A DNA stretch of 64,000 bases from Effrenium voratum. Lineage: Eukaryota; Sar; Dinophyceae; Suessiales; Symbiodiniaceae. Made by a program: the position numbers and the translations under genes. The stretch spans positions 1 to 64,000 of the forward strand of contig CAUJNA010001527.1 of assembly GCA_963377175.1 (NCBI GenBank). Reading direction: 5' to 3'. The notes under the pieces were generated by a model that had not been told where the DNA came from, did no database searches, and saw only the letters and a list, made by a program, of their open reading frames with translations. Shown one piece after another: positions 1-64,000 of this stretch. How positions within the stretch are numbered: the first letter of the stretch is position 1; each line of letters starts with the position of its first letter.

Positions 1-239
1 CCGCGCCTGCCCGGCATAGAAGCCGCGCCAAGCCGCTGAACCCCCACTCTTCCCCGGCTCGTTGCTATATGTGCTATATGTGCTATATCTTACACGCCAA
101 GCCGCTGAACCTCCACTCTTCCCCGGCTCGTTGCTATATGTGCTATATGTGCTATATGGGTCTTACACGCCAAGCCGCTGAACCCCCACTCTCCGCCGCG
201 TCCATGCTATATGTGCTATATGTGCTATATGGGTCTTAC
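1..239. repeat. Host satellite, left flank of element A
   Basis: About three tandem units of roughly 73 bp. Each contains GCCAAGCCGCTGAACC, then CCACTCTTCCCC, then runs of GCTATATGT, ending in TCTTACAC. The same unit resumes at 21874 on the other side of element A, so the element sits inside this array. The open frame across this stretch is an artefact of the repeat and continues into the inverted repeat. Confidence 0.85.
235..239. other. Target-site duplication of element A, left copy (CTTAC)
   Basis: CTTAC precedes the left terminus AGCAAGCAGG and recurs at 21874-21878 directly after the right terminus CCTGCTTGCT. The undisturbed satellite unit at about 155-165 reads TCTTACACGCC across this point. 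Because the next bases also match, a 7 bp duplication (TCTTACA) with GC...GC termini is formally possible; the 5 bp reading gives AG...CT termini, as in polinton-type elements. Confidence 0.8.
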
Positions 240-584
240 AGCAAGCAGGAGGCCTACAACCCACTTCAACATCTATACCCCCCCCTACACTTTTCAGTCC
301 ATTTAAAAACAGCATACCATTTCAACCATTCAAATCCAACATTCCAACCAACATTCCAAAGCTACCTACCATTTCAACCATTCAAATCCAACATTCCAAC
401 CAACATTCCAAAGCAACCTACCATTTCAACCAACATTCCAAAGCAACCTACCATTTCAACCATATTTTTTCCTTACTGAGGTGGGTTGTAGGCCGACTGC
501 AATGAAAAACCCCCAACAACAAAGAACATAACCAAAAACCAAACAAGGAACAGAACACAGAACATTCCAAAACAACCAACCAAC
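240..584 (+). repeat. Left terminal inverted repeat of element A
   Basis: This segment matches the reverse complement of 21529-21873 with no difference I could see. It starts AGCAAGCAGGAGG. Internally it holds short tandem units built from ACATTCCAA and ACCATTTCAACC. The match stops after CAACCAACCAAC at 584. The open frame that crosses it appears on both ends of the element and is judged non-coding. Confidence 0.9.
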
Positions 585-673
585 GAAACATTCCAACGCT
601 CCTTTTCAAAGAGCATAAGCAAAACCTCAAACAAGAACAGCCCCCCTAAATCAAAAGTCCAAAAAACAACATG

Positions 674-700
674 TTTAAGATAATTAGTAATTATCTTAAC
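674..700. terminator. Palindromic hairpin at 3' end of leftmost gene
   Basis: TTAAGATAATTA (675-686) is followed after one base by its reverse complement (688-699). It lies 20 bp beyond the stop of the leftward gene at 720. Similar hairpins sit at many gene ends in elements A and B, so it is read as a transcript 3'-end signal. That role is inferred. Confidence 0.5.
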
Positions 701-719
701 AATGGATTTGTTCTGTTAT

Positions 720-1325
720 TCAAACATTTTCTTTCAAGATTAATCTGAAACCAAATGATTGTATGCCAAAATAGTAAAAAGTATCGTTTTGGTTTTGAAT
801 GATATTCTTCAACTTTTTGACTGCTCCGTTCAACACTTTGTTAATATTGTTTTCGTTTATAGTTTCATAATCATCATCATCGCTATTCAATTCATTAGAA
901 CAGAAACTTATGCTTAAACTTAAAAACATGCCTTCTTTATATTTGCGTTCTTTATGTCTTACTCTTATATCTAAAAATACATCTAATTTGGATTGATAGT
1001 CAGTGTTATGTTCTACTTCTTCATAGATTAAACTTAATATTTCCTCCTTTTGTTTGTTGATAATACTTTCAATGCTGTCCATTCCAAATGGCACTCTTCT
1101 TTCAATATCATATTCCCTTTTAACTTGTTTCTCTGTTCCTCCACCATTTAATTTTAGGTATTTGTATATTGTTTGTGGTTCAGTTGTTGTAATTTTGTAA
1201 TTGTTTTGTATTCTCTTCAATGCTTCAATATGGCAACTTTTTATTTTTATATACTCAGGTTTGCCAAATTTAAAGGCATTAATATTACTCAATACTTCAA
1301 CAGGTAAATTACTAATATCGCTCAT
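720..1325 (-). CDS. Hypothetical protein, leftmost gene of element A
   Basis: About 201 residues, lysine- and isoleucine-rich, not recognised. An in-frame ATG at 1349 exists, but 1325 is preferred because the early promoter box and TATA-like tract then lie at the same distance as in the neighbouring gene at 2869, and they overlap the longer start. The C-terminal third contains an acidic run (DDDDY) followed by a segment ending in an aromatic and hydrophobic stretch. No membrane segment is evident. It is the last of four leftward genes headed by the polymerase. Element B has a cysteine-rich gene at this position instead, so this slot is variable. Confidence 0.7.
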   Translation of the reverse strand: MSDISNLPVEVLSNINAFKFGKPEYIKIKSCHIEALKRIQNNYKITTTEPQTIYKYLKLNGGGTEKQVKREYDIERRVPFGMDSIESIINKQKEEILSLIYEEVEHNTDYQSKLDVFLDIRVRHKERKYKEGMFLSLSISFCSNELNSDDDDYETINENNINKVLNGAVKKLKNIIQNQNDTFYYFGIQSFGFRLILKENV

Positions 1326-1349
1326 ATCTCTCTTAATATATATAGGCAA

Positions 1350-1360
1350 TATGTCTTTAA
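1350..1360 (-). promoter_or_regulatory. Early promoter box (TTAAAGACATA) of leftmost gene
   Basis: On the minus strand AAAAAGGGC precedes TTAAAGACATA, then CCTATATATA, then AGAGAG and the ATG at 1325. The same order occurs before the gene at 2869. Related boxes precede six other left-arm genes of elements A and B. The promoter role is inferred from position and conservation. Confidence 0.6.
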
Positions 1361-1378
1361 GCCCTTTTTAGTCTAAAA

Positions 1379-2293
1379 CTATAATTTTAACATCTCATGC
1401 CTCAATAAGGGTTTATGAAAATCACTGACATTGTAATACTTCTGACCTAATTTAGTTTCTATTTTAGTTACGGTGTGAATAGTCTTCAAATAGTGACTGG
1501 TCCGTTCTTTTTCACTAATTCCTTTTTTCCTCATAATCTTAACCTTATCTCCAATATCTAAATCAGGATACAAACGGGTTTTTCTGGCATTCATTGATAT
1601 ATTCAGTTTCACTTCAAACTCATTCTTTTTCTTCCTTGCTTCTAATGGTGTCATTTTCGTAATAGAACTTACCAATTTATTATTATAAGTTAATAAGATT
1701 TCCAATATGTAGTCAGTCCATTGAATATTATTTTTACCTTTCTTCTCATCGGCATCAACTCTTTTGAAAAGCATATCTTTAAATGTCCTTATGAAACGTT
1801 CTCCGAAAGCAGGGTGTCCCCGTGTAGTGTGTAATTCAATTTTCTCTTCCTTCAAATAATCTGTAATGGTAGAACTAAACAGACTGCCTTCTTCGTCGCT
1901 GTATATTAATTTAGGTTTGCCATCCATCTTTTTTAATCCTTCCATTATTCCAGCTAATACATCAGCAGGTTGCTTACTTTTAATAGGTATAACAGTAGCA
2001 TATTTACTGAATATATCAACTAATATTAATCCAACTCTAAACTTTTGATTATCCAAATCATTTTTTGAAATGAAAAACAAATCCAACTGGAATTCCCAAA
2101 AGGCATGAGGAGCAACAAAACTATTCTGTCCTCTTGGTTTTCTTTTCTCTTCAATATTATTTTTAAAGAATTCATTTACATCACTCATAGTAATTGTTTT
2201 GTCCTTCCTTCTTGCATCTTGTAAAGTTATTGCTTTACTACCATATCCGCTTTTATCATAATAAATATCACTAATTATTTTTTGTTTATCCAT
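1379..2293 (-). CDS. Retroviral-type (rve) DDE integrase
   Basis: A 304-residue integrase expected to join the linear element ends to host DNA, making the 5 bp duplication seen here. The catalytic core shows Asp71 in the QLDLF context, Asp133 in the YSDEEG context and Glu165 in the GHPAFGERF context, with about 31 residues between the last two. A basic C-terminal domain of SH3/chromo-like appearance follows, with PDLDIGDKVKI. Element B has a clear orthologue at 32011-32919. The gene lies in the left arm beside the TIR, as is common in polinton-like elements. It appears intact. Confidence 0.93.
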   Translation of the reverse strand: MDKQKIISDIYYDKSGYGSKAITLQDARRKDKTITMSDVNEFFKNNIEEKRKPRGQNSFVAPHAFWEFQLDLFFISKNDLDNQKFRVGLILVDIFSKYATVIPIKSKQPADVLAGIMEGLKKMDGKPKLIYSDEEGSLFSSTITDYLKEEKIELHTTRGHPAFGERFIRTFKDMLFKRVDADEKKGKNNIQWTDYILEILLTYNNKLVSSITKMTPLEARKKKNEFEVKLNISMNARKTRLYPDLDIGDKVKIMRKKGISEKERTSHYLKTIHTVTKIETKLGQKYYNVSDFHKPLLRHEMLKL

Positions 2294-2317
2294 ATAATAA
2301 ATTAAGATTTATTATAT
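2292..2317. terminator. Hairpin between integrase and zinc-protein genes
   Basis: ATAATAAAT (2294-2302) pairs with ATTTATTAT (2307-2315) across a TAAG loop and extends by two more pairs. It occupies most of the 36 bp gap between the stop of the 179-residue gene and the integrase start. It is probably a transcript 3'-end hairpin. Confidence 0.5.
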
Positions 2318-2329
2318 TGATAATATAAT

Positions 2330-2869
2330 TTATAATTTAAGTTCAGGATAATAAGTTAATTGATGACTATTTAATGCTTCATACATCTTGCTCCTTTCAA
2401 ACATCATTTTAAAAAATATATTAATGTCTCTCACTGTATTTTTAACATTAAACTTTTTACGTTCAATATATGTTTTTACATCTTCTTGTAAATCAAAGCC
2501 TGTCCTTCTATGATATAATAGCATCCATAATACACTGTTAATCATGTCATACTTTTTCTTACTGATTTTAAGAAATGCTCTAATATAACTATAAGGTGGT
2601 CTTTCATACACAGTTAAAAATATTATAATGTCATCTTCAACATTTGTTTTAAGAAACCTTTTATGGTTCAAATGACATTTGATTAATTCTTGATAAAACC
2701 TCCAATTTTTACAAATTCTACATTTTTCTTCGTCCAAAGCATAATCAATAATATTATTTACTATTCCATTAGGTAAAAATAATTTGTATAATTCCATATT
2801 CTCGTTTTTGAAATGGCAACAGTCATAGCATTTCTTATTAATATAATCATTCACTTCTTGTTCGTTCAT
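2330..2869 (-). CDS. Small Cys-rich (zinc-ribbon-like) protein
   Basis: A 179-residue protein with an N-terminal CYDCCHF pair, an LYK-L-LPNG-I segment and a second pair CRICKNW. This suggests one zinc site formed by two CxxC-type knuckles. The rest is helical and basic and contains a TVYERPPYSYI segment. The orthologue in element B is at 31428-31952, and a more distant relative with the same Cys spacing is at 30664-31317. It sits between integrase and polymerase and has an early promoter box. A replication, transcription or integration accessory role is possible, but no function is known to me. Confidence 0.75.
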   Translation of the reverse strand: MNEQEVNDYINKKCYDCCHFKNENMELYKLFLPNGIVNNIIDYALDEEKCRICKNWRFYQELIKCHLNHKRFLKTNVEDDIIIFLTVYERPPYSYIRAFLKISKKKYDMINSVLWMLLYHRRTGFDLQEDVKTYIERKKFNVKNTVRDINIFFKMMFERSKMYEALNSHQLTYYPELKL

Positions 2870-2892
2870 GACTCTCTACTATATATAGGTCT

Positions 2893-2903
2893 TATGTCTT
2901 TAA
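2893..2903 (-). promoter_or_regulatory. Early promoter box of the zinc-protein gene
   Basis: The minus strand reads AAAAAAGGG then TTTAAAGACATA, CCTATATATA and GTAGAGAG, then ATG 24 bp after the box. This closely matches the arrangement before the gene at 1325. Confidence 0.6.
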
Positions 2904-2952
2904 ACCCTTTTTTGTCTAAAACTAAGATTTTAAAATAAAACATATTAAAATA

Positions 2953-4848
2953 TTAATGTGCTGAAACATTACAATAGTAGCAATAACCGACGCAATTATC
3001 TATTTCATGGCTTGTATCATTACAAAGCCTTTGTGCGGTAAAATTACTACACAATTTACCTTGTTTAGTTTCAAAGTTAAATGGAGTATTACACTTCTGG
3101 CATCTGTTCTTGAAATTATCCAAGCACCATTCGGCAGTTATGTATTCCTCTTCATTGATTTCTCTCTTTGCTTTCCTATCCTGTATTTTATAATTTTCTA
3201 CTTTATTCTTAAAATATCTCATTATCATATTTTTATTCAATTGCTTTTCAAAGTCATCATTCTTGAAAAATCTGACTTTTCTGAAATCAACGCACCTTGT
3301 AATAGAAGTCCAAAGCCACTCACGATTTACAAATGGTAAATTCCATTCATGAATTGTCATGCTTTCTTTCACACTTGCACCCTGTGAAGAATGGCATGTT
3401 GCACAATATGAATAAATGAAATTAGCATCTACAATAGGTTCAAACAACATAAATTTATCTTCTTCCCTTGCTATATTTTGTAATGTGATTTGTTTTCCTA
3501 ATTCATCATCTTGTATATGTGTAATCCTGTATCTCAAATTTACATTCACCCTCGGCTTTTGTATCCATTTTCTGGCAATCAGAATATCACCTACTACATA
3601 TTTGGCATTTATGTTTAATCTGTCTCTGATTTCACTTGCTACATTTCTACACCTAATATTAGTATAAGCGATGTTATGCTCTGATGCCATTATATCATTA
3701 GTTATTTCAAAATATTTAGGTATTATTTCATTGATAGGCAGTTTCTTTTCCCAGAAGTCATCATACATATCATTAATTATCTTCCTGTTCATGTCTCCTT
3801 CAACGCTGTCTTTTGCACCTACTCTCTTACATACTGTTAAAAAGATATTGTATTTAAAAATTGTATCTAAGCAATTATCCATATATGTCGCTGGGTCTTG
3901 GCAGTTGGTCATTGCTTCCACCCCTTGCAACTGCTTTACATCACCGGTAGCAATTACAATTTTATCAGGATTATTTTGAATAAATAACCTTACTTTATTA
4001 AGACCATACAAATTTGACATATAGATTTCATCAAATACAATTACATCAAAGGGCGAGTAATCATACTGTGGCAATTTCTCTCCGACATCTTCATGAACGG
4101 CAATGCTAAAAAACTTATTGTAAGTGGTGGCTTCTACTTCTTTTTCTTGTAAAAGCCGGTTAGTTGGAACTACAAATAAAACATTCTTATTCATCTTTTG
4201 AAAGTATTCGCCAATATAACTTTTGCCTGTGCCCGGGAATTTACCTTTTATAATCACTGGGTTTTGTTTAATAATCTTCTTACATATTTCTTCTGTATTC
4301 CATTCATCTTTAACATCAATATTGAAGTTTTTGATTTTAGATATTTCTGGAACTTCATTATATTTATATGTATATGAGTTGGTGGGTAGTTGGATATGTT
4401 TTTTATCTTCTATCCTCCAATCACCTATCTCATTACCAAATTTCAGCAGTTTGTTGCTTCTTCCGAATAATTGAAATCCAAACTTGCCTAAGTCGTCTTC
4501 ATGAATAGTGAAGGCATCTGTTTTAACACTATACACCTTGACATTATTATCAGTCATTGTTTTGTAAGCTTCATACATTTTGAAATTATGATATTGTAAT
4601 AGCAATTCTTTGATATAGATAAAACCGTTAGTTAAAACTTTTTTGTCAGCAACATTCAACACATAGTATGTTTCACCAACAGGAGATTCTTCTAATTGAG
4701 AGCTATCTTCATCTACTTCTACCAATTCCAATTGGCACTTGCTGATAGTGTAAATCTTGCCACCATATAGGCTATGGTAGTAACAGGCTTCTTTCAATGA
4801 ACTAAATACACTGCTTTTTTGCGAAGTGTTATGCGATTTTTCAAGCAT
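2953..4848 (-). CDS. Polymerase-helicase, C-terminal part: polymerase motif C plus SF1 helicase
   Basis: A 631-residue frame that continues the polymerase frame at 4935 and was probably one protein with it. Residues 70-150 hold a family-B-like motif C (VKTDAF, 108-113) followed by GDWRIEDKK. The helicase begins with Walker A GTGKS (206-210), then FDE (272-274), TGDVKQL (301-307), CHSSQGASV (485-493) and WTSITRC (513-519), the motif order of Pif1/RecD-like SF1 helicases. The C-terminus has several Cys and His pairs typical of a zinc domain. In element B the two parts are one frame. Here a stop separates them, at a run of six A just upstream, where a one-base shift would restore the frame. It should act in element replication. 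Confidence 0.85.
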   Translation of the reverse strand: MLEKSHNTSQKSSVFSSLKEACYYHSLYGGKIYTISKCQLELVEVDEDSSQLEESPVGETYYVLNVADKKVLTNGFIYIKELLLQYHNFKMYEAYKTMTDNNVKVYSVKTDAFTIHEDDLGKFGFQLFGRSNKLLKFGNEIGDWRIEDKKHIQLPTNSYTYKYNEVPEISKIKNFNIDVKDEWNTEEICKKIIKQNPVIIKGKFPGTGKSYIGEYFQKMNKNVLFVVPTNRLLQEKEVEATTYNKFFSIAVHEDVGEKLPQYDYSPFDVIVFDEIYMSNLYGLNKVRLFIQNNPDKIVIATGDVKQLQGVEAMTNCQDPATYMDNCLDTIFKYNIFLTVCKRVGAKDSVEGDMNRKIINDMYDDFWEKKLPINEIIPKYFEITNDIMASEHNIAYTNIRCRNVASEIRDRLNINAKYVVGDILIARKWIQKPRVNVNLRYRITHIQDDELGKQITLQNIAREEDKFMLFEPIVDANFIYSYCATCHSSQGASVKESMTIHEWNLPFVNREWLWTSITRCVDFRKVRFFKNDDFEKQLNKNMIMRYFKNKVENYKIQDRKAKREINEEEYITAEWCLDNFKNRCQKCNTPFNFETKQGKLCSNFTAQRLCNDTSHEIDNCVGYCYYCNVSAH

Positions 4849-4934
4849 ACCAGCGCTAATGTTAAATATTTTCTTATGGAGTTGCTTATTCAGGTCTTCG
4901 TTATCAGACAGTTTTGTATCATACAGTTCATCAA

Positions 4935-6902
4935 TTATTTTTTGTAATTTACTTTATATACATGGTTAGGTTGCTTATACCATAATATTTTTAATTTTAC
5001 ATTATGTTTAATTAACTGTTTTAAAAACTTTCCATACACCAAGTTATATTTTTTATTGAAAAATATGTTGCCCTCATACACTTCCACAATGTATAAAGTC
5101 AAACTGTTTAACTCATTGACATCACACTCATTCTTAAAAGGTTTGAAAATATCAAACTCTGTAAATCTAGGTATGTATTTAATACAGCATCCAGCATGTG
5201 TAAAAGCCTTTCTAATGTCAATCTCGCATAAATTGTTACTTGCTACATCTTTGATAAAATAACCGCTTGGGCAATTTTGTTGCCCGAGCGCTGGGGTGCA
5301 AGGCATCCTACCAACGGGGACAATTGTTTTACAGTCTTTCAATATCTGTATATCAACATCATTGTAATATGATAAATGGTTTTGTTTAAACATTTCTTTT
5401 TGTAATTTAAACATTGCCTTAACAATATTATTATATGTTGTTCCATCATCCACTTCCACATCTTCATCCATCCTATCTTTTGATAAGCTCTGTGATACAA
5501 TATTATATTTGACATATTTTTTGAGTTGTTTATAATAAAACTTACACATAATATTTGCAATTTGTCCGGAATTGCCATACTTAATATAAGGCTTATATCC
5601 TGCATTATTGAGTTGATGGAAGACCTTTACCATATCATTTTCAGAATGAATCAGTGCGTATTCATCCTGCTCTCTCATTTGTAGTAGCTCATCTACATTG
5701 CTAAACATTTTATATTCAAGAGGTTCGTTTTTGTCAGTGATGTAAAATTTGCCTGTTGTCGGTGCTTTGAACGTGTCATCTGGTGTTTTTTGGCATAATT
5801 TTTCCAAATCGTGGTTTAACAAATAAATATGATTGTTTTTAACTAATCCTCTGAACATTTTTACTTTGCCATTTAAGTAGTTGTTAGGGTTATATTCATA
5901 AATTAGATTTCCTATGAAATTATAAAGTCTAACTGGAATATTGAAAAACTTAAATACCTTATCCATTTGATTTACAGAAGCTCCATTATTAATAAATTCT
6001 TCTTCATTCATTTCCAGCAGTTCAAGCACCTTAGCACGCGTGAGGGTTTTGGTATCCTTCCGTTGCCTTTTCTCTCTCATTAAATTTGACCCTTCAAAGT
6101 TTTCAAGTAATGCATTAATCCAACATTCATTTTCTTTGTAATTCTTTTTCTGTAATGCCTGTTTTATAGTCAGTGCTTCCGTGTCCACTTGGGTTTGAAT
6201 GTATCTGTAATAGATGCTTACATTTTGACCGCTCTGTCTTAACGGTTCATCTCTCTCATCAAAGTCTGCGGTGTCAATATCAACCAGTTCAACGCTTTCA
6301 ATTCTAATTGCATCAGCGTAGTCTATCATATGCCCTAACTCTTGAAATTCGCTACTGGTATTCATTATCAACATAACTTTTCTGAATAAATGCCTTTCAT
6401 CTTCGTTATATTTCCTTATTTTTCTATTGACTAAGGTTTCAATGAACGGATTAGCTTTCGCATTGGCTTCACCTACCGCTCTCTCTCTACTACCCTTTGG
6501 TTTAAGCATAATTGGGTAGTATGCTATACCATCTAACTTAAATGCTGGTTTCTTTGTTCCGTCCCTATCAACAATAGAAAACAACATAAATTTCACATCA
6601 TAAGCTTTTCTGTTCTTGTATAACTCCTTTGCTTTACTTGCTAATCCTGATATTGCCTTTCTTTTAAAAATAGGTTGTTTGTCGTGTTTTTTTACAACCG
6701 CTTTCGCTTCCTTGCCTGTTCTTGCCTTTTTTGCTGTTTTTGCCATCCTTTCAGTTATTGGTTCTGCCTCTTCATACTTTGCCATTGCCTTTTCGTATTT
6801 CTTTAATCCGTTCTTTCTCTCGCTTCTTGTGTCGGTCTGACTGATGTCCTTTATCAGGTTCATTGCGGTTCCGTATTGTGAAATCTTGCGGTCTTCATAC
6901 AA
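4935..6902 (-). CDS. Polymerase-helicase, N-terminal part: family-B-like DNA polymerase
   Basis: A 655-residue frame. A polymerase motif A candidate, DIRKAFTHA, lies at residues 562-570; motif B (K-x3-N, then G-x-LEK) and motif C fall in the following gap and frame. The order and spacing fit family B palm motifs, though they are divergent. The N-terminal half contains ENECWINALL and a segment ending HIYLLNHDLEKL, also present in element B, of unknown fold. The true start is probably ATG at 7012: translating from there in a second frame gives sequence matching the B orthologue, but a run of eight T (7000-7007) puts it out of frame by one base. Thus this copy has two homopolymer breaks. Confidence 0.7.
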   Translation of the reverse strand: MYEDRKISQYGTAMNLIKDISQTDTRSERKNGLKKYEKAMAKYEEAEPITERMAKTAKKARTGKEAKAVVKKHDKQPIFKRKAISGLASKAKELYKNRKAYDVKFMLFSIVDRDGTKKPAFKLDGIAYYPIMLKPKGSRERAVGEANAKANPFIETLVNRKIRKYNEDERHLFRKVMLIMNTSSEFQELGHMIDYADAIRIESVELVDIDTADFDERDEPLRQSGQNVSIYYRYIQTQVDTEALTIKQALQKKNYKENECWINALLENFEGSNLMREKRQRKDTKTLTRAKVLELLEMNEEEFINNGASVNQMDKVFKFFNIPVRLYNFIGNLIYEYNPNNYLNGKVKMFRGLVKNNHIYLLNHDLEKLCQKTPDDTFKAPTTGKFYITDKNEPLEYKMFSNVDELLQMREQDEYALIHSENDMVKVFHQLNNAGYKPYIKYGNSGQIANIMCKFYYKQLKKYVKYNIVSQSLSKDRMDEDVEVDDGTTYNNIVKAMFKLQKEMFKQNHLSYYNDVDIQILKDCKTIVPVGRMPCTPALGQQNCPSGYFIKDVASNNLCEIDIRKAFTHAGCCIKYIPRFTEFDIFKPFKNECDVNELNSLTLYIVEVYEGNIFFNKKYNLVYGKFLKQLIKHNVKLKILWYKQPNHVYKVNYKK

Positions 6903-7047
6903 ATCAACGATTTTGTTGATTTTTGTTTGTATGTCAGGCGGGACTTTGCCTATTTTACTGTCTCTTGTGTTTCTCAGGTTCTGTAAATATACTCTGATGT
7001 TTTTTTTGTCATATTTATAGCTATATTATAATATATTAAATTACTAA

Positions 7048-7058
7048 CTCTTTAAATG
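7048..7058 (-). promoter_or_regulatory. Early promoter box of polymerase gene (weak)
   Basis: On the minus strand GGCATTTAAAGAGTTAG lies about 36 bp before ATG 7012, followed by an AT-only tract. It keeps TTTAAAGA but lacks the CATA part. The orthologous site in B (48499-48510) is a full match to the box. Confidence 0.4.
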
Positions 7059-7102
7059 CCTTTGTCATAAACTTTAATTAAAGCGCACCACTTCAAACAG
7101 TC

Positions 7103-7113
7103 TTAAAGACATA
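7103..7113 (+). promoter_or_regulatory. Early promoter box of the small rightward gene
   Basis: TTAAAGACATA lies 24 bp before ATG 7137 and is followed by a TTATAATATTAGA tract. With the polymerase box it makes a divergent promoter region of about 120 bp. Confidence 0.55.
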
Positions 7114-7136
7114 TTATCTTATAATATTAGAATAAA

Positions 7137-7427
7137 ATGACCACGCAAAAGAAACCAGAAGATATGACATTGGCAGAAATCAAAGAACAAATGGCTTTAT
7201 ATTGCCGACTGTATTATCATAAAAGAAAGGAAGAAGACCCCGAATATATGGATACTGTGAGGGCGAGAAAAAGAATAACAGGGAAAGCATTGTATCACAA
7301 GAAAAAAGCGGAGAGAGAAGCAAAGGAAACAGAGGAGAAAAAGGGAAATGAAGATGAAGATAAACCAAAGTATCACCATAGCAGGAAATACAAGCATGAA
7401 TATGCGATGGTTGCTGTTGCTAATTGA
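7137..7427 (+). CDS. Small basic protein divergent from polymerase
   Basis: A 96-residue, highly charged protein. The N-terminal third contains EIKEQMALYCRLYYHKRK, which matches EIQKQMAIYNRLYYLKN in the 88-residue product at 48615-48881 of element B. The rest is Lys/Glu-rich and probably helical. The position, divergent from the polymerase-helicase gene, and the early promoter box are also conserved. Function is unknown; an early regulatory or DNA-binding role is possible. Confidence 0.75.
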   Translation: MTTQKKPEDMTLAEIKEQMALYCRLYYHKRKEEDPEYMDTVRARKRITGKALYHKKKAEREAKETEEKKGNEDEDKPKYHHSRKYKHEYAMVAVAN

Positions 7428-7463
7428 AAATAATATTATTTTAACGAAAAATAATATTGTTTT
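7427..7463. terminator. Bidirectional hairpin between convergent genes
   Basis: AAAATAATATTATTTT (7427-7442) pairs with 7447-7463 over about 16 bp with one G-T pair. It fills the gap between the convergent genes at 7137 and 7462. The same placement is seen at 16540, 48887 and 58249. Confidence 0.55.
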
Positions 7464-7921
7464 AGATTGTCTTTTCCTTATCCTTATTTTCATCATTTTC
7501 ACTTTCAGACTCGTCACCATCCACACCGGTAGGAACGGGGACGTCAGTAGGAGGTGCTATTTCATAATTAGGATTTTCTTCTGATGATGATGAATGAACA
7601 GTATGCGTTGAAGAACTATTAACAGTGATAGGCGGAGAACTATGAACACTAACAGGGGGTTCTGTGTTTAACTCAACTTCTTCACTAACATTCGTATTTA
7701 ACCAATTCATTATGGCACTTGCTATATCATAAGACGATACTAATGAATTCATTGTTAAATTAACTAATAACTCTGAACCTTGAATTGTAGTTAATGTAGT
7801 GTGATATGTTAAGTGTGCTACTATTTGTCCTATACTAAAACCTGACCTCATCATAAGTTCTATAATCCTCATCAACATAAATAGTTTCTTTTTGTATTTA
7901 TCAATGTCATCATCTTTTTTG

Positions 7922-7952
<31 letters not shown>

Positions 7953-8352
7953 ATAAATCAGGGTCATATGTAAATGCTTCTGCTTCTGCTTCAGCCTTGG
8001 TTATCAATTTGCTTTTGAAACTCTTTGAAGACCCACCTAATAGTTTTGTCTCATCATCAAAATTATAAGTTTGTGTCGCCTTATCTTGTGGTAGGTCTGT
8101 TTGTGTTGCCTTGTTTTCTTTGTTAAGCGTTTGTGTTGCCTTATCTGCCATCATAACTTCTGCGTTCAAATATCTTTCCTTATTTTTATAATTCATTAAA
8201 TCCATTTTATCAAAATCAAAATTATTCAATAACATATCTTTTTTGTATTTCTTCAATATAACTGTTGTTTTTATTTTGCTTTTCATTGCTTGTTTAAGCA
8301 TTTCATCATACGTAGGGCGTTTCCTTAACTCGTGTTTGAGGTTGTTAATCAT
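7462..8352 (-). CDS. Virion-type protein with RPTY motif, LC8-like motifs and VHSS tail
   Basis: A 296-residue protein. The N-terminus has LRKRPTYDEML, a motif shared with 8390 and 56204. Three KATQT motifs follow near residues 72-97; (K/R)xTQT is the classic binding motif of dynein light chain LC8. An acidic Asp run leads into a helical region that includes hydrophobic residues, then a Ser/Pro tail with VHSSPPITVNSSS. Its B relative (57207-58010) shares the helical region, one ATQT and VHSSPPITVHSS. It lies in the capsid-gene part, so a structural or internal virion role is likely. LC8 binding is inference from the motif only. Confidence 0.75.
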
Positions 8353-8353
8353 T

Positions 8354-8380
8354 TTATATAATTATTGATAAATTATATAA
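8354..8380. terminator. Intergenic hairpin
   Basis: TTATATAATT (8354-8363) pairs with AATTATATAA (8371-8380). It lies in the 37 bp gap between two leftward genes, just past the stop of the gene at 8390. Confidence 0.45.
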
Positions 8381-8389
8381 ATGATTTAT

Positions 8390-9067
8390 TTAATCCTTTG
8401 TTGCTCTTGGTTTTGGTTTGGGCATAGGTTGAACATTTCTCGGTCTTCCTCTTCTTCCCTTTGGTTCGTGTGTGCTTTCTGGGTCATCATCTCGTCTTAC
8501 TTTCTGCCTTAACAATAAACCTCTTTGCGCCCCTTGTATCCGTTTAACTGCTTCGTCTTCTGTCATCAATGGTTCTAACGGTGGTAAGTCATCATCGCTT
8601 GATTTATCAGTTGCTACTGACTGCCACTCATCTTTCTCGTCTAATTGTCTTGCCCGTTGTGCTCGTTCGTGTAGGTCGGCTATTTGTTCGCTACTAACTC
8701 TTTTTGAAACTTGACTGATTTGTTGCTCGTGCTGTTCCTCGGCATCATCCATTGAGGCACTTAGTGTTTGTATTGCTCCTTCTCTTAAATCATCCATTTC
8801 ATCGTCTCTCGATATATCAAAATGTTCTGTTTGATTTTCCCCATCTAACATTTTTTTAAAGTGTTGTTGTCTCAAATCTACTGTATTATTATCATACACT
8901 GTTCCTAATGGACTATCACGAAAATAATAAGCGTTTCTGTCTATTACATCTCTTATATTCTTATTTTTATATTCTTCCTTTGTAATTTCCTTGATGAGTT
9001 CATTGTATGATGGTCTTAATCTCAATTGTGATTTTAATGTTTTCATCTGCTTATCATCTAATCTCAT
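8390..9067 (-). CDS. Virion-type protein with RPSY motif and AT-hook-like C-terminus
   Basis: A 225-residue protein. LRLRPSYNELI near residue 15, followed by VIDRNAYYFRDSPLG, matches the N-terminus of 56204-57184 in B (RRPTYEEI ... NRDATFFKASPQG) and of the GC-rich protein at 27096 in C. The middle is acidic and probably coiled. The C-terminus contains GRRGRPR, an AT-hook-like core, and a Pro/Lys tail, suggesting DNA contact inside the particle. It is flanked by other leftward virion genes. I do not know a named family; the N-terminal motif is the best handle. Confidence 0.75.
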   Translation of the reverse strand: MRLDDKQMKTLKSQLRLRPSYNELIKEITKEEYKNKNIRDVIDRNAYYFRDSPLGTVYDNNTVDLRQQHFKKMLDGENQTEHFDISRDDEMDDLREGAIQTLSASMDDAEEQHEQQISQVSKRVSSEQIADLHERAQRARQLDEKDEWQSVATDKSSDDDLPPLEPLMTEDEAVKRIQGAQRGLLLRQKVRRDDDPESTHEPKGRRGRPRNVQPMPKPKPRATKD

Positions 9068-9074
9068 TATATGT

Positions 9075-9109
9075 AATTAATTAGATTATATTTATTAATC
9101 TAATTAATT
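9075..9109. terminator. Intergenic hairpin, 14 bp stem
   Basis: AATTAATTAGATTA (9075-9088) is exactly complementary to 9096-9109. It lies between the leftward genes at 9117 and 8390, near the stop of the former. Confidence 0.55.
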
Positions 9110-9116
9110 AATTTAA

Positions 9117-9578
9117 TCAAAAATCAAAATCTTGTCTTAATTCATTGATTATTCCTTTCTTCTTCTTAATCATTTCTGAATATGATTTACCTGTTTCACT
9201 TGATGGATGATGTCTCAATTTTTCACCTTCCAACCTTTGGATTTCATTAAAATACGCCTGTGCTTCATCCATATATCTTCTTTTAGTTTGAAATACAGCA
9301 TAATCTTTTTTAGCGCTATGATATTCTAATTGTTCTTGTAATTCTTTCAAATATGTATAATTAGGTTGATGTGCCTTGTTGTCTCCTTCATAATAGTAAT
9401 GTTGAGTTGATTTATATTTACTCTTCTTTTTTGGTTTGTTTGTTTCAAAAACTGCTTTTCTATCAATAACATCACTGATATGTGGTTTATCTTTAGTTTG
9501 CGGTTCTGTTATTCTCTTTACAACATTGTCATAAATTTCTCTACGACGCATAAGCAATTGTTTCTTATCAATAATCAT
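9117..9578 (-). CDS. Small coiled virion-type protein
   Basis: A 153-residue basic, helical protein. Its N-terminus has an echo of the RP-motif proteins (VIDRKAVFETNKP after an RRREIYDNVVKRI segment). The central YLKELQEQLEY region resembles the 105-residue protein at 55840-56157 in B and the 96-residue protein at 26801-27091 in C. This links the same small gene across three elements. It lies in the capsid-protein gene block. Function is unknown; a minor virion or scaffold part is plausible. Confidence 0.7.
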   Translation of the reverse strand: MIIDKKQLLMRRREIYDNVVKRITEPQTKDKPHISDVIDRKAVFETNKPKKKSKYKSTQHYYYEGDNKAHQPNYTYLKELQEQLEYHSAKKDYAVFQTKRRYMDEAQAYFNEIQRLEGEKLRHHPSSETGKSYSEMIKKKKGIINELRQDFDF

Positions 9579-9596
9579 TATATAACAATAATTAGA

Positions 9597-10208
9597 TTAA
9601 ATAATTTTACTTGCTAAATTATTTATTTTCTGTTTATTTTTATTCTCTCGTTCTACCTTCATATTAATATATCTATCTTTTGCAGTTTCAAACACTTTAT
9701 TAGCTGTTGTTTCTAAATGTTTTTTCAATCGTTCTTCAACTCTTCTTTCTATTTCTTGTTCATCCACTTTTGGAATATCTTTCTTTACTTTTTCATATAC
9801 ATTATTCTCAAATTCTTTTGCTTGTGCTGGATGCATAATTTTTCTTCGAACAACTTTGTTAGGGTCTGGTTCTTTTTTAACTGGTATTCCATTACAGTTA
9901 TGACGATATTTGAAAGTGTATTTTGTTAAATATTTTTTACATTTTGGACATTCCACTTTTTCAGTTGAGTATGTTTTAGATTTTAATTCTTGCTTTGCTT
10001 CGCTTAGCAACGCGAAGCATTCGCGTTCTTCTTCTACTTTATTATCAGGTGGTATATTTTCTTTATTATTTTCTTCATTTATAATATTATTAGGCTCTAC
10101 TTCTTTACTTTCTTCATTAATAATAGGTTCTTCTTTAATTTCTTCTACTTCCTTAGGTGCTTCATTATTTTCACTGCCTACGTCTATAATTTCAATATTT
10201 TTAACCAT
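9597..10208 (-). CDS. Acidic protein with CPKC...HNC zinc finger
   Basis: A 203-residue protein. The N-terminal 75 residues are Glu/Asn-rich and end in ERECFALLSEAK, encoded by a GC-rich palindromic repeat (9997-10030). A zinc finger follows, CPKC with HNC about 15 residues later, then a basic coiled C-terminus. The B orthologue at 51035-51613 has the same order: acidic N-terminus, EREAFALLREP, CPKC and H-x3-C. In both elements it lies next to the penton gene, so a minor capsid or DNA-binding virion role is likely but unproven. Confidence 0.75.
   Translation of the reverse strand: MVKNIEIIDVGSENNEAPKEVEEIKEEPIINEESKEVEPNNIINEENNKENIPPDNKVEEERECFALLSEAKQELKSKTYSTEKVECPKCKKYLTKYTFKYRHNCNGIPVKKEPDPNKVVRRKIMHPAQAKEFENNVYEKVKKDIPKVDEQEIERRVEERLKKHLETTANKVFETAKDRYINMKVERENKNKQKINNLASKII
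9997..10030 (-). repeat. GC-rich 33 bp palindromic repeat, copy 1
   Basis: On the minus strand AACGCGAA-TGC-TTCGCGTT forms an 8 bp stem with a 3-base loop, followed by GCTAAGCGAAGC. It sits in frame in the zinc-finger gene, encoding ERECFALLSEA. It is nearly identical to copies at 11922 and 51451. Confidence 0.75.
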
Positions 10209-10298
10209 ATAATTAGTATATACTAAATATTTATATTAAAATATTTTAATTTAATTAGAATATGATAAATATTTATATTAAAATATCTAATATATGCT

Positions 10299-11132
10299 TT
10301 AACTTTCAACAAAGGTAAGGGAGAAGGACGAGTCCGCTCCGTGTAAATCTACGGTTTTTCCATAAGCATCAACATATTTGAAATGTAAGCGTCTTAAATG
10401 TCTCATTGAAACATCATTAGCGTCATTCATTAAAATCTCATTATCATAGATTACATTTCCAAATCCAGCAGTAATAGGAATTTTCTTTAGTACACGAGCA
10501 ACTCCATAAGGTGCTAATTGATTTCCATTAGTTAAACTATCACTGGTTAAGTAAATATTTTTCATTGGTAATAAATTAACAAAACCACTAACGAAAGGGT
10601 CAGGCGCAAAATTGATTTTTTCAACAGTGTTTCCTAAAACATTGTTAATAGACATTGTGTGGCTTCTGTCATAATCAACACTAAAACTGTAGTTAGTTTG
10701 CAATTCTTTATCAGTATGAATTACGAAAAAGTAAGAAACATAATTAACAGTTATAGTTATAGTATTTGTTTTTAATGAATAACTACAACTAAAAAAGTCA
10801 CTATTTCCATCAGTTCCATTGGTAGCAGTATTCAATTTATTTTGTAATTCGGTTGCTAATTCACTACCTACATAACTACCTTTATCTGGTGCTACAATAA
10901 AATAATATACTGGCGCTCCTGTTAATATTCCTCCTAATGTTAAATATAATCTATTATTTACATTTTCTTCAATAGGATAAATAGTATTAGGTAGTGATAA
11001 TTCGTGGACGTATAGTTTTGTATTTGCTCCTGTTTCTTGTGTTTCTGGTAAATCTATAACAAAGTCAGAAGTGCTTAAACTTTCATTTAGATTTCTATGT
11101 CGTGTATCAATATATATTTTACGAAAGTTCAT
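10299..11132 (-). CDS. Penton (minor capsid) protein
   Basis: A 277-residue protein matching the single-jelly-roll penton type of polinton-like viruses. The N-terminus FRKIYIDTRHRN ... TSDFVIDLP and the C-terminus RRLHFKYVDAYGKTVDLHG recur in B (51689-52544) and C (25643-26399). Pentons close the five-fold vertices of the icosahedral shell. The gene is divergent from the lipase-like gene and the capsid operon. It appears intact in A, while both other copies carry frameshifts. The family call rests on these shared end motifs, length and its place by the capsid gene. Confidence 0.8.
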   Translation of the reverse strand: MNFRKIYIDTRHRNLNESLSTSDFVIDLPETQETGANTKLYVHELSLPNTIYPIEENVNNRLYLTLGGILTGAPVYYFIVAPDKGSYVGSELATELQNKLNTATNGTDGNSDFFSCSYSLKTNTITITVNYVSYFFVIHTDKELQTNYSFSVDYDRSHTMSINNVLGNTVEKINFAPDPFVSGFVNLLPMKNIYLTSDSLTNGNQLAPYGVARVLKKIPITAGFGNVIYDNEILMNDANDVSMRHLRRLHFKYVDAYGKTVDLHGADSSFSLTFVES

Positions 11133-11172
11133 TATATTAATTAATTAGATAAAAAATATCAATATTAATATA

Positions 11173-11829
11173 ATGAAATATAAATATTATTTAAAAGAAG
11201 GTAATTTAAAATCGTATAATCCACTCCATCAAGGACATAGCGAAATGTATAGAAAAATAATTAATGAAATTCAACAAGAAAAATCATTATTCAAACCTAA
11301 ATATAATAATAATTTATCTGACACAGAAGGATTAAACAAAGCATATACAAATGGTAAAGGTTATTATTTAGATAATAATAAACTATATGTTGCTGGAACA
11401 TTTGGTAAGTCTAATATTATATCAAATATTAATGATATTTTAAGTGATATTACAATTCCATTTGGCTTAAGTTCATTCAGTGAAAGGTATAGAGATATTA
11501 GCGATATACTTGATGAAAACCATAATATTAGTGAAGTTATTTCACATTCATTGGGTAGTAGTGCGAGTGCAAAATATTTACAAAATAACCCTGATAGAAA
11601 TATTAGATTAACTACTTACGGTGCTCCTTTTATTTCAATGTCAAACAAAAACAATGACAACTACACAAGCCTAAGAAATTTTGGTGATATAGTCAGTATT
11701 TTAGATAGAGGCAGTATAACATCAAATAGAGGAGGTTTTAACCCATTAACAAATCATCAACACTCATTATATGGTGATACGGGCAAGGACGTATCAAGAA
11801 GCATTGAACCTGTAAAGGAAATTTTGTAG
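11173..11829 (+). CDS. Lipase class 3-like protein
   Basis: A 218-residue protein with the layout of an alpha/beta-hydrolase. The nucleophile elbow is SHSLGSS (the first Gly of GxSxG is Ser here), a likely acid residue lies in GDIVSIL and a His in NHQHSLYG. The longer B orthologue (52645-53424) has the canonical GHSLGSS. In both elements the gene is the first of the rightward capsid operon, directly before a small basic gene and the capsid gene. A role in breaching host membranes is plausible by analogy with capsid lipases, but activity is not shown. Confidence 0.75.
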   Translation: MKYKYYLKEGNLKSYNPLHQGHSEMYRKIINEIQQEKSLFKPKYNNNLSDTEGLNKAYTNGKGYYLDNNKLYVAGTFGKSNIISNINDILSDITIPFGLSSFSERYRDISDILDENHNISEVISHSLGSSASAKYLQNNPDRNIRLTTYGAPFISMSNKNNDNYTSLRNFGDIVSILDRGSITSNRGGFNPLTNHQHSLYGDTGKDVSRSIEPVKEIL

Positions 11830-11840
11830 TCTTATATATA

Positions 11841-12059
11841 ATGCCTAATAATGATATAAAAAACACTATAAATCCTAAAAAGAAAGTCAGTTATGATGAC
11901 ATTAAGAAAATAGTAGAGGACGAACGCGAAGCCTTCGCGTTGCTACGCGAACCTAATTATAAGGTTGAACATAATAATATTAAAAATAAATCTAAAAAAC
12001 TATTAAATAAAAAATCTAAAAAAGAAGTTATAGATTATTCACACTTTAAAATAAATTAA
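11841..12059 (+). CDS. Small basic protein upstream of capsid gene
   Basis: A 72-residue Lys/Asn-rich protein. It matches the 75-residue product at 53964-54191 in B around YDDIKKIVED / YDTLKDIVDT. Immediately after that point the A copy has eleven extra residues, EREAFALLREP, encoded by a GC-rich palindromic repeat, before the match resumes. TATATAATG marks the start. Function is unknown; it might be a small core or capsid-associated peptide. Confidence 0.65.
   Translation: MPNNDIKNTINPKKKVSYDDIKKIVEDEREAFALLREPNYKVEHNNIKNKSKKLLNKKSKKEVIDYSHFKIN
11922..11952 (+). repeat. GC-rich 33 bp palindromic repeat, copy 2
   Basis: AACGCGAA-GCC-TTCGCGTT forms an 8 bp hairpin, followed by GCTACGCGAACC. 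It is an in-frame 33 bp gain relative to the orthologous gene in B. Confidence 0.75.
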
Positions 12060-12099
12060 TTTAATAATAGAATAATATAATATTTTTCTATTATTAAAT
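12059..12099. terminator. Hairpin between small gene and capsid gene
   Basis: TTTAATAATAGAA (12060-12072) pairs with TTCTATTATTAAA (12086-12098), a 13 bp perfect stem in the gap before the capsid ATG at 12109. Confidence 0.55.
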
Positions 12100-12108
12100 A
12101 TATAAGTT

Positions 12109-13485
12109 ATGGAAACATTAGATATTGAAGATGTCCTTGTAGAGAAGAACCTTCGCTTTAAATTAAAAGATGGCGGTTCTTATGTTCGGTCAAAAGAAAG
12201 TAAAAACTTTTATCCTTCATCGGTTTCAACATATACCGCTGATACCAACTCTGTAATTAGATTTAACATTACTGGACCACCTAATCAATGGTTGTCCTTA
12301 CCTTCACTATTATTAGGATTTACTCTAAACAACACTGATAATTCAGCAAGTAATGAACTCAGACCAATTGACACAGCAGGTTTCTTTGATAGAGTGCGGG
12401 TGTTAATGGGCGATGTCATTATATGCGATTTAAATTCTCTTTCTCGTGCGAGTACAATGAAAGATGTATTAAAATCATCAGAAGAAAAGAAGATTGACGA
12501 ATTACTGGGTTTCGGAAATACTCTTCTTAATCACGATGGACGGTTTTTAGTTTGTGATGCTACTGGAACTTCTACTACTCAATCAGTCGTTAGAAATGTT
12601 ACGAATAACAATTTTAGAGGAATTAAAGGGGGTAAAGGTGCTAATGTCTATTTCGATTTAAACTTAAAATGCTTTAAGACTTGTGAAAACTGGATACCTT
12701 TATCTTATTGTCCAATAACAGTTGAATTATATTTAACAAGTGATGTATTAAAACCAATTGTTACTAGAACAGGACTTTTTACTGCTTCAAATACGAGTAT
12801 CACTTGGTCAGTTACAAAACCTTTATTCAAAGGAAATGTCTATACTCTTGATGATAGCCTTTACGCAGAATATGCAAAAATTTTAGAAACTGGTTCTCTC
12901 CCTATTACTTTTGAAACTGAAACCATGCAAGAACAAACAGCATCTGCTTCAACTGAAGTATTCACTACAATTGTCCGTAATGTATCTAAATTAAATAAAT
13001 TGTTTATTTCTTTTTCAAACCCATCTGCAAAAACTTATGTTGGAGGTTATGGAGAGCTGTTGAAAGAATATAACCGTATGTATCACCCATTAGGGAATAT
13101 AACAAATGATGTAGGTATCTATGACCCAGAATATGATTTATCCGCTTCTTTAGTAATCGGTAATCAAGTCATACCCAGTCAAGAAATTCAAGGTGTCCGT
13201 GAAGCATACGCCCATCTTATGCATTGTTCAGATAAACCAATGTTAGTTAGAGCAGAAGATTATAGGTCTCACGCTTTTATGTATGGTTTTAATTTACAAA
13301 AATTAGAAAGTGCAAATTATACTGGTATGAACCTTAAAAATAACTCAAATATGGTTGTTAAAATAAAAGCGTTGGATGGTTCAACATTATATACCGAAAA
13401 TAAAATGGCAGAGAGACTTTACATGCTCATGGTGCATGAATGTATCCTTGAAATCCGTTCAAATTCTGTAACCTTTTATGATTAA
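12109..13485 (+). CDS. Major capsid protein (double jelly roll)
   Basis: A 458-residue protein expected to form the trimeric capsomers. The conserved C-terminal block (MVHECILEIRSNSVTFYD) matches the ends of the proteins at 54210 in B (ISESVLELRESGSIIYD) and 28532 in C. The N-terminal FYPSSVSTY block also aligns with FPSGSNVY and YSPSSLSSF in those. Its place between the small basic gene and the fibre is typical of a capsid operon. The three capsid proteins in this window are far apart from each other, although A and B share other genes closely. It appears intact. Confidence 0.88.
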   Translation: METLDIEDVLVEKNLRFKLKDGGSYVRSKESKNFYPSSVSTYTADTNSVIRFNITGPPNQWLSLPSLLLGFTLNNTDNSASNELRPIDTAGFFDRVRVLMGDVIICDLNSLSRASTMKDVLKSSEEKKIDELLGFGNTLLNHDGRFLVCDATGTSTTQSVVRNVTNNNFRGIKGGKGANVYFDLNLKCFKTCENWIPLSYCPITVELYLTSDVLKPIVTRTGLFTASNTSITWSVTKPLFKGNVYTLDDSLYAEYAKILETGSLPITFETETMQEQTASASTEVFTTIVRNVSKLNKLFISFSNPSAKTYVGGYGELLKEYNRMYHPLGNITNDVGIYDPEYDLSASLVIGNQVIPSQEIQGVREAYAHLMHCSDKPMLVRAEDYRSHAFMYGFNLQKLESANYTGMNLKNNSNMVVKIKALDGSTLYTENKMAERLYMLMVHECILEIRSNSVTFYD

Positions 13486-13497
13486 ATAAAAAATATG

Positions 13498-13525
13498 ATA
13501 TTATTAATTTTCTAATTAATAATAT
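13498..13525. terminator. Hairpin between capsid and fibre genes
   Basis: ATATTATTAATT (13498-13509) pairs with AATTAATAATAT (13514-13525) across TTCT. It lies in the 46 bp gap between the capsid stop and the fibre start. Confidence 0.55.
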
Positions 13526-13531
13526 AATATT

Positions 13532-16321
13532 ATGAGCAAAAACTTAATGAATATCTTCGATATTACAGCGAATAGAATTAGACAAGTAAAAGACGGAGCA
13601 GTCAATGATATAGAAGACCTTTACGCGAGTAAATCTGACATTCAAACAGTATTAGATAGTAAAGCAGACCAAGCAGACACCTATACAAAGGAGCAAATAA
13701 ATGCTAATTTTTATGATATAACTGAAACATATGACAAAACAGAAATTAATGTATTATCAAATAATATTAGTTCAAATACATTTTTAATAGGTAATCTGAC
13801 AGTAACTTCAAATACAAATTTTAATAATATTTCATCAAATACAAGTTTAATAAATAATTTAAATTCTACTATGACAACTAATTTTAATAATATTTCTTCA
13901 AATACTAATTTAATTAGTACAAATTTTAATAATATTTCATCAAATACAAATTTAATAAATAATTTAAATTCTACTATGACAAGTAATTTTAATAATATTT
14001 CATCAAATTCTCATTTAATTAATACAAATTTTAATAATATTTCTTCAAATACAAATTTAATAAATAATTTAAATTCTACTGTATCAACTAATTTTAATAA
14101 TATTTCATCAAATTCTCATTTAATATCTCAATTACAAACAGGTTCATTTGATAGTGATTTATATTATAATAAAATAACAACTAATAATTTATTATCAGAA
14201 AAATTAGATACATCAATATTAAATAATCAATTAATACATAATATAACCAATAATTCAACTTTCAAAATAGCAGAATTTGGAAATTATAATAATTTCTTTG
14301 AAATGTATAATAATTATTTTGATAGTTATATTTATGGAAATTTAAGTGGAGCAACTATGTTTTTAAATCAAAGAGGTTTTGGAGATGTAGAAATTAATAA
14401 TTCTTCAACTTTTCAAAATGATAAAATAATATTAAATCATAATACAACAATATTATCTAATTTACAAGTATCAGGTTTATTTTCTTGTTCATCTATTTTA
14501 GATGTAGCAGGATCAGATGCTAGGTATGTTTTACAATCAGATAATTTATCAGGATTAATATCGGGAAATACGAATACAATTAATTCAATAATTACTAGTA
14601 ATAATTCACAGGATACATCATTAGGACAAAAGTTAGATAAAATATATACTAACGCTCAATCAGTAGCAGGTGCTATTAATTTTAGTGATAATACAACTTT
14701 ACACAGTAATTTAAATATGCATACTACTGGTTCTATAATATGTAATAAGTTTAGTACTACACCATCACCTAATTTAGGATTACAAATGACTTTTCAAATG
14801 TTTAATCGTGAATTTAATATTAATAGAGATGGCAGAATGTGGATGAGTTCAAGTGGTGGACAATGGGAAACACAGATAGGAGATGCTAATGTTGGCAGAG
14901 TTTGGGTGAAGGACCGGTTCGGGCTGGGAGCTGTTGGTGTTAATGGTTATGTTTTAAACTGCGCCGGAAAATCGAGATTTACTGACGCAGTTGATTTTAT
15001 AGGGACTGACAAGGCAGTAAATCTTAACAATGGTTCATATTTGAATTTTAATAATAATGGTTCAATACGAAGATATACTCCCAGTTCTATTGAAGGCTTA
15101 TATATGTCTCATGATGATTTTGTAGCCATTAGTGTTGGTGATATTACTAATGCCAGCAATCAATATATGATGTGTGATGGATTAGTTAATAAAACTATTT
15201 TTAATAAACCTATAGATGTGTTAGGTAATATTTATACGAATGCTGATGTTAATTGTGATAATGTTAATATTGATACTGATGGTAAATTAACAATTGATAC
15301 AAATTGTGAATTATATAGATATGTTAGTGCTTTTTCATCTTTTGATATGAGGAATAGTGATGCTAATTCTTCAATTAGATTTATTTGTGGAGACCCCGCT
15401 GTTCAATCTAATATAGTTGGAGCAGTTAATATTTCTACTGGATGGACTTTTAACACTGATACTGTTGATGTTATGGGCAATTTATTTGCTGATGATATTT
15501 ATGTTAAAACTAATGGAGCATTGAGAAGCAATCATTTAGCACCTAACGGAGGAACATTAATAACTGTTGATACTAATATGGCAATACAAAATGCATATTT
15601 AGCAACTAATACCATTCAATCATTTGATTTAACAACGGTTTCATTTTTGAATAATATTTCAATGACAACAGGAACAGATATATTAATGGGGACAAGTGAA
15701 ATATCAACTTATTATGATGGTACTAATTTATCTACAATTGATGTTAAATTTAATACAACCAATACAGCATTCAGAGTAATTGATAATGCAACAGTATTTT
15801 CAACATTATTATCTATTGATAAAACATTTGGGACAACAGTAAATACTGAAAGTTTTACAAATAATGCCTCATCAACATTCAATGAAAATGTAACAATTGC
15901 GGGAACGAAAAAATTGTTATGTAATTTAATTGAACCATCAACAGGAACTAATATAGATTTAACAGCAACAACAGTAACCATCAACGGAACGTTTGTTGAT
16001 TCATCTGATTCAAGATTAAAATATGATATAGATAATATTAAATCTAATTGTATGAATATTATTAAGAAATTTAAACCGAAGAAATTTAAGAGACACGATA
16101 GAAATGATGACGGTAAAACTCATATAGGATATATAGCAGATGAAGTCTTAAAAGTAATTCCTAAAGAATTTGAAAATGTTGTTAGTCAAGATAGAGATTA
16201 TTTAGGATTAAATTATTTAGTCTTACCAGTGTTAGTTCATAAAGCAGTGTTAGAATTAAATGATAAAGTAGATAAACTTGAAAAAGAAATTAAGGAATTG
16301 AAAAAAGAAAAATCTAAATAA
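13532..16321 (+). CDS. Fibre / receptor-binding protein with S74 chaperone domain
   Basis: A 929-residue protein. Residues 80-215 consist of repeats built on NFNNISSNT and LINNLNST, likely a trimeric shaft. A central module containing FNREFNINRDGRMWMSSSGG is almost the same in B. The C-terminus starts at SSDSRLKYDI and looks like a peptidase S74 intramolecular chaperone, which helps trimer folding and then cuts itself off at the Ser of this motif, using the nearby Lys. A coiled coil follows. This is the probable host-attachment spike. In B the orthologue is shorter and lies in the opposite arm and strand. Confidence 0.85.
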   Translation: MSKNLMNIFDITANRIRQVKDGAVNDIEDLYASKSDIQTVLDSKADQADTYTKEQINANFYDITETYDKTEINVLSNNISSNTFLIGNLTVTSNTNFNNISSNTSLINNLNSTMTTNFNNISSNTNLISTNFNNISSNTNLINNLNSTMTSNFNNISSNSHLINTNFNNISSNTNLINNLNSTVSTNFNNISSNSHLISQLQTGSFDSDLYYNKITTNNLLSEKLDTSILNNQLIHNITNNSTFKIAEFGNYNNFFEMYNNYFDSYIYGNLSGATMFLNQRGFGDVEINNSSTFQNDKIILNHNTTILSNLQVSGLFSCSSILDVAGSDARYVLQSDNLSGLISGNTNTINSIITSNNSQDTSLGQKLDKIYTNAQSVAGAINFSDNTTLHSNLNMHTTGSIICNKFSTTPSPNLGLQMTFQMFNREFNINRDGRMWMSSSGGQWETQIGDANVGRVWVKDRFGLGAVGVNGYVLNCAGKSRFTDAVDFIGTDKAVNLNNGSYLNFNNNGSIRRYTPSSIEGLYMSHDDFVAISVGDITNASNQYMMCDGLVNKTIFNKPIDVLGNIYTNADVNCDNVNIDTDGKLTIDTNCELYRYVSAFSSFDMRNSDANSSIRFICGDPAVQSNIVGAVNISTGWTFNTDTVDVMGNLFADDIYVKTNGALRSNHLAPNGGTLITVDTNMAIQNAYLATNTIQSFDLTTVSFLNNISMTTGTDILMGTSEISTYYDGTNLSTIDVKFNTTNTAFRVIDNATVFSTLLSIDKTFGTTVNTESFTNNASSTFNENVTIAGTKKLLCNLIEPSTGTNIDLTATTVTINGTFVDSSDSRLKYDIDNIKSNCMNIIKKFKPKKFKRHDRNDDGKTHIGYIADEVLKVIPKEFENVVSQDRDYLGLNYLVLPVLVHKAVLELNDKVDKLEKEIKELKKEKSK

Positions 16322-16330
16322 TATTATATA

Positions 16331-16540
16331 ATGTGGTTCTTCAAAAGTAAAACTAATGATATTGATAATACACCATTGGATAAATTAAATGAAATTGATG
16401 ATGAAGATACACGAGAGCGATTAATTTTAAAAAGTTTAAAAACACTAAATGAAAAAGTTAATAAACTGGAAGAAAAGAAATCTGACAAAATCTATTATAA
16501 ATTACCTGCTCTAAATCTTTGCTCATATTCATTATTTTAA
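16331..16540 (+). CDS. Small tail protein with conserved C-terminus
   Basis: A 69-residue protein. The N-terminus MWFFKSK is hydrophobic-basic, the middle is a short coil, and the last 18 residues, DKIYYKLPALNLCSYSLF, are identical to those of the 75-residue protein at 58022 in B. The B copy starts MGSSKSKP, a probable myristoylation site, so both may be membrane-tethered by different means. It lies directly after the fibre gene here and after the VHSS gene in B, always just before the ATPase. Function is unknown. Confidence 0.7.
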   Translation: MWFFKSKTNDIDNTPLDKLNEIDDEDTRERLILKSLKTLNEKVNKLEEKKSDKIYYKLPALNLCSYSLF

Positions 16541-16575
16541 ATTAATAATATTAAAATGTAATAATATTATTAATT
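16540..16575. terminator. Bidirectional hairpin between convergent genes
   Basis: ATTAATAATATTA (16541-16553) pairs exactly with 16562-16574. It lies between the small tail gene and the ATPase stop at 16570, which the hairpin overlaps. B has an equivalent structure at 58249-58286 with different bases. Confidence 0.6.
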
Positions 16576-17337
16576 AGTTATTTTCAAATATTGTGAAAAC
16601 TTCTTCATAAACATTTTATCGGGGTTCTTTTCTAAAAGGTTAATATATAAAAAACTATGTGGTTCATCAGTGGCGGTCTCATAGATTTTATAAATTAGTT
16701 TCTTGCTTTCGTGTAAATTATCGCTCCTAACAATAGCAGACATCTCATCTTGTAAAATTTCAATCTCTTTGAAGTTTCTAACTTTATAATAGAATAAATG
16801 ACTTATATTTACTCTAATAATAGGTGGAACAGTTGTTGATTTTTGAAGACTGACAAGCGTTGATATTCCACTGTGGCGACCTCTACAAAATAAAGAATTT
16901 AACAATTTGTTATTTCTTGTTATTGCTGGATTATCAGATACATCATCCAATATAACTAATATATTAAATAACTTCTTCGTTCCTTGTTTTTTCTGATATT
17001 CAATTATTTTATTTTGAGTTTCTATAACTCTTTCTAAATCTACAACATTGAACTCATCCCACCAACATGGTTCTTTATCAGTATCAACTTTTAAACCTTC
17101 TTTAATGTATTTTTTAACAGGCAACCAAATGCTATCCAAATTTACTGACGGCGACCAGATATAGCATCGTTCAAATGCTCCTCTATAAATATCAAGTATC
17201 ATTGATACAAGTAAAGTTGATTTTCCAGAACCTGACGGTCCTACAATCATCGCTCTCATCGGCAATTTAGGGACGACCTCGTGCTTACTTTGCTTAAAAT
17301 CATATTTGATTTCATCAATTGGTTTTACATCAGGCAT
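16570..17337 (-). CDS. A32-type genome-packaging ATPase
   Basis: A 255-residue FtsK/HerA-superfamily ATPase that would drive DNA into the capsid. Walker A is GPSGSGKS (33-40) and Walker B is ILVILDD (Asp131-Asp132). A YIWSPSVNLDS segment between them and a GRHSGISTLVSLQ segment after them are shared with the ATPases at 24745 in C and 58572 in B. It reads leftward, against the neighbouring genes. Upstream of its start lies the conserved structured region at 17385-17575. Intact. Confidence 0.93.
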   Translation of the reverse strand: MPDVKPIDEIKYDFKQSKHEVVPKLPMRAMIVGPSGSGKSTLLVSMILDIYRGAFERCYIWSPSVNLDSIWLPVKKYIKEGLKVDTDKEPCWWDEFNVVDLERVIETQNKIIEYQKKQGTKKLFNILVILDDVSDNPAITRNNKLLNSLFCRGRHSGISTLVSLQKSTTVPPIIRVNISHLFYYKVRNFKEIEILQDEMSAIVRSDNLHESKKLIYKIYETATDEPHSFLYINLLEKNPDKMFMKKFSQYLKITN

Positions 17338-17384
17338 AATAAAACAATATTATAAATACTTATAAAAAAATAATTATATTTATT

Positions 17385-17575
17385 ATTGTATGAAAGCATT
17401 GCTATGATATGGGGATATCATAGTAGAACAGGCTCTTTCATCAGCTTTAATCATAAGCATTGAAGCTAATTAGTTTGAATTAGTTTAAGCCCAGCTTACG
17501 TGTGCAGTGAAGAGCCCCATTACCCCGAGGAGAAGAGAAGATGGCGAACCCCGAGTATTCTAGATAATAAGATTA
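17385..17575. ncRNA. Conserved structured intergenic region (RNA or cis element)
   Basis: About 190 bp between the divergent ATPase and 75-residue genes. It is conserved with 59376-59560 in B better than nearby coding DNA. Predicted pairs: an outer stem ATGAAAG (17390-17396) with CTTTCAT (17435-17441) enclosing CTATGATAT (17402-17410) with ATATCATAG (17415-17423); then GCTTTAAT (17444-17451) with ATTGAAGC (17459-17466). Differences in B keep pairing: a T-A becomes T-G in the inner stem, and a T-G becomes C-G in the second. It could be a small RNA, a divergent promoter, or a replication or packaging signal. Strand unknown. Confidence 0.6.
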
Positions 17576-17603
17576 ATTTTAATAATTTATCTTATTATTT
17601 AAT

Positions 17604-17831
17604 ATGGACGCTTCGGCAAGAAGCCTCGCGAAGCTTCGCGACAGGAGCTATTCAGATTATATTGATATAATTGATGAAGTTGAGAAAGTGGAGCAACTTG
17701 TGATAACTGATAATAAAACTAAAAAATGTTGTTATTATTCGTTAGAATTAATTAAGCTTATTTTTGAATATATCAAAAATAAAAATGTAAATATTAATAT
17801 AAATGGGAAGAAAGAAAAACAAAAAGAATAA
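17604..17831 (+). CDS. Small conserved protein, 75 residues
   Basis: It matches the 65-residue product at 59771-59968 in B along its length, including ITDNKTKKCCYYSLELIK and the end NVNININGKKEKQK. The A copy has an extra N-terminal segment DASARSLAKLRD between Met and RSYS, encoded by a GC-rich palindromic repeat; net gain is 33 bp. Its 3' end overlaps the next gene by 29 bp, as in B (32 bp), suggesting they share a transcript. Function unknown. Confidence 0.75.
   Translation: MDASARSLAKLRDRSYSDYIDIIDEVEKVEQLVITDNKTKKCCYYSLELIKLIFEYIKNKNVNININGKKEKQKE
17607..17643 (+). repeat. GC-rich 33 bp palindromic repeat, copy 3
   Basis: It contains the perfect 14 bp palindrome CGCGAAGCTTCGCG preceded by GACGCTTCGGCAAGA. 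Compared with the B orthologue it is an exact 33 bp net insertion right after the start codon, with the frame kept. Copy 5 at 58355 belongs to the same subtype. Confidence 0.75.
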
Positions 17832-18171
17832 GACAGAAATAACGGTTTCATCAACAGATGAAGACAGTGAAGAAGTTATTAATAAAACAGCAGTTATTGA
17901 GTTTGCTTGTCCAATGTGTCAAAAGATGTTAGAAATGAAAAACGAATTAGAAATACAAAAGAAGGGAAATTGTAAATGCTCGTGTGTCCCTGTCGGTTTT
18001 AAGATAAGTAAAACTGACAAAAAAATGAATATTGATAAAAGTAAAGACGGTGATATAAATTTAGAAACAGATGCACATAATATTGCTATACGCTTTGGGA
18101 GGAATGTCACCCCATCCGATAATGGTGAAAACGAAACACAGGAAACCATAAGAGAAATGATGAAACAATAA
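17803..18171 (+). CDS. Small zinc protein (CPMC / CKCSC)
   Basis: A 122-residue protein with CPMCQKML and, about 25 residues on, CKCSC, probably one zinc site. The N-terminus is very basic (GRKKNKKNK). The C-terminus has DKKMNIDKSKDG and GRNVTPSDNGENETQET, also in the B orthologue at 59937-60305. It overlaps the preceding gene. It could bind nucleic acid, but the function is unknown. Intact. Confidence 0.75.
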   Translation: MGRKKNKKNKTEITVSSTDEDSEEVINKTAVIEFACPMCQKMLEMKNELEIQKKGNCKCSCVPVGFKISKTDKKMNIDKSKDGDINLETDAHNIAIRFGRNVTPSDNGENETQETIREMMKQ

Positions 18172-18247
18172 TATATAAAGAGTAGATTTAACACCACGTT
18201 AAACGCATAAATAAATAAATAAATAAATAAATATATATAAATATATA

Positions 18248-18580
18248 TGTCAGATAGTGATAATGTGTCATTAAGTGAGTTGATAAAGAAGGTAAATATG
18301 TTGAATAAGAATATCAAGGCATTAACAGATTTAACAACAGCAATTGATGAAAAGTTTCAAGCCAACATAGCAGATAATGTTGATGAGAAGGACGCCTCGC
18401 CAGAAGATTGATAAGATTTTTCAAAAGAAAGGCTTAGGCAGACCAGCTGGGAGTTTTGATGATAAAAGAAAGAAATACTGTGAAATGATTAACGACAATA
18501 AAATCAAGATGCCAAGACAAGAAACCATTGAATATTACAAGCTGGTTAAGGATGCGAACGGCAAATATTCCTTAGATTAA
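18248..18580 (+). pseudogene. Broken small gene with GRPAG basic motif
   Basis: The orthologue at 60340-60678 in B is a 112-residue protein with an N-terminal coil and a C-terminal IDKIFEKKGIGRPSG block. Here the N-terminal frame starts at 18248 and runs into a stop near 18410, while the C-terminal block (IDKIFQKKGLGRPAG, ending at 18580) is in another frame. The break coincides with GACGCCTCGCCAGA at 18388-18403, a net 10 bp gain that looks like a remnant of the GC-rich repeat. Loss of this protein in A is the simplest reading. Confidence 0.7.
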
Positions 18581-18601
18581 TTTCTAAATAATTCTAATAA
18601 T

Positions 18602-19215
18602 ATGAATTTATTAGAGTTATTCAGTGGGTCAGGTAGTGTTGGAAAAATTGCAAGAGATTTAGGGTTCAATGTTATATCATTGGATTTGAAGAATGCTAAC
18701 ATCAATACTGATATTTTGAAATGGAATTACAAAGAGTTTGACAAAGGGCATTTCAATTTTATTTGGGCTTCTCCACCTTGCACGGAATATAGTATCGCTA
18801 AAACAACTGGCATCAGAAATATTGAATATGCTAACAGTATTGTTTAAAAACTCTGGAAATAATAGATTACTTTAAACCTGAATACTGGGTGATTGAAAAC
18901 CCTCAAACTGGATTGTTGAAGATGCAACCTTTTATGAGTGGTTTGAAGTACAATGATGTTGATTATTGCAAATACGGTTTTAATTACAGGAAAAGAACGA
19001 GACTATGGACGAATATTAAAGGTTGGACGCCGAGACCATTATGTAAAAAAGACTGTGGTAAAGTGATTAACAATAAACATATTGAAACAGCACAACGGGC
19101 ACCTAGTGGAAAGCGGGTAGAATGGGGTGATAATTATGTAAAGCATAAACAAGAAGACCTTTATAAAGTCCCTAGTGAATTAATTTGCGAAATCTTGGTT
19201 AGTTTGACAGAATAA
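18602..19215 (+). pseudogene. Cytosine DNA methyltransferase, frameshifted
   Basis: It matches the intact 193-residue enzyme at 60700-61281 in B. Motif I LELFSGSGSVG, the catalytic ASPPCTEYS, IENPQTG and YRKRTRLW are present. One T appears to be missing in the run near 18845, giving a stop after NSIV; the reading frame resumes by 18889 and continues to 19215. Cytosine-5 methylation of element or host DNA would be the role. The lesion may be real or a base-calling slip. Confidence 0.8.
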
Positions 19216-19746
19216 GGGAAACCTATTGGAAACCCCTCCTACGGAAATCCTACGCCCCTCCTACCAACCATCCTACAAAGAAGCCCTCCTATCCCAAGCC
19301 ACCCCGCAGCCAAGACCTAGAAGGGCAAGGTCTGGAAGTAAATGCTCAGAAAAAATACCTGCGCAGTGGGCGGATGCAGAGACTAACAAAACGGGGGGGG
19401 GGGGGGGCACGAGCCGACTCGAGCGAGGCGGACGAGCGCGATGCAAACAACAAGCCCAACCCCCAAGCCGACCATCCAGAAACCCCAAGAAGCACGGATT
19501 TTTCGGCACACACCGCACTGCACAAGCGGGATGGTTTCTTGCAAACCAATGTCAATGCAGGACAGCTACATCCCAAAATGAACACTTTACAAGTAAAATT
19601 ATGTGGCTTCTGACATGGGTATATGTGGCTTCTGACATGGGTATATGTGGCTTCTGACATGGGTATATGTGGCTTTTGACATGGGTATATGTGGCTTTTG
19701 ACATGGGTATATGTGGCTTTTGACATTGATTTCAAAGTGGCACACA
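19216..19746. other. GC-rich non-coding stretch with G-run and tandem repeat
   Basis: Composition shifts abruptly to GC-rich just after the methyltransferase. It holds a run of about 15 G near 19394-19408 and six copies of a 22 bp unit (GTGGCTTCTGACATGGGTAT) at 19603-19734. Open frames here are judged incidental. The tandem repeat lies directly past the stop of the leftward gene at 19747; B has a different repeat in the same place. Confidence 0.6.
19603..19734. repeat. Tandem repeat, 22 bp x 6
   Basis: Units begin at 19603, 19625, 19647, 19669, 19691 and 19713, with C/T variation in the later copies. It lies 13 bp beyond the 3' end of the SAP/ubiquitin-like gene. Confidence 0.85.
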
Positions 19747-21192
19747 CTACATCAGGGCGTCTTCACCCTTGTTCGGTTGAGGCTCACTGCCCTTCGTGCG
19801 AATGGCAAACTCAACCTCATTCACAAGGCTGGACATGCGGAAAACATCGCCATCATCGCAACACTCATCCACAATCGCCTGAGACATCAGCTCTTGAAGC
19901 CTGTCTTTGGATGACTGCAACTTGCATATAGCACACTCAATGTCCTTGACCTCCTTGGTGTAATTGACAACCTGAAGCAATTTCTGTGGATTGGGAGACT
20001 TACCGTGCTTCAGGAAGGATTTCAACTTGGTCAAGTCATCGCCGTCCATGTTCTGCAAGGCTGTCTTGAGATTGAGCGTTTCCTGAGAGTGAGTTCTCTT
20101 GGCAACCTCAAAGCACTTCTCAAAAAGCGTGGCATCACCATCGGTAGTGAGGCTGACCTTCTTCTTTTTCAAGATGTCCTTTTTCACTGTGTGCCCACCC
20201 CCTCCGCTCATATTGGGCAGAAGCTTCACAGTGAAATCGCCACTGCTTGAGGTTGGCATACTGCTGATGGTCTCATAGTAGGCAACCTCAGAAGCACCGT
20301 AGATGATGCGCATGTCATCCATCTTCACACCTGCCCTTTTCAAGAACTGCCTCAAATCCGCCCACTGTGTGTTGATGCGAAACCAAAACTCAAAGCGATT
20401 GATGACTTTGCCTGTGTCAAGGTCAGCGTAGAGCATCATGTCGCCCTTCATGAAAGCGCAGTTCAGCTTCTGCACAATGACCTTCTTTGACATGGTGTCT
20501 GGCTTGGCATCTGGCTTGGGCTCATCATCTGTTGCTTCTTCCTCTTCGGCTTCCTCATCATCTGTTGCTTCTTCCTCTTCGGCTTCCTCCTGTTCCACAT
20601 TCAGGAACTCATCTCGCTTCACCTGCCAAGCATCAATCATAGCTCTGATGAGCACTGACTTCGTTGGATTGCGTGGCACTTCCAAGTAGCCACACAACTC
20701 ATCCAAACTGCCATGTGTCTGGAAAAGTTCATGCCCAATCTCCTTCATCTGAGCAATGGTCAAGGGCTTCAACACACCTTCTGTCAATGGTGCCCACACA
20801 AGCCGGTTCAACTCGCTCTCATGAAGCACTTGACCACAACCCACCAAAAGCCAAGCCATCTCACCGTCATCCTTCTGGATAAAGGCAAGTTTTTTGGCAT
20901 CAGCTTCCCTCATCAACCGCTCCTCATTTGTCTCACGCACCGCACCATTCATCATACCATTCCAATTCTCATGGATGTAATCCACAATCTGGGGTTTGGT
21001 CTTGCCACTCACATTCTTCAAGCTGATGCCAAAGCGACCCCACATGAAGCGAAGCTCAGCATGGGTCATTGCCATCATCATGGATTTTTCCGGCACGCGT
21101 GGCATGTTCTCAATCTCTGACAGGCATAGTACATTGCCACCCCCAAGTTGGACTGGAAGCATGGTGTCATCCGCCCGCTTCACAAGAAACAT
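19747..21192 (-). CDS. SAP-like / ubiquitin-like cargo protein (element A)
   Basis: A 481-residue GC-rich gene inside the right TIR. Two SAP-like helical repeats are suggested at residues 42-77 (MTHAELRFMWGRFGISLKN) and 144-190 (LTIAQMKEIGHELFQTHG). An acidic repeat EEEEATDDE follows, then a probable ubiquitin-like fold (about 236-333) ending SGGGG, then a basic helical C-terminus. The B paralogue (62038-63621) has the same order and ends its ubiquitin-like part in LRGG. Codon use differs sharply from the AT-rich genes, suggesting capture from the host. SAP domains bind DNA and ubiquitin-like folds recruit proteins; the role here is unknown. Confidence 0.7.
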   Translation of the reverse strand: MFLVKRADDTMLPVQLGGGNVLCLSEIENMPRVPEKSMMMAMTHAELRFMWGRFGISLKNVSGKTKPQIVDYIHENWNGMMNGAVRETNEERLMREADAKKLAFIQKDDGEMAWLLVGCGQVLHESELNRLVWAPLTEGVLKPLTIAQMKEIGHELFQTHGSLDELCGYLEVPRNPTKSVLIRAMIDAWQVKRDEFLNVEQEEAEEEEATDDEEAEEEEATDDEPKPDAKPDTMSKKVIVQKLNCAFMKGDMMLYADLDTGKVINRFEFWFRINTQWADLRQFLKRAGVKMDDMRIIYGASEVAYYETISSMPTSSSGDFTVKLLPNMSGGGGHTVKKDILKKKKVSLTTDGDATLFEKCFEVAKRTHSQETLNLKTALQNMDGDDLTKLKSFLKHGKSPNPQKLLQVVNYTKEVKDIECAICKLQSSKDRLQELMSQAIVDECCDDGDVFRMSSLVNEVEFAIRTKGSEPQPNKGEDALM

Positions 21193-21528
21193 GGCGAAAC
21201 ACAGGATGTCTCAGGAAATCTTTGAGCACTCCGAATTGCTACAAATATGGGTTTAGCTCAAGTATGTCCAATGGCAACAACACACGACCGATTAGCACGG
21301 CAGGGCACGTAATGAAGATGCAGAAGAAGACCACGAAGCGCGGGCGTAGCGGTCGTTTGTTTCGTTTTGTTTAGAGGGGGTTGTAAAGCTCCGTTGTATG
21401 GTCTGTTGTTTGTTTCTTTGCGTGGTTTGTTGTTTGGTGTTTTTTTTTTCGGGACAGGGGGCCTTCAACCCATTTCATGTTATGGTTTTGGCATGGTTGA
21501 TTTAGGGTTTTGTTTATGCTAAAGTTTG
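21193..21528. other. Upstream region of the SAP/ubiquitin-like gene; no gene seen
   Basis: 336 bp between the gene start and the right TIR. It is GC-rich at first, then T/G-rich with a run of ten or more T near 21440-21450. It should contain the promoter, but I recognise no motif. Confidence 0.5.
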
Positions 21529-21873
21529 GTTGGTTGGTTGTTTTGGAATGTTCTGTGTTCTGTTCCTTGTTTGGTTTTTGGTTATGTTCTTTGTTGTTGG
21601 GGGTTTTTCATTGCAGTCGGCCTACAACCCACCTCAGTAAGGAAAAAATATGGTTGAAATGGTAGGTTGCTTTGGAATGTTGGTTGAAATGGTAGGTTGC
21701 TTTGGAATGTTGGTTGGAATGTTGGATTTGAATGGTTGAAATGGTAGGTAGCTTTGGAATGTTGGTTGGAATGTTGGATTTGAATGGTTGAAATGGTATG
21801 CTGTTTTTAAATGGACTGAAAAGTGTAGGGGGGGGTATAGATGTTGAAGTGGGTTGTAGGCCTCCTGCTTGCT
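21529..21873 (-). repeat. Right terminal inverted repeat of element A
   Basis: Reverse complement of 240-584 over 345 bp, ending CCTGCTTGCT. It is followed by the target duplication CTTAC at 21874-21878. Confidence 0.9.
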
Positions 21874-22260
21874 CTTACACGCCAAGCCGCTGAACCCCCA
21901 CTCTCCCCCAGCTCCTTGCTATATGTACTATATGTGCTATATACTCTGTACGCGCGAAATTTGTACTATATGTGCTATATAGGGCCATATAGCACATATA
22001 GCACATATAGCATGGACCCGGGGGAGAGTGGATGTTCAGTGGCTTGCCTTGTAAGAGCCATATAGCACATTTAGCACGTATAGCAAGGACCCGGGGAGAG
22101 TGGATGTTCAGTGGCTTGCCTTGTAAGAGCCATATAGCACATATAGCACGTATAGCAAGGAATCCGGGGAGAGTGGATGTTCAGTGGCTTGCCTTGTAAG
22201 AGCCATATAGCACATCTAGCACGTATAGCAAGGAAGCCGGGGAGAGTGGATGTTCGGCGG
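21874..22260. repeat. Host satellite, right flank, with orientation switch
   Basis: It starts with CTTACACGCCAAGCC, the second copy of the target duplication followed by the same unit as at 1-239. Near 21985 the unit flips: TGCTATATAGGGCCATATAGCA is a near-perfect palindrome, and the next four units run in reverse (CATATAGCACATATAGCA ... GTGGCTTGCC). Confidence 0.8.
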
Positions 22261-22299
22261 GTTGCCGCGCCCTAGCCTGCCTGCCGCGCCTGCCTGCGT

Positions 22300-22520
22300 A
22301 GACGCCAGCGCCGCATGTTTGCATGGTTTTTGCATGTTTGCATGACATGACATGGTTTTTTGCACGGTTTTGCATGGTTGTTGCATGGTTTTTGCACGAT
22401 TTTGCATGGTTTTTGCATGATTTTGACATGATTTTGACATGTTTTTGACATGGTTTTTGCATGATTTTGACATGACATGATTTTGCACGTTTTTTTTTCG
22501 CACGGTTTTTTGCATGTCAT
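22300..22520. repeat. Irregular TTTTGCATG repeat
   Basis: About 20 copies of GCATGGTTTT, TTTTGCATG and GACATGATTTT in mixed order. Open frames on the minus strand rich in Cys, His, Met and Lys reflect this repeat and are not taken as genes. Confidence 0.75.
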
Positions 22521-22611
22521 GTGGCTCAACCCCGTGCCCCCTCCCTGTTTTTTTTTTTCCTGTCAGGCCGTCCGTTAGGTTCATCCTGGAGCTGAACTTC
22601 TGCGAGGCAGG

Positions 22612-22880
22612 GCAGTGCCGAGCGGGCACTTAACTAGCAGTGCCGAGCGGGCACTTAACTAGATGTGCCGAGCGGGCACGTGCCGAGCAGGCACAGGCAG
22701 TGCCGAGCGGGCACGTGCCGAGCAGGCACAGTGCCGAGCGGGCACTAGGAACCCCGGTGCCGAGCTGGCACCGTGGAGGGGGTGCAGTGCCGAGCGGGCC
22801 CTAAATGTGCCGAGCAGGCACCGTGCCGAGCAGGCACTAGATGTGCCGAGCGGGCACGTGCCGAGCTGGCACCGTAGGGG
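22612..22880. repeat. GTGCCGAGCGGGCAC palindromic repeat array
   Basis: More than ten copies of a 15 bp imperfect palindrome, GTGCC-GAGC(G/A/T)-GGCAC, spaced irregularly. Each could fold as a 5 bp stem. Confidence 0.8.
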
Positions 22881-22884
22881 TTGA

Positions 22885-23130
22885 GCGGCTCGCCCAACGG
22901 CTTAGTACTGGCTCGCCCAACGGCCCCTTAGTACTGGCTCGCCCAACTGGCTCGCCCAACTGGCTCGCCCAACGGCTTAGTACTGGCTCGCCCAACTGAG
23001 TACTGGCTCGCCCAACTGAGTACTGGCTCGCCCAACTGGCTCGCCCAACTGGCTCGCCCAACCCCTTAGTACTGGCTCGCCCAACCTCTTAGTACGGGCT
23101 CGCCCAACCTCGTTTGATGGCTCGCCCAAC
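22885..23130. repeat. TGGCTCGCCCAAC repeat array
   Basis: About 14 copies of a 13 bp unit, some separated by GGCTTAGTAC or TGAGTAC. No gene is supported here. Confidence 0.8.
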
Positions 23131-23139
23131 GGCTCCACT

Positions 23140-23520
23140 AGCGCGCCGGCCGCGCCTGCCCGGCATAGCCCGCGCCAAGGTCGGGATTCTTCCCAGGAAA
23201 AATTTTTCGAAACTGTCGTCTAAGCCGACAGTTTCGGCGAACCTGCCCGGCATAGCCCAGCCTGCCCGGCATACCAGGAAAAAAAATCCAGTCCTCCTGT
23301 GGGGGGAGGACCTGCAGCTTTTTTTGCCAATGGCTGCGAGGCCCCAGCTGCCCGGCATAGCCCGGCCGCGCCTGCCCGGCATCGGAGCCCTGCCGAGCCC
23401 AAGGTGAATTCTTCCCAGGAAAAAAATGTCGAGGTTGTCGTCTAAGCCGACAACTGCGAAAAAAATTTCCAGTTGTCCTGTGGGGACAACTGTCTAAAGT
23501 TTCGGCGAACCTGCCCGAAA
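23140..23520. repeat. Two tandem units with paired hairpins
   Basis: CCTGCCCGGCATAG units are mixed with two larger repeats of about 230 bp. Each larger unit has CTTCCCAGGAAAAA, a hairpin with loop TCTAAGC (23208-23236; 23434-23454) and a hairpin with loop TGTGG (23291-23311; 23471-23491). Stems differ in sequence between the copies but remain paired. The stretch lies beyond the 3' end of the adenine methyltransferase gene. Confidence 0.65.
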
Positions 23521-23645
23521 AACCCATCACCGGGCCAGCGCCGGAGGTCCGTCAGCGAGGCTGTCCTCGCAGCATCGCTGACAGAGTGTTTTTTCACCAC
23601 TCACACGCTGCCGTCAATCCTGGCGTGGGCACAGGAATGCCATTG

Positions 23646-24446
23646 TCAATCCTGGGCTGGGTGCAGGATTGCTCCACCCAATCCTGCGCTGGGCACAGGA
23701 TTGCCCCGGTGCATCACGAGCAGCTCGGGCTTGGAACTGTTCTTCCCCGAGCGCAGGCTTGTGATGGAGTCGGCCCGGCTGTAGAGCTCCCGGGCCTCGG
23801 GCACGTCGTTGACGCTGACGACGAAGGGCAGGCCGCTCGCGAAGAGTGCGTCTCGCAGCTCCGTGTGAAAGACCAGGTCGTGGCCCCCTCGCGTACCATA
23901 GTAGTTCATGCTGCGGCCGGGGAAAATGTAAGGAGGATCTGCGTAGATGCACTGGTGCGCCGGGCAGGGCAGTGTCCGCAGGTAGGCCAGCGCGTCCTGG
24001 CGCCGCACGGTCACGTTGCAGGGTGGCTGCTGGAGACGCCGCACGCTGCTCAGTGCCAGCAACCGCTGCTGTGCGAAGGAGCCCCACTTCCCCGAGAAGC
24101 TGTTGCGCAGCAGGACGTACGCGCAGGCAGCCCGGCGCCCGGCGCGGCCTCTCAGCGCGCCCGGCAGGAGGTGCCCGAAGTAGAAGCGCCTGTCCACCCT
24201 GCGCCCCACCAGGCGCAGCAAGGAGCGCAGGAAGACCGGGTCTCGCCTCAAGTAGCAGCGGTGCAGGTTTGCGACGGGCTCGAAGGCGTCGACGCCGCGC
24301 ACCTCCAGGCCCGGGCGCCGGGCGGCGAGGTAGTACTCCAGCTTTCCAGAACCGAAGAAGGGAGAGTGAAGCACGGCGACGTCCCCCAGCAGCCGGTCCA
24401 GGTGAGGAGCTAACCACGCTTTGCTTCCAAAGTACTTCAGCTGCAT
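23646..24446 (-). CDS. D12-class DNA adenine-N6 methyltransferase
   Basis: A 266-residue Dam-like enzyme. The N-terminus LKYFGSKAWLAPHL and HSPFFGSGKLEYYL form the AdoMet site, and IYADPPYIFPGRSMNYYG carries the catalytic DPPY. A late SVNDVPEARELY segment fits the family end. The last residues (NPVPSAGLGGAILHPAQD) are encoded by CAATCCTG/CAGGATTG repeats and may be an extension. It is divergent from the ATPase gene. Role: methylation of adenine in element or host DNA. It seems intact. Confidence 0.85.
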   Translation of the reverse strand: MQLKYFGSKAWLAPHLDRLLGDVAVLHSPFFGSGKLEYYLAARRPGLEVRGVDAFEPVANLHRCYLRRDPVFLRSLLRLVGRRVDRRFYFGHLLPGALRGRAGRRAACAYVLLRNSFSGKWGSFAQQRLLALSSVRRLQQPPCNVTVRRQDALAYLRTLPCPAHQCIYADPPYIFPGRSMNYYGTRGGHDLVFHTELRDALFASGLPFVVSVNDVPEARELYSRADSITSLRSGKNSSKPELLVMHRGNPVPSAGLGGAILHPAQD

Positions 24447-24744
24447 ACCGGCCCTTTAGTTTATCCGGAAGCGTACTGCTGTGTAGCAGTGCGCTCCCAG
24501 AAAACACCGGCAGCGCGGTGCTACACAGCACTGCACTCCCTGAAAACTCTGGGAGCGCGTCGGTACACACAGACGCACTCCCGGACTCGCCGCCCGGATT
24601 GCCCGGAAAACTCCGTGAGCGCACTGCTGTATAGCAGGACGCTCACGGAAAACCCCGGCAGTGCGTCGGTACACACCGATGCACTGACAGACTCGCCGCC
24701 CGGCTTCCCGGCTTCGAATTTGACAAGTAACGCAAAGGAACGTC
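24447..24744. promoter_or_regulatory. Divergent intergenic region packed with hairpins
   Basis: Between the methyltransferase and ATPase starts. It holds at least five short palindromes, for example CTGCTGTGTAGCAG, GTGCTACACAGCAC and CTGCTGTATAGCAG, joined by variants of CGCTCCC and GAAAACTC. It probably contains both promoters; the hairpins could bind a regulator. Function is inferred from position. Confidence 0.5.
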
Positions 24745-25536
24745 ATGGGGAAGATCAAGGTAGTCCCCACACCAGAATACAGCAGCAAACAATCCTCTGA
24801 CCCCGTGGTGCCCCTGGTCCCGTGTACGGGCATCTTCCTCGGCCCCAGCAAGTCCGGCAAAACCGTGGCTCTGATCAGCCTGATTCTGGAGCAGTACAGG
24901 GGCGTGTTTGAGAGAATCTACATCTTCAGTCCTTCGATTGGGATCGACGATGGCTGGATCCCCGTCAAGAAGTATATCGAGGAGGACCTGGGGGTGAATA
25001 CCGAACGGGAGCAAGCGTACTGGGAGGATTGGGACGAGGCGGCGCTGCGGCGCATCATCCAGCAGCAGCGCAAGATCACGGAGACGTCCAAGAAGTTGGA
25101 GATGAAGAAACTGTACCAGGTGCTGATCATCCTGGACGATCTTGCGGACATGCCGCAATTGCATAAACCAAACGGCGCCCTGGACACTCTCTTCATCAGG
25201 GGCCGGCACCTCCAAATCAGCACCTGGGTCAGCTCGCGGAAGCTGAGACTAATCAGTGCGGCCGTGCGGGTCAACCAGCAATTCCTCTGCTGCTGGAGGC
25301 TGCGCAACCAGCACGAGCTGGACGCCGTGGTGGAGGAGCTCAGCGCCCTGCTGCCAAAGGAGCAGCTCTACCAGTTGTACGAGCAGGCGACGCGGGAACC
25401 TTACAGCTTCCTTTTCGTCTACTACCTGAAGCCGAGGAATGAAATGTTCTTCAAGCGCTTTGAAGAGCGTTTCGCATTGGAAAGAGAAGCCGATGGGAGC
25501 GGCGCTCAGCTTCCTGGGCCAGAAGCTGTTCGCTAG
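24745..25536 (+). CDS. A32-type genome-packaging ATPase (element C)
   Basis: A 263-residue homologue of the ATPases at 16570 and 58572. Walker A is GPSKSGKT (33-40), Walker B is VLIILDD (Asp131-Asp132), at the same residue numbers as in A. YIFSPSIGIDD and GRHLQISTWVSS are the shared linking motifs. It reads in the same direction as the capsid genes, unlike in A and B. The C-terminus after about residue 245 is extended and low in similarity. Intact. Confidence 0.92.
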   Translation: MGKIKVVPTPEYSSKQSSDPVVPLVPCTGIFLGPSKSGKTVALISLILEQYRGVFERIYIFSPSIGIDDGWIPVKKYIEEDLGVNTEREQAYWEDWDEAALRRIIQQQRKITETSKKLEMKKLYQVLIILDDLADMPQLHKPNGALDTLFIRGRHLQISTWVSSRKLRLISAAVRVNQQFLCCWRLRNQHELDAVVEELSALLPKEQLYQLYEQATREPYSFLFVYYLKPRNEMFFKRFEERFALEREADGSGAQLPGPEAVR

Positions 25537-25642
25537 CTCCACGCTGATCAGCGCACGGTGCGAGAATATCTCCTGCTGCACCTCCGTCGCAGCCGTCCAC
25601 CCGCCCATCATCCGTCGGACGGGCGGGTTCCTAAAGAAAAGG

Positions 25643-26399
25643 ATGACGACGATCTACGTGGACAGCCGCAAGAGAGTGGCCGGCTCGGACAGCGACTTTG
25701 AGGTGGACCTGGGGGAGTCCCTGCACTTGCAGAGCGACGCCCGGCTCGCCGTCTACAATATCCGCCTGGCCGACAGCTTTCCTCTCGACGGACCGGGGCC
25801 GCTACCTCTACTGGGTCGACGCCGCGCTGGGCACGCTGAACTGGGCGTTGTTGCCCGAGGGCGCGTACACTGGCGCACGGCTGGCCGCCTGGATCAACTC
25901 CAACTTTGCCACCGCCACCTACGGCGAGACCACAAACAGCCTGAGCGTTGCCTACGACGGCAACCGGCTGATCCTGAACGACCTGGAGCTGCGCCAGCAA
26001 TTCCCAGATGCCGCGGACTACCCCTCCGCGCCGGCCGCCTCTCCGACCAAGCACTTCAGCATCGACCACATGCTCGGCCCGAGCTTCGTCTCAGGCGGGC
26101 AGCAGGTCTTCGAATTTCTCAAAATGATGGCGCACAACGAGGTCTACCTGCGCTGCGCCCAGCTGGCCAACGCCAGCAGAGTGCTGGGCAACCTGGGCGA
26201 CGACATCCTCTCCCAGATCACGCTGAAGAGCGGAGTGGGTACCATTGTGGAGACGGGCTCAGACGACGGGCACTTCATGGCCCTCAGGGGCCCGGTTACC
26301 CTGAGGCACATGCGCTTCCGCCTGACCGACCTGGACGGCAACGTCGTCCGGCTTCGCGGGTCGTCTTTGTCGTTCGTGTTGTATCTTGACCACGTATAA
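25643..26399 (+). pseudogene. Penton protein (element C), frameshifted
   Basis: The start ATG at 25643 gives TTIYVDSRKRVAG and SDFEVDLGES, matching KIYIDTRHRN and SDFVIDLPE of A. Near 25785-25795 the frame must shift by one base, after which LYWVDAALG and the conserved end RHMRFRLTDLDGNVVRLRG follow to 26399. The shift suggests a one-base gain or an assembly error. Length without the break would be about 250 residues, as for the family. Confidence 0.75.
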
Positions 26400-26403
26400 T
26401 TAA

Positions 26404-26796
26404 ATGGAGCCGACCGACCAAGAGGCGCAAGAGGTGGAGGCGCACGCTGCGCCGGAACACGCTGCGCCACACGCTACGCCACACGCTGCGCCACACGCTG
26501 CGCCGGAACCGAAACGGCGGGGCAGGCCCCCTGGGAGCAAGAACAAACCGAAGCAGGACGTGCCTACTGAGCCGGCTGCTCCAACGCGCAAGCCAAAGCC
26601 GGTTGAGACGCCGGCGGAGGCGCCAGCAGAGGCACCGGCGGAGGCACCGGCGGAGGCACCGGCTGAGGCACCGGCTGAGGCACCGGCTGCACCGGAGCCG
26701 CCACAGCTCACAAGAGAGCAGCAGCGCGCCCTGCGCATGCTGGAGAGGCAGTCCGCTTATGACCGGCTGACCACAGGCGCAAGCGTACTGGTATAA
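26404..26796 (+). CDS. Ala/Pro-rich AT-hook protein
   Basis: A 130-residue protein. The middle has KRRGRPPGSKNK, a good AT-hook, flanked by Ala-Pro-His repeats before and seven PAEA units after. It starts 4 bp past the penton stop. AT-hook or zinc proteins also lie near the penton in A and B, so a DNA-contacting virion role is likely. The repeats are low-complexity, so size may vary. Confidence that it is a gene comes from tight packing and one continuous frame. Confidence 0.65.
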   Translation: MEPTDQEAQEVEAHAAPEHAAPHATPHAAPHAAPEPKRRGRPPGSKNKPKQDVPTEPAAPTRKPKPVETPAEAPAEAPAEAPAEAPAEAPAEAPAAPEPPQLTREQQRALRMLERQSAYDRLTTGASVLV

Positions 26797-26800
26797 AAGC

Positions 26801-27091
26801 ATGATGTCGATTGAACCTCGCAACGAACCGCGGATGCTCCGGTGGTTCCACAAAACGTACCCCAGCTACAACTTGCAGCCGCTGCTGCTGAAGCGCTACC
26901 GAGAACTGGAGGAGGCGCGGGCCTTCAACAACTGGCTGGGCGAGCGCAGGCATGCGCAGGAGGGGCAGCGGCACCTGGACGACGTGAGCCGGCTGACGGA
27001 GGCCGTGCACCGCCAGGTACCCCAGCTGCGCTACGCGCGGGCCGAGCGCCGGGGAGTGGAACGGGCGGCGGACGAAGTTGCGCAACGGTAA
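26801..27091 (+). CDS. Small helical virion-type protein (element C)
   Basis: A 96-residue protein, Arg/Glu-rich, with YPSYNLQPLLLKRYRELEE and a coiled remainder. The pattern resembles the 105-residue protein at 55840 in B and part of the 153-residue protein at 9117 in A. GGTATAAAAGC directly precedes the ATG. Function unknown; probably part of the particle. Confidence 0.6.
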   Translation: MMSIEPRNEPRMLRWFHKTYPSYNLQPLLLKRYRELEEARAFNNWLGERRHAQEGQRHLDDVSRLTEAVHRQVPQLRYARAERRGVERAADEVAQR

Positions 27092-27095
27092 AGAG

Positions 27096-28304
27096 ATGAA
27101 GACGCTTCGGGCGCACGGCTTCAACCAGCGCCCGCGCTTTGAGCAGGTGGTGGGCTGCCTGGAGCGGAACGAGCCGCTGCTGGACCAGCCGGACCGCAAG
27201 GCCACCTCGTTCATCACAAGCCACTTCTACCTGGACGATTTTGTGCAGTCCAGCGAGGACCCAAACCCGCAGCCTCTGCAGCACACGCCTCTGCGTCCCG
27301 AGGAAGGCTTCCGCACTCCCGCAGAGGCCACGGACGAGGACGTGCGCCTTGCGCGGAGGTACCAAGGGTACGGCGGAACCCGCTTTGTTGAGGACGACCT
27401 GGCGGGAGACCCCGAGTCCGGCGCGCTGGCCAGCAACGGGCAGGGGCCGCCCTCCATCACGGACCGTCTGCGCGGCACTGCAGACGGCGCGCAGGCGGCA
27501 GCGGACCTCATAGGCGCAGGGGCAGCGGGACTGGCAGCCGCGCAGGCCTTCCGCTCTCAGCTGCCCCAGGACGCAGCGGAGTACGTGCGCCTGAACGTGC
27601 TGCCCCGCCCGGGCCCGGCGCAGCCGCCTCCGCAGATCATAGGCCGGCCCAGTGACGTGGAGCGCCTCCTGGACGAGGCGGGGCAGCGCGCGCAGGAGGT
27701 GGAGCGGGGCGCGGCGCAGGCCGTTGAGGAAACGGCGGCCGTGGCTGCGGAGGAGGGTGAGGTTGCCGTTGCCGCCGAGGGCGTGGGCGGGGCCTTTGGC
27801 TACTTGGGGGGCCTGGCAGAAGGAGCGGCAGCCCTGGCGCCCACCGCGGGCGAGGTTGCTGGAACGTTGGCTGGCGTGGCGGGAGTTGGCGCGGCGGCAA
27901 CGGCGGGGCTGGCCGTTGGCATTGCGGGCGGCGCAGCCTACGTCCTCGCGCGCGGCACGGGCTGGGTCCTCGAGAACACGCTCTTCCGGCCGCAGCAGGG
28001 CAGCGAGGACGCGGCCGTGCAGGACATCCGGTCCGCCAACAACATGAATGACGCCACTCAGCCTCAGCACTTCACGCTGCGCACCGGCAGCAGCACGTCC
28101 GGCAGCCCCGCAAGCAGCCGCGCCTCCTCGCAGTCCGGCTTCCGCGTTCAGGCGCAGTCCAACACGCCGCGCCCCTTCTCCTGGGGCCTGAACCCCGTGA
28201 CCCTGCCCCAGTCCCAGCCGAGCTCACGGGCGAGCTCCAGTTCACGCCGGAGCTTGCCTCCGCCCAGCTTTGACCAGCTGGCGCGAGACATTGAGGCTGC
28301 TTAA
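27096..28304 (+). CDS. Virion-type protein with RP motif and Gly/Ala-rich segment
   Basis: About 402 residues from ATG 27096. The upstream in-frame ATG at 27078 overlaps the previous gene and is less likely, and MKTLRAHGFNQRP lines up with MKTLKSQLRLRP of the gene at 8390. The N-terminal RPRFEQVV and DRKATSFITS echo the RP-motif proteins of A and B. The middle is an Ala/Gly-rich stretch with hydrophobic runs near residues 230-290 that could insert in a membrane. The C-terminus is Ser/Pro-rich. Likely a minor virion protein. Confidence 0.65.
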   Translation: MKTLRAHGFNQRPRFEQVVGCLERNEPLLDQPDRKATSFITSHFYLDDFVQSSEDPNPQPLQHTPLRPEEGFRTPAEATDEDVRLARRYQGYGGTRFVEDDLAGDPESGALASNGQGPPSITDRLRGTADGAQAAADLIGAGAAGLAAAQAFRSQLPQDAAEYVRLNVLPRPGPAQPPPQIIGRPSDVERLLDEAGQRAQEVERGAAQAVEETAAVAAEEGEVAVAAEGVGGAFGYLGGLAEGAAALAPTAGEVAGTLAGVAGVGAAATAGLAVGIAGGAAYVLARGTGWVLENTLFRPQQGSEDAAVQDIRSANNMNDATQPQHFTLRTGSSTSGSPASSRASSQSGFRVQAQSNTPRPFSWGLNPVTLPQSQPSSRASSSSRRSLPPPSFDQLARDIEAA

Positions 28305-28368
28305 AAAAAAATAAAAAACCCTCCTCCTCGGGGAGAGTTTATTTTTGCACGGTTTTGCGCTACAAAAT

Positions 28369-28487
28369 GCTATTCTTCTAGGCTCTATATCAATATAGAC
28401 ACTGGAAGAATAGCTTTTTTGCGCGGTTTTGCGCCACAAAACGCTATTCTTACAGGCCGTACATCTATGTACGCCCTAGAAGAATAG
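28369..28487. repeat. Two tandem hairpins before the capsid gene
   Basis: Hairpin 1 (28369-28414): GCTATTCTTC pairs with GAAGAATAGC and an inner TCTATAT with ATATAGA. Hairpin 2 (28444-28487): CTATTCTT with AAGAATAG and an inner CGTACAT with ATGTACG. Outer stems are the same while inner stems differ but remain paired. Each is preceded by GCACGGTTTTGCGC or GCGCGGTTTTGCGC. They lie in the gap between the virion gene and the capsid gene, so a 3'-end or promoter role is possible. Confidence 0.6.
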
Positions 28488-28515
28488 TTTTCCTTCGCCG
28501 TACGAGTCAAAATGC

Positions 28516-28531
28516 GTGTATATAAACAAGC
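28516..28531 (+). promoter_or_regulatory. TATA-like motif of the capsid gene (element C)
   Basis: GTATATAAACAAGC ends directly at ATG 28532. The gene at 26801 has GTATAAAAGC in the same place. In this GC-rich element such AT-rich motifs stand out. The close spacing to the ATG suggests very short leaders. Confidence 0.45.
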
Positions 28532-29798
28532 ATGGAGGTAGTCACCGCCGGAGCCCAGGATGAGCTGATGCAGAGCCTGGACTACAAGCTGAAAACGAGC
28601 AACACCAGCTACGTGACGGCGCGGCATGACGTGCAGTACTCCCCCAGCTCGCTGAGCTCCTTCTCCCCCACAACCTCTAGGGTCTGCCGCATCCCGCTCA
28701 CCAGCGGCACGTCCTTCATCGACCCCGAGTCCATCAAGATCGCCTTCCGCGTCAGGAACACGGACGGCACCAACCCGCTGGCCCCGGCCACGCCCAACCC
28801 CGCCTGCTTCGTCCAGCGCGTCCAGGTCTTCGCCAACGGCCAGCGCTGCGACGACATCAACTACTACGGCCGCACCGTGGCCGTGCACGACCTGCTGAAG
28901 GGCAGAGAGTACAACCGCAACAAGGCCATGGAGGGTTTCGACGAAGTGAACGACCCGCGCATCGCCCGCGCGGTGCACCAGGGCGGCTACGCGGACGTGC
29001 TGCTGCGCCCCACCATGGTGGGCATCCTGCGCTGCGGGAAGATGCTGCCGCCGCAGCTGAACCTGGTGATAGAAATTGAGTTTGCGGACGCCACCACTGC
29101 GCTGTGGTCCGAGAACGCCGGGGCGCACCCGGCGGGGGCCACGCTGAGCACCGACTTCGAGATCCAGAACGTCCGAGTTCTGGCCTCCCAGGTCTTCCTG
29201 GACTCTGCGCTGGTGGAGTCCTTCAACCGCGTGCTCCTCTCAGGAAGGTCCCTGGTGTTCAGCTACCCCACGGTGCACACGCAGCAGTCCAGCGTCCCGA
29301 ACGGCGTGGCGGAGCACAACGTCACCGTGGCGCGCGCCTTCACTGGGCGCGTTTGTGACCTTCTGGGACAACGACGCGGGCTCCAAGATCCACTTGCTGG
29401 CCAACCCGGGGCAGGACGTGGCCCCCATCGGTGCGGCCAGGCAGGAGGACAGCCTCCTGGAGTCTCAGATGCAGCTGGGCAGCCTGCAGTACCCTCACAA
29501 CCCCATGAAGGGAGCCTCGGAGCACTTCCACTTCCTCTCCGGCCTCGCGGGCACCTACGACGACACGGTGCGCAACATCGACATCGGCCGCGTGGGCTAC
29601 CTGCGCCACAGCTTCATTGCCGGCTTTCCCACCGAGCGCGTGCCCAAGATGCCGCAGAGTGGCGTCAGCACCCGCTCGGGCGACCTTGCCCGGTTCACCT
29701 TCAAGGGCCTGGACGGCACGATGACGGACCTGTTCATTCATTTGGTGGCCTACCAGCTGGTGACGCTCACCGGCACGGGCGTCTCTGTGCTTGACTAA
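28532..29798 (+). pseudogene. Major capsid protein (element C), frameshifted
   Basis: A double-jelly-roll capsid protein of about 420 residues. The N-terminal part (TARHDVQYSPSSLSSF, IKIAFRVRNTDGTN) aligns with that of B (DRRHVNYFPSG, RLFANLQNTDGT). At 29344-29360 one base too many, in a GGG run, moves the rest (VTFWDNDAGSKIHLL to GVSVLD) into the next frame, which ends at 29798. With this break the protein would be truncated. It may also be an assembly error. Confidence 0.82.
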
Positions 29799-29803
29799 GG
29801 CCC

Positions 29804-30063
29804 GGTGTCCCTCTTCATCATTTTTGATGAAGCGTGACACCGCTTAAGTTGAGCAAAAACGAGAAAAAAGGCGGGGGTGCCATGTTTCTACATTTTTGAT
29901 GAATCGTGGCACCGCTTAAGTTGAGTAAAAAAACGAGAAAAAAGGCGGGGGTGTCACGTTTCTTCATTTTTGATGAAACGTGACACCGCTTTTGAATGCG
30001 CCTAAAAACGAGAAAAAAAGGCGGGGGTGTCACGCTTCACCATTTTTGGTGAAACGTGACACC
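29804..30063. repeat. Four tandem hairpins after the capsid gene
   Basis: Units of about 74 bp with hairpins at 29804-29841, 29876-29913, 29950-29987 and 30026-30063. Arms are GGTGTCACG...CGTGACACC with loop ATTTTT. Copy 2 has GGTGCCA paired with TGGCACC, a paired change. Between them lie AACGAGAAAAAAGGCGGG. They could be transcript 3'-end or element-end signals. Confidence 0.7.
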
Positions 30064-30104
30064 GCCCAAAAAACATGCAAAAACATGGAAAAAAGGGCTT
30101 ATTC

Positions 30105-30580
30105 AGTAGTGGTGGGCCACGCCCCGCAAATAAATTGCTTCATACATACCCCCCACCCTACATTTTTTTTCATCTTCCATCTTCTACCCTTATTTGTTTT
30201 CATCATTTTTCTACATTCCTTTCTGTCCATCTCATCCGTTTTTTTTATCATCATTTTTCCAAAATTTTCGCCATCCTTTTCTCCTTTCTCCTCGCCTCAT
30301 TCATTTCACCATATACCTCTCAAAATGTCATTTCCTCAATCTCCTCGCCTCATCCATTTCAAAAAAATAAATTTTGCAAAATATATTGCAAAAAATATTT
30401 GTCATCAAAAAAATATTCGAACTGTCTAAAAACGATTTGTCCATTTCCCGGACAAAAAATAGAACAGCAACAACATCACTCTCCTCCTTCGTTTCATCAC
30501 TTTTATCATATATTTTTTTGGGGCGTGGTCGCATAGCTTGCGAGCTTCGCTAACGCTCGCGTGTCCCTTGTAGGATTTTA
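30105..30580 (+). repeat. Left terminal inverted repeat of element B
   Basis: 30417-30580 matches the reverse complement of 63870-64000, apart from a 33 bp GC-rich insertion at 30530-30562 in this copy only. The outer 312 bp (30105-30416) cannot be checked because the right counterpart is outside the window. The outer part is rich in CATTTTTC and TCATC runs. Confidence 0.75.
30530..30562. repeat. GC-rich 33 bp palindromic repeat, copy in TIR
   Basis: It contains GCGAGC-TTCGCTAAC-GCTCGC. The right TIR reads GGCGTGGTGTCCC straight through at the same point (63885-63897 region), so this is a clean 33 bp insertion in a non-coding repeat. Confidence 0.8.
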
Positions 30581-30663
30581 TCTTCAATATATAAAACGCT
30601 ATACTTACATTATAATTATAACATATAAGGGTATAAATGTTATTATTATAGTATGATTAATAA

Positions 30664-31317
30664 TTATGGGTTACATTTATAGTCAGGAAAAATGTCTTCA
30701 AATATGTAATCTACATATTTATCAATATCGCCAATGTCTATATATTTGATATTGTCTTTTCCTATTATTGAATAAATATATTCCCAGAAAAACAAATTAA
30801 CTAGTAGCCATACTTGATATTTAGTGTTGTAGTAAGACCATACATGATATTTAGTTATTCTAAATTCATTCAAGACCTCGTTTATTTTATCTTTACTTAA
30901 TAAATGCCAATCAATCGCATCAAACATGCGTCGAAATTTTTTAACAAATGCTTTATATGGTTTAATTGCGCTTGTCCCTCCAAACCTTTTAATCAAATCT
31001 TTATTATTGAAGAACTCATCAATTTCTTTTTCAAATGACTTTCTTGCAATTTTATGACAAAAATATACAGGAAATCTTTTGTGATATTTCATAAAGAATT
31101 TCAATTGTAATTGAAACTTTGTATATCCCTTATCCTTATATTTTTCAACAAAAATCTTTTCAAGGTCTCTTGTTATACAGCATTGATTACAATATACATC
31201 ATATTCACTTATTTTACTACACAGATTAGCAGGTAATAACTTATACAATGTTGTATTAACATCATTCCTTTTAGTTGTACAACATTCACACTTTGAATAA
31301 TTAAATAACATTTCCAC
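30664..31317 (-). CDS. Cys-rich protein, distant relative of the zinc-ribbon family
   Basis: A 217-residue protein. CECC, then LYKLLPANLCSKI, then CNQCC repeat the layout of the 179- and 174-residue proteins (2330 and 31428), but the rest differs and is aromatic and basic. It is the leftmost gene of B. An early box TATTTAAAGAAATA lies 19 bp before the start, and a hairpin-like AT repeat lies between the stop and the TIR. Function unknown. Confidence 0.7.
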   Translation of the reverse strand: MEMLFNYSKCECCTTKRNDVNTTLYKLLPANLCSKISEYDVYCNQCCITRDLEKIFVEKYKDKGYTKFQLQLKFFMKYHKRFPVYFCHKIARKSFEKEIDEFFNNKDLIKRFGGTSAIKPYKAFVKKFRRMFDAIDWHLLSKDKINEVLNEFRITKYHVWSYYNTKYQVWLLVNLFFWEYIYSIIGKDNIKYIDIGDIDKYVDYIFEDIFPDYKCNP

Positions 31318-31335
31318 TGTAATACATATAGTGTT

Positions 31336-31347
31336 TATTTCTTTAAA
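31336..31347 (-). promoter_or_regulatory. Early promoter box of leftmost gene (element B)
   Basis: The minus strand has AAAAAGTATTTAAAGAAATA, then ACTATATGTATTA, then ATG 31317. Matches the B-type box (GAAATA) seen also before 31952, 48464 and 48615. Confidence 0.6.
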
Positions 31348-31427
31348 TACTTTTTACAAGAAATAAAATTACATATTGAAATATAATTATAACATATAAT
31401 ATTTTACATGTTATTATTATATTATGA

Positions 31428-31952
31428 TTATAATTTAAGTTCGGGATAATAATTTAATTGATATATCTTACCTCTTTCATACATCATTTTAAAAATAAGA
31501 TTTATATCTCTCACTGTATTTTTAACATTAAACTGTTCACTTTCAATATATGATTTTATGACTTTTTTTACATCAACGCCGGGTTTACTATAATAAATCA
31601 ACATCCATAATATGTCATTAATCATTTCACACTTTTTCTTACTGATTTTAAGAAACTGTTTAACATAATCGTAAGGTGGTCTTTCATACACAGTTAAAAA
31701 TATCAATATTTCATCTTCAACATTTCTTTCATCTATATTTTTAAACGCCAAACAATTTTCTATTATATTTTGATATCGTCTCCATCTTCTACAAGTTCTA
31801 CATATATTTTCTTCGTCCAAAGAATAATCAATAATATTATTAACTATTCCATTAGGTAAATTCAATTTATATAATTCCATATTTTCTTTTTTGAAGTGGC
31901 AACAATCATAGCATTTCTTATTGATATAATTATTGATTTCGGTTTCCATCAT
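31428..31952 (-). CDS. Small Cys-rich (zinc-ribbon-like) protein (element B)
   Basis: A 174-residue orthologue of the gene at 2330-2869. It shares NDYINKKCYDCCHF-like N-terminal residues, MELYKL-LPNGIVNNIIDY, a second Cys pair (CRTCRRW), TVYERPPYDYV and the end YYPELKL. Its place next to the integrase and its early promoter box are conserved. Zinc binding is likely from the Cys pairs; function unknown. Confidence 0.78.
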   Translation of the reverse strand: MMETEINNYINKKCYDCCHFKKENMELYKLNLPNGIVNNIIDYSLDEENICRTCRRWRRYQNIIENCLAFKNIDERNVEDEILIFLTVYERPPYDYVKQFLKISKKKCEMINDILWMLIYYSKPGVDVKKVIKSYIESEQFNVKNTVRDINLIFKMMYERGKIYQLNYYPELKL

Positions 31953-31976
31953 TTCTATTATAATATATATAGTTTT

Positions 31977-31988
31977 TATTTCTTTAAA
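31977..31988 (-). promoter_or_regulatory. Early promoter box of zinc-protein gene (element B)
   Basis: The minus strand reads AAAAAAGTATTTAAAGAAATA, then ACTATATATATTA, with ATG 31952 25 bp downstream of the box. Confidence 0.6.
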
Positions 31989-32010
31989 TACTTTTTTCCA
32001 AGAAATAAAT

Positions 32011-32919
32011 TTATACCTTTAATAACTCATGTCTCAAAAATGCCCTGTCATAATTTTCAATATAATAATATTCCTGTCCTAACTTCTTTTCAATCTTTGC
32101 TATTTTGTATGTTTGTTTAGTCCATACTCCTACTCTCTCCTTTTCATTTGGTCTCCTTTTCCTGAATATCTTAACTTCATTTCCTACATTTAAATCTGGA
32201 TAAACTCTATTTCTTTTGGCTTTCATACCTAAATTTAAACTCACTTCTAATTGATGTTTAGGCTTTCTTGCTTCTGACGGTGTTAAGCCGTGCGAAGTGT
32301 GCTTTATTCCATTGTTATAAGTTAATATAATCTCGTGTATGTAGTCTGTCCATTGAATAGCCTTTCCTTTTTTCTCATCGTTTTCAACCCTCTTATACAA
32401 GCTATCTTTAAACGTCCTTATCGCCCTCTCCGCGAATGCTGGGTGACCTCTGGTTCTGTGCAACTCTATTTTTTCACCCTTCAAGAAATCTATAACACTT
32501 TGATTGTTATAAGCTCCTTCATCGTCAATATAAATTAGTTTGGGCTTTCCACCCATTTTTTTAATACATTCCATCAGTCCTGCTAAAATGTCCGCTGGCT
32601 GTTTTGACATAAGCGGGACAACAACCATATACTTAGAAAATATGTCAATACACATCATGCCAACTTTCATTTTTTGTTTAGGGATATCATTAATGAAAAA
32701 TAAATCAATTTGAAACTCATAATATGCGTTAGGAGCTACAAATGAATTCTGCCCTCTTGGCTTGGCTTTCTGTTCTACATTCTTCCTAAAAAACTCATTA
32801 ATATCGTTTATAGTTATTGTGTTATCCTTTTTTCTTGCTTCTTGTAAAGTGCGGTTCTTTGACCCGAAGCCTCCTTTATCATAATAAACATTATTAATAA
32901 TATCTTGCTTAGATGCCAT
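32011..32919 (-). CDS. Retroviral-type (rve) DDE integrase (element B)
   Basis: A 302-residue orthologue of the integrase at 1379. The catalytic residues are Asp72 (QIDLF), Asp132 (YIDDEG) and Glu164 (GHPAFAERA), with the same spacing. The N-terminal PRGQNSFVAPNAYYEF and C-terminal YPDLNVGNEVKIF blocks are shared. Intact. It would cut and join the ends of B during integration. Confidence 0.93.
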   Translation of the reverse strand: MASKQDIINNVYYDKGGFGSKNRTLQEARKKDNTITINDINEFFRKNVEQKAKPRGQNSFVAPNAYYEFQIDLFFINDIPKQKMKVGMMCIDIFSKYMVVVPLMSKQPADILAGLMECIKKMGGKPKLIYIDDEGAYNNQSVIDFLKGEKIELHRTRGHPAFAERAIRTFKDSLYKRVENDEKKGKAIQWTDYIHEIILTYNNGIKHTSHGLTPSEARKPKHQLEVSLNLGMKAKRNRVYPDLNVGNEVKIFRKRRPNEKERVGVWTKQTYKIAKIEKKLGQEYYYIENYDRAFLRHELLKV

Positions 32920-32936
32920 ATAAAATAAGATAGATA

Positions 32937-33779
32937 TTATTTTTCCCGGCGATTACAGTTTAAACAGTAAGATATACAGTTTTCCTTATGATGGGCATAA
33001 TCGTTGTTTATTCGTTGGGCTGTCATATTGCTATTTATTACTCCATTATTTATTTCTATGTCAAAATCTGAACTGCATTTATTACATCTTGTTCCAATTC
33101 TGTTAAGCAACCATTCAACATCTATATATTTATTTTCATTTATCTCCCTTTGAGACTTCATGTCTTGTAATTTATATTGTTTAATCTTATGTTCTAAATA
33201 TCTGGTTACTTGTGCTTCATTTAAATCAGTATCATCTACGTCTGCTTTGAAAAACTTGACTTTATTGATATCTCTGCATCTCGTGAGGGCTGTCCAAATC
33301 CACTCACGGCTGACCAAATGTGATTTATCCCATTCGTGTATAGTAATGCTTTTATCTACAGAAGCCCCTTGAGACGAATGGCATGTAGCACAATACGCAT
33401 GTATAAAGTGCTTGTCTAAAGTCGTGGTGTTTGTCATGAATATAGTTTTACTTTTGATATCTTGGATTTCTACTTTCCAATCATCAATGCTAATAATTTC
33501 ATAAGTAATATTTACATTAAACACCTGCCCCATTTCTTTTTTATAAACTCTGCATATCACATGCTCTCCAATTTCATATTTATCTGTCTTTCCTAAATTA
33601 TTTCTTACGGTCTTGCTTACCCATTTGCATCTAGCATTAGTATAGGCTATGTTATGCTCTCCTTCCATGATGTCGCTTGTAGTTTCAAAATGTTTATTTA
33701 CTATTTCCTTAATGGGCAGTTTATTTTTCCAAATGTCATTATATATATCATTCAATTTAATTTTATCTTCTTCTGTCTT
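32937..33779 (-). pseudogene. Polymerase-helicase, 3' fragment cut off by the LINE
   Basis: It carries the last helicase motifs (CHSSQGASV, WTALTRC) and the zinc-like C-terminus with CNKC and CLNC. It aligns with residues from about 350 of the protein at 2953. The frame runs on upstream into retrotransposon sequence (MAGPAEKKLK), which is not part of the gene. The remaining 5' part of the gene is at 45304-48114. Together they show one gene split by an 11.5 kb insertion. Confidence 0.88.
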
Positions 33780-33783
33780 AAGT
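33780..33783. other. Putative LINE target-site duplication, left copy (AAGT)
   Basis: AAGT here and at 45304-45307 borders the insertion. On the coding strand of the LINE, a run of A (T run 33783-33790) precedes it, fitting a retroposed 3' end. Four bases are short, so chance cannot be excluded. Confidence 0.5.
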
Positions 33784-33799
33784 TTTTTTTCCGCGGGGC

Positions 33800-35198
33800 C
33801 AGCCACACGTTACTGCTCACCTGCCAGGTGGGTCTGCATGCCCAACGCAGGGGGTGAAACTAGCAAAGCCAGCCCCCACAGTGGCACCGCAGGAAAGACC
33901 CGGCGGTGAGACAAAGCATGACACCAACAGGAAAACGCCAAAACGGGACCGAAGTCCGGGTCGGGCTGCACACATGTCCCTGGAGGGGGTGAGACCAACG
34001 CGGCAACGCCCAACGGCCTGCGAGGAACGGCGGGGAGCCAAACAAGGGGGAAACAAACCTCCATAGAAACCAAAAGCACAGGAACCAAAGGCATACACCC
34101 TGAAGTGAGAGCCGATCCAACGCCGAGGTGATACGCACGCAATCCGTGCAGTGACCCCTAGAGAACAGAGGCATGTGCCGAGGTTGACATGCAAGTGGGC
34201 TCGAAACAACAACAAGCCGGCCCGCGGCGGGCATCAGGGACCTTCTCCCCATACGGAAGAGAAAGCCCACCCACGTCCCCGAATTTTGGGAGGAGGTCCC
34301 CGGGAGCGCCGCGGCCAGTGCGAGCACAAAACAAAAACCGGAGCCGACTTGCACATGCGAGGTGAAATCGATTCGCGAGTGAGACATGGTCTGTCATCGA
34401 CAGCGAGCCCATTTGGTGAGACCGAGCGCGCTCTCAATGCGTCCAGGCCTCAGGCGGGGTGCACACTTCACATGCGGCGCAACGGGCAGAACAACGGGCT
34501 TTCCGAAGGGACAGTAACTACCACAGGACTCAAGGCAGATCAGGGACAGGGCTGAACTCTGTCAAGCGAAGTCCAAAACTACATGGATCGAAAGAGAAAA
34601 ACCCCCACTGGTATGGGCATCGCCACTTTGGGTGCCCGGCAGAGAATGTCTCGGCCTGTACCAGTAAAGCAGGAAACCAAATGCGCAGAAGTGACATCCG
34701 GAAGCTAGGGAGCTACCAAGTCAACTAGCGGTTCATCTAGGACCAAATGCAACCAGTCATCGAATGAAAGAGCAATACCGAGGGCCGGACTGTCCCGCTG
34801 GAAGAAACCTGAGAGTGACAAGACATTGAACTGAAAATCAAAACAGAACCGTGTTCGATTCAAGGGGCAACCGAAAGCAGGGTGAAGAAACATATCCCTA
34901 AGCGACTAACTGCGAGCAACATCAATCCGGGGTGCAGTAGTAGGCAGTGAGTGTTCTGAGGGGGCCGCCCACAGGGGTAGCCTGGCATCACGAAGGCATA
35001 CCCAAGCGCAACAAGTGAAAGAGAAGATCTGCGCATACCCAAACTGCAATAAGCGACAAAATGGATCCGTGAGCAAGTCCACATATTTTGGTTGCATCCA
35101 ACTCGGCCATGCCTACGGTAAGACCAGAGCGGACAAGCACGTGGCTGCAACTGGTGCCAGCGAGGTGAAAAGGCCGTATACCAGAAAGAGGTCCCTTG
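33800..35198. other. 3' part of the insertion without a supported gene
   Basis: No frame here shows a motif or convincing composition on the LINE strand. The heptamer GTGAGAC (GTCTCAC on the LINE strand) occurs at 33906, 33989, 34379 and 34416. It is best read as 3' untranslated or degenerate retroelement sequence. Confidence 0.5.
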
Positions 35199-35798
35199 TT
35201 AGCCATCCCAAGGTGTATGAGCCGAGAGGCTATTCCGGGGGGCAATCCACTGCATGCGAAAGGGGACCCTAGTGTGAGACTCATTCACAGGTGGTTCCGC
35301 TTCAGGTTCAGGCAGTGCATAGGGCCGCGGGGGCGTGTGCTCGGCCTCGAAGAGGAAGATCGGCAGAGTCTCGGACTCGGGAGCAGCGGTGGTGTGAGTC
35401 GGGGGTGAGTCTGAGAGTTCCACGTCTGTGGACTCGCCTTCCAGTGGGGCGTGGTATGTATACGCGTCCATAGAGGGGTCATCCAGTACCAGGTCGTCTG
35501 AGGCGGAGTCATTCGCGGGCCCAAATTCCGGAGTAGGGTACGGGGAGTACCGTCTGCAGGGGCCCGAATAGGTCGAAGCCGGGGCCGAGGATCTTCCCGT
35601 GGGAAAAGGTGGAGGGTGAATCACGCCTACGGGAGGTCTCGGCGGTACTCGGCCGCGTCGGTTGAGGTATAGCTGGTAGATCTCCCACCATTCATAGATG
35701 CGCCAGAGCATTTGGAACGCTGTCGCACCTGCCGGCCTACAGACCGTGTACCTGTGTGAGTCTGGTTCTTCTGCTCCTCCCAGAGGTCGCTTACTCAT
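35199..35798 (-). CDS. Hypothetical Pro-rich protein in LINE 3' part
   Basis: About 199 residues from ATG 35798 (MSKRPLGGAEEPD); a longer frame starts at 36146 but its first part looks non-coding. It has an aromatic segment MLWRIYEWWEIYQLYL and then a Pro/Glu-rich tail. Not recognised. It may be a real frame of the retroelement or chance; codon pattern and length support it only weakly. Confidence 0.35.
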   Translation of the reverse strand: MSKRPLGGAEEPDSHRYTVCRPAGATAFQMLWRIYEWWEIYQLYLNRRGRVPPRPPVGVIHPPPFPTGRSSAPASTYSGPCRRYSPYPTPEFGPANDSASDDLVLDDPSMDAYTYHAPLEGESTDVELSDSPPTHTTAAPESETLPIFLFEAEHTPPRPYALPEPEAEPPVNESHTRVPFRMQWIAPRNSLSAHTPWDG

Positions 35799-36368
35799 CC
35801 TGGCTGTGAGTGCAACTGGTCGGGTAGGATGTCGGCCTACACTTTTCGCCCTGGGCCGGAGTGCTTGAATGGCGCAAACATCGGAAGGCGTAAGGAGAGA
35901 GAGGGGTTCCTCACTGTGTGCGCGCTTGTGACTCCAGAGATTGCACGTGGTGTTGGCCGAGACAGCCATGGTCAGGTGAGACACCCAGGTCCTATCTGTG
36001 GAGAAACACCAAACCTGATTTGAGCCGCTATATGGAGAAACATGCAGCAAGTGAGTACGTGCATCGTCAACTGTGTCGTCTCTCTCTGTAGCCGTGCCCG
36101 CCTGGTTTCTGGAGGTGTGGGCCTCGGCAAGGCTTGGGCGACTCACATGGAAAAGGCATGAGGCGAGGCATCCCTTGGCGGCACATCGTGGGGTAGTCTA
36201 GATTTGCCGCGTGGTGTGTCGAACTTCCTAAGAGGTGCAGTAACCGCCAACTGAAAATGGCAAAAGCTGCACTGGCAAAATAAATCAATGGTGTTCGCCC
36301 CTGGCTGCCGCCAGGGGTGAAACACTGGCGCAAAACCGATGGCGGTGTGCTCCGGCTTGCTGGTAAGG

Positions 36369-37604
36369 TCAGAGCTCCTCGAAGATCGAACTGAGACGGT
36401 CGAGGAACATGCAAAATTCGGCCACCGAGAAGCGACAATCGGGTCCAAGGACAAGGAAGAAGGCCAGTAACAGGTCGTTGGTGAGCATGAGATGGTCGGC
36501 TTTGAGGTCATCCGAGAGATGCGTAATCATCTGTTTCGCGAGAGTGCGAGCCTTGCGAGGGTGATCCTTGAGTCGGCGTGGTGTGACCATTGGGGCCAGA
36601 ACGCACCAGTCGTATAGGGCGGCAAGGAGGCGTACGCGCTCCTGGACTGGTTGTTCGGAGTAGTCAAGCTCGCCTGTGATGAGGAGGTCGGCTTCATCCT
36701 CATTCCAGCCCATAGGAAGCCATTGTTGGACTTTACGCCGGGCTGCCTGTGTGGTACGAAGGATGGTAGCTCGACGCTTGCCAGCGGGGAGCGGGGTGCG
36801 GGTCCAGTGGCGGCGTTTCCTGCCGCGCGCCGGGAGCGGCCCGTGCGAGGCTGGTGAGACAAGTGACACCAGGAGTTCGGTTTGCGTGGATGCAGCCGTG
36901 GTGGCTTTGAAGCCGAAAAGGGAGAGCCCGGCTTGTACTGTGCCCTCGAGGGTGCCCAGGTGGGTACAGGGCGTAGTGAAACTCCGAACCTGTTGCTCAA
37001 TCTTCGTGTAGGGGAGGCGTAGTGTGGCCCCCTTAATTCGCTCAAGAAGGATCTGTAGCTCGGTCAAGTGAGGCGCCACATGGGTGAGGTCATCATCTGG
37101 CTGCAAGAGGGCTGCCTGAATGCCTTCCAGTAGCTGCCGTGCCTGTTCCGTGGTGTTGTGATAAGGTCGGAGAGACTGAAGGTCAGCAGTGTCCTGCCAC
37201 GGGTGGAGGAACGGAGTTTCGGGCTCACGAAGCAGAGAGGATCGTTCCTGGTCTTGGTCATGATCTCCGCGTGTATCGGGGGTTGCCCAGGGGAGAGAGG
37301 CCGGAGTGACTGGTGAAGCGGGGAGCGTAGGGGAGGCAGGTGCCTTAGTGCCAGCGGAGTCCGGAGTGGGGGCTCGGCTAGGTGAGTCCAGCTGTGTTTT
37401 TCCCGCAGTGTGCAAGTGGGTCGAGTCGGCTGCTCTGGGGGGGCTGGTTTTAGGAGGTGAGAACGGGCAACGCCGGGGGGGTGAGCTGGCCTCCTGTTCC
37501 TGGGAATCTGCAATCTCTATCGGAGGGCTGTCTTCAAGCTGGATAGGTGCAGGATGTAAGTAAGCGGGGGTCCGCGGGATCCACGTTGGGGGAAGCATGG
37601 ACAT
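36369..37604 (-). CDS. Hypothetical protein in LINE 3' part
   Basis: A 411-residue frame. The first 150 residues are Pro/Ser-rich; then a helical part (LEGIQAALLQPDDDLTHVAP), a basic stretch (RGRKRRHW) and a C-terminal part with LITGELDYSEQPVQERV and DLLLAFFLVLGPDCRFSVAEF. It resembles a gag-like layout with disordered N-terminus and ordered C-terminus, but I do not recognise a family. GTCTCACCCATG marks the region just upstream of its start. May be an ORF1-like gene of a second, fused retroelement. Confidence 0.45.
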   Translation of the reverse strand: MSMLPPTWIPRTPAYLHPAPIQLEDSPPIEIADSQEQEASSPPRRCPFSPPKTSPPRAADSTHLHTAGKTQLDSPSRAPTPDSAGTKAPASPTLPASPVTPASLPWATPDTRGDHDQDQERSSLLREPETPFLHPWQDTADLQSLRPYHNTTEQARQLLEGIQAALLQPDDDLTHVAPHLTELQILLERIKGATLRLPYTKIEQQVRSFTTPCTHLGTLEGTVQAGLSLFGFKATTAASTQTELLVSLVSPASHGPLPARGRKRRHWTRTPLPAGKRRATILRTTQAARRKVQQWLPMGWNEDEADLLITGELDYSEQPVQERVRLLAALYDWCVLAPMVTPRRLKDHPRKARTLAKQMITHLSDDLKADHLMLTNDLLLAFFLVLGPDCRFSVAEFCMFLDRLSSIFEEL

Positions 37605-37755
37605 GGGTGAGACGCCTCAAGCGGGACAGATGATCCTACCTACACTGTGTACACCTAGGTTGATCCAAGGCCAAAGCAATGTACCCAATGGTAGAACGCC
37701 TTGCAATCCGTTCACATGGCGGTGCCGAATGCAAGTGCAGTGGACTCTGAGGGCC

Positions 37756-38487
37756 GGGCCACCATGGAGCCTCAAAGGAAACAAACGACCAACCCGGTGC
37801 AGGCGTGAGCAGAGTCTGTCCATGTCAGACATGAATGTGTCTACCATAGTGGTAGTGTTAAGGAGGCCTCATGCCCATGTCCAAACTGGTATGGGGGTCA
37901 CCAAGGTCGGGGCCTCGTCTTGGCCTGAGGGCAGGTCAATGCCTCTTCACTCTGCGCGTACAGCATGTGAGAAGAAATGCAACGGACAACGTGGGATCAA
38001 CCAGAGTCTCCCAAAATCGAGTGACTGAGTGTCCTGCCGCATCGATAGGCCTCATGAGGGCAGACAAAACGTTCACAGCTCATATCTCTGCTTCCAGAAC
38101 GAACTCCATCTGGCTTCAAAGTATTTCCAGTGTAGCCTGTCTTGGGCCAGTGAGACGTAATCGAGAACATCCTGAGAGGGTCTGAGGGACGGGCCACCAT
38201 GGAGCCTCAAAGGAAACAAACGACCAACCCGGTGCAGGCGTGAGCAGAGTCTGTCCATGTCAGACATGAATGTGTCTACCATAGTGGTAGTGGTAAGGAG
38301 GCCTCATGCCCATGTCCAAACTGGCATGGGGGTCACCAAGGGCAGGGCCTCATCTTGGCCTGAGGGCAAGTCAATGCCTCTTCACTCTGCGCGTACAGCA
38401 TGTGAGAAGAACTGAAACGGACAACATGGGATCAACCAGGGTCTCCCAAAATCGAGTGACTGAGTGTCCTGCCGCATCGATAGGCCT
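37756..38487. repeat. Tandem duplication within LINE 3' part
   Basis: 37756-38052 and 38191-38487 are near-identical (period 435 bp). Between them (about 38065-38180) is a copy of the ORF2 3' end found at about 40352-40468. This shows repeated copying or template switching of the 3' region. Confidence 0.75.
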
Positions 38488-38794
38488 GGGCCGGCGGAAG
38501 GTAGGCAATGGCGTCAACGAGAAGCCAACTCAAACATGGCATATGCACGGACCGCACCAAAGCTGGGATAACTGTCATGCCAGATCGAAAAATGAGGAGG
38601 CAAGCAGGTGTTTCAAAAGAAGCGGACTGTAGTTACATGTCGGGGCCAATGTCGCACGGTGAGACGTGGGTGAAGCACATCAGGTGTTCTGCCCAAAACC
38701 GCGAAACGACAAATGAGGCCCGATTAGAGGGGTGGCCGGCTTGGTGAGACGGGGCCTGTCACGCCCGTTGATTCAAGGTGGTGATGCCGGGTAG

Positions 38795-40024
38795 TCACTG
38801 ACCCGCCGCACGCACCAAGGTGCTACGAAGCAAGGAAGCTGACAATCGAATGTGGTGCAACGACGAGACCACGTCATCGGCCGTAAGGTTGGCGTTGCCT
38901 GCGTGCACACGGTCCACTAAGCTGACCACCTGGTTTTCATGGTCCTGGAACGCTGAGAGGAGCTCGTCGACGAGTTCACGTGGCACTGGATTGAGCGTGC
39001 TGCCCGCGGGGGGGTTTGCACGCTGCCATGCCCGGTTGGCCAGCCGCAGCGATCGAAGCCCTTCACGTTGTTGGATCCGGCTGTCATGCAGCTGTAACTC
39101 AAGCTGTTGTACTTGGAAGGCAATCATCGCCGATATGGGATGTGCCGCCGAGTCGACGTCGACAGGCCAGGGCCAACCTCGACGCGAGAATGCGTCAGTG
39201 GTAGGCTCAGGGCCAGAGTGTGACCGCGGGGTGAGATGTGTGGGCTGGGTGGGCTGTGCCATCTGAGGTGCCTGAGTGCCGAGGGTGGTTGGGTTAGGAG
39301 TGGTCGTGCTATCCCGGCTCAATGCATTGGCGGGGAGCTGTAGAGGTTGGGCTTCGGGAGCCGACGGTGCCGGCATCGTATTGGTCGTAGTGGTGACCGG
39401 GGGGGCAGTGGCGGGGCCTGGAGTGGGGTTGGCCCCAGGATTCTGCGTGTCGTGTTCATTTTTCCCCTGTTGGCCATCCTTGCCGACCTTGCCATCTCCC
39501 TTGCCGTCCTTGCCTTTGAAGTCCTTGCCATCCTTGCCGTAAAAGTCCTTGCCATGTTTGCCGTTTTTGCCGTCCTTGCCATCCTTTCCCTTGAACATCA
39601 TTCCTTTGCCATCACTACAGGCGGCCTCGATGGGTGAGAGTCCCTTACCTTGTACCCCAGCAATGGGGGGCTGCGGTGCAACTGGTTGGTTGGGCGTTGG
39701 TGCAGGTGGTGAGACCGTGGGTGTAGCAGTGGTAGGTGGTGACGGAGCGGGCCGTCGTGGCTCAGGGACCTGCGGGGTCGTCGTAGTCGCGGGGGCTGTG
39801 GGCCGGGGCGCCGGCTGCGCCGGCGGGTGTTGTGATGTGCACGGCGTTGGTTGCTGGGTAACCGCAGGCTGCGTGTGTTGTATGCCAGGGTCGGGGGACT
39901 GCGTAGCGGTGGCGTAGTCCCACTGTCCCCAGCTAGTGCCCGCGTTCCACGGATCATCCCGAGAATCTAAGTCATAATTGATCCTACGGTAATAGTCGGG
40001 TTGTGTCCACCAATCCGTCATGGC
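38795..40024 (-). CDS. Low-complexity protein with GKDGK repeats
   Basis: About 409 residues from ATG 40024 (MTDWWTQPDYYRRINY); the longer frame to 40336 is less convincing. It is Pro/Thr-rich, then has a GKDGK/GKNGK repeat block near residues 140-190, then a helical C-terminus with LHDSRIQQREGLRSLRLANR. GTCTCAC lies 20 bp upstream of the start. Function unknown; position suggests a gag-like or accessory frame of a retroelement. Confidence 0.5.
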   Translation of the reverse strand, partial: AMTDWWTQPDYYRRINYDLDSRDDPWNAGTSWGQWDYATATQSPDPGIQHTQPAVTQQPTPCTSQHPPAQPAPRPTAPATTTTPQVPEPRRPAPSPPTTATPTVSPPAPTPNQPVAPQPPIAGVQGKGLSPIEAACSDGKGMMFKGKDGKDGKNGKHGKDFYGKDGKDFKGKDGKGDGKVGKDGQQGKNEHDTQNPGANPTPGPATAPPVTTTTNTMPAPSAPEAQPLQLPANALSRDSTTTPNPTTLGTQAPQMAQPTQPTHLTPRSHSGPEPTTDAFSRRGWPWPVDVDSAAHPISAMIAFQVQQLELQLHDSRIQQREGLRSLRLANRAWQRANPPAGSTLNPVPRELVDELLSAFQDHENQVVSLVDRVHAGNANLTADDVVSSLHHIRLSASLLRSTLVRAAGQ

Positions 40025-40360
40025 TGAATGGCGGGAAAAAACAGTGAGACTGAAACAAAAGCTCTGAGCCCAGGCATGAAAAGTCAATGTACAGACAATA
40101 GCGAGCACACACAATGTCAGGGCAGAAAGGAGAGGGGAAAAGAGAGAGAAGAGTCGTGAACGAACCAAAGCGTGGCATGAGTGAACAGAGCCAAGCGAAA
40201 CTCCAACGGCACCGCAGTGCGAAGAATATGGAACCTCTGAGGGCCGAGCCTCATGAGGGCAGACCTGGCATAGATCATAGCATGAAATCTGAAGAAGGCG
40301 CATGTTACGCAACCAAGCTGAAAGGGCTAAAGCCAAGATACTAAGCGTCGGGCAAAACGT

Positions 40361-43300
40361 TCACAGCTCATATCTCTGCTTCCAGAACGAAATCCATCTG
40401 GCTTCAAAGTATTTCCAGTGTAGCCTGTCTTGGGCCAGTGAGACGTAATCGAGAACATCCTGAGAGGGTGAAGCGAACCGCAGGTGATCAGCAACTGACA
40501 CTCCCTCAGAAAAGAAGATAAAAAGCTCGTAGTCGCTGCGGTGAAACGGACAAAACCGCGAACGATGTCTGAAGGAAAAATTGGCATCCGTGGCTTGTTG
40601 GTGTCGCCACCAGAGCATGTGCTTGTATTTCAAGAGCTGGCCCGCGCCGGTCTGACTCCTCAGGAGATGACCAAGCCAGCGGTACCGCGTGTAGAGGACA
40701 ACCTTATACCAGGGCGTGGCTGTGGTGAGAAGTTGGTCCACTAGTACATTGGCTTGTCTAGTATGCTCCCGCCATCCCTCAGTGGCAAGTTTGTGGGGTT
40801 TAAGCATGGTGCGGAGCATGTGGCGGTGGGTACCATTCACTTTGTCCACCCACGCTTTGGAGAGGGGCAAGCCTCCAATGATCCACCGGAGCTTGGCGAA
40901 AACTCTTTTAGTAAGCATCTGGACTCGGAGTGAAACTGGCAGAGCTTGGTTGGTTAGGGTCAGTCTAAAGCGGACGAAGGCTCCCCACATCTGAGCAATG
41001 GCACAAGAATAGTGCGCGCGTATACCAATATGCATGTTGAACTTGCAGCCAAGATGTGTGAAGGTATCAAAGCACCTGCCAACCAGGACTTTGCTTCCTT
41101 GCAGATCCAGGAGTGAAGTAGGCTCGGCTACAAAGGCATTGGCATAGACTTCTGTCTTTCCTGGGCTGAGAAGCAAGCCAATAGGTTCAAGTGCAAACGC
41201 GACCTCATCAAACATGCGACGTAGTTGAGGGAAGGTCCTTGCAAACAAGAGGATGTCATCAGCATACAGGCCAGCTCGTTGTTTGACTTGGTCGGGTACA
41301 GGCAGAAAAGAGAAAAAGGGGTCCACAGGCCAAATTTGGGCGACCTCATCTAAGGCAGAGTCAAGCGCCAGGGCAAACAAGAGGGGACTCGGCGGGGATC
41401 CTTGTTTAACTCCACAAGTAGGAAGTACCGTGGCAACCTCATCGTGTGGCAGAGGGAACAGCAGCCGGGTGCTGATGAGGCCTCGCAAGAGGCTTCGTTC
41501 TACCTCCGGGGACACGCGGCGCGCCTGAAGGAGCTCAAGGACTGCCCTCCAGCGAAGGGAGTCAAAAGCCTTCTGGACATCTAAACGACACACAATGAGA
41601 CCATGTTGCCACTCAACTGCTTTTTCAATTCGCATATGCAGTTGTGATACTACGTCACCAACTTGGCCTCCAACCACGGCTCCTCCCCGTTGGAAAGTGG
41701 TGTGGGCGGTGAAGTCCGAGGGCAATCTGCCTAGCAGGACATAGTCAAACAACTTGAGGCTGACAGCACAAAGAGAGAGGGGGCGGTATTGCTTTGGGTG
41801 TTCCGGGGAATGGACCTTTGGGAGGAGAGAAACCACACTGATGGACCAAAGCCGGGGCCAGTCCCAAATGCTGCCACGAATGACGACCGTGAAAAATTGT
41901 GCCCACCACACGAGGTTGGTTTTTGTATGCGAGATGAAAAATTCACTGGTGAGTCCATCGGAGCCTGCGGCCTTCCTGAGCTTGAGTCGAGAGATGGCCT
42001 GTTTGACCTCCGAACAAGTGACCGGTGCAATCTCGGCCGGCTCGACCGTGGCGTCCAGACCCGCCAACCTATCAAGCACAAGGTGGAGGTCATGTTGAGG
42101 GTCCGGTAAGCCCTTCGGTGTAAACAAAGCCGAAAAATAGTCCTGGACTTGTTGTCTCCATTGTGCCTGGGGCCCGGGGAGAGTGAATCCTTGTTTGGGG
42201 CTGGGCACCCACCGGTTGGCACGAGTGAGAGCTTCGATTGCCCAAGGCTCATCCCTGAGTGCAGCACGCATGACAATGGCTTGCTTCTGTCCCTTGCGGA
42301 TAGTCCGGAGCGTCACGATCTCTCTCTCAAGGTCACCGAGTTCGGGGGGGGGTGAAAGGGAATGGGAACGCTGGCAGGTCATCTGGTGTCTGCGTTTGCA
42401 CAAAGCATCAAGTCTGGCATCAAGCTCTGTCCAAGTCGGGGAGAATCGCCGAGGGGTGGCCCATTGGTTAAAGAGCTGGATTTGATCCTGAAGTACGGCC
42501 CCGAAGTCCTGAGTGTCATGCCCGAGGTGCATCATAGTAGTGGCCTGAGCGGAGAAATCACCTCGGAAGGGCGGAGACACCAGTGCGTCGGGAAAGCAAA
42601 CTCGTCCAAAAAGCTTGATGCAGTGATTGGACTCATGTGACTGAGGCAATGCAGGCGGGGACACGTCCGGCCGGTACGGCGCATACTCAAGATCATCTTC
42701 CTGTGTTGAAGGGTCGAGTGCCGTTGAACACACCTGGGAGGGTTGTGTGGGCGGGTCCAACAGTGTGGAAACCTGTGAAAGTACCACATGGTCATCGGGG
42801 GTGTCCATCACCAACCTGTCCGTGAGGTTCCGGGCAGGCGTCAGATCCGGGGGAAGATTTGGGGGAGGGGCGGAAACTGTCCACGGGCCTTGGACCCACG
42901 CCGTCACTGGCCGATGGTCACTCAGAACAATATAGTTCCAATCAGGCCAGACCTGAAGTGGGGTCAAAGTAAGGCCGCTGGCGACGATCCAATCAATGCA
43001 GGAGGCACCGCCGTCTTGAGCATATGCGATCCAGGTGTGAACGTGAGGGTGGGGGGGTGTAAATCCAAGGCCCAACGAAGCCAAGATCGCCTGAACCTTA
43101 GCAGCGCGGTTTCCATCTGGTACCCAACACGGGTTACGAGCATCGTTCATGGGGAAAAACTGGACATTGAAGTCACCTAAAAGCAGGACCGGGCAAGAGT
43201 ACTGGAAGAGTTCAACGTCTTGTTCAAGCGAGTTGAGAGCAGCCGTCATCTGAGAGTCCGTTTTCCCAGAATGGGGAAGGTGGACACAATAAACGCGTAA

Positions 43301-43630
43301 GAGTGGACCGGGGGCCGCATGTCTCCATTTAAGTGTACATGCGAGCCATTGCGTGCCTGTGGCAATTTCAGTGGGGGTGTGAAAATGCGCGGTGTGCGCA
43401 AAGATAGCAAGGCCTGCGTAAGTGTGGGCCTGGCCGCAGTCTCGAACAACATGCCAGTGCTCCCAAAGCAACAGGTGCCGGGTAGGCTTCACCTCCGGAA
43501 AAAAGGAGTGCTCCTGGAAGGCATAAAGCGGCATCGTTTCATGTCCGAGGGCAATGTGCGTAAAGAAATGGAACAAAGTTACAATCGCAGTTCGAGCAAG
43601 GTTCCACGAACAGGCCTGGAACGGCTTCAC
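40361..43630 (-). CDS. LINE ORF2: APE endonuclease and reverse transcriptase
   Basis: A 1089-residue protein. The N-terminal exonuclease-endonuclease fold shows WNLAR, QEHSF, LLLGDFNV, CIDWIVAS and SDHRPVT. The reverse transcriptase follows with PKQYRPLSL, RLDVQKAFDSL, GVKQGSPPSPLLF and the catalytic YADD. A thumb and a C-terminal region follow. It nicks target DNA and copies the LINE RNA into it. The frame is open throughout. A truncated copy of its 3' end lies at 38065-38180. Confidence 0.93.
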   Translation of the reverse strand: MKPFQACSWNLARTAIVTLFHFFTHIALGHETMPLYAFQEHSFFPEVKPTRHLLLWEHWHVVRDCGQAHTYAGLAIFAHTAHFHTPTEIATGTQWLACTLKWRHAAPGPLLRVYCVHLPHSGKTDSQMTAALNSLEQDVELFQYSCPVLLLGDFNVQFFPMNDARNPCWVPDGNRAAKVQAILASLGLGFTPPHPHVHTWIAYAQDGGASCIDWIVASGLTLTPLQVWPDWNYIVLSDHRPVTAWVQGPWTVSAPPPNLPPDLTPARNLTDRLVMDTPDDHVVLSQVSTLLDPPTQPSQVCSTALDPSTQEDDLEYAPYRPDVSPPALPQSHESNHCIKLFGRVCFPDALVSPPFRGDFSAQATTMMHLGHDTQDFGAVLQDQIQLFNQWATPRRFSPTWTELDARLDALCKRRHQMTCQRSHSLSPPPELGDLEREIVTLRTIRKGQKQAIVMRAALRDEPWAIEALTRANRWVPSPKQGFTLPGPQAQWRQQVQDYFSALFTPKGLPDPQHDLHLVLDRLAGLDATVEPAEIAPVTCSEVKQAISRLKLRKAAGSDGLTSEFFISHTKTNLVWWAQFFTVVIRGSIWDWPRLWSISVVSLLPKVHSPEHPKQYRPLSLCAVSLKLFDYVLLGRLPSDFTAHTTFQRGGAVVGGQVGDVVSQLHMRIEKAVEWQHGLIVCRLDVQKAFDSLRWRAVLELLQARRVSPEVERSLLRGLISTRLLFPLPHDEVATVLPTCGVKQGSPPSPLLFALALDSALDEVAQIWPVDPFFSFLPVPDQVKQRAGLYADDILLFARTFPQLRRMFDEVAFALEPIGLLLSPGKTEVYANAFVAEPTSLLDLQGSKVLVGRCFDTFTHLGCKFNMHIGIRAHYSCAIAQMWGAFVRFRLTLTNQALPVSLRVQMLTKRVFAKLRWIIGGLPLSKAWVDKVNGTHRHMLRTMLKPHKLATEGWREHTRQANVLVDQLLTTATPWYKVVLYTRYRWLGHLLRSQTGAGQLLKYKHMLWWRHQQATDANFSFRHRSRFCPFHRSDYELFIFFSEGVSVADHLRFASPSQDVLDYVSLAQDRLHWKYFEARWISFWKQRYEL

Positions 43631-43672
43631 CCTACCGCGCCTCGTGGACGGCGAGGTAGTGACAGCATTGGG

Positions 43673-44950
43673 TCAGCGTGCACGGGCCGCAGTGGTCCAT
43701 GCGGACAACAAAGCCTCAGGGGTGACTCCAAGGATCGACGTGACAGATTCTTGGTTGAGTGCGGGGTTATCCTTGACATGAAAGTGCTCGGATCTTTCGG
43801 CCACCCGGGTGTCTCCAATCCAGACTATTCCTCGCTTATGATCACACTCGATCCTGTCAGGGGTCCCGCCAAGTGCAGTGAGACAACGGCGAACCCTAGC
43901 AACCCATCCAGCGAGGGCTCTTTCTTCCGGGGTCTTGGGAAAGGAGGCCCAGGGTTTGCCTGCCATGGCATCACTATTTCGGGTCGTTTCCCGAACAGCT
44001 CTCATCACGGCGAAAGCACGAGTGCGGAGCACATTCGAGGGCCCGTCCAACACCAACCATGCGTAGGTGCACCTGACAGACGGGCAATTGAAGCGAGATA
44101 CAAAAGGCTTGACCTCCGGGGGGAAAGCATCAAGAATTTTCTGTATGTCTCCATGAATGACGTCCCGGGGAGTGTCCTTTGCCCATGATCCCATCACAAT
44201 GGTCTGAGTGGCGTCTTCAGGGGAGCGAACCGTGAGACCAGGGAACTTGCCCCTCCCCGCCCCCTTGGGTTGTGGCTCCTGTGAAACGGCATTCATGCGG
44301 AATTGCATCCACGGGTCATCACCTCCGGCTGAACGAGCGGACTGGTGTGATACTGCTGTAGAAGCTGATCCTTTCCGTGAGTCCAGTTCGACTGCTAGTA
44401 GGCGGGCGTTGAGCCCCTGCACGTTGTCCCCCAAGATTTTGACGCTGCGGTCCGTCTCCTGGAGCTGGGTGGACACTTCACGGGCAGCGTCTTTGGCAGA
44501 CTGGGCTTGATCTGCAACATAATTGAGCAGGGTATCCTGTTGATGCAAAGCCTGAGTATGCCCTCCTACCACGGTGAAAAGGGCCGCAGAGGCCTGGTGT
44601 TGTTCTTCCCTTTGCTGTTCCTGGTTGGCCAAAATGGCTTTTAGGACGTCCCCGATATCCCCACTAGCGGGCTTCTGGAGGGGTCGAAACGCCGGAGCGG
44701 AGAGGAGCTCAGCGGGCACGACCTGGCGGCTGGCGTCTGCAGGCCGTTCGGTTTTGGGAGGAGTCTCTAATCGGGTTTCTGAAAGAGGATCGCCTGTGCG
44801 GTGAAAGGTCTTGGGGGTCGAAGGGTGTGTACCCGAACCACGGTGGGGGACAGCGTTCACAAAAGGGTTCAGTTCCTGGGAGGGCGCTCGTTTCTCCCCT
44901 CGTCCTCCAGAATCCCCTCGTCCTCCAGCATCAATTTCCATGTTGGCCAT
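43673..44950 (-). CDS. LINE ORF1: coiled-coil RNA-binding-type protein
   Basis: A 425-residue protein, 42 bp upstream of ORF2. The N-terminus is Gly/Pro-rich and disordered; residues about 100-195 form a likely coiled coil (ILANQEQQREEQHQASAAL, VKILGDNVQGLNARL). The C-terminal half (SRFNCPSVRCTYAWLVLDG) may be a nucleic-acid-binding fold. By position it is the ORF1 protein that coats LINE RNA. No zinc knuckle is seen. Confidence 0.75.
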   Translation of the reverse strand: MANMEIDAGGRGDSGGRGEKRAPSQELNPFVNAVPHRGSGTHPSTPKTFHRTGDPLSETRLETPPKTERPADASRQVVPAELLSAPAFRPLQKPASGDIGDVLKAILANQEQQREEQHQASAALFTVVGGHTQALHQQDTLLNYVADQAQSAKDAAREVSTQLQETDRSVKILGDNVQGLNARLLAVELDSRKGSASTAVSHQSARSAGGDDPWMQFRMNAVSQEPQPKGAGRGKFPGLTVRSPEDATQTIVMGSWAKDTPRDVIHGDIQKILDAFPPEVKPFVSRFNCPSVRCTYAWLVLDGPSNVLRTRAFAVMRAVRETTRNSDAMAGKPWASFPKTPEERALAGWVARVRRCLTALGGTPDRIECDHKRGIVWIGDTRVAERSEHFHVKDNPALNQESVTSILGVTPEALLSAWTTAARAR

Positions 44951-45279
44951 TGGAGTGAAACTGGGAACCCAAACGGCTGTGGAAAGTGAGGCGCGCAGTA
45001 AGTCAGCAAGGCAAACTCAAACGGCCCCAAGGGCTTCCTCAAGTTAGAAAGGGGGGGGCCCAGAGCCTAAAAGGTCAAAACCAAAAAGGGAGAGACAAGG
45101 GGCAACCTCCCCCCCCCAGCACGGTGAGACACAAGCTGGATGCAGCGACCGAGCGGGCGAAACGACAAACAGGTCAGAGGTGAATCCCCAACTACCGCGT
45201 GTCCCCTAGCTCAGCACTTTCACCGAGCACTTTCACCGTGCACTTTCACAGGTGTTTATCTTGCCAATTGTTGTTTGGG

Positions 45280-45305
45280 CTTGAGCCAAAATGGCTTGAG
45301 CCAAA
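45280..45305 (-). other. Tandem relict dinoflagellate spliced leaders at LINE 5' end
   Basis: The minus strand reads TTTGGCTCAAG (45295-45305) directly followed by CCATTTTGGCTCAAG (45280-45294). The dinoflagellate leader ends ...CCATTTTGGCTCAAG after a CCGTAG. The inner copy begins exactly after that TAG, the place where a new trans-splicing event would cut, and the outer copy is the 3' half of a second leader. This is the known signature of recycled, trans-spliced mRNA in dinoflagellates. Confidence 0.9.
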
Positions 45306-45307
45306 GT
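45304..45307. other. Putative LINE target-site duplication, right copy (AAGT)
   Basis: Matches AAGT at 33780-33783. It overlaps the last bases of the truncated leader by microhomology, so the precise junction has an ambiguity of a few bases. Confidence 0.5.
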
Positions 45308-48114
45308 CTCTTAGATATCTTAAGATAAATCTTATATTTAAATATTTGATTAAGACAGTTGTTTAAATATGTCTCGTGGTCCTGGGTGTTAGTTAAATCA
45401 GCTATAGGTTTCAACTGCTTCCCGTCAGCAGTTCCTATAATTATCTTCTCTGGGTACGTATCCTTAAACTCCCTAACTCTGTTCAAAATATAATTGCCCG
45501 CCATACCTAGCTCATCAAACACAATACAATTATAATCAGAATGGTCAAATGTCGGTAGTCTTTCTCCAGCTTCTATTGGAATACTGAAAAACTTGTTTAA
45601 TGTTACGGCACCGGCTTCGGTTTCTTGCTTCTGCTTGTTATTAGAACATACGAATAACACATTATAACCTAGATTTTTCATATATTCGCCTATATAACTC
45701 TTGCCACTTCCAGCCAGTTTTGCTTTTAGTAAAACCGGATGACACGACACAATTTGCTCACAAATGCTTTTGGTGTCGTATTCGTCTTTAACACGAATTT
45801 TTACATTATTGTAAGTCGGAATTTCTGATAACTCATTAACCTTAATTTTGTATATATCACTCGGTGGTGATACTTGTTTATTATCTTCAGCTCTCCATCC
45901 TCCCCTTTTGGTTGAAAACTTAATCAATGTTTTGGCCTTGTCAATATTTTTCCTATCAATAATGAAGGCATCGGTTTTAACACTATGCACATTGATATTG
46001 TTGTTTTTCAATGTTTTATAATCTTTATGCATTTTAAAATTATGTCGTTGCATGAGTAGCTCTTTAATATACCTAAAGCCATTGGTTAAGTCTTGTTTAT
46101 GTGTCGTTGTCAATGTGTAATATTTGACTTCTGACTCTTTCTCAACGTTTTTGATATCGTATTTTTTACCATCTATAATTTTATAACATTCGCGACAATG
46201 ATTGTGATAATACATATTATTTTTCCAAAATTTATATGTGCCGTCATCAGAATTCCGGTACCTATCATCATCATTATCATGAGCCTTAAATTCTAAAACC
46301 CATCCCTCGCCTCTTTCCTGTTCTAATTCTTTAATATATTCATCTGTCATCTCTGTCAAAACCTTATCATCATAAAATCCACTAATCTTATTAATTCTTC
46401 CCCCATACAGATTTTGATGATACAATGCTTCACTTAATGTATCAAATACTAAACTCTTCTGAGACTTGTTAGTTCCCTTTTCTAACAATCCGATATTTAC
46501 ATTTGAAATCAACTTCTTAACCTTGATGTCTTCGCCTAAATTATTTGATATGTTAGTCTTCCATAGGTTCTCAACTATACTTTTATAATCTACTTCATAA
46601 ATCGAAGAAGGCTTTTTAAAATATAGAATTTCGACTTCGTCAATAAACTCTTCTAAAAACATGCCATATATTAAATTATATTGTTTATTAAAAAATAATG
46701 ATGTTTGTTTTCCAGTAAACTTAACTAAGAATAAACATAATTCTCCCATGTTATTAAAATCATGTTTACCATAATCATAAGGCATCCAAATGTCAAATTG
46801 TTTAAACACTGGAATTTTTACGATTTTAGTTAAATTATGTGTATATGCCTTGTTCTGGTCAATCTCTATATGTAATTCATTACTATGATAAAAGTAATGA
46901 AATTTACCAGCGGGTGCTACTGTCCTGCACCTGTTTAAAATTTCTACATCAATATCATTATAATAAGATTTATGCAGTGGATTAAATAATGATTTATTGA
47001 ATTCAAACATCGCCCTTGACATCCTATTATAGGTGTCTTCAGTTTCTACTGTTATACTTGCATTGAAGGCATTAATCAAATTTTGTGTTTTTATCCTGTA
47101 TGTAATTATTCTTTTCTTAATCTTGAATTGAAACATCAGCTCCGAAATGATACACGCACTAAATTTAATTTTCGGGTCATATCCCGCCTGCTTTGCTTGA
47201 TAATACATTTTCGCCAAATCATTGTGTGTATATATCATTGTGTATTCGTCCTGTTCGGTGTGTTTTAATATGTCATCCAGCTCTTCAATCATGATGCATT
47301 TAATGGGTTCCTCTCTATGATTTAAATAAAAGTCGGTAGAAGCATTAACATTGATATTATACTCTTTCTTTATTCCTAAATTTGATTTCAATTGTTTCAA
47401 GTCCTTATTTAATGTATATATATGGTCATTCTTTATTAATGCGTAGAATGTTTTGATATGGTGGTTTCTTTTTGGTGGGTCAAATGTAAAACTCAAATTA
47501 CCTACAATATCGAAAATTCTGGCGGTGATGGCATACTCTTTAAATACCTTGTTCATGTCTTCTATTGAAGCACCATGGTTTTTGAATTCCTCGTCTGTTT
47601 TGTCTATGAGTTTCAAAATACTTTCTCTGGTCATCTTCTTCATGTTCTTGTCTTGTCCGTAAAAATCATTCAATGTGTTAATCCAACATTCGTTTTCAAC
47701 ATAATGCTTTACCTTAATGGCTTCCTCAAAAGTGCAATATTCTGGGTCGAGTTCTGTTTCCATATATCTATGAAAAATACCAATATTATTTGCGTTTTTT
47801 AAGTTCTTCTTTTTAGGGTCATAATCTTTAATATCTCCTTCTACCGTGTCGGCATCATAAATCACTACTGCATCTATATAGTGCTTCATTGTCTTGTAAT
47901 GCCTAGCGATGTCGTCATCTTGTGCCAGTGTTTTAATAACCTTCTTAAAAAGGTTTTTGTCATACAGTCTAAAAATTCTCTTCTTGACTAATTCCTCTAT
48001 CCATCTTCCAGTCTTCACTCCAGCATGCTTATCATCAAAATGCATGGGATAATATGTCCCGCCTTGAATGTCTTTAAACGATGCTTTTACATTATATGCT
48101 CCATATCCACTCAT
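45304..48114 (-). pseudogene. Polymerase-helicase (element B), 5' fragment interrupted by the LINE
   Basis: A single frame joins what are two frames in A: the polymerase part with EIDQNKAYTHN (motif A), KKLISNVNIG (motif B) and VKTDAF (motif C), and the helicase start with Walker A AGSGKS and VFDELGM. It shows that polymerase and helicase form one protein of roughly 1300 residues. The frame is broken after KISKRL by the LINE; the remainder is at 32937-33779. The apparent tail WLKPFWLKP is translated spliced-leader sequence. The start overlaps the stop of the frame at 48111 (ATGA). Confidence 0.85.
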
Positions 48115-48464
48115 AGTAAAAACCGAAATCCGATCGTGTAATCTCTGGGTTTTGTTTTGTGTCCTCTTGTTATGTTCTCCTGTTTGTTCTTTTTCATTCT
48201 TTCGTTTAGTGGTTCTCTCTCTTCATATGTGTTCATAACCTGGTCGTATTTTTGATTTGCCTTGCTCTTTTCATCCTCTGATTTTGCCTTTATGAAATCA
48301 TTAACTATCTTCTCCGCTGTTGTGTATTGTGATATTTTCCTGTCGGTGTATAATCCTATAATGTCTCTAACCTTTGCCTTTTGTTGTGTTGATAAATTCC
48401 CCTTGTTCCTTTCGAGTTTGCTTTCTAAAGAGTTAATATTTCTTTTTACAGCTTTTGATGTCAT
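48111..48464 (-). CDS. N-terminal segment of polymerase-helicase (element B)
   Basis: A 117-residue frame. LYTDRKISQYTTAEKI and EEREPLNERM match LYEDRKISQYGTAMNL and EAEPITERM at the N-terminus of the A polymerase. Its stop overlaps the next ATG as ATGA. In A this region is continuous with the rest, so B may have a frameshift here, or the two frames may be translated in a coupled way. I favour a frameshift. Confidence 0.6.
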   Translation of the reverse strand: MTSKAVKRNINSLESKLERNKGNLSTQQKAKVRDIIGLYTDRKISQYTTAEKIVNDFIKAKSEDEKSKANQKYDQVMNTYEEREPLNERMKKNKQENITRGHKTKPRDYTIGFRFLL

Positions 48465-48498
48465 AATAATATTTATATTATATATTTTATAGTGTCAA

Positions 48499-48510
48499 TA
48501 TTTCTTTAAA
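48499..48510 (-). promoter_or_regulatory. Early promoter box of polymerase gene (element B)
   Basis: The minus strand has CTTATTTAAAGAAATA about 35 bp before ATG 48464, followed by an AT-only tract. It is divergent from the box at 48579-48590. Confidence 0.55.
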
Positions 48511-48578
48511 TAAGTTTTTTCTTGAAATGTTATTTAATAATAATTTATAGTATATAATTATATTTTATGTAAAACTTA

Positions 48579-48590
48579 TTTAAAGAAATA
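48579..48590 (+). promoter_or_regulatory. Early promoter box of small rightward gene (element B)
   Basis: CTTATTTAAAGAAATA ends 25 bp before ATG 48615. Between the two boxes is an AT-rich region shared by the divergent genes. Confidence 0.55.
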
Positions 48591-48614
48591 CTGTGTTAAT
48601 AATATATTAACAGA

Positions 48615-48881
48615 ATGCCCAGATTATCAAAATATCATGATGTTACTAAGGACTTGAACCCGGATGACTACACAATGGAAGAGATACAAAAACAGATGGC
48701 TATATACAACCGCTTGTATTATCTTAAGAACCTACAAAAAGAAGGATGGATGGAAAATAAAATTGAACAAAGCAAAAAGGCATATCGTCAGAAAGCCATA
48801 AAGGAATACATAGAAAAACAAAATATAGATATTGATGAAATTAAAAACCCTCAAGAACTACTTGACAAGCTCACAAAATGA
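48615..48881 (+). CDS. Small basic protein divergent from polymerase (element B)
   Basis: An 88-residue orthologue of the gene at 7137. The shared core is EIQKQMAIYNRLYYLKN. The rest is Lys-rich and helical (KKAYRQKAIKEYIEKQ). Gene order, orientation and promoter box are kept, so it is probably an early gene of real use to the element. Function unknown. Confidence 0.75.
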   Translation: MPRLSKYHDVTKDLNPDDYTMEEIQKQMAIYNRLYYLKNLQKEGWMENKIEQSKKAYRQKAIKEYIEKQNIDIDEIKNPQELLDKLTK

Positions 48882-48886
48882 AATAC

Positions 48887-48917
48887 TTAATAATATTATG
48901 TTGTTTAATATTATTAA
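48887..48917. terminator. Bidirectional hairpin between convergent genes
   Basis: TTAATAATATTA (48887-48898) pairs exactly with TAATATTATTAA (48906-48917). It lies between the small gene and the fibre stop. Confidence 0.58.
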
Positions 48918-50999
48918 TTATTTAGATTTTTTCTTTTTCAATAATTTAGTTTCCAAATATTCTACGCGATGGATTAGTTTTGATAAAGCATCCCAACTAA
49001 TACAGGCCATTCTGTCATAGCACATTGTTAAGTATTCTCCTGTTTCATTTACAATATTATATTTAGGATTTGTGTATTGTTGAACATCTTGAGCAATCCA
49101 TCCTAATTCAGTCTTTTTAGTTTTTTGATTTTTAACAAATGTTTTAATCTTAATGTTTTTTACCATATTTATAGTGTCATCTTCTACATCTTCTATATTA
49201 TCTTTCAGTCTCTTATCACTACTTAAATTAAATCCATTGAATGATGAAAATTGTGTATCGTCCAATTGTAAATATTTAGTGCCATCAATATAACTATCAA
49301 TAGTTGTTGATGCTTCTAATCTTAAAACAGCATCACTATTTAAATGTCTCAAATTGATTTTATGAGCAATTCCAAAAGTCATATCACCGTCAATAGTCCA
49401 GTCGCCTCGTAATTCGCTATTACTTCCACTATTCAAAATAATTTTATTATCAGCATATGTTGAAGATAATCCAACAACCAAATTAATAGAGTTTGAAGTG
49501 TTGCTATTCCTAATTATTAAATCATTTGTATCGACATACATTTCAGCATTATCAATTATTAGTTTTGATGTGTTGCCAAATTGAACATTGCCACTCGGTG
49601 AATTTTGTAATAATAAAGTATTTCCTGATACTGACTGAACCTGATTGACTTCAACTTTCTTACCAGAAACCATTGTTAAATCGCCATTTGTATATACATC
49701 ACCTAATACATCAACTGGCTTATTGAATATGGTTTTTGATACCGCGCCGTCGCACATAAAATATTGATTAGAAGAATTTGTAATATCGCCAATACTAACA
49801 GCAACAAAATTATTATGCGCCATATATAAACCTTCTGTAGCATCTGGTGTATATCTTCGTATTGAACCATTGTTATTAAAATTTAAAAATGAACCATTAT
49901 TAAGACTTACTGCGTTGTCAGTTCCTACAAACTGAACAGCACTGGTAAATCTTGCTTGTCCGGCACAGTTTAAAACATAACCAGAAACACCAACAGCACC
50001 TAAACCAAACCTATCCTTAACCCAGACACGACCAACATTAGCATCTCCTATTTGAGTTTCCCATTGACCTCCTGAGCTACTCATCCACATTCTGCCATCT
50101 CTATTAATATTAAATTCTCTGTTAAACATTACGAATTGAATGTGTAATCCATTACTTGGTGCTCTATAATTATTACAAAATAAAGTATTACCAGAAACCA
50201 TTGTAATAGAGTCATGAAATGTAACCGGACCCGATACTGATTGATTGCTTAAATCTAGTTTATCTAATTTTTGTAAATCCGTTGCTAATAAACTATTGAT
50301 AGTATTTGAATTTTCAGTTATTAATAAATCTTGTGTAGTGTTGTCTGATACGATTGAAGCAAATGTATTGGTGTATGCAGTATTTGTATTGAATAAATTA
50401 GTATCGTTTGCATATAATGTTGATACATCTGCTAAAATTGTTGATATTGTGTTTCCGTGTCCTGTTATTAGTGAAGAATTTGAACTTATATTATTGAAGT
50501 TTGAAGTGATTGTATTATTGGAATTTCCTACTAAGAATGTATTAGAACTAATAGTATTGAAGTTTGATGTTATTGTAGCGTTTAAATTACTGATTAAAAA
50601 AGTATTAGAACTAATATTATTAGCATTTGTGTCAAGCTTAATTGTATTTGCTGATATAGTCGGTAGTATTGAAGTTATGGTTAATCCGTGTGCTGTTATA
50701 TTATTAAGGTTGCTTGTAATTGTTGCGTTTTGATTTACTTGTTCGTCAAACATCGTTGTTGAAGTAGCATTTAATTCAGTAATATCAAGAATATTAGCAT
50801 CTATCTTATTTTTTTGTGCTAATATCAGTGCATCAACTTCTTCAATTGTATAACCTCCGCCTAATGCGCCTGCGGTGTCTGATAATTCTTGCTTTGTAGC
50901 ATAAACACTGCTTAAGGTCGATGGTTCTGTTGAATTTATTAATACTAATTCACTTGCTATAATTCTGCTTGAGCCATCCAATGATAATGTTGAAAACAT
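48918..50999 (-). CDS. Fibre protein with S74 chaperone domain (element B)
   Basis: A 693-residue protein. The N-terminal half has repeats of the form NLN(A/N)TITSNFN and NTISSNTFLI. The module with FNREFNINRDGRMWMSSSGG is about four-fifths identical to that of A (929 residues), far above the rest. The C-terminus begins SSDKRLKDNI, the S74 self-cleavage motif, with GWIAQDV and a coiled coil. The gene is on the other strand and in the other arm compared with A. Intact. Confidence 0.85.
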   Translation of the reverse strand: MFSTLSLDGSSRIIASELVLINSTEPSTLSSVYATKQELSDTAGALGGGYTIEEVDALILAQKNKIDANILDITELNATSTTMFDEQVNQNATITSNLNNITAHGLTITSILPTISANTIKLDTNANNISSNTFLISNLNATITSNFNTISSNTFLVGNSNNTITSNFNNISSNSSLITGHGNTISTILADVSTLYANDTNLFNTNTAYTNTFASIVSDNTTQDLLITENSNTINSLLATDLQKLDKLDLSNQSVSGPVTFHDSITMVSGNTLFCNNYRAPSNGLHIQFVMFNREFNINRDGRMWMSSSGGQWETQIGDANVGRVWVKDRFGLGAVGVSGYVLNCAGQARFTSAVQFVGTDNAVSLNNGSFLNFNNNGSIRRYTPDATEGLYMAHNNFVAVSIGDITNSSNQYFMCDGAVSKTIFNKPVDVLGDVYTNGDLTMVSGKKVEVNQVQSVSGNTLLLQNSPSGNVQFGNTSKLIIDNAEMYVDTNDLIIRNSNTSNSINLVVGLSSTYADNKIILNSGSNSELRGDWTIDGDMTFGIAHKINLRHLNSDAVLRLEASTTIDSYIDGTKYLQLDDTQFSSFNGFNLSSDKRLKDNIEDVEDDTINMVKNIKIKTFVKNQKTKKTELGWIAQDVQQYTNPKYNIVNETGEYLTMCYDRMACISWDALSKLIHRVEYLETKLLKKKKSK

Positions 51000-51034
51000 A
51001 ATTATTATATAGTAGGTTATAAAATAATTATATT

Positions 51035-51613
51035 CTATCTTTTTTTTCCTCTTGAGCCAAATATACCTTTATTTAATGCATTGTATTTTTCTTGCTTCTG
51101 TCTCAAATATTCATTTTGCAATAATTGGTAATGCTGTGCTATATTTTGTAGCGGGTTTGGAGGCGGTTGTGGTTGCGTTCTTCTTGGGGGCGGTGTGTTC
51201 GCTATTATATTATTTTGTTGCTGTTGTTGTGGTGGAACGTATTGCTCTTCTTCTTCGCGATATTCTACCTTTTGGGGCTTTGCTATTGGAACTGCTTTTA
51301 GTTTAGGTTTTATAGGCTTAGTTTCTAATGGTCCTTGGCAATTGCGCTCGTGGCTGTATCTATATGATTTTAATGTTAAAGTTTTGGCACATTTTGGACA
51401 GGTTATTTTCTTTTCATTGCGTGCTTGAGTTTTTGAGTTGTTTTTCAATGGTTCGCGTAGCAACGCGAATGCTTCGCGTTCTATAGGTTTCGCTTCTGTT
51501 GGTGCTTCTATTGTTGGTTCTGTCTTTGGTGCTTCTTCTTCAATTGGTGGTAATTCATTTACTGGCTCGTCTGCTTCAATTGTATTAGTAATTTCAGGTT
51601 CAACTTCTGACAT
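51035..51613 (-). CDS. Acidic/Pro-rich protein with CPKC zinc finger (element B)
   Basis: A 192-residue orthologue of the gene at 9597: acidic N-terminus, EREAFALLREP (from a GC-rich repeat), CPKCAKTL with HERNC, then a Pro/Gln-rich C-terminus (QQQQQNN, PPPRRTQPQPPP) ending GSRGKKR. It lies upstream of the fibre and downstream of the penton on the leftward strand. A virion DNA-binding role is plausible. Confidence 0.75.
   Translation of the reverse strand: MSEVEPEITNTIEADEPVNELPPIEEEAPKTEPTIEAPTEAKPIEREAFALLREPLKNNSKTQARNEKKITCPKCAKTLTLKSYRYSHERNCQGPLETKPIKPKLKAVPIAKPQKVEYREEEEQYVPPQQQQQNNIIANTPPPRRTQPQPPPNPLQNIAQHYQLLQNEYLRQKQEKYNALNKGIFGSRGKKR
51451..51481 (-). repeat. GC-rich 33 bp palindromic repeat, copy 4
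   Basis: On the minus strand AACGCGAA-GCA-TTCGCGTT then GCTACGCGAACC; one base differs from copy 2. It sits at the same point of the zinc-finger gene as copy 1 in A, so this insertion predates the split of A and B or the residues are now needed. Confidence 0.75.
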
Positions 51614-51688
51614 ATATAATATATTATATATTTTGTCTATATTTTTTATATATTTTGTCTATATGGACAAATGAGAAATATATTATAT

Positions 51689-52544
51689 TCAATTGTCTAA
51701 TTGAAATAAAAGTGAGAACTGTATGGGTACCCCGTGAAAATCAATAACTTCGTTTCTGGAGGTTGTAATTTTAAAGTGTAATCTCTTAATATTTTTACCG
51801 CCTACATCAATAAAATCTGCATATATAGGTGAGGTGTAGTCGCTAATGACTCCGCCCAGTTGTTGGTTAATTTGAACTTTTTTTTATTACTGAACTACTA
51901 AAATTATTAGGTGCTGAATATTTGTAGTCGCTTAGTTGAGGTGAGTTAATATATACATTTTGAAAAGGAACTAAATTAAAGTATCCACTTAACCAAGATG
52001 ACGCAGGTTCATAGACAATATAATTACTTAATAAATAGTTAATAGATTTTGGTCTTAAATTGTCATATTCAAACTGTCCTCTGTTCCATTCACCATTTAC
52101 ATAAGTTTCTAATTCTTCATCTGTAGGTATTTTGATTTTGTAATTTAGAGGGTCATTTAATTTAAGTTCCATTTTGCGTTCGCTTTGTCCATATACTGTT
52201 AAGAATAAGTCAGGTGCAATATCATTAAATGCCGTGTTTAATTCTGATTGTATTTTAAATGATAATTGATTGGCATAATAAATTTCACCGGATACATCAA
52301 CGGCAATGCTTCTTAATAAGACATTGGAACTATTATATAACATAATATAGAAGCGTTCGTAAAAACCTTTTTCAGTCGTATAAAAGGGGGCGCTGAATGA
52401 ACACTCTGTCACGAACATTTTTGTTCTTGGTGGAATTTCAAAGTTTTGGTCAAGTTCTATAATAAAATCGCTGGTAGAATTACTTTCTTGCAATCTGTAG
52501 GCACTATCAACATAGATTTTTTTATATGTTAATCTATCACTCAT
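51689..52544 (-). pseudogene. Penton protein (element B), frameshifted
   Basis: The N-terminus YKKIYVDSAYRLQES and TSDFIIELDQN fit the penton family; ATG 52544 is preferred over 52559. The frame runs until NFSSSVIKK, where a run of eight T (51878-51885) adds one base. In the next frame the conserved end KRLHFKITT and VIDFHGVPIQFSLLF follows to 51689. Likely decay, homopolymer error or slippage. It lies opposite the lipase-like gene, as in A. Confidence 0.78.
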
Positions 52545-52606
52545 AAATATAATATACAATAGAAATTATAATATAATTATTATTGATAATTACTTTGAAT
52601 TATTGT

Positions 52607-52640
52607 TATTAATAGATAATTTAAAAAATATCTATTAATA
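52607..52640. terminator. Hairpin before the lipase-like gene
   Basis: TATTAATAGATA (52607-52618) pairs with TATCTATTAATA (52629-52640). It lies between the divergent penton and lipase-like genes, so here it is more likely a promoter or leader element than a terminator. Confidence 0.45.
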
Positions 52641-52644
52641 ATAT

Positions 52645-53424
52645 ATGATTGGACGACAATTATTATTAGGTGCTATAGAAGGCAGGACGCCGACGCAAAT
52701 GATGGCAGGTGTAGCAAGTGATAAAGCATATACAGCAGGTAAGGATTTAATAGAAGATGTATTTTTTAACCATAAAAAGAAATTGGAAGACAAAATAGGA
52801 GGTTTCAATAAACATTTTGATAAGCAGATAATGAAACATAAAACACGCTATGCTGAAGAAATCAATGTTCAAAATAAAAATAAAATCGATGATGTCAAGG
52901 GTTTAGACGCAGCCTATTCAAATGTGAATGGAATAACAAGAATAGGCAACACATTATATATTGGTGGTACTGGTGCTAAAACGGGACTAAATCACAAAGT
53001 CAATGATGTAATTGCAGATTTGTTTTTTATTCCTACTCATAATGTTCAATTAAGCGAAAGATATAAAGACGCAATGGAAGAATTAAGAAAAAATCCAGAT
53101 GTGAATAGAATTGTTGGACATAGCCTCGGTTCATCCGTTGTTCAAGAAATCAACAACAGACACGGCAACAAATATGCTAGTACTGTTTATTCATCACCTT
53201 TTGTATCAGGGATTAATCAACAGAAAAACCCGCGACACCTAAGATTTAAAAACAAGAATGACCCTATAGCAATATTAGATGATGCCGCGATTACTGCTGA
53301 CATTGGTTCATTAGATGTGTTGGAAAACCACGGATATCAAAATTGGGAAGGAAATGGACTCACAAGTATAAATCCTACTACTGATATTTCTAATGGGTTC
53401 AACCCGAATGATAATTCGGGTTAA
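52645..53424 (+). CDS. Lipase class 3-like protein (element B)
   Basis: A 259-residue protein. The nucleophile elbow is VGHSLGSSVVQEI; the acid is probably in KNDPIAILDD and the His in ENHGYQNW, the order of class 3 lipases. The N-terminus has AGVASDKAYTAGKDL, absent from the A copy. It heads the rightward capsid operon. Phospholipase-type entry function is inferred. The last residues overlap a hairpin AACCCGAA...TTCGGGTT at the stop. Confidence 0.78.
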   Translation: MIGRQLLLGAIEGRTPTQMMAGVASDKAYTAGKDLIEDVFFNHKKKLEDKIGGFNKHFDKQIMKHKTRYAEEINVQNKNKIDDVKGLDAAYSNVNGITRIGNTLYIGGTGAKTGLNHKVNDVIADLFFIPTHNVQLSERYKDAMEELRKNPDVNRIVGHSLGSSVVQEINNRHGNKYASTVYSSPFVSGINQQKNPRHLRFKNKNDPIAILDDAAITADIGSLDVLENHGYQNWEGNGLTSINPTTDISNGFNPNDNSG

Positions 53425-53425
53425 A
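53403..53425. terminator. Hairpin at lipase-like gene stop
   Basis: AACCCGAA and TTCGGGTT form an 8 bp stem with a 6-base loop, ending in the TAA stop. It is followed by ATGCTTCGCGTTTC, a likely remnant of the GC-rich repeat, then by an AT dinucleotide run. Confidence 0.5.
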
Positions 53426-53469
53426 TGCTTCGCGTTTCAACCCCAATTCAACACCAGAACAATAAATAA

Positions 53470-53500
<31 letters not shown>

Positions 53501-53508
53501 ACTTATAT

Positions 53509-53952
53509 ATGAGTATTGATGCTGAGAAATGGGACAGCGATATTGAATATGCTTATAAGAAAATGATAGAGCGAGAGAAAAAGAAAGAATACAACATATC
53601 AAATAGTAAATATGAATGTAATTGTGGCAAAGAAGTATTGAATAAGGATAAAGAAGAGCACGAAAGCAATGATTCAAATCATTTATACTACAGAAAAGGT
53701 AATATTGAAGGACTTATAATAGGCATGTATAGTGAAATTATTAATTATGAAAATGATTACTTAAAATTACATCCAGAAAATAACAAAATACATTATACAG
53801 ATTATAGTAGAATTGATTATACCGACTTTTTAAAAGAACAAGAAGAAAAGACAATTCCATTAGATGAAGATGATTTAAGTTATTTGTATAAGTATAGAGA
53901 CGAATTAGAAGATTGTATAAAGCGTATAACTGAACTAACATTATCTCAATAA
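53509..53952 (+). CDS. Hypothetical protein with single C2H2-like site
   Basis: A 147-residue charged protein with CNCGKEVLNKDKEEHESNDSNH, a possible zinc site, and a Tyr/Asp-rich middle (HYTDYSRIDYTDF). No counterpart is seen in A at this place. It lies between the lipase-like and small basic genes on the same strand. Function unknown. Confidence 0.65.
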   Translation: MSIDAEKWDSDIEYAYKKMIEREKKKEYNISNSKYECNCGKEVLNKDKEEHESNDSNHLYYRKGNIEGLIIGMYSEIINYENDYLKLHPENNKIHYTDYSRIDYTDFLKEQEEKTIPLDEDDLSYLYKYRDELEDCIKRITELTLSQ

Positions 53953-53963
53953 TATTAATAATA

Positions 53964-54191
53964 ATGTTTAGAAATAAAGACAAGCAAAACAAAATTCCAT
54001 TAGAGAAGAAACTGACAAAAGAACCTACAAAATACGATAAACAATATAAAACATTAGATTATGATACTTTAAAAGATATAGTTGATACAAAAAATAATTA
54101 TCTAATAAATACTATAAAAAATACAACTTCAAACAATTCTACTACAATGCTTCCACATAAGAAAAATATAAAAAAAAAAAATAAAATCTAA
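53964..54191 (+). CDS. Small basic protein upstream of capsid gene (element B)
   Basis: A 75-residue Lys/Asn/Thr-rich protein, matching the A gene at 11841 around LDYDTLKDIVDT. It lacks the EREAFALLREP insertion present in A, giving the empty-site state of the GC-rich repeat. It ends KKNIKKKNKI, 18 bp before the capsid gene. Confidence 0.65.
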   Translation: MFRNKDKQNKIPLEKKLTKEPTKYDKQYKTLDYDTLKDIVDTKNNYLINTIKNTTSNNSTTMLPHKKNIKKKNKI

Positions 54192-54209
54192 GTTTATCAT
54201 ATATAAGTA

Positions 54210-55814
54210 ATGGATAATATAATTGCAGAAAGTGAAACTACAATGATTAACTCGTTAAATTTTGGACTTCCAGAAACAGCACAATACATCACAGACAGAA
54301 GACACGTTAATTATTTTCCATCAGGTAGTAATGTTTATAATCCAAATGCAGGAAACAAAAATATTAGATTTCATATATCAGGAGAAGACAACACATATAT
54401 TGATTTATCTTCTATTCGTTTATTTGCTAATCTTCAAAACACTGACGGAACACGAAGTCATTTTTTACGACCGTTAGGTAATTTATCATCCTTCTTCAGT
54501 CGGTATAGATGCACAGTAGGCGGACAACAGGTTCAGGATATTATTGAATACAATAGGCATTGTGAATTGTATAATTCTTTTAAAAGTCAAGATGCCAGAG
54601 ATATGGACGATTTAGAAGGTGGGGCTAATCCTCGTTGGGATGATGACTGGCGACACACATATGCTACTGGATTAGCAGAATTTATTGATGCTAATAATGA
54701 ACGAGGAACTACTGGAACACCACCAGATAATGTGTTAGTCGCCCCAGGAGATCATAATAATTGGGGCGATTTAACTTCAAGATACACTCGCCATTCGGTA
54801 GCAGGAATTCCCGGCGCCAATGGTTATATGAGATTAGGACATAAACCGGTATGTGGACTGTTAGAAAGCAATTATTATCTACCTTTACGATATGCTCCGC
54901 TTGAACTGGAATTTACAATTGTATCGGATGAGCACGTACCAGTAATTACACCATTTGCTACTCGTGATGCAGCGGGGGATTTAATCAACAACACATATAC
55001 TGACAAATACGGCTACTATTTCACAACAGGAGACACCTCAACGCAGTGGGAATTAAATAACGTAATTATAAGAGCCGAGGTAATTCAATTAGACAATACG
55101 GTCAATAATAACATAGTGAAACATTTGTTAGAAGGTCAAAGTTTGAAATTAGTATTTCCAATGTATCACACTATGACACAATCATTCAGCGCAGGAGGAG
55201 GAGGTGAAATTAATATGAACATTGTTAAATCCGCTTCTAAATTAAATGGTTGTTTCATTACATTGTATCGTGCGCCAAGAGCAGGTGTAGATGCTGATAA
55301 TGCCAACTATTACAGACACGATAATTATATTTATAAGAGATGGAACTATTTTTACAATCCTATGATTAACTCCCGTATCTTTGACGGTTTTAACCCAGAT
55401 GGTGCTGATCGTGAGCGTTTCCAAGGTAAAGGCTTTCAAGATAAAGATTTAAATTTAACGTGGCAATTACAAATTAACAATAAGAAATATCCAGAGTTTG
55501 AATGTCAATCGATGGCAGAAACTGCATATTATTTAAGACGAACATTACACTATTTGAACCCTGACCAAGACGCCTTTAGCATTTCATATAAACGCTACAG
55601 AGAAGACAAGTTCGTTATTGGTATATCGTTTGAGAAAATGGCAGACACTAATTTTACTGGACAGAATACTAAAATGGGAGGTTTACTCGTTTTTAAATTG
55701 AAAGGAAGCAACAGAGCACTGACAGATAATGAAGATGTGCGAGAATTATTTGTGCATATGATTTCGGAGTCTGTTCTGGAATTACGCGAATCCGGAAGCA
55801 TAATTTATGACTAA
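54210..55814 (+). CDS. Major capsid protein (double jelly roll) (element B)
   Basis: A 534-residue protein. The N-terminal DRRHVNYFPSG and RPLGNLSSFFSRYRCTVGG blocks and the C-terminal ISESVLELRESGSIIYD match the family. It is longer than in A, mostly through an insertion in the first jelly roll (about residues 140-205, Asp/Asn/Gly-rich). It forms the shell. Intact, the best preserved capsid gene in the window together with A's. Confidence 0.88.
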   Translation: MDNIIAESETTMINSLNFGLPETAQYITDRRHVNYFPSGSNVYNPNAGNKNIRFHISGEDNTYIDLSSIRLFANLQNTDGTRSHFLRPLGNLSSFFSRYRCTVGGQQVQDIIEYNRHCELYNSFKSQDARDMDDLEGGANPRWDDDWRHTYATGLAEFIDANNERGTTGTPPDNVLVAPGDHNNWGDLTSRYTRHSVAGIPGANGYMRLGHKPVCGLLESNYYLPLRYAPLELEFTIVSDEHVPVITPFATRDAAGDLINNTYTDKYGYYFTTGDTSTQWELNNVIIRAEVIQLDNTVNNNIVKHLLEGQSLKLVFPMYHTMTQSFSAGGGGEINMNIVKSASKLNGCFITLYRAPRAGVDADNANYYRHDNYIYKRWNYFYNPMINSRIFDGFNPDGADRERFQGKGFQDKDLNLTWQLQINNKKYPEFECQSMAETAYYLRRTLHYLNPDQDAFSISYKRYREDKFVIGISFEKMADTNFTGQNTKMGGLLVFKLKGSNRALTDNEDVRELFVHMISESVLELRESGSIIYD

Positions 55815-55839
55815 AATTAAAATCTATGATTAATATATA

Positions 55840-56157
55840 ATGTATAAATTTCATAAACGAAATAACTTAAAAAATAAAGGTAAGATATTCTTACAATCCT
55901 CGCAAATTAAATATAGTCCATTTGATTTAAAAGATAATGAATATCTAAAACACCTACACGAACAAATGAAATTAAGAAATTCACAAGAAGCATCAGTAGC
56001 ATTTAGAAAACACATTCAAGAAGGACACGCCAGAGCAAATTATCAAAATGAATTAGACAGATTAACAATGGAACTACATCGCCCAAATCTACCACATTCG
56101 ACGAAGGAGCATTTAGAAAAACGAATTAAGGAGCTGGAAAAATTAACATTTACTTAA
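55840..56157 (+). CDS. Small helical virion-type protein (element B)
   Basis: A 105-residue basic protein with YSPFDLKDNEYLKHLHEQMK and a coiled C-terminus (KEHLEKRIKELEKL). Related in pattern to 26801-27091 in C and the middle of 9117-9578 in A. It follows the capsid gene by 25 bp and probably shares its transcript. Confidence 0.7.
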   Translation: MYKFHKRNNLKNKGKIFLQSSQIKYSPFDLKDNEYLKHLHEQMKLRNSQEASVAFRKHIQEGHARANYQNELDRLTMELHRPNLPHSTKEHLEKRIKELEKLTFT

Positions 56158-56158
56158 A

Positions 56159-56203
56159 ATTTATTATAATAATATTAATAATCTAACTATTATTATAATA
56201 AAT
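56159..56203. terminator. Hairpin, 16 bp stem, abutting the next ATG
   Basis: ATTTATTATAATAATA (56159-56174) pairs exactly with 56188-56203, and the ATG of the next gene is at 56204. It would end one transcript and lie in the leader of the next. Confidence 0.58.
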
Positions 56204-57184
56204 ATGGCAACTACAGCAAGTTTAGAATTAATAAATCCATATGCAAAATTTGGATTGAAACGACGCCCCACTTATGAAGAAATTGTAGGTCTAATTGGCG
56301 AAAATGATTTAATAACAGGAAAACTACCTAACCGAGATGCTACATTCTTCAAAGCAAGTCCTCAAGGAAGTTTTTTTGATGGAAGCGACCATTTAGAATT
56401 ATTGAAAGACCAACAAATGAGAATATTAGACAGACAAATGAGAGAACTAATGATGAAACAGGAAGCGCGCAGAAACGGGCACACTTATGCAGTGCATAGG
56501 ATGAATGCTGACACACCATTAACCAGAAACGCAGAAGCAATAGAAGATGAATATGATTTTTCCACACCGCTACAAACAACAAGACAACACGAGGCAATGG
56601 TAGATACAAGGCTACAAGAACTAACCACAGCAACAAAAGAAAGAGTAAATGAAGTGAGCCAAGCAATGGCATCAAACTTACGAGAAATGGGTGGAACAAT
56701 TTTTCAAAGAATGCTAGGCAATAGACAATCAGCACCATCGGCAACAACAAGAACAGTACCGGATAATCTCCCAGTATTAGAATACGAAGGTTCGCCAATT
56801 TCAGGCGGAGATGATGCCCAAGTAGAATATCAAGCCACAGGAGCATCAAGTTCAACGCCACAGCAACCACCACCATTACCATTATATCCAGTATTCAAAA
56901 CAACAATAGATAATAATATTAGTCCTGTTTACTGGAAAAACAACCCTAATTTAACAGTAGATGATATTAAATTTCAATTTTATTTAAGAGGAATTCAAGT
57001 GCCACAAGAAAACGAAATACAAGAAGAATTGAAACACAAAGGCAGAGGCAAGGCGAGAACGTACAAAGAATATTTAGTAGATATGATTTTAGACACTATT
57101 GATAATGGCGGGTGGATAGTAAATTTAGGCAAAGGTAGAATAGAAGAACTCAAGGCAAGTTTTAAGGGCAAAGGTAAGAAATAA
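56204..57184 (+). CDS. Virion-type protein with RPTY motif (element B)
   Basis: A 326-residue protein. The N-terminus FGLKRRPTYEEIVGLI then LPNRDATFFKASPQG is the clearest example of the shared virion motif. A long helical part follows, a Pro/Ser-rich linker (SSSTPQQPPPLPLYP) and a C-terminal domain with KGRGKARTYKEYLVDMIL ending GKGKK. The A counterpart is at 8390 on the opposite strand. Likely a minor capsid or internal protein. Confidence 0.75.
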   Translation: MATTASLELINPYAKFGLKRRPTYEEIVGLIGENDLITGKLPNRDATFFKASPQGSFFDGSDHLELLKDQQMRILDRQMRELMMKQEARRNGHTYAVHRMNADTPLTRNAEAIEDEYDFSTPLQTTRQHEAMVDTRLQELTTATKERVNEVSQAMASNLREMGGTIFQRMLGNRQSAPSATTRTVPDNLPVLEYEGSPISGGDDAQVEYQATGASSSTPQQPPPLPLYPVFKTTIDNNISPVYWKNNPNLTVDDIKFQFYLRGIQVPQENEIQEELKHKGRGKARTYKEYLVDMILDTIDNGGWIVNLGKGRIEELKASFKGKGKK

Positions 57185-57206
57185 TATATAAATAATAATA
57201 ATAATA

Positions 57207-58010
57207 ATGATAATATTAACTAAAAATATACTGAAAAGAAAGAAGCAGAAATTCAATGATAAATATGATGACGACAGTTTTACAATACATAACCTAATGA
57301 AACCAAACACTTCAACAACAATACAACCACCGAAATTGATGAAAAAGGGCATACCGAGAGAATTTATTGACATTGCAACCAACACAGATACAATCGCCAC
57401 AGAAACCAGAGAGACTCAAGAAAAGTTATACAATGATGCAAATCAACAATTAAATATGACATTTGAAGCGTTTAAGGTAAAGGAAAACCAGGACAATATG
57501 TTTCAAATAATGCTTAAAAACTTTTGGCGCAACACATACAAAAGAAATGAGCCAACAAGAACACAAGCAACACAAACATTGAAAAACCAACGTGACGCAA
57601 TGGTGTCAGCCTTTACTAAAATGCTCGACAACAACAAACCGCCAGAACCACCGCCAAAGAAACCAGACGAGGATGACAGCGATGAAGAAGAAAAGAAGTT
57701 CAAACTGACAAAAATGATAGAAATAATGCTACACAACGGCGCTACAGTAGCAGATATAATATTAAACTTATCACATAGCGCAATTGCAACAACAATAAAT
57801 ATCGCAGATTTAGTTAATCAGATAACAGCAGGAAATGCACAAAGTAGCAGTAGCAATTCATCAAATGAAGCTATTAGTGTTCATAGTTCTCCACCTATTA
57901 CTGTTCATAGTTCTTCATCTGAAAGTCCAACAGAAATACCAGCACCAACTGAAGACGAAGAAGAAGAAGAAAACCAAAATTTCAATTTTGAAAAATTAAA
58001 ATCTAAATAA
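57207..58010 (+). CDS. Virion-type protein with VHSS tail (element B)
   Basis: A 267-residue counterpart of 7462-8352 in A. It has RTQATQTLKN (one LC8-like TQT), an acidic stretch DEDDSDEEEKK, the helical block MIEIMLHNGATVADIILNLS and the tail VHSSPPITVHSSS. The N-terminal RPTY motif is not obvious. It reads rightward, whereas in A it reads leftward. Role probably structural. Confidence 0.72.
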   Translation: MIILTKNILKRKKQKFNDKYDDDSFTIHNLMKPNTSTTIQPPKLMKKGIPREFIDIATNTDTIATETRETQEKLYNDANQQLNMTFEAFKVKENQDNMFQIMLKNFWRNTYKRNEPTRTQATQTLKNQRDAMVSAFTKMLDNNKPPEPPPKKPDEDDSDEEEKKFKLTKMIEIMLHNGATVADIILNLSHSAIATTINIADLVNQITAGNAQSSSSNSSNEAISVHSSPPITVHSSSSESPTEIPAPTEDEEEEENQNFNFEKLKSK

Positions 58011-58021
58011 TATTATATATA

Positions 58022-58249
58022 ATGGGTTCAAGTAAATCAAAACCAGTAGAAATTGATGATGAAGAGGCTATTAAAGTAATAAAAGATATAGATGTAAATA
58101 CGATAAGTGAAATGTCAAGAATTGATATTCTACAAATAAATTCATTGAAAGCAATAATCAATAAATTAGAAAAAGTTAATGAATGTAAAAAAGATAAAAT
58201 ATATTATAAATTACCTGCTTTGAATCTATGTAGCTATTCATTATTTTGA
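58022..58249 (+). CDS. Small tail protein, probably N-myristoylated (element B)
   Basis: A 75-residue protein starting MGSSKSKP, which fits the N-myristoylation consensus (Gly2, Ser6, Lys7) and equals the first residues of the Src kinase. The last 18 residues, DKIYYKLPALNLCSYSLF, are identical to those of the A protein at 16331. TATATAATG marks the start. Likely a membrane-associated virion or host-interaction protein; function unknown. Confidence 0.72.
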   Translation: MGSSKSKPVEIDDEEAIKVIKDIDVNTISEMSRIDILQINSLKAIINKLEKVNECKKDKIYYKLPALNLCSYSLF

Positions 58250-58286
58250 ATTAATAACATTAAGCCATGGCTTAATGCTATTAATT
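58249..58286. terminator. Bidirectional hairpin, 17 bp stem
   Basis: 58249-58265 pairs with 58270-58286 with one mismatch around a CATG loop. It separates the convergent small tail gene and the zinc gene at 58281. The position matches the A hairpin at 16540 although the sequence differs. Confidence 0.6.
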
Positions 58287-58541
58287 GCTTATACAACTTC
58301 TTTCACTTTTTGGCGTTGATGTTGAAACAGTGCTATTTGTTTCATCTATTAAATCGTCGCGAAGCTCGCGAGCCTCTGGCGAAGCGTCTTCATCAACAAA
58401 ATTATTTTGAAATCTTAATAATTCCTCGTCCGTTGCCCTCCTCTTCAATGCCTTATAAAGTTTATGTATCCAAGAATTAGTATGAAAATTATAATTACCT
58501 CTACGATACAATCCGCCACATCTACATAGTTTCATTGGCAT
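58281..58541 (-). CDS. Small zinc-finger-like protein with GC-repeat insertion
   Basis: An 86-residue protein. CRCGGLYRRGNYNFHTNSWIH is a C2H2-like finger and resembles the finger of the 60-residue product at 59592. EDASPEARELRDD is encoded by a GC-rich palindromic repeat (58355-58390) and is not needed for the finger. There is no A counterpart. Function unknown. Confidence 0.65.
   Translation of the reverse strand: MPMKLCRCGGLYRRGNYNFHTNSWIHKLYKALKRRATDEELLRFQNNFVDEDASPEARELRDDLIDETNSTVSTSTPKSERSCISN
58355..58390 (-). repeat. GC-rich 33 bp palindromic repeat, copy 5
   Basis: The minus strand reads GACGCTTCGCCAGAGGC then TCGCGAGCTTCGCGAC, the same subtype as copy 3 at 17607. In frame. Confidence 0.7.
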
Positions 58542-58571
58542 ATTATTATATTATATTAAGTTAGAATATCT

Positions 58572-59336
58572 TTATTCATCATTTGTAATTTGAAATGCCT
58601 GTTCAAAATTGATATGAAACATTTTGTTAATGTCTTTTGAATTCATATTCACGTAGAAAAAAGAATATGGAGCAAAATTCACTGCTTGATGATACATATC
58701 TAATAATTGCTGTTTGTCAACAATGGCGCTATTTTCTTCAATAAAACTCATTAATTCACTGGCATTTTTCAACCTAAAAATATATAATGAACTGGCATTT
58801 AAACGAATGATAGGCGCTAAAACATTATATTTTTGTGTTGAACAAATCACACTTACTGCATCGTGCCTGCCTCTTGTAAATAATCCATGTAATAATTTAC
58901 TATATCTAACAAATTTAGGGTCGTCTGCGTGGTCATCTATAACGATTAATATTGAATGTAGTTTCTTTATCTTTTTAGATTTCATATAATTAATTATTTT
59001 CTTCTGTCTTTCAATTACATTTTCTAAATCACTTGGATTATAATTATCAAAATAAATTTGTTCTTTTTCATCATCCACGTGCAATTCATCCCTGATATAT
59101 TTTTTAACTTCTGTAAATGTAGGGTCGTTATGGACGCTGGGTGAAAATATAAATATTCTTGCGAATGAATTTCTATAAACATTCAATATTAAATTTTGAA
59201 TAAGGACAGTCTTCCCGCCCGTTGAACTCGCGACTATAATACTTCTAAATGGTAATTTTGGCACGTGCTCATATTTAGATTGTTTGAATTCATATTCAGT
59301 TATGTTTATTGGTTTTATTATTGGAACATCTGTCAT
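58572..59336 (-). CDS. A32-type genome-packaging ATPase (element B)
   Basis: A 254-residue homologue of 16570. Walker A is ASSTGGKT (36-43), in which the first Gly of the usual motif is Ala; Walker B is ILIVIDD (Asp134-Asp135). IFIFSPSVHND and GRHDAVSVICSTQ match the linking motifs of the family. It reads leftward, with the conserved structured region upstream. Intact. Confidence 0.92.
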   Translation of the reverse strand: MTDVPIIKPINITEYEFKQSKYEHVPKLPFRSIIVASSTGGKTVLIQNLILNVYRNSFARIFIFSPSVHNDPTFTEVKKYIRDELHVDDEKEQIYFDNYNPSDLENVIERQKKIINYMKSKKIKKLHSILIVIDDHADDPKFVRYSKLLHGLFTRGRHDAVSVICSTQKYNVLAPIIRLNASSLYIFRLKNASELMSFIEENSAIVDKQQLLDMYHQAVNFAPYSFFYVNMNSKDINKMFHINFEQAFQITNDE

Positions 59337-59375
59337 AGTTGATATTAAAGATATATAGAAAATAATTTAATATTA

Positions 59376-59560
59376 TTTATTGTATGAAAGCATTGCTATG
59401 ATATGAATGGTGTCTATCGTAGTAGAACAGGCTCTTTCATCAACTTCAATCAATAAGCATTGAAGCTAATTAGTTTGTATCTCGCTCGCGTGTGCAATGA
59501 AAACCCCAAGTGCTGTGCCCTCCGAATATTCTATCATGCATGAAAATAATAAGATTAAAT
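59376..59560. ncRNA. Conserved structured intergenic region (element B copy)
   Basis: Matches 17385-17575 of A. Stems: ATGAAAG (59384-59390) with CTTTCAT (59434-59440); CTATGATA (59396-59403) with TATCGTAG (59415-59422), including one T-G pair; CTTCAAT (59444-59450) with ATTGAAG (59459-59465). TAGTAGAACAGGCTCTTTCATC is nearly unchanged from A. Downstream GTGTGCAATGAAAACCCC is also shared. Strand and role unknown. Confidence 0.6.
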
Positions 59561-59591
59561 AATTTAAATAATTATTTTATCTTATTATTAT

Positions 59592-59774
59592 ATGACTGTT
59601 ATCCATTGCAATTGTTGTAAAACTTATGATGACAAATATTTATTTAAACATCTAAATTCAAAACATCATCAGAAATTTGTAAAATTCAGATGGAATAAAG
59701 ACGATATAATGAAAAAACTTTACAAGAAAAGAAAGACAGAAATTAAAAATAATTTGTCTTATTATTTAATATGA
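59592..59774 (+). CDS. Small C2H2 zinc-finger protein
   Basis: A 60-residue protein with CNCCKTYDDKYLFKHLNSKHH, a clear C2H2 pattern, then a basic tail. It has no counterpart in A, where this gap is empty. It overlaps the next ATG by 4 bp. Its finger resembles that of the gene at 58281, which may be a diverged duplicate. Confidence 0.7.
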   Translation: MTVIHCNCCKTYDDKYLFKHLNSKHHQKFVKFRWNKDDIMKKLYKKRKTEIKNNLSYYLI

Positions 59775-59968
59775 AAAGGAGTTATTCAAATTATATTAAT
59801 ATAATAGATGAAATGGAGAATATAGAACAAGTACTAATAACTGATAATAAAACTAAAAAATGCTGTTATTATTCATTAGAATTAATTAAGTTTGTGATAC
59901 AGTATATCAAAAATAAAAATGTAAATATTAATATAAATGGTGAAAAAGAAAAAGAAAAACAAAAATAA
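59771..59968 (+). CDS. Small conserved protein, 65 residues (element B)
   Basis: Orthologue of 17604-17831 without the GC-repeat insertion: MKRSYSNYINIIDEM, ITDNKTKKCCYYSLELIK and NVNININGEKEKEKQ. It overlaps the genes on both sides, so the group 59592-60305 is probably one transcript. Function unknown. Confidence 0.75.
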   Translation: MKRSYSNYINIIDEMENIEQVLITDNKTKKCCYYSLELIKFVIQYIKNKNVNININGEKEKEKQK

Positions 59969-60305
59969 GACAAGTTTAAGTCTATCTTCAACAGAAGATA
60001 GCGGAGAAATTGTTAAAGAAACAGCAGTAATTGAGTTTTATTGTCCAATGTGTAAAAAGATGTTAGAAATGAAAAATGAATTAGAAATAAAAAATAATAA
60101 AAATTGTAAATGTTCATGTATTCCAACAAGTTTCAAAATAAGTAAAAACGATAAGAAAATGAATATTGATAAAACTAAAGACAGTATAAATCTGGAAACG
60201 GATGTTCATAATATAACTTTTAAATTTGGTAGGCAAGCAACACCATCCGATAATAATGAAAACGAAACACAGGAAACTGTTAAACAAATGATGAAAAATA
60301 TATAA
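59937..60305 (+). CDS. Small zinc protein (CPMC / CKCSC) (element B)
   Basis: A 122-residue orthologue of 17803-18171, the same length. CPMCKKML, CKCSC and TPSDNNENETQET are shared. The N-terminus is basic (KKKKKNKNK). The overlap with the preceding gene is conserved. Probably nucleic-acid-binding; function unknown. Confidence 0.75.
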   Translation: MVKKKKKNKNKTSLSLSSTEDSGEIVKETAVIEFYCPMCKKMLEMKNELEIKNNKNCKCSCIPTSFKISKNDKKMNIDKTKDSINLETDVHNITFKFGRQATPSDNNENETQETVKQMMKNI

Positions 60306-60339
60306 TTAAATAAATAAATATCTAAATAAATATATAGTA

Positions 60340-60678
60340 ATGTCTGAAAATGAAAATGATGTTATTGTTGAACTATCAAAGAAGATAATGACAGTTAGTA
60401 AAAATGTTAAACTGTTGTACGAGATGATAAAAACTATTGACCAGAAACTTGATGCAAAGGCAAACGAACCAAAAAATAACAATGAAGAGAAGGAAAAGAT
60501 TGACAAAATCTTTGAAAAGAAAGGGATAGGCAGACCCAGCGGTGATTATGACACGAAGCGTAAAAAATATTGTGATATGTTAAATAAGGGACAAATCAAA
60601 AGTCCAAAAGAACAAACATTAGAATATTATAAACTAATTAAGGGCGATGATGGTAAATATGTAATTGTTGAAAATTAA
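60340..60678 (+). CDS. Small coiled protein with GRPSG basic block (element B)
   Basis: A 112-residue protein: an N-terminal coil (VIVELSKKIMTVSKNVKLLYEM) and a C-terminal block IDKIFEKKGIGRPSGDYD with KRKKYCDMLNKG and EQTLEYYKLIK. GRPSG resembles an AT-hook core. The A copy (18248-18580) is broken. It lies 21 bp before the methyltransferase and likely shares its transcript. Confidence 0.72.
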   Translation: MSENENDVIVELSKKIMTVSKNVKLLYEMIKTIDQKLDAKANEPKNNNEEKEKIDKIFEKKGIGRPSGDYDTKRKKYCDMLNKGQIKSPKEQTLEYYKLIKGDDGKYVIVEN

Positions 60679-60699
60679 AATATAAATAATTCTAATAAT

Positions 60700-61281
60700 A
60701 TGAATTTATTAGAATTATTTAGTGGAACTGGAAGTGTAGGAACCATAGCAAAGTCACTCGGTTATAATGTCATCTCATTAGACTTGAAAAATGCTGATAT
60801 CAACACTGATATTTTGGAGTGGGATTACAAACAGTTTGACAGAAACCATTTTGATTTTATTTGGAGTAGTCCCCCATGCACTGAATACAGCATAGCAAAA
60901 ACTAGGGGAATTAGGAACATCGAATATGCAAATAATATTGTCTTAAAAACTATTGAGATTATCAAATATTTCAATCCTAAATATTTTGTAATCGAAAATC
61001 CACAAACTGGATTATTAAAACATCAGGAGTTTATGGATGAGTTTGATTTTAAAGATGTTGATTATTGTAAATATGGAATGCCTTACAGAAAGCGCACTAG
61101 GCTCTGGAATAACATTACAACTTGGAAACCTAGAGAATTATGTAAAAAGGATTGTGGCAACATCAGGAATAATAAACATATTGAAACAGCGCAGAGACTG
61201 CCATCGGGCACCAAGGAAAATTGGGGAGACAATCCAACAATACAATTAATTTGTGAAATCTTAGTGAGTTTGACGGATTAA
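60700..61281 (+). CDS. Cytosine-5 DNA methyltransferase (element B)
   Basis: A short 193-residue enzyme. Motif I is LLELFSGTGSVG; the catalytic Pro-Cys lies in SSPPCTEYSIAK; IENPQTG corresponds to the ENV-type motif; YRKRTRLW resembles motif VIII. No long target-recognition domain is present, as in small viral and phage forms. It may protect or silence element DNA. Intact, unlike in A. Confidence 0.85.
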   Translation: MNLLELFSGTGSVGTIAKSLGYNVISLDLKNADINTDILEWDYKQFDRNHFDFIWSSPPCTEYSIAKTRGIRNIEYANNIVLKTIEIIKYFNPKYFVIENPQTGLLKHQEFMDEFDFKDVDYCKYGMPYRKRTRLWNNITTWKPRELCKKDCGNIRNNKHIETAQRLPSGTKENWGDNPTIQLICEILVSLTD

Positions 61282-61445
61282 GGATTTTGAGTTTGGGGTT
61301 GGGATTGAAACTTGAAATTTCTAGGTTCATCCAACGACAATACAGTAAAAAATAGGAATTCTAAAATTTGAAAATAATGAATTTTAAGGGGAATATCCAT
61401 AGTTTATCAAATTTAGACAACACCAATATTCATATAGATATATCA

Positions 61446-61498
61446 GGAAACTCTCGCCAATTTTTCCCTGCCCTGTTTGGCAATTGGCGAGAGTTTCC
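61446..61498. repeat. Perfect 17 bp inverted repeat
   Basis: GGAAACTCTCGCCAATT (61446-61462) and AATTGGCGAGAGTTTCC (61482-61498) with a 19-base spacer. It could be a transcript 3' hairpin of the methyltransferase operon or the remains of a small mobile element. Confidence 0.7.
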
Positions 61499-61889
61499 CC
61501 TTATATTATATATATATATATATACCCCGCCCCAGAAAAAAAAAAAGCCCTCCCGACCAAGTCCTTACCTAGTAGGGCTCGGTCTCGTAGGCGAAGAAGA
61601 CGCTGAAGATACCTGCGCGGGAAAAAACAAAACGGAGAGGGAGGGACCCACCAGCAAACCCAAAACCCAAGCCAGCCCGCCCTGCCCCCAGTCAAAATGG
61701 GGGCGCACCCAAGCTTGTCGTGCTCGCTCATCAACCTAGCACGGCGTCGGGTGTCCCACAAAAAGCTTAAAACTGCTTGGTCAAAAATGCTGATGGTGCT
61801 GGGACAAAACGCATTTTTCCATCATCTGGGTCTGTGCGAACCTATTGCCGAATGTGCCACTTTCACCTTTGAAATCAGCCATGTCAGCG

Positions 61890-61994
61890 GTGAAATTAGG
61901 GATTTTGGTGGTGAAATTAGGGATTTTGGTGGTGAAATTAGGGATTTTGGTGGTGAAATTAGGGATTTTGGTGGTGAAATTAGGGATTTTGGTG
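61890..61994. repeat. Tandem repeat, 21 bp x 5
   Basis: Unit GTGAAATTAGGGATTTTGG plus two bases, with starts at 61890, 61911, 61932, 61953 and 61974, all identical. It lies about 43 bp beyond the stop of the SAP/ubiquitin-like gene. Confidence 0.85.
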
Positions 61995-62037
61995 ACGAAG
62001 CGGCACAATCAACGCACGTGTGCCAGCAGAACTGCCC

Positions 62038-63621
62038 TTACATGGCAACATCTTGGGCAGGTAGCGGTGCCTTGGATTGGCTCACTGCGGACATGTAGCC
62101 ACTCTGGAAGCCCTCTTTGCGCACCAGCATCTTATCAATCATGTTGCGGAGACTGGTGATGTCAAACTTGTCATCTTGATTGACCGCCATCTCAAAGAGG
62201 GCGTTGGTGGTAAGGGATGCACAATCCATGAAGGAACTGGCGACATCCCTGACATCCTTGACTTTGTCAATGTTGCCACCGAAGAGCACCTCTGAAAGCT
62301 TGCCCAGCTTGAAATTGTTGTCGCCACCCATGTTGCTTGCGATTGAGGACTGAGCACACTTAAGCTGGTCAATGTCCAAGTGGTTGATGAGCTCCTGAAA
62401 GGCTGACACCGCATCCTTTTCACCATGTGCCCAAGTATTGGCCATGATGCGGTTGCTTTCAACAAAGGCGGGGGTGCTGGTGATTTCACAGGGCTTCATG
62501 TTCTGGAGGTTGGCATCCCGAACCTTCTTTTTCTCCAGCACGGACATGTATTTGACCTTGGACTTTGCCTCTTGCTTTTTGGTGCGGGGAGCACCACCAC
62601 GAAGCTTGAGGCAGATGTAGAAGGTGTTGCCATCAACGAGCTCATCGTCAGGCTGGATGTCTTGGAACCGAGCCTTGCGAGAGAGCTTGAAGTCATCCGG
62701 TCCAAGAATTGGCTCTTCATCAGAGCTTTCCTTCGTGGACTGGATGAACGCAATGTGGTCAATGATGGACCGCTTCAAGCCCTGACCGGTGACATCCCTG
62801 TCGGTGACGACACTGAACAAAAACCGCTCCCCGACATAGTCAAAGACCCGAACTGTGAGCATGTCATCAAAGCACGCGGGGCTGTTGAGGTATGCCTTGC
62901 CAGCTGGTGTTGTCAACCAGTCCTCCTCGTTGAAGTCCATGATGTCAAGGATGCCAATGGTGGCATCTTCGGAGAGGTCGGATGAAGCGCTGTTAGCATC
63001 ACCTTCAGAAAGGTCAGGTGAAGCATCTCCTGCGGAAGGCTCGGCATCATCGGAGGCGCTCTCCTGAAACCGCGTGATGTTGTGGTTCCAAAAGCTCAGC
63101 ACCCTTGCCACCATTTCTGGCTTGGTATACTTCGCATCAAGAACTCCGCCTTCCATGGTGCTGTAGAGCCTCACAAGCTGACACTTGGTCAAGGAATGCA
63201 ACATGGGGGCAGTGAGCTCAAGGTTCTCCATGTCGCCCTGGAAATACTCCTCACGAAAGACCTGACCACCAGCCACAAGAAAAGGCTTGAAGAAGCCGGC
63301 GCTGCTCTTGAAGAACATGAGCTTATTTGGAACTCCAACTGGGGAGAGAAATCGCACACGTGCCTCAGCCATGGTGTTCTCCCAGTCTCCAAGAACAAAG
63401 CGCACAAATTCGGACTTCCTCGTGCCCTTCCTGAGCTTGAAGCCCAGACTGGTGTAGAGCTGTTTAATCTCATCGACCGACATGGTGTTGAGTTGCTCTT
63501 CGCTGGGCTTGAAGATGTCCTGCTGGAGCTTGTCTGGTGTGATGACATCACCGGCTTCAGCAATCACCGGCAAAAAGCCATCAGGACGGCACACCACAAA
63601 CAACTTTGCCATTGAAAGCAA
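62038..63621 (-). CDS. SAP-like / ubiquitin-like cargo protein (element B)
   Basis: A 527-residue GC-rich gene, paralogue of 19747-21192 in the same place and orientation. SAP-like repeats lie at about 46-82 (MSVDEIKQLYTSLGFKLRKG) and 140-178 (LHSLTKCQLVRLYSTMEGG). An acidic/Ser linker follows, then a ubiquitin-like domain (254-343) ending LKLRGGAP, and a helical C-terminus (ELINHLDIDQLKCAQ). The LRGG end equals that of ubiquitin but is followed by about 185 residues, so it may be a cleavage point or a fixed domain. An alternative start is Met4. Function unknown. Confidence 0.72.
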   Translation of the reverse strand: MLSMAKLFVVCRPDGFLPVIAEAGDVITPDKLQQDIFKPSEEQLNTMSVDEIKQLYTSLGFKLRKGTRKSEFVRFVLGDWENTMAEARVRFLSPVGVPNKLMFFKSSAGFFKPFLVAGGQVFREEYFQGDMENLELTAPMLHSLTKCQLVRLYSTMEGGVLDAKYTKPEMVARVLSFWNHNITRFQESASDDAEPSAGDASPDLSEGDANSASSDLSEDATIGILDIMDFNEEDWLTTPAGKAYLNSPACFDDMLTVRVFDYVGERFLFSVVTDRDVTGQGLKRSIIDHIAFIQSTKESSDEEPILGPDDFKLSRKARFQDIQPDDELVDGNTFYICLKLRGGAPRTKKQEAKSKVKYMSVLEKKKVRDANLQNMKPCEITSTPAFVESNRIMANTWAHGEKDAVSAFQELINHLDIDQLKCAQSSIASNMGGDNNFKLGKLSEVLFGGNIDKVKDVRDVASSFMDCASLTTNALFEMAVNQDDKFDITSLRNMIDKMLVRKEGFQSGYMSAVSQSKAPLPAQDVAM

Positions 63622-63718
63622 GGGATTGGATGCTTGGGCGCTAAATCGCTACTCACAAATGATTTTTGTTGCATCAATCACTCATGCATCAGCTCAACCA
63701 CTCAACGATGTTTGCAAT

Positions 63719-63720
<2 letters not shown>

Positions 63721-63772
<52 letters not shown>
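63721..63772. repeat. CT dinucleotide microsatellite
   Basis: About 25 CT units with one TTTCT interruption, 100 bp upstream of the SAP/ubiquitin-like gene. It may be part of a pyrimidine-rich promoter or trans-splice acceptor region, which is common upstream of dinoflagellate genes; this is inference. Confidence 0.85.
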
Positions 63773-63869
63773 TCTGTTAAGAACACGCCAAGCGCACCCA
63801 GTCAGGACGAGGACGACGAAGACCAAGTGCCGGCACGACGGATTACCCCCAGAAGCCCCAGAAAACCCC

Positions 63870-64000
63870 TAAAATCCTACAAGGGACACCACGCCCCAAA
63901 AAAATATATGATAAAAGTGATGAAACGAAGGAGGAGAGTGATGTTGTTGCTGTTCTATTTTTTGTCCGGGAAATGGACAAATCGTTTTTAGACAGTTCGA
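63870..64000 (-). repeat. Inner part of right terminal inverted repeat of element B
   Basis: Matches the reverse complement of 30417-30580 except for the 33 bp insertion in the left copy. It continues beyond the window; about 312 more bases are expected. Confidence 0.85.

Follow-up and report, generated by a model that had tools for sequence, protein, structure and literature searches.

Two polinton-like viruses (PLVs), termed here PLV A and PLV B, lie flanked by GC-rich host DNA in the window that we analysed, i.e., positions 1 to 64,000 of contig CAUJNA010001527.1 from the dinoflagellate Effrenium voratum (assembly GCA_963377175.1). PLV A encodes a Pox_A32-type packaging ATPase and gives a weak rve-like integrase match, below the Pfam cut-off; PLV B is interrupted at ~34-45 kb by GC-rich DNA containing a reverse transcriptase plus endonuclease domain. 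Several PLV proteins yielded either no family match at E 0.001 or sub-threshold matches only. The PLV ATPase has at least 149 close matches in the host genome, which makes it possible to compare alleles of one site that carry an insertion (filled) with alleles that do not (empty).

GC-rich hairpin islands in two polinton-like viruses

All six islands of the original prediction (at 9997, 11922, 17607, 30530, 51451, and 58355) are present and exceed chance, and they constitute one family of small GC-rich hairpin elements within the AT-rich PLVs (Table 1). Under a criterion chosen after the islands were known, 33-bp stretches of the AT-rich PLV parts holding at least four CGCG/GCGA/TCGC words proved to be exactly these six; the same scan on 200 dinucleotide shuffles returned a mean of 0.33 and a maximum of 3. 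The copies at 9997 and 51451 sit in counterpart genes of PLV A and PLV B, and thus not in two unrelated genes.

Table 1. Carrier viruses and small palindromic elements in the window
Feature	Position	Strand	Context
PLV A, carrier	240..21873	.	TIRs 240-592 and 21521-21873, inverted, 99.4% identical
Subtype 1, 27 bp, loop TGC, CGCGAATGCTTCGCGTTGCTAAGCGAA	9999..10025	-	In zinc-finger-like gene 9597-10208; peptide RECFALLSE
Subtype 1, 27 bp, loop GCC	11925..11951	+	Small gene starting at 11841; peptide REAFALLRE; target GAA^CC
Subtype 2, 34 bp, net gain 33, double hairpin	17609..17642	+	Directly after ATG + GA of the gene starting at 17604
Internally deleted remnant CGCCTCGCC of a 31-bp subtype 2 element	18393..18401	+	Window copy frameshifted
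PLV B, carrier	30417..64000	.	Runs off the window end
Subtype 2-like, 34 bp, net gain 33	30528..30561	-	Inside left TIR of PLV B
Subtype 1, 27 bp, loop GCA	51452..51478	-	Gene 51035-51613, PLV B counterpart of 9597-10208; peptide REAFALLRE
Subtype 2, 31 bp, net gain 30 by predicted empty site	58356..58386	-	ORF 58281-58541; peptide DASPEARELRD

A single common unit of 33 bp, as originally proposed, was rejected by the differing gain lengths: relative to empty sites the gains are 27, 30, 31, or 33 bp, and the family comprises two subtypes. Subtype 1 is 27 bp long and inserted after the GAA of GAACC with a gain of 27 bp, GAA-CC becoming GAA-[CGC..CGCGAA]-CC. Subtype 2 measures 31-34 bp, reads CGC...GCGAC, often comprises two adjacent hairpins, and inserts after the GA of (G)GAA with a gain of 30, 31, or 33 bp; here GGA-A-x becomes GGA-[CGC..CGCGAC]-x, such that the third target base, A, is overwritten by the terminal C of the element. 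This exchange of A for C was found at all four subtype 2 sites for which both alleles were read (S3, S4, S4b, and S5); S4 and S4b each show it in two sequence backgrounds. The target at S7 is GACAC, without GAA. The feet of the elements are GA(A)|CGC and GCGA(A/C); the hairpins are internal and GA(A/C) is directly repeated at the two ends. Subtype 1 is bordered by GAA left and right; subtype 2 has the base overwrite instead.

Single-sequence folds with DNA parameters placed two adjacent hairpins in 6 of 12 variants (S3, S4, S5, S6, the L042 site, and C925), with the arm pairs TTC/GAA, ATC/GAT, CTC/GAG, and TC/GA; S4b, S7, L055, and three subtype 1 forms fold otherwise, and five subtype 2 elements aligned poorly, their loop lengths differing. 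The elements also decay, either through deletion of a part or through slippage between the CGCGAA repeats within them, leaving CGCGAA footprints in copies L060, L077, and L078 as well as the window remnant at 18393, and they occur in tandem or merged form (L113, L114, and L055).

Across the 1.156-Gb assembly, the long subtype 1 pattern matched 155 times at no more than one mismatch, against 0 for its reversed control, and all 20 matches that were fetched lay in low-GC DNA (0.23-0.37), within a small number of PLV gene contexts. By itself, CGCGAAGCTTCGCG was found genome-wide 106 times versus 34 for the reversed control, an excess of only about threefold.

Filled and empty alleles

At 17609, copy L008 is empty (ATGGA-A-AGG) and nine distinct copies are filled, some with 600 of 600 flanking bases identical; the reported gain of the 17604 gene over its PLV B counterpart, exactly 33 bp, holds against PLV B and also against L008, in which 300 bp on each side are identical to the filled copies. 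The left TIR of PLV B is likewise exactly 33 bp longer than the right TIR (reverse complement of 63888-64000 and on), which is without the element and matches it perfectly along the adjacent 113 bp and a further 19 bp. At 11925, 14 copies are empty and 8 filled, and the gain is exactly 27 bp; the gene at 11841 had been credited with eleven extra codons over the gene at 53964, a partner that aligns poorly, and the empty copies correct this to nine codons. The site at ~18393 carries the full element in L011-L014 and L038 and is empty in L008 and L004 (gain of 30 bp). For the zinc-finger-like gene 9597-10208, clean filled/empty pairs differing by 27 bp exist in other alleles at nearby GAACC sites; no clean empty partner of the exact 9997 allele was found among the copies typed. 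Two intergenic sites in relatives show gains of 31 bp. By the insertion rule, read from sequence, the empty L042/L055 site is predicted as GTTGGTAATTGA-A-CTGCTTT and the empty TIR site as CAAGGGACA-C-CACGCCCC.

Typing relied on flank-pattern matches only, with distinct copies counted. The resulting filled/empty counts are 3/14 at S1, 1/2 at S1b, 8/14 at S2, 9/1 at S3, 4/34 at S4, 8/27 at S4b, and 4/2 at S5, where a remnant and three G-allele copies come in addition; the footprint L060 at S2 was counted as neither, and S1c comprises eight filled rows including L040 and one footprint (L077), with no clean empty copy. Two spurious S4b matches (L015 and L022, TATGGA) and L093 (a 58-bp gap, no element) were left out of both counts and tree, and L002 and L004 each hold a further S4b-type copy that the flank pattern missed. 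The best filled/empty pairs share 600/600 flanking bases at S3 and at S4b, 367/369 at S1, 521/524 at S2, and 469/470 at S5, and only 473/497 at S4. Such identity of flanks indicates recent insertions, and the coexistence of both alleles among nearly identical PLV copies bears out the original view of a tiny palindromic element that is mobile or copied.

At S6 (58356), read only as filled, the predicted empty sequence was found 560 times at no more than two mismatches (reversed control 0), a count by sequence match irrespective of context. The predicted base A stood in 100 of the 100 matches listed from these 560; with a GAA codon at this position, A would be the most probable base anyway.

In a midpoint-rooted tree of S4b, two groups made up entirely of empty copies split off; five changes are required for the filled state, three of them forced by supported branches. 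The S2 tree forces only two, and the scatter of its labels was matched by 200 of 500 shuffles; the patchy pattern may therefore partly be due to recombination between PLV copies. Insertions at several sites are common to PLV copies at different host loci.

Proposed copying, loss, and the alternatives

That the elements move, as opposed to being lost or being artefacts, is in our estimation very likely. On balance we favour a reading in which mobile DNA elements of 27-34 bp, non-coding and non-autonomous, form a family resident in PLVs at short targets containing GA(A); copying by template switching at GA(A) is the best, though more tentative, account of how they move. Under such a mechanism the element would not be excised but copied. 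As a PLV replicates, a target 3' end (..GA or ..GAA) would pair with identical letters bordering another element and then copy the hairpin including its terminal GA(A/C), after which the new strand would fall back on the GA of the target, the copied last base thereby replacing the original one. Hairpin formation in single strands would explain the matching stem arms and the inverted loops (GCA/TGC). Movement is deduced from comparing copies, and the template-switch steps from the finished insertions. The ends are sharp and reproducible and the target is strict, which looks more enzymatic than loose microhomology, and the 3-bp GAA repeat of subtype 1 is equally compatible with target-site duplication by a transposase. 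Judged by the counts alone, loss would be compatible with S3 (9 filled, 1 empty) and S5 (4 filled, 2 empty).

The strict ends and target, together with a clean 27-bp gain flanked by GAA on both sides, could instead point to a dedicated PLV or host enzyme, i.e., an unrecognised transposase or hairpin endonuclease, with the GAA ends of subtype 1 as a 3-bp target-site duplication; the weak integrase match in PLV A and the several PLV proteins without confident family match would accommodate such an enzyme. We consider this rather unlikely, given that subtype 2 shows a replaced base and not a duplication of an intact target, and that the one transposase family searched genome-wide, Y1_Tnp (RAYT/IS200-type), has no match in the host genome; DNA of 24-34 bp is, moreover, very short for most transposases. 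A hairpin RNA copied into DNA by reverse transcriptase is improbable: PLV B does contain a reverse transcriptase/endonuclease element, and the coding insertions read agree in orientation and frame with respect to the gene, but the typed sites are without poly(A), no flank beyond one base is co-copied, two typed sites are intergenic, and target codon bias can account for part of the orientation. RNA routes have been discussed for the GC42 (PMC4478555) and Allomyces elements (PMC2800124).

Loss has a case of its own, namely the CGCGAA footprints in L060, L077, and L078, the window remnant at 18393, the majority of filled copies at S3, and the G allele of L003, L005, L006, and L035 at S5, which could reflect either a nearly clean loss or mutation of an empty site. 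Islands that are ancestral and deleted in many copies, which the original prediction named as a reason to abandon its view, are nonetheless scarcely credible at most typed sites: clean empty alleles are in the majority at S1, S2, S4, and S4b, the empty S6 sequence occurs 560 times (only the empty state being counted), and simple excision would not recreate the A of empty subtype 2 alleles, a polarity that favours insertion. As recognisable losses leave scars, the clean empty sites are probably mostly ancestral. An equally slight chance attaches to an assembly or sequencing artefact by which GC hairpins were dropped from some copies. Hairpins of this kind can be hard to sequence, and the protein collection showing both states may contain this same assembly, yet the A/C allele difference, the presence of two backgrounds each at S4 and S4b, and the intermediate footprints are unlike dropout. 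Short peptide cassettes (REAFALLRE and DASPEAR.LRD) kept by selection and spread by ordinary recombination would fit the like frame and orientation of the coding cases read, and the presence of the same peptide in the unrelated gene 11841. This explanation, too, is very doubtful, since family members occur in intergenic DNA (31-bp gains) and in a TIR, and since homologous proteins, classified by loose peptide patterns, carry the peptide in only 15 of 109 cases and, for gene 51035-51613, in 3 of 95 (31 clean empty), most classified homologues being without it and 27 and 61, respectively, unclassified.

Gains of variable length had likewise been named in advance as a sign against mobility; lengths do vary across the family, while remaining fixed within each variant, and mobility is left standing. 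What does fall away is divisibility by three as a property of the element, because two typed intergenic insertions add 31 bp. Within genes an element adds 9-11 codons, and its in-frame presence there is better explained mainly by purifying selection plus target bias, the target sites often being in-frame Glu codons; GAACC stands in sense frame 0 in 24 of its 52 ORF occurrences.

Taken further, the copying account would portray a mobile element of ~30 bp near the lower size limit, with no gene and no terminal inverted repeats, its ends being its own target letters. Copied at GA(A) and marking subtype 2 sites by a one-base overwrite, it might double as a travelling in-frame peptide cassette (REAFALLRE and DASPEAR.LRD) and be a parasite of PLVs; this full picture we offer tentatively. 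Some PLVs themselves depend on giant viruses.

Relation to other small palindromic repeats

The movement of the smallest palindromic repeats (GC clusters, REP-like repeats lacking a transposase, and Rickettsia palindromic elements) is a long-standing problem, to which clean filled/empty pairs in identical flanks can contribute much. A single protist genome supplies no fewer than 149 close PLV relatives and both subtypes, together with a rule whose prediction proved correct and a polarity derived from the overwrite; loss footprints, merged units, and inverted loops are present as well, which renders the mechanism testable. The elements, which look to be among the smallest mobile DNAs, would be guests of a new kind in polinton-like viruses and would give short peptides a simple route to spread between unrelated viral genes. 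Our literature search found no report of such elements in PLVs.

Closest are the GC clusters of yeast mitochondria (GC42 family), which work alike as GC-rich palindromes in AT-rich DNA that are present or absent among close relatives. GC clusters show sporadic presence/absence, short direct end repeats (AG or ACT), footprints, and merged units, with one cluster known within a gene and an unsettled mechanism (PMC4478555). GC42 clusters are mitochondrial and 42 bp long; the PLV elements, at 27-34 bp and in integrated dsDNA viruses, are thus not members, and differ further in the GA(A) target, the one-base overwrite, and several in-frame coding insertions. The proposed likeness to Rickettsia palindromic elements, which are palindromic repeats in frame within genes (PMC10969869), is upheld by near-identical elements in unrelated sites and genes and by a short target rule, and both kinds insert in frame in unrelated genes. 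The Rickettsia elements are bacterial and about 150 bp long, whereas the PLV elements are about a fifth of that size and come with clean filled/empty pairs.

Repetitive and double hairpin elements (RHE/DHE) are organellar and comprise one or two adjacent hairpins; the possible likeness concerns hairpin layout, with two adjacent hairpins in half of the PLV variants folded. Nelson and Green reportedly noted such hairpin elements in dinoflagellate plastid minicircles in 2005. In fungal and sponge mitochondria they are dispersed and lie also inside genes (PMC2800124).

Giant-virus MITEs (pandoraviruses and pithoviruses) are, similarly, palindromic repeats invading the genome of a eukaryotic DNA virus. 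In pithoviruses, M1 and M2 carry TIRs of 54 bp and 47 bp, respectively, along with a putative duplication of TA (PMC10664404); the PLV elements have neither such TIRs nor a TA duplication and are far smaller. Among metagenomic viruses, the viral_contigs collection contained no exact match to the long subtype 1 patterns, and no relatives of the packaging ATPase were found there. We set aside 13 of its stretches with the inner palindrome AACGCGAANNNTTCGCGTT and one with the subtype 2 core; in these, flank GC is within 0.05 of that at the locus, and the rest of the element is absent from the sequence as shown. The subtype 1 pattern had no exact match in the prokaryote genome collection, so that this pattern points to no prokaryotic source there.

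REP/REPIN and CGTC repeats are dispersed palindromes of 20-40 bp, some in genes, and CGTC repeats are likewise without known transposase (PMC3733652). A search of the host genome for the Y1 transposase (PF01797) gave 0 matches at E <= 0.001, with matches in 5 of 14 control genomes. Small dispersed repeats of cyanobacteria (Elhai et al., 2008) are reportedly mobile and of comparably small size. Unlike REP/REPIN, the PLV elements, by inspection, bear no unpaired GTAG/CGTC tag at the 5' foot, and membership of the CGTC-tagged group was dropped, the tag being at the wrong end; the letters GTAG do occur within the reverse strand of subtype 1.

Two subtypes of GC-rich hairpin in AT-rich viruses

All six GC-rich islands of the original prediction were found in place. 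In the AT-rich parts of the two integrated polinton-like viruses (PLVs), a word criterion, chosen after the six had been seen, retrieved these islands and no others, against a mean of 0.33 and a maximum of 3 in 200 shuffles. With flanks below 42% GC, the same criterion gave 65 islands across host-genome stretches carrying related PLV copies (L001-L098; 284,933 bases, overlapping copies counted in); nearly all belonged to the hairpin family, with two clear non-family islands (L037 and L038). The short palindrome CGCGAAGCTTCGCG occurs at 106 places genome-wide, versus 34 for the reversed control; 4/4 places examined were AT-rich PLV DNA.

Subtype 1 (CGCGAA-NNN-TTCGCG-TTGCTA-CGCGAA, 27 bp) has the loops GCC, GCA and TGC, with GCT appearing once in the match list; GCA and TGC, each the reverse complement of the other, are inverted loops. 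Its long pattern, at ≤1 mismatch, is matched 155 times genome-wide, the reversed control giving none. Subtype 2 opens with CGC, closes with GCGAC and measures 31-34 bp; six of its variants fold into two adjacent hairpins, the arms of the first covarying (TTC/GAA, ATC/GAT, CTC/GAG, TC/GA); the S4b element, the copy in the left terminal inverted repeat (TIR) of PLV B and a merged copy in L055 fold differently. Common to both subtypes, and clearest in S4b, is a 3' half reading GCC-T(T)CGCG-loop-CGCGA(A/C).

Filled and empty alleles and the insertion rule

Sites were typed by flank patterns as filled (with element) or empty (without), counts being distinct genomic copies.

PLVs, insertion sites (S1-S6) and associated features
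Feature	Window position	Empty	Filled	Gain (bp)	Remark
PLV A	about 240-21873				inverted terminal repeats 99.4% identical
PLV B	from 30417, running beyond window end				left terminal repeat = reverse complement of 63888-64000, 113/113 bases
S1		14	3	+27	
S1b		2	1	+27	
S2	11925	14	8	+27	
S3	17609	1	9	+33	
S4		34	4	+31	intergenic
S4b		27	8	+31	intergenic
S5	about 18393	2	4	+30	1 internally deleted remnant (window, 18382-18410)
S6	58356-58386				both copies read are filled (window, L002)
RT stretch	about 34000-45000				GC-rich; reverse transcriptase + endonuclease domains
Tandem repeats, ~105 bp	13760-14125				partial matches in B at 50475-50658
Tandem repeats, ~72 bp	24-246 and 21880-22269				mutually inverted

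The best filled/empty pairs were identical over 600/600 flanking bases at S3 (L035 and others vs L008) and S4b (L020 vs L095, L091, L088 and L029), and nearly so at S1 (367/369), S2 (521/524) and S5 (469/470); the closest pair at S4 matched at just 473/497. Elements also occur in tandem, 54 bp (L113) or 42 bp (L114) apart, in an acidic linker where they occupy one GAA site after another, and the L055 element looks like a merger of two, at a site where L042 carries one.

For subtype 1, GAA-CC becomes GAA-[27]-CC; for subtype 2, GGA-A-x is turned into GGA-[CGC...GCGAC]-x. Here the A at the third target position gives way to C at 4/4 sites for which both alleles were read, and S4 and S4b each show this in two sequence backgrounds. 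The TIR copy is compatible with the subtype 2 rule (C remains C), yet its target lacks GAA. For S6 the rule predicts the empty sequence TTGATGAAGA-A-GATTTAATAGATGAAA, which at ≤2 mismatches has 560 matches, counted by sequence alone, 23 of them exact; the control has none. At the wildcard position, 100/100 among the matches listed have A, which is also the most probable base for a GAA codon in DNA this AT-rich; the continuous predicted sequence is the stronger part of this test. By this predicted empty sequence, the gain at 58356 is 30 bp, not the 33 bp originally proposed.

Gains in coding sequence are 27, 30 or 33 bp, those at the two intergenic sites 31 and that in the TIR 33. All coding copies read share a single frame and orientation, in part because of the target sequence: with 31 ORFs taken as genes, GAACC lies in sense frame 0 in 24/52 occurrences, and GGAA has GAA as a codon in 57/193. 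The encoded peptides are REAFALLRE, RECFALLRE, RECFALLSE, DASPEARVLRD, DASPEARELRD and DASARSLAKLRD. The homologous proteins compared may partly derive from this same assembly. Among those of the zinc-finger-like protein, 15/109 carry the peptide by a first pattern, two more (P0122 and P0193) a mutated form, and 65 count as clean empties under a loose pattern; P0190 and P0191 read EREP, like the footprint described below. The 95 B-form homologues comprise 3 filled, 31 clean empty and 61 unclassified. A more distant homologue, P0322, has the subtype 2 peptide; most of its closest homologues, at 44-50% identity, have a gap in this region, P0301 being ungapped there, and no clean empty partner was seen.

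Polarity, loss and a possible route of movement

Simple excision would not restore the A of empty alleles. At S3, since filled copies are the majority, polarity rests on this base overwrite and on more distant copies, which are without the element at that start codon. In flank trees, midpoint-rooted for drawing only, S4b (35 rows) has two wholly empty groups of 5 and 6 rows, and its eight filled rows require 5 changes (4-5 in bootstraps), of which supported branches force 3. The S2 tree (22 rows) requires 6 changes, 2 of them forced; the scatter of its labels equals that of 200/500 shuffles, and recombination among PLV copies may therefore contribute to the patchiness. Loss is visible in L060, L077 and L078, which retain the 6 bp CGCGAA, the footprint that deletion between the element's own repeats would leave. 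In the S5 remnant the hairpin is partly deleted and the reading frame shifted (open frame 56 aa, versus 109 empty and 119 filled); three S5 copies with G where A is expected represent either losses that were nearly clean or empty sites that have mutated.

Comparison of alleles demonstrates recurrent, target-specific and recent hairpin gain with a one-base overwrite, and decay by partial deletion. We infer that strand transfer or template switching at GA(A) would copy the hairpin, because such a jump would leave behind the element's own edge letters and the base that is overwritten; hairpin-dependent template switching would also account for matching stems and inverted loops. Movement by a transposase is a serious rival, above all for subtype 1, which is flanked by GAA on both sides. 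A search for the Y1 transposase family gave no match. An RNA route is conceivable. That assembly or sequencing produced the filled/empty differences is very improbable, its odds being slightly raised by the dependence of the protein collection on this assembly.

The tiny hairpins are thus a real, recently active family with marks of mobile DNA, and invite comparison with the very small cyanobacterial elements reportedly described by Elhai et al. in 2008. The setting is new and the evidence unusually clean. Full-text searches of open-licence literature found no description of such elements in PLVs, and the main texts of PMC12220804, PMC10675990 and PMC12721341 contain no instance of "palindrom". 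Yeast mitochondrial GC clusters (PMC4478555) and mitochondrial hairpin elements (PMC2800124) behave in the same way as these hairpins, and Rickettsia elements share the in-frame habit (PMC10969869). The palindromic sequences already known to invade DNA viruses of eukaryotes are MITEs, for example those of pithoviruses, which have TIRs of 54 and 47 bp (PMC10664404).

Carrier viruses and their surroundings

Contig C1527, which holds the window, is one of 3,699 in the 1.156-Gb assembly, and the window's two AT-rich PLVs are embedded in GC-rich DNA. PLV A encodes a Pox_A32-type packaging ATPase (counterpart in B 45% identical) and matches the rve integrase family weakly, at a score under the Pfam cut-off; PLV B has a weak phage-transposase match and is split by the RT stretch, comparable GC-rich RT elements nested inside PLVs being reported for cryptophytes (PMC12220804). 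From 5,200 first-look candidates, at least 149 scored ATPase matches were obtained in the host genome, 96-100% identical throughout, and related PLVs are therefore numerous.

The ~105-bp repeat units lie within a gene of 929 aa whose C-terminal domain is Peptidase_S74, and relatives vary in length at these repeats; the ~72-bp repeats lie immediately outside the PLV A terminal repeats. Upstream of the S3 gene start, many PLVs (many of L018-L034) have an additional block of ~200 bp that the A clade lacks, and L009/L036 (contig C66) are without a 61-bp segment, equivalent to window 17502-17562, that other A-clade copies have.
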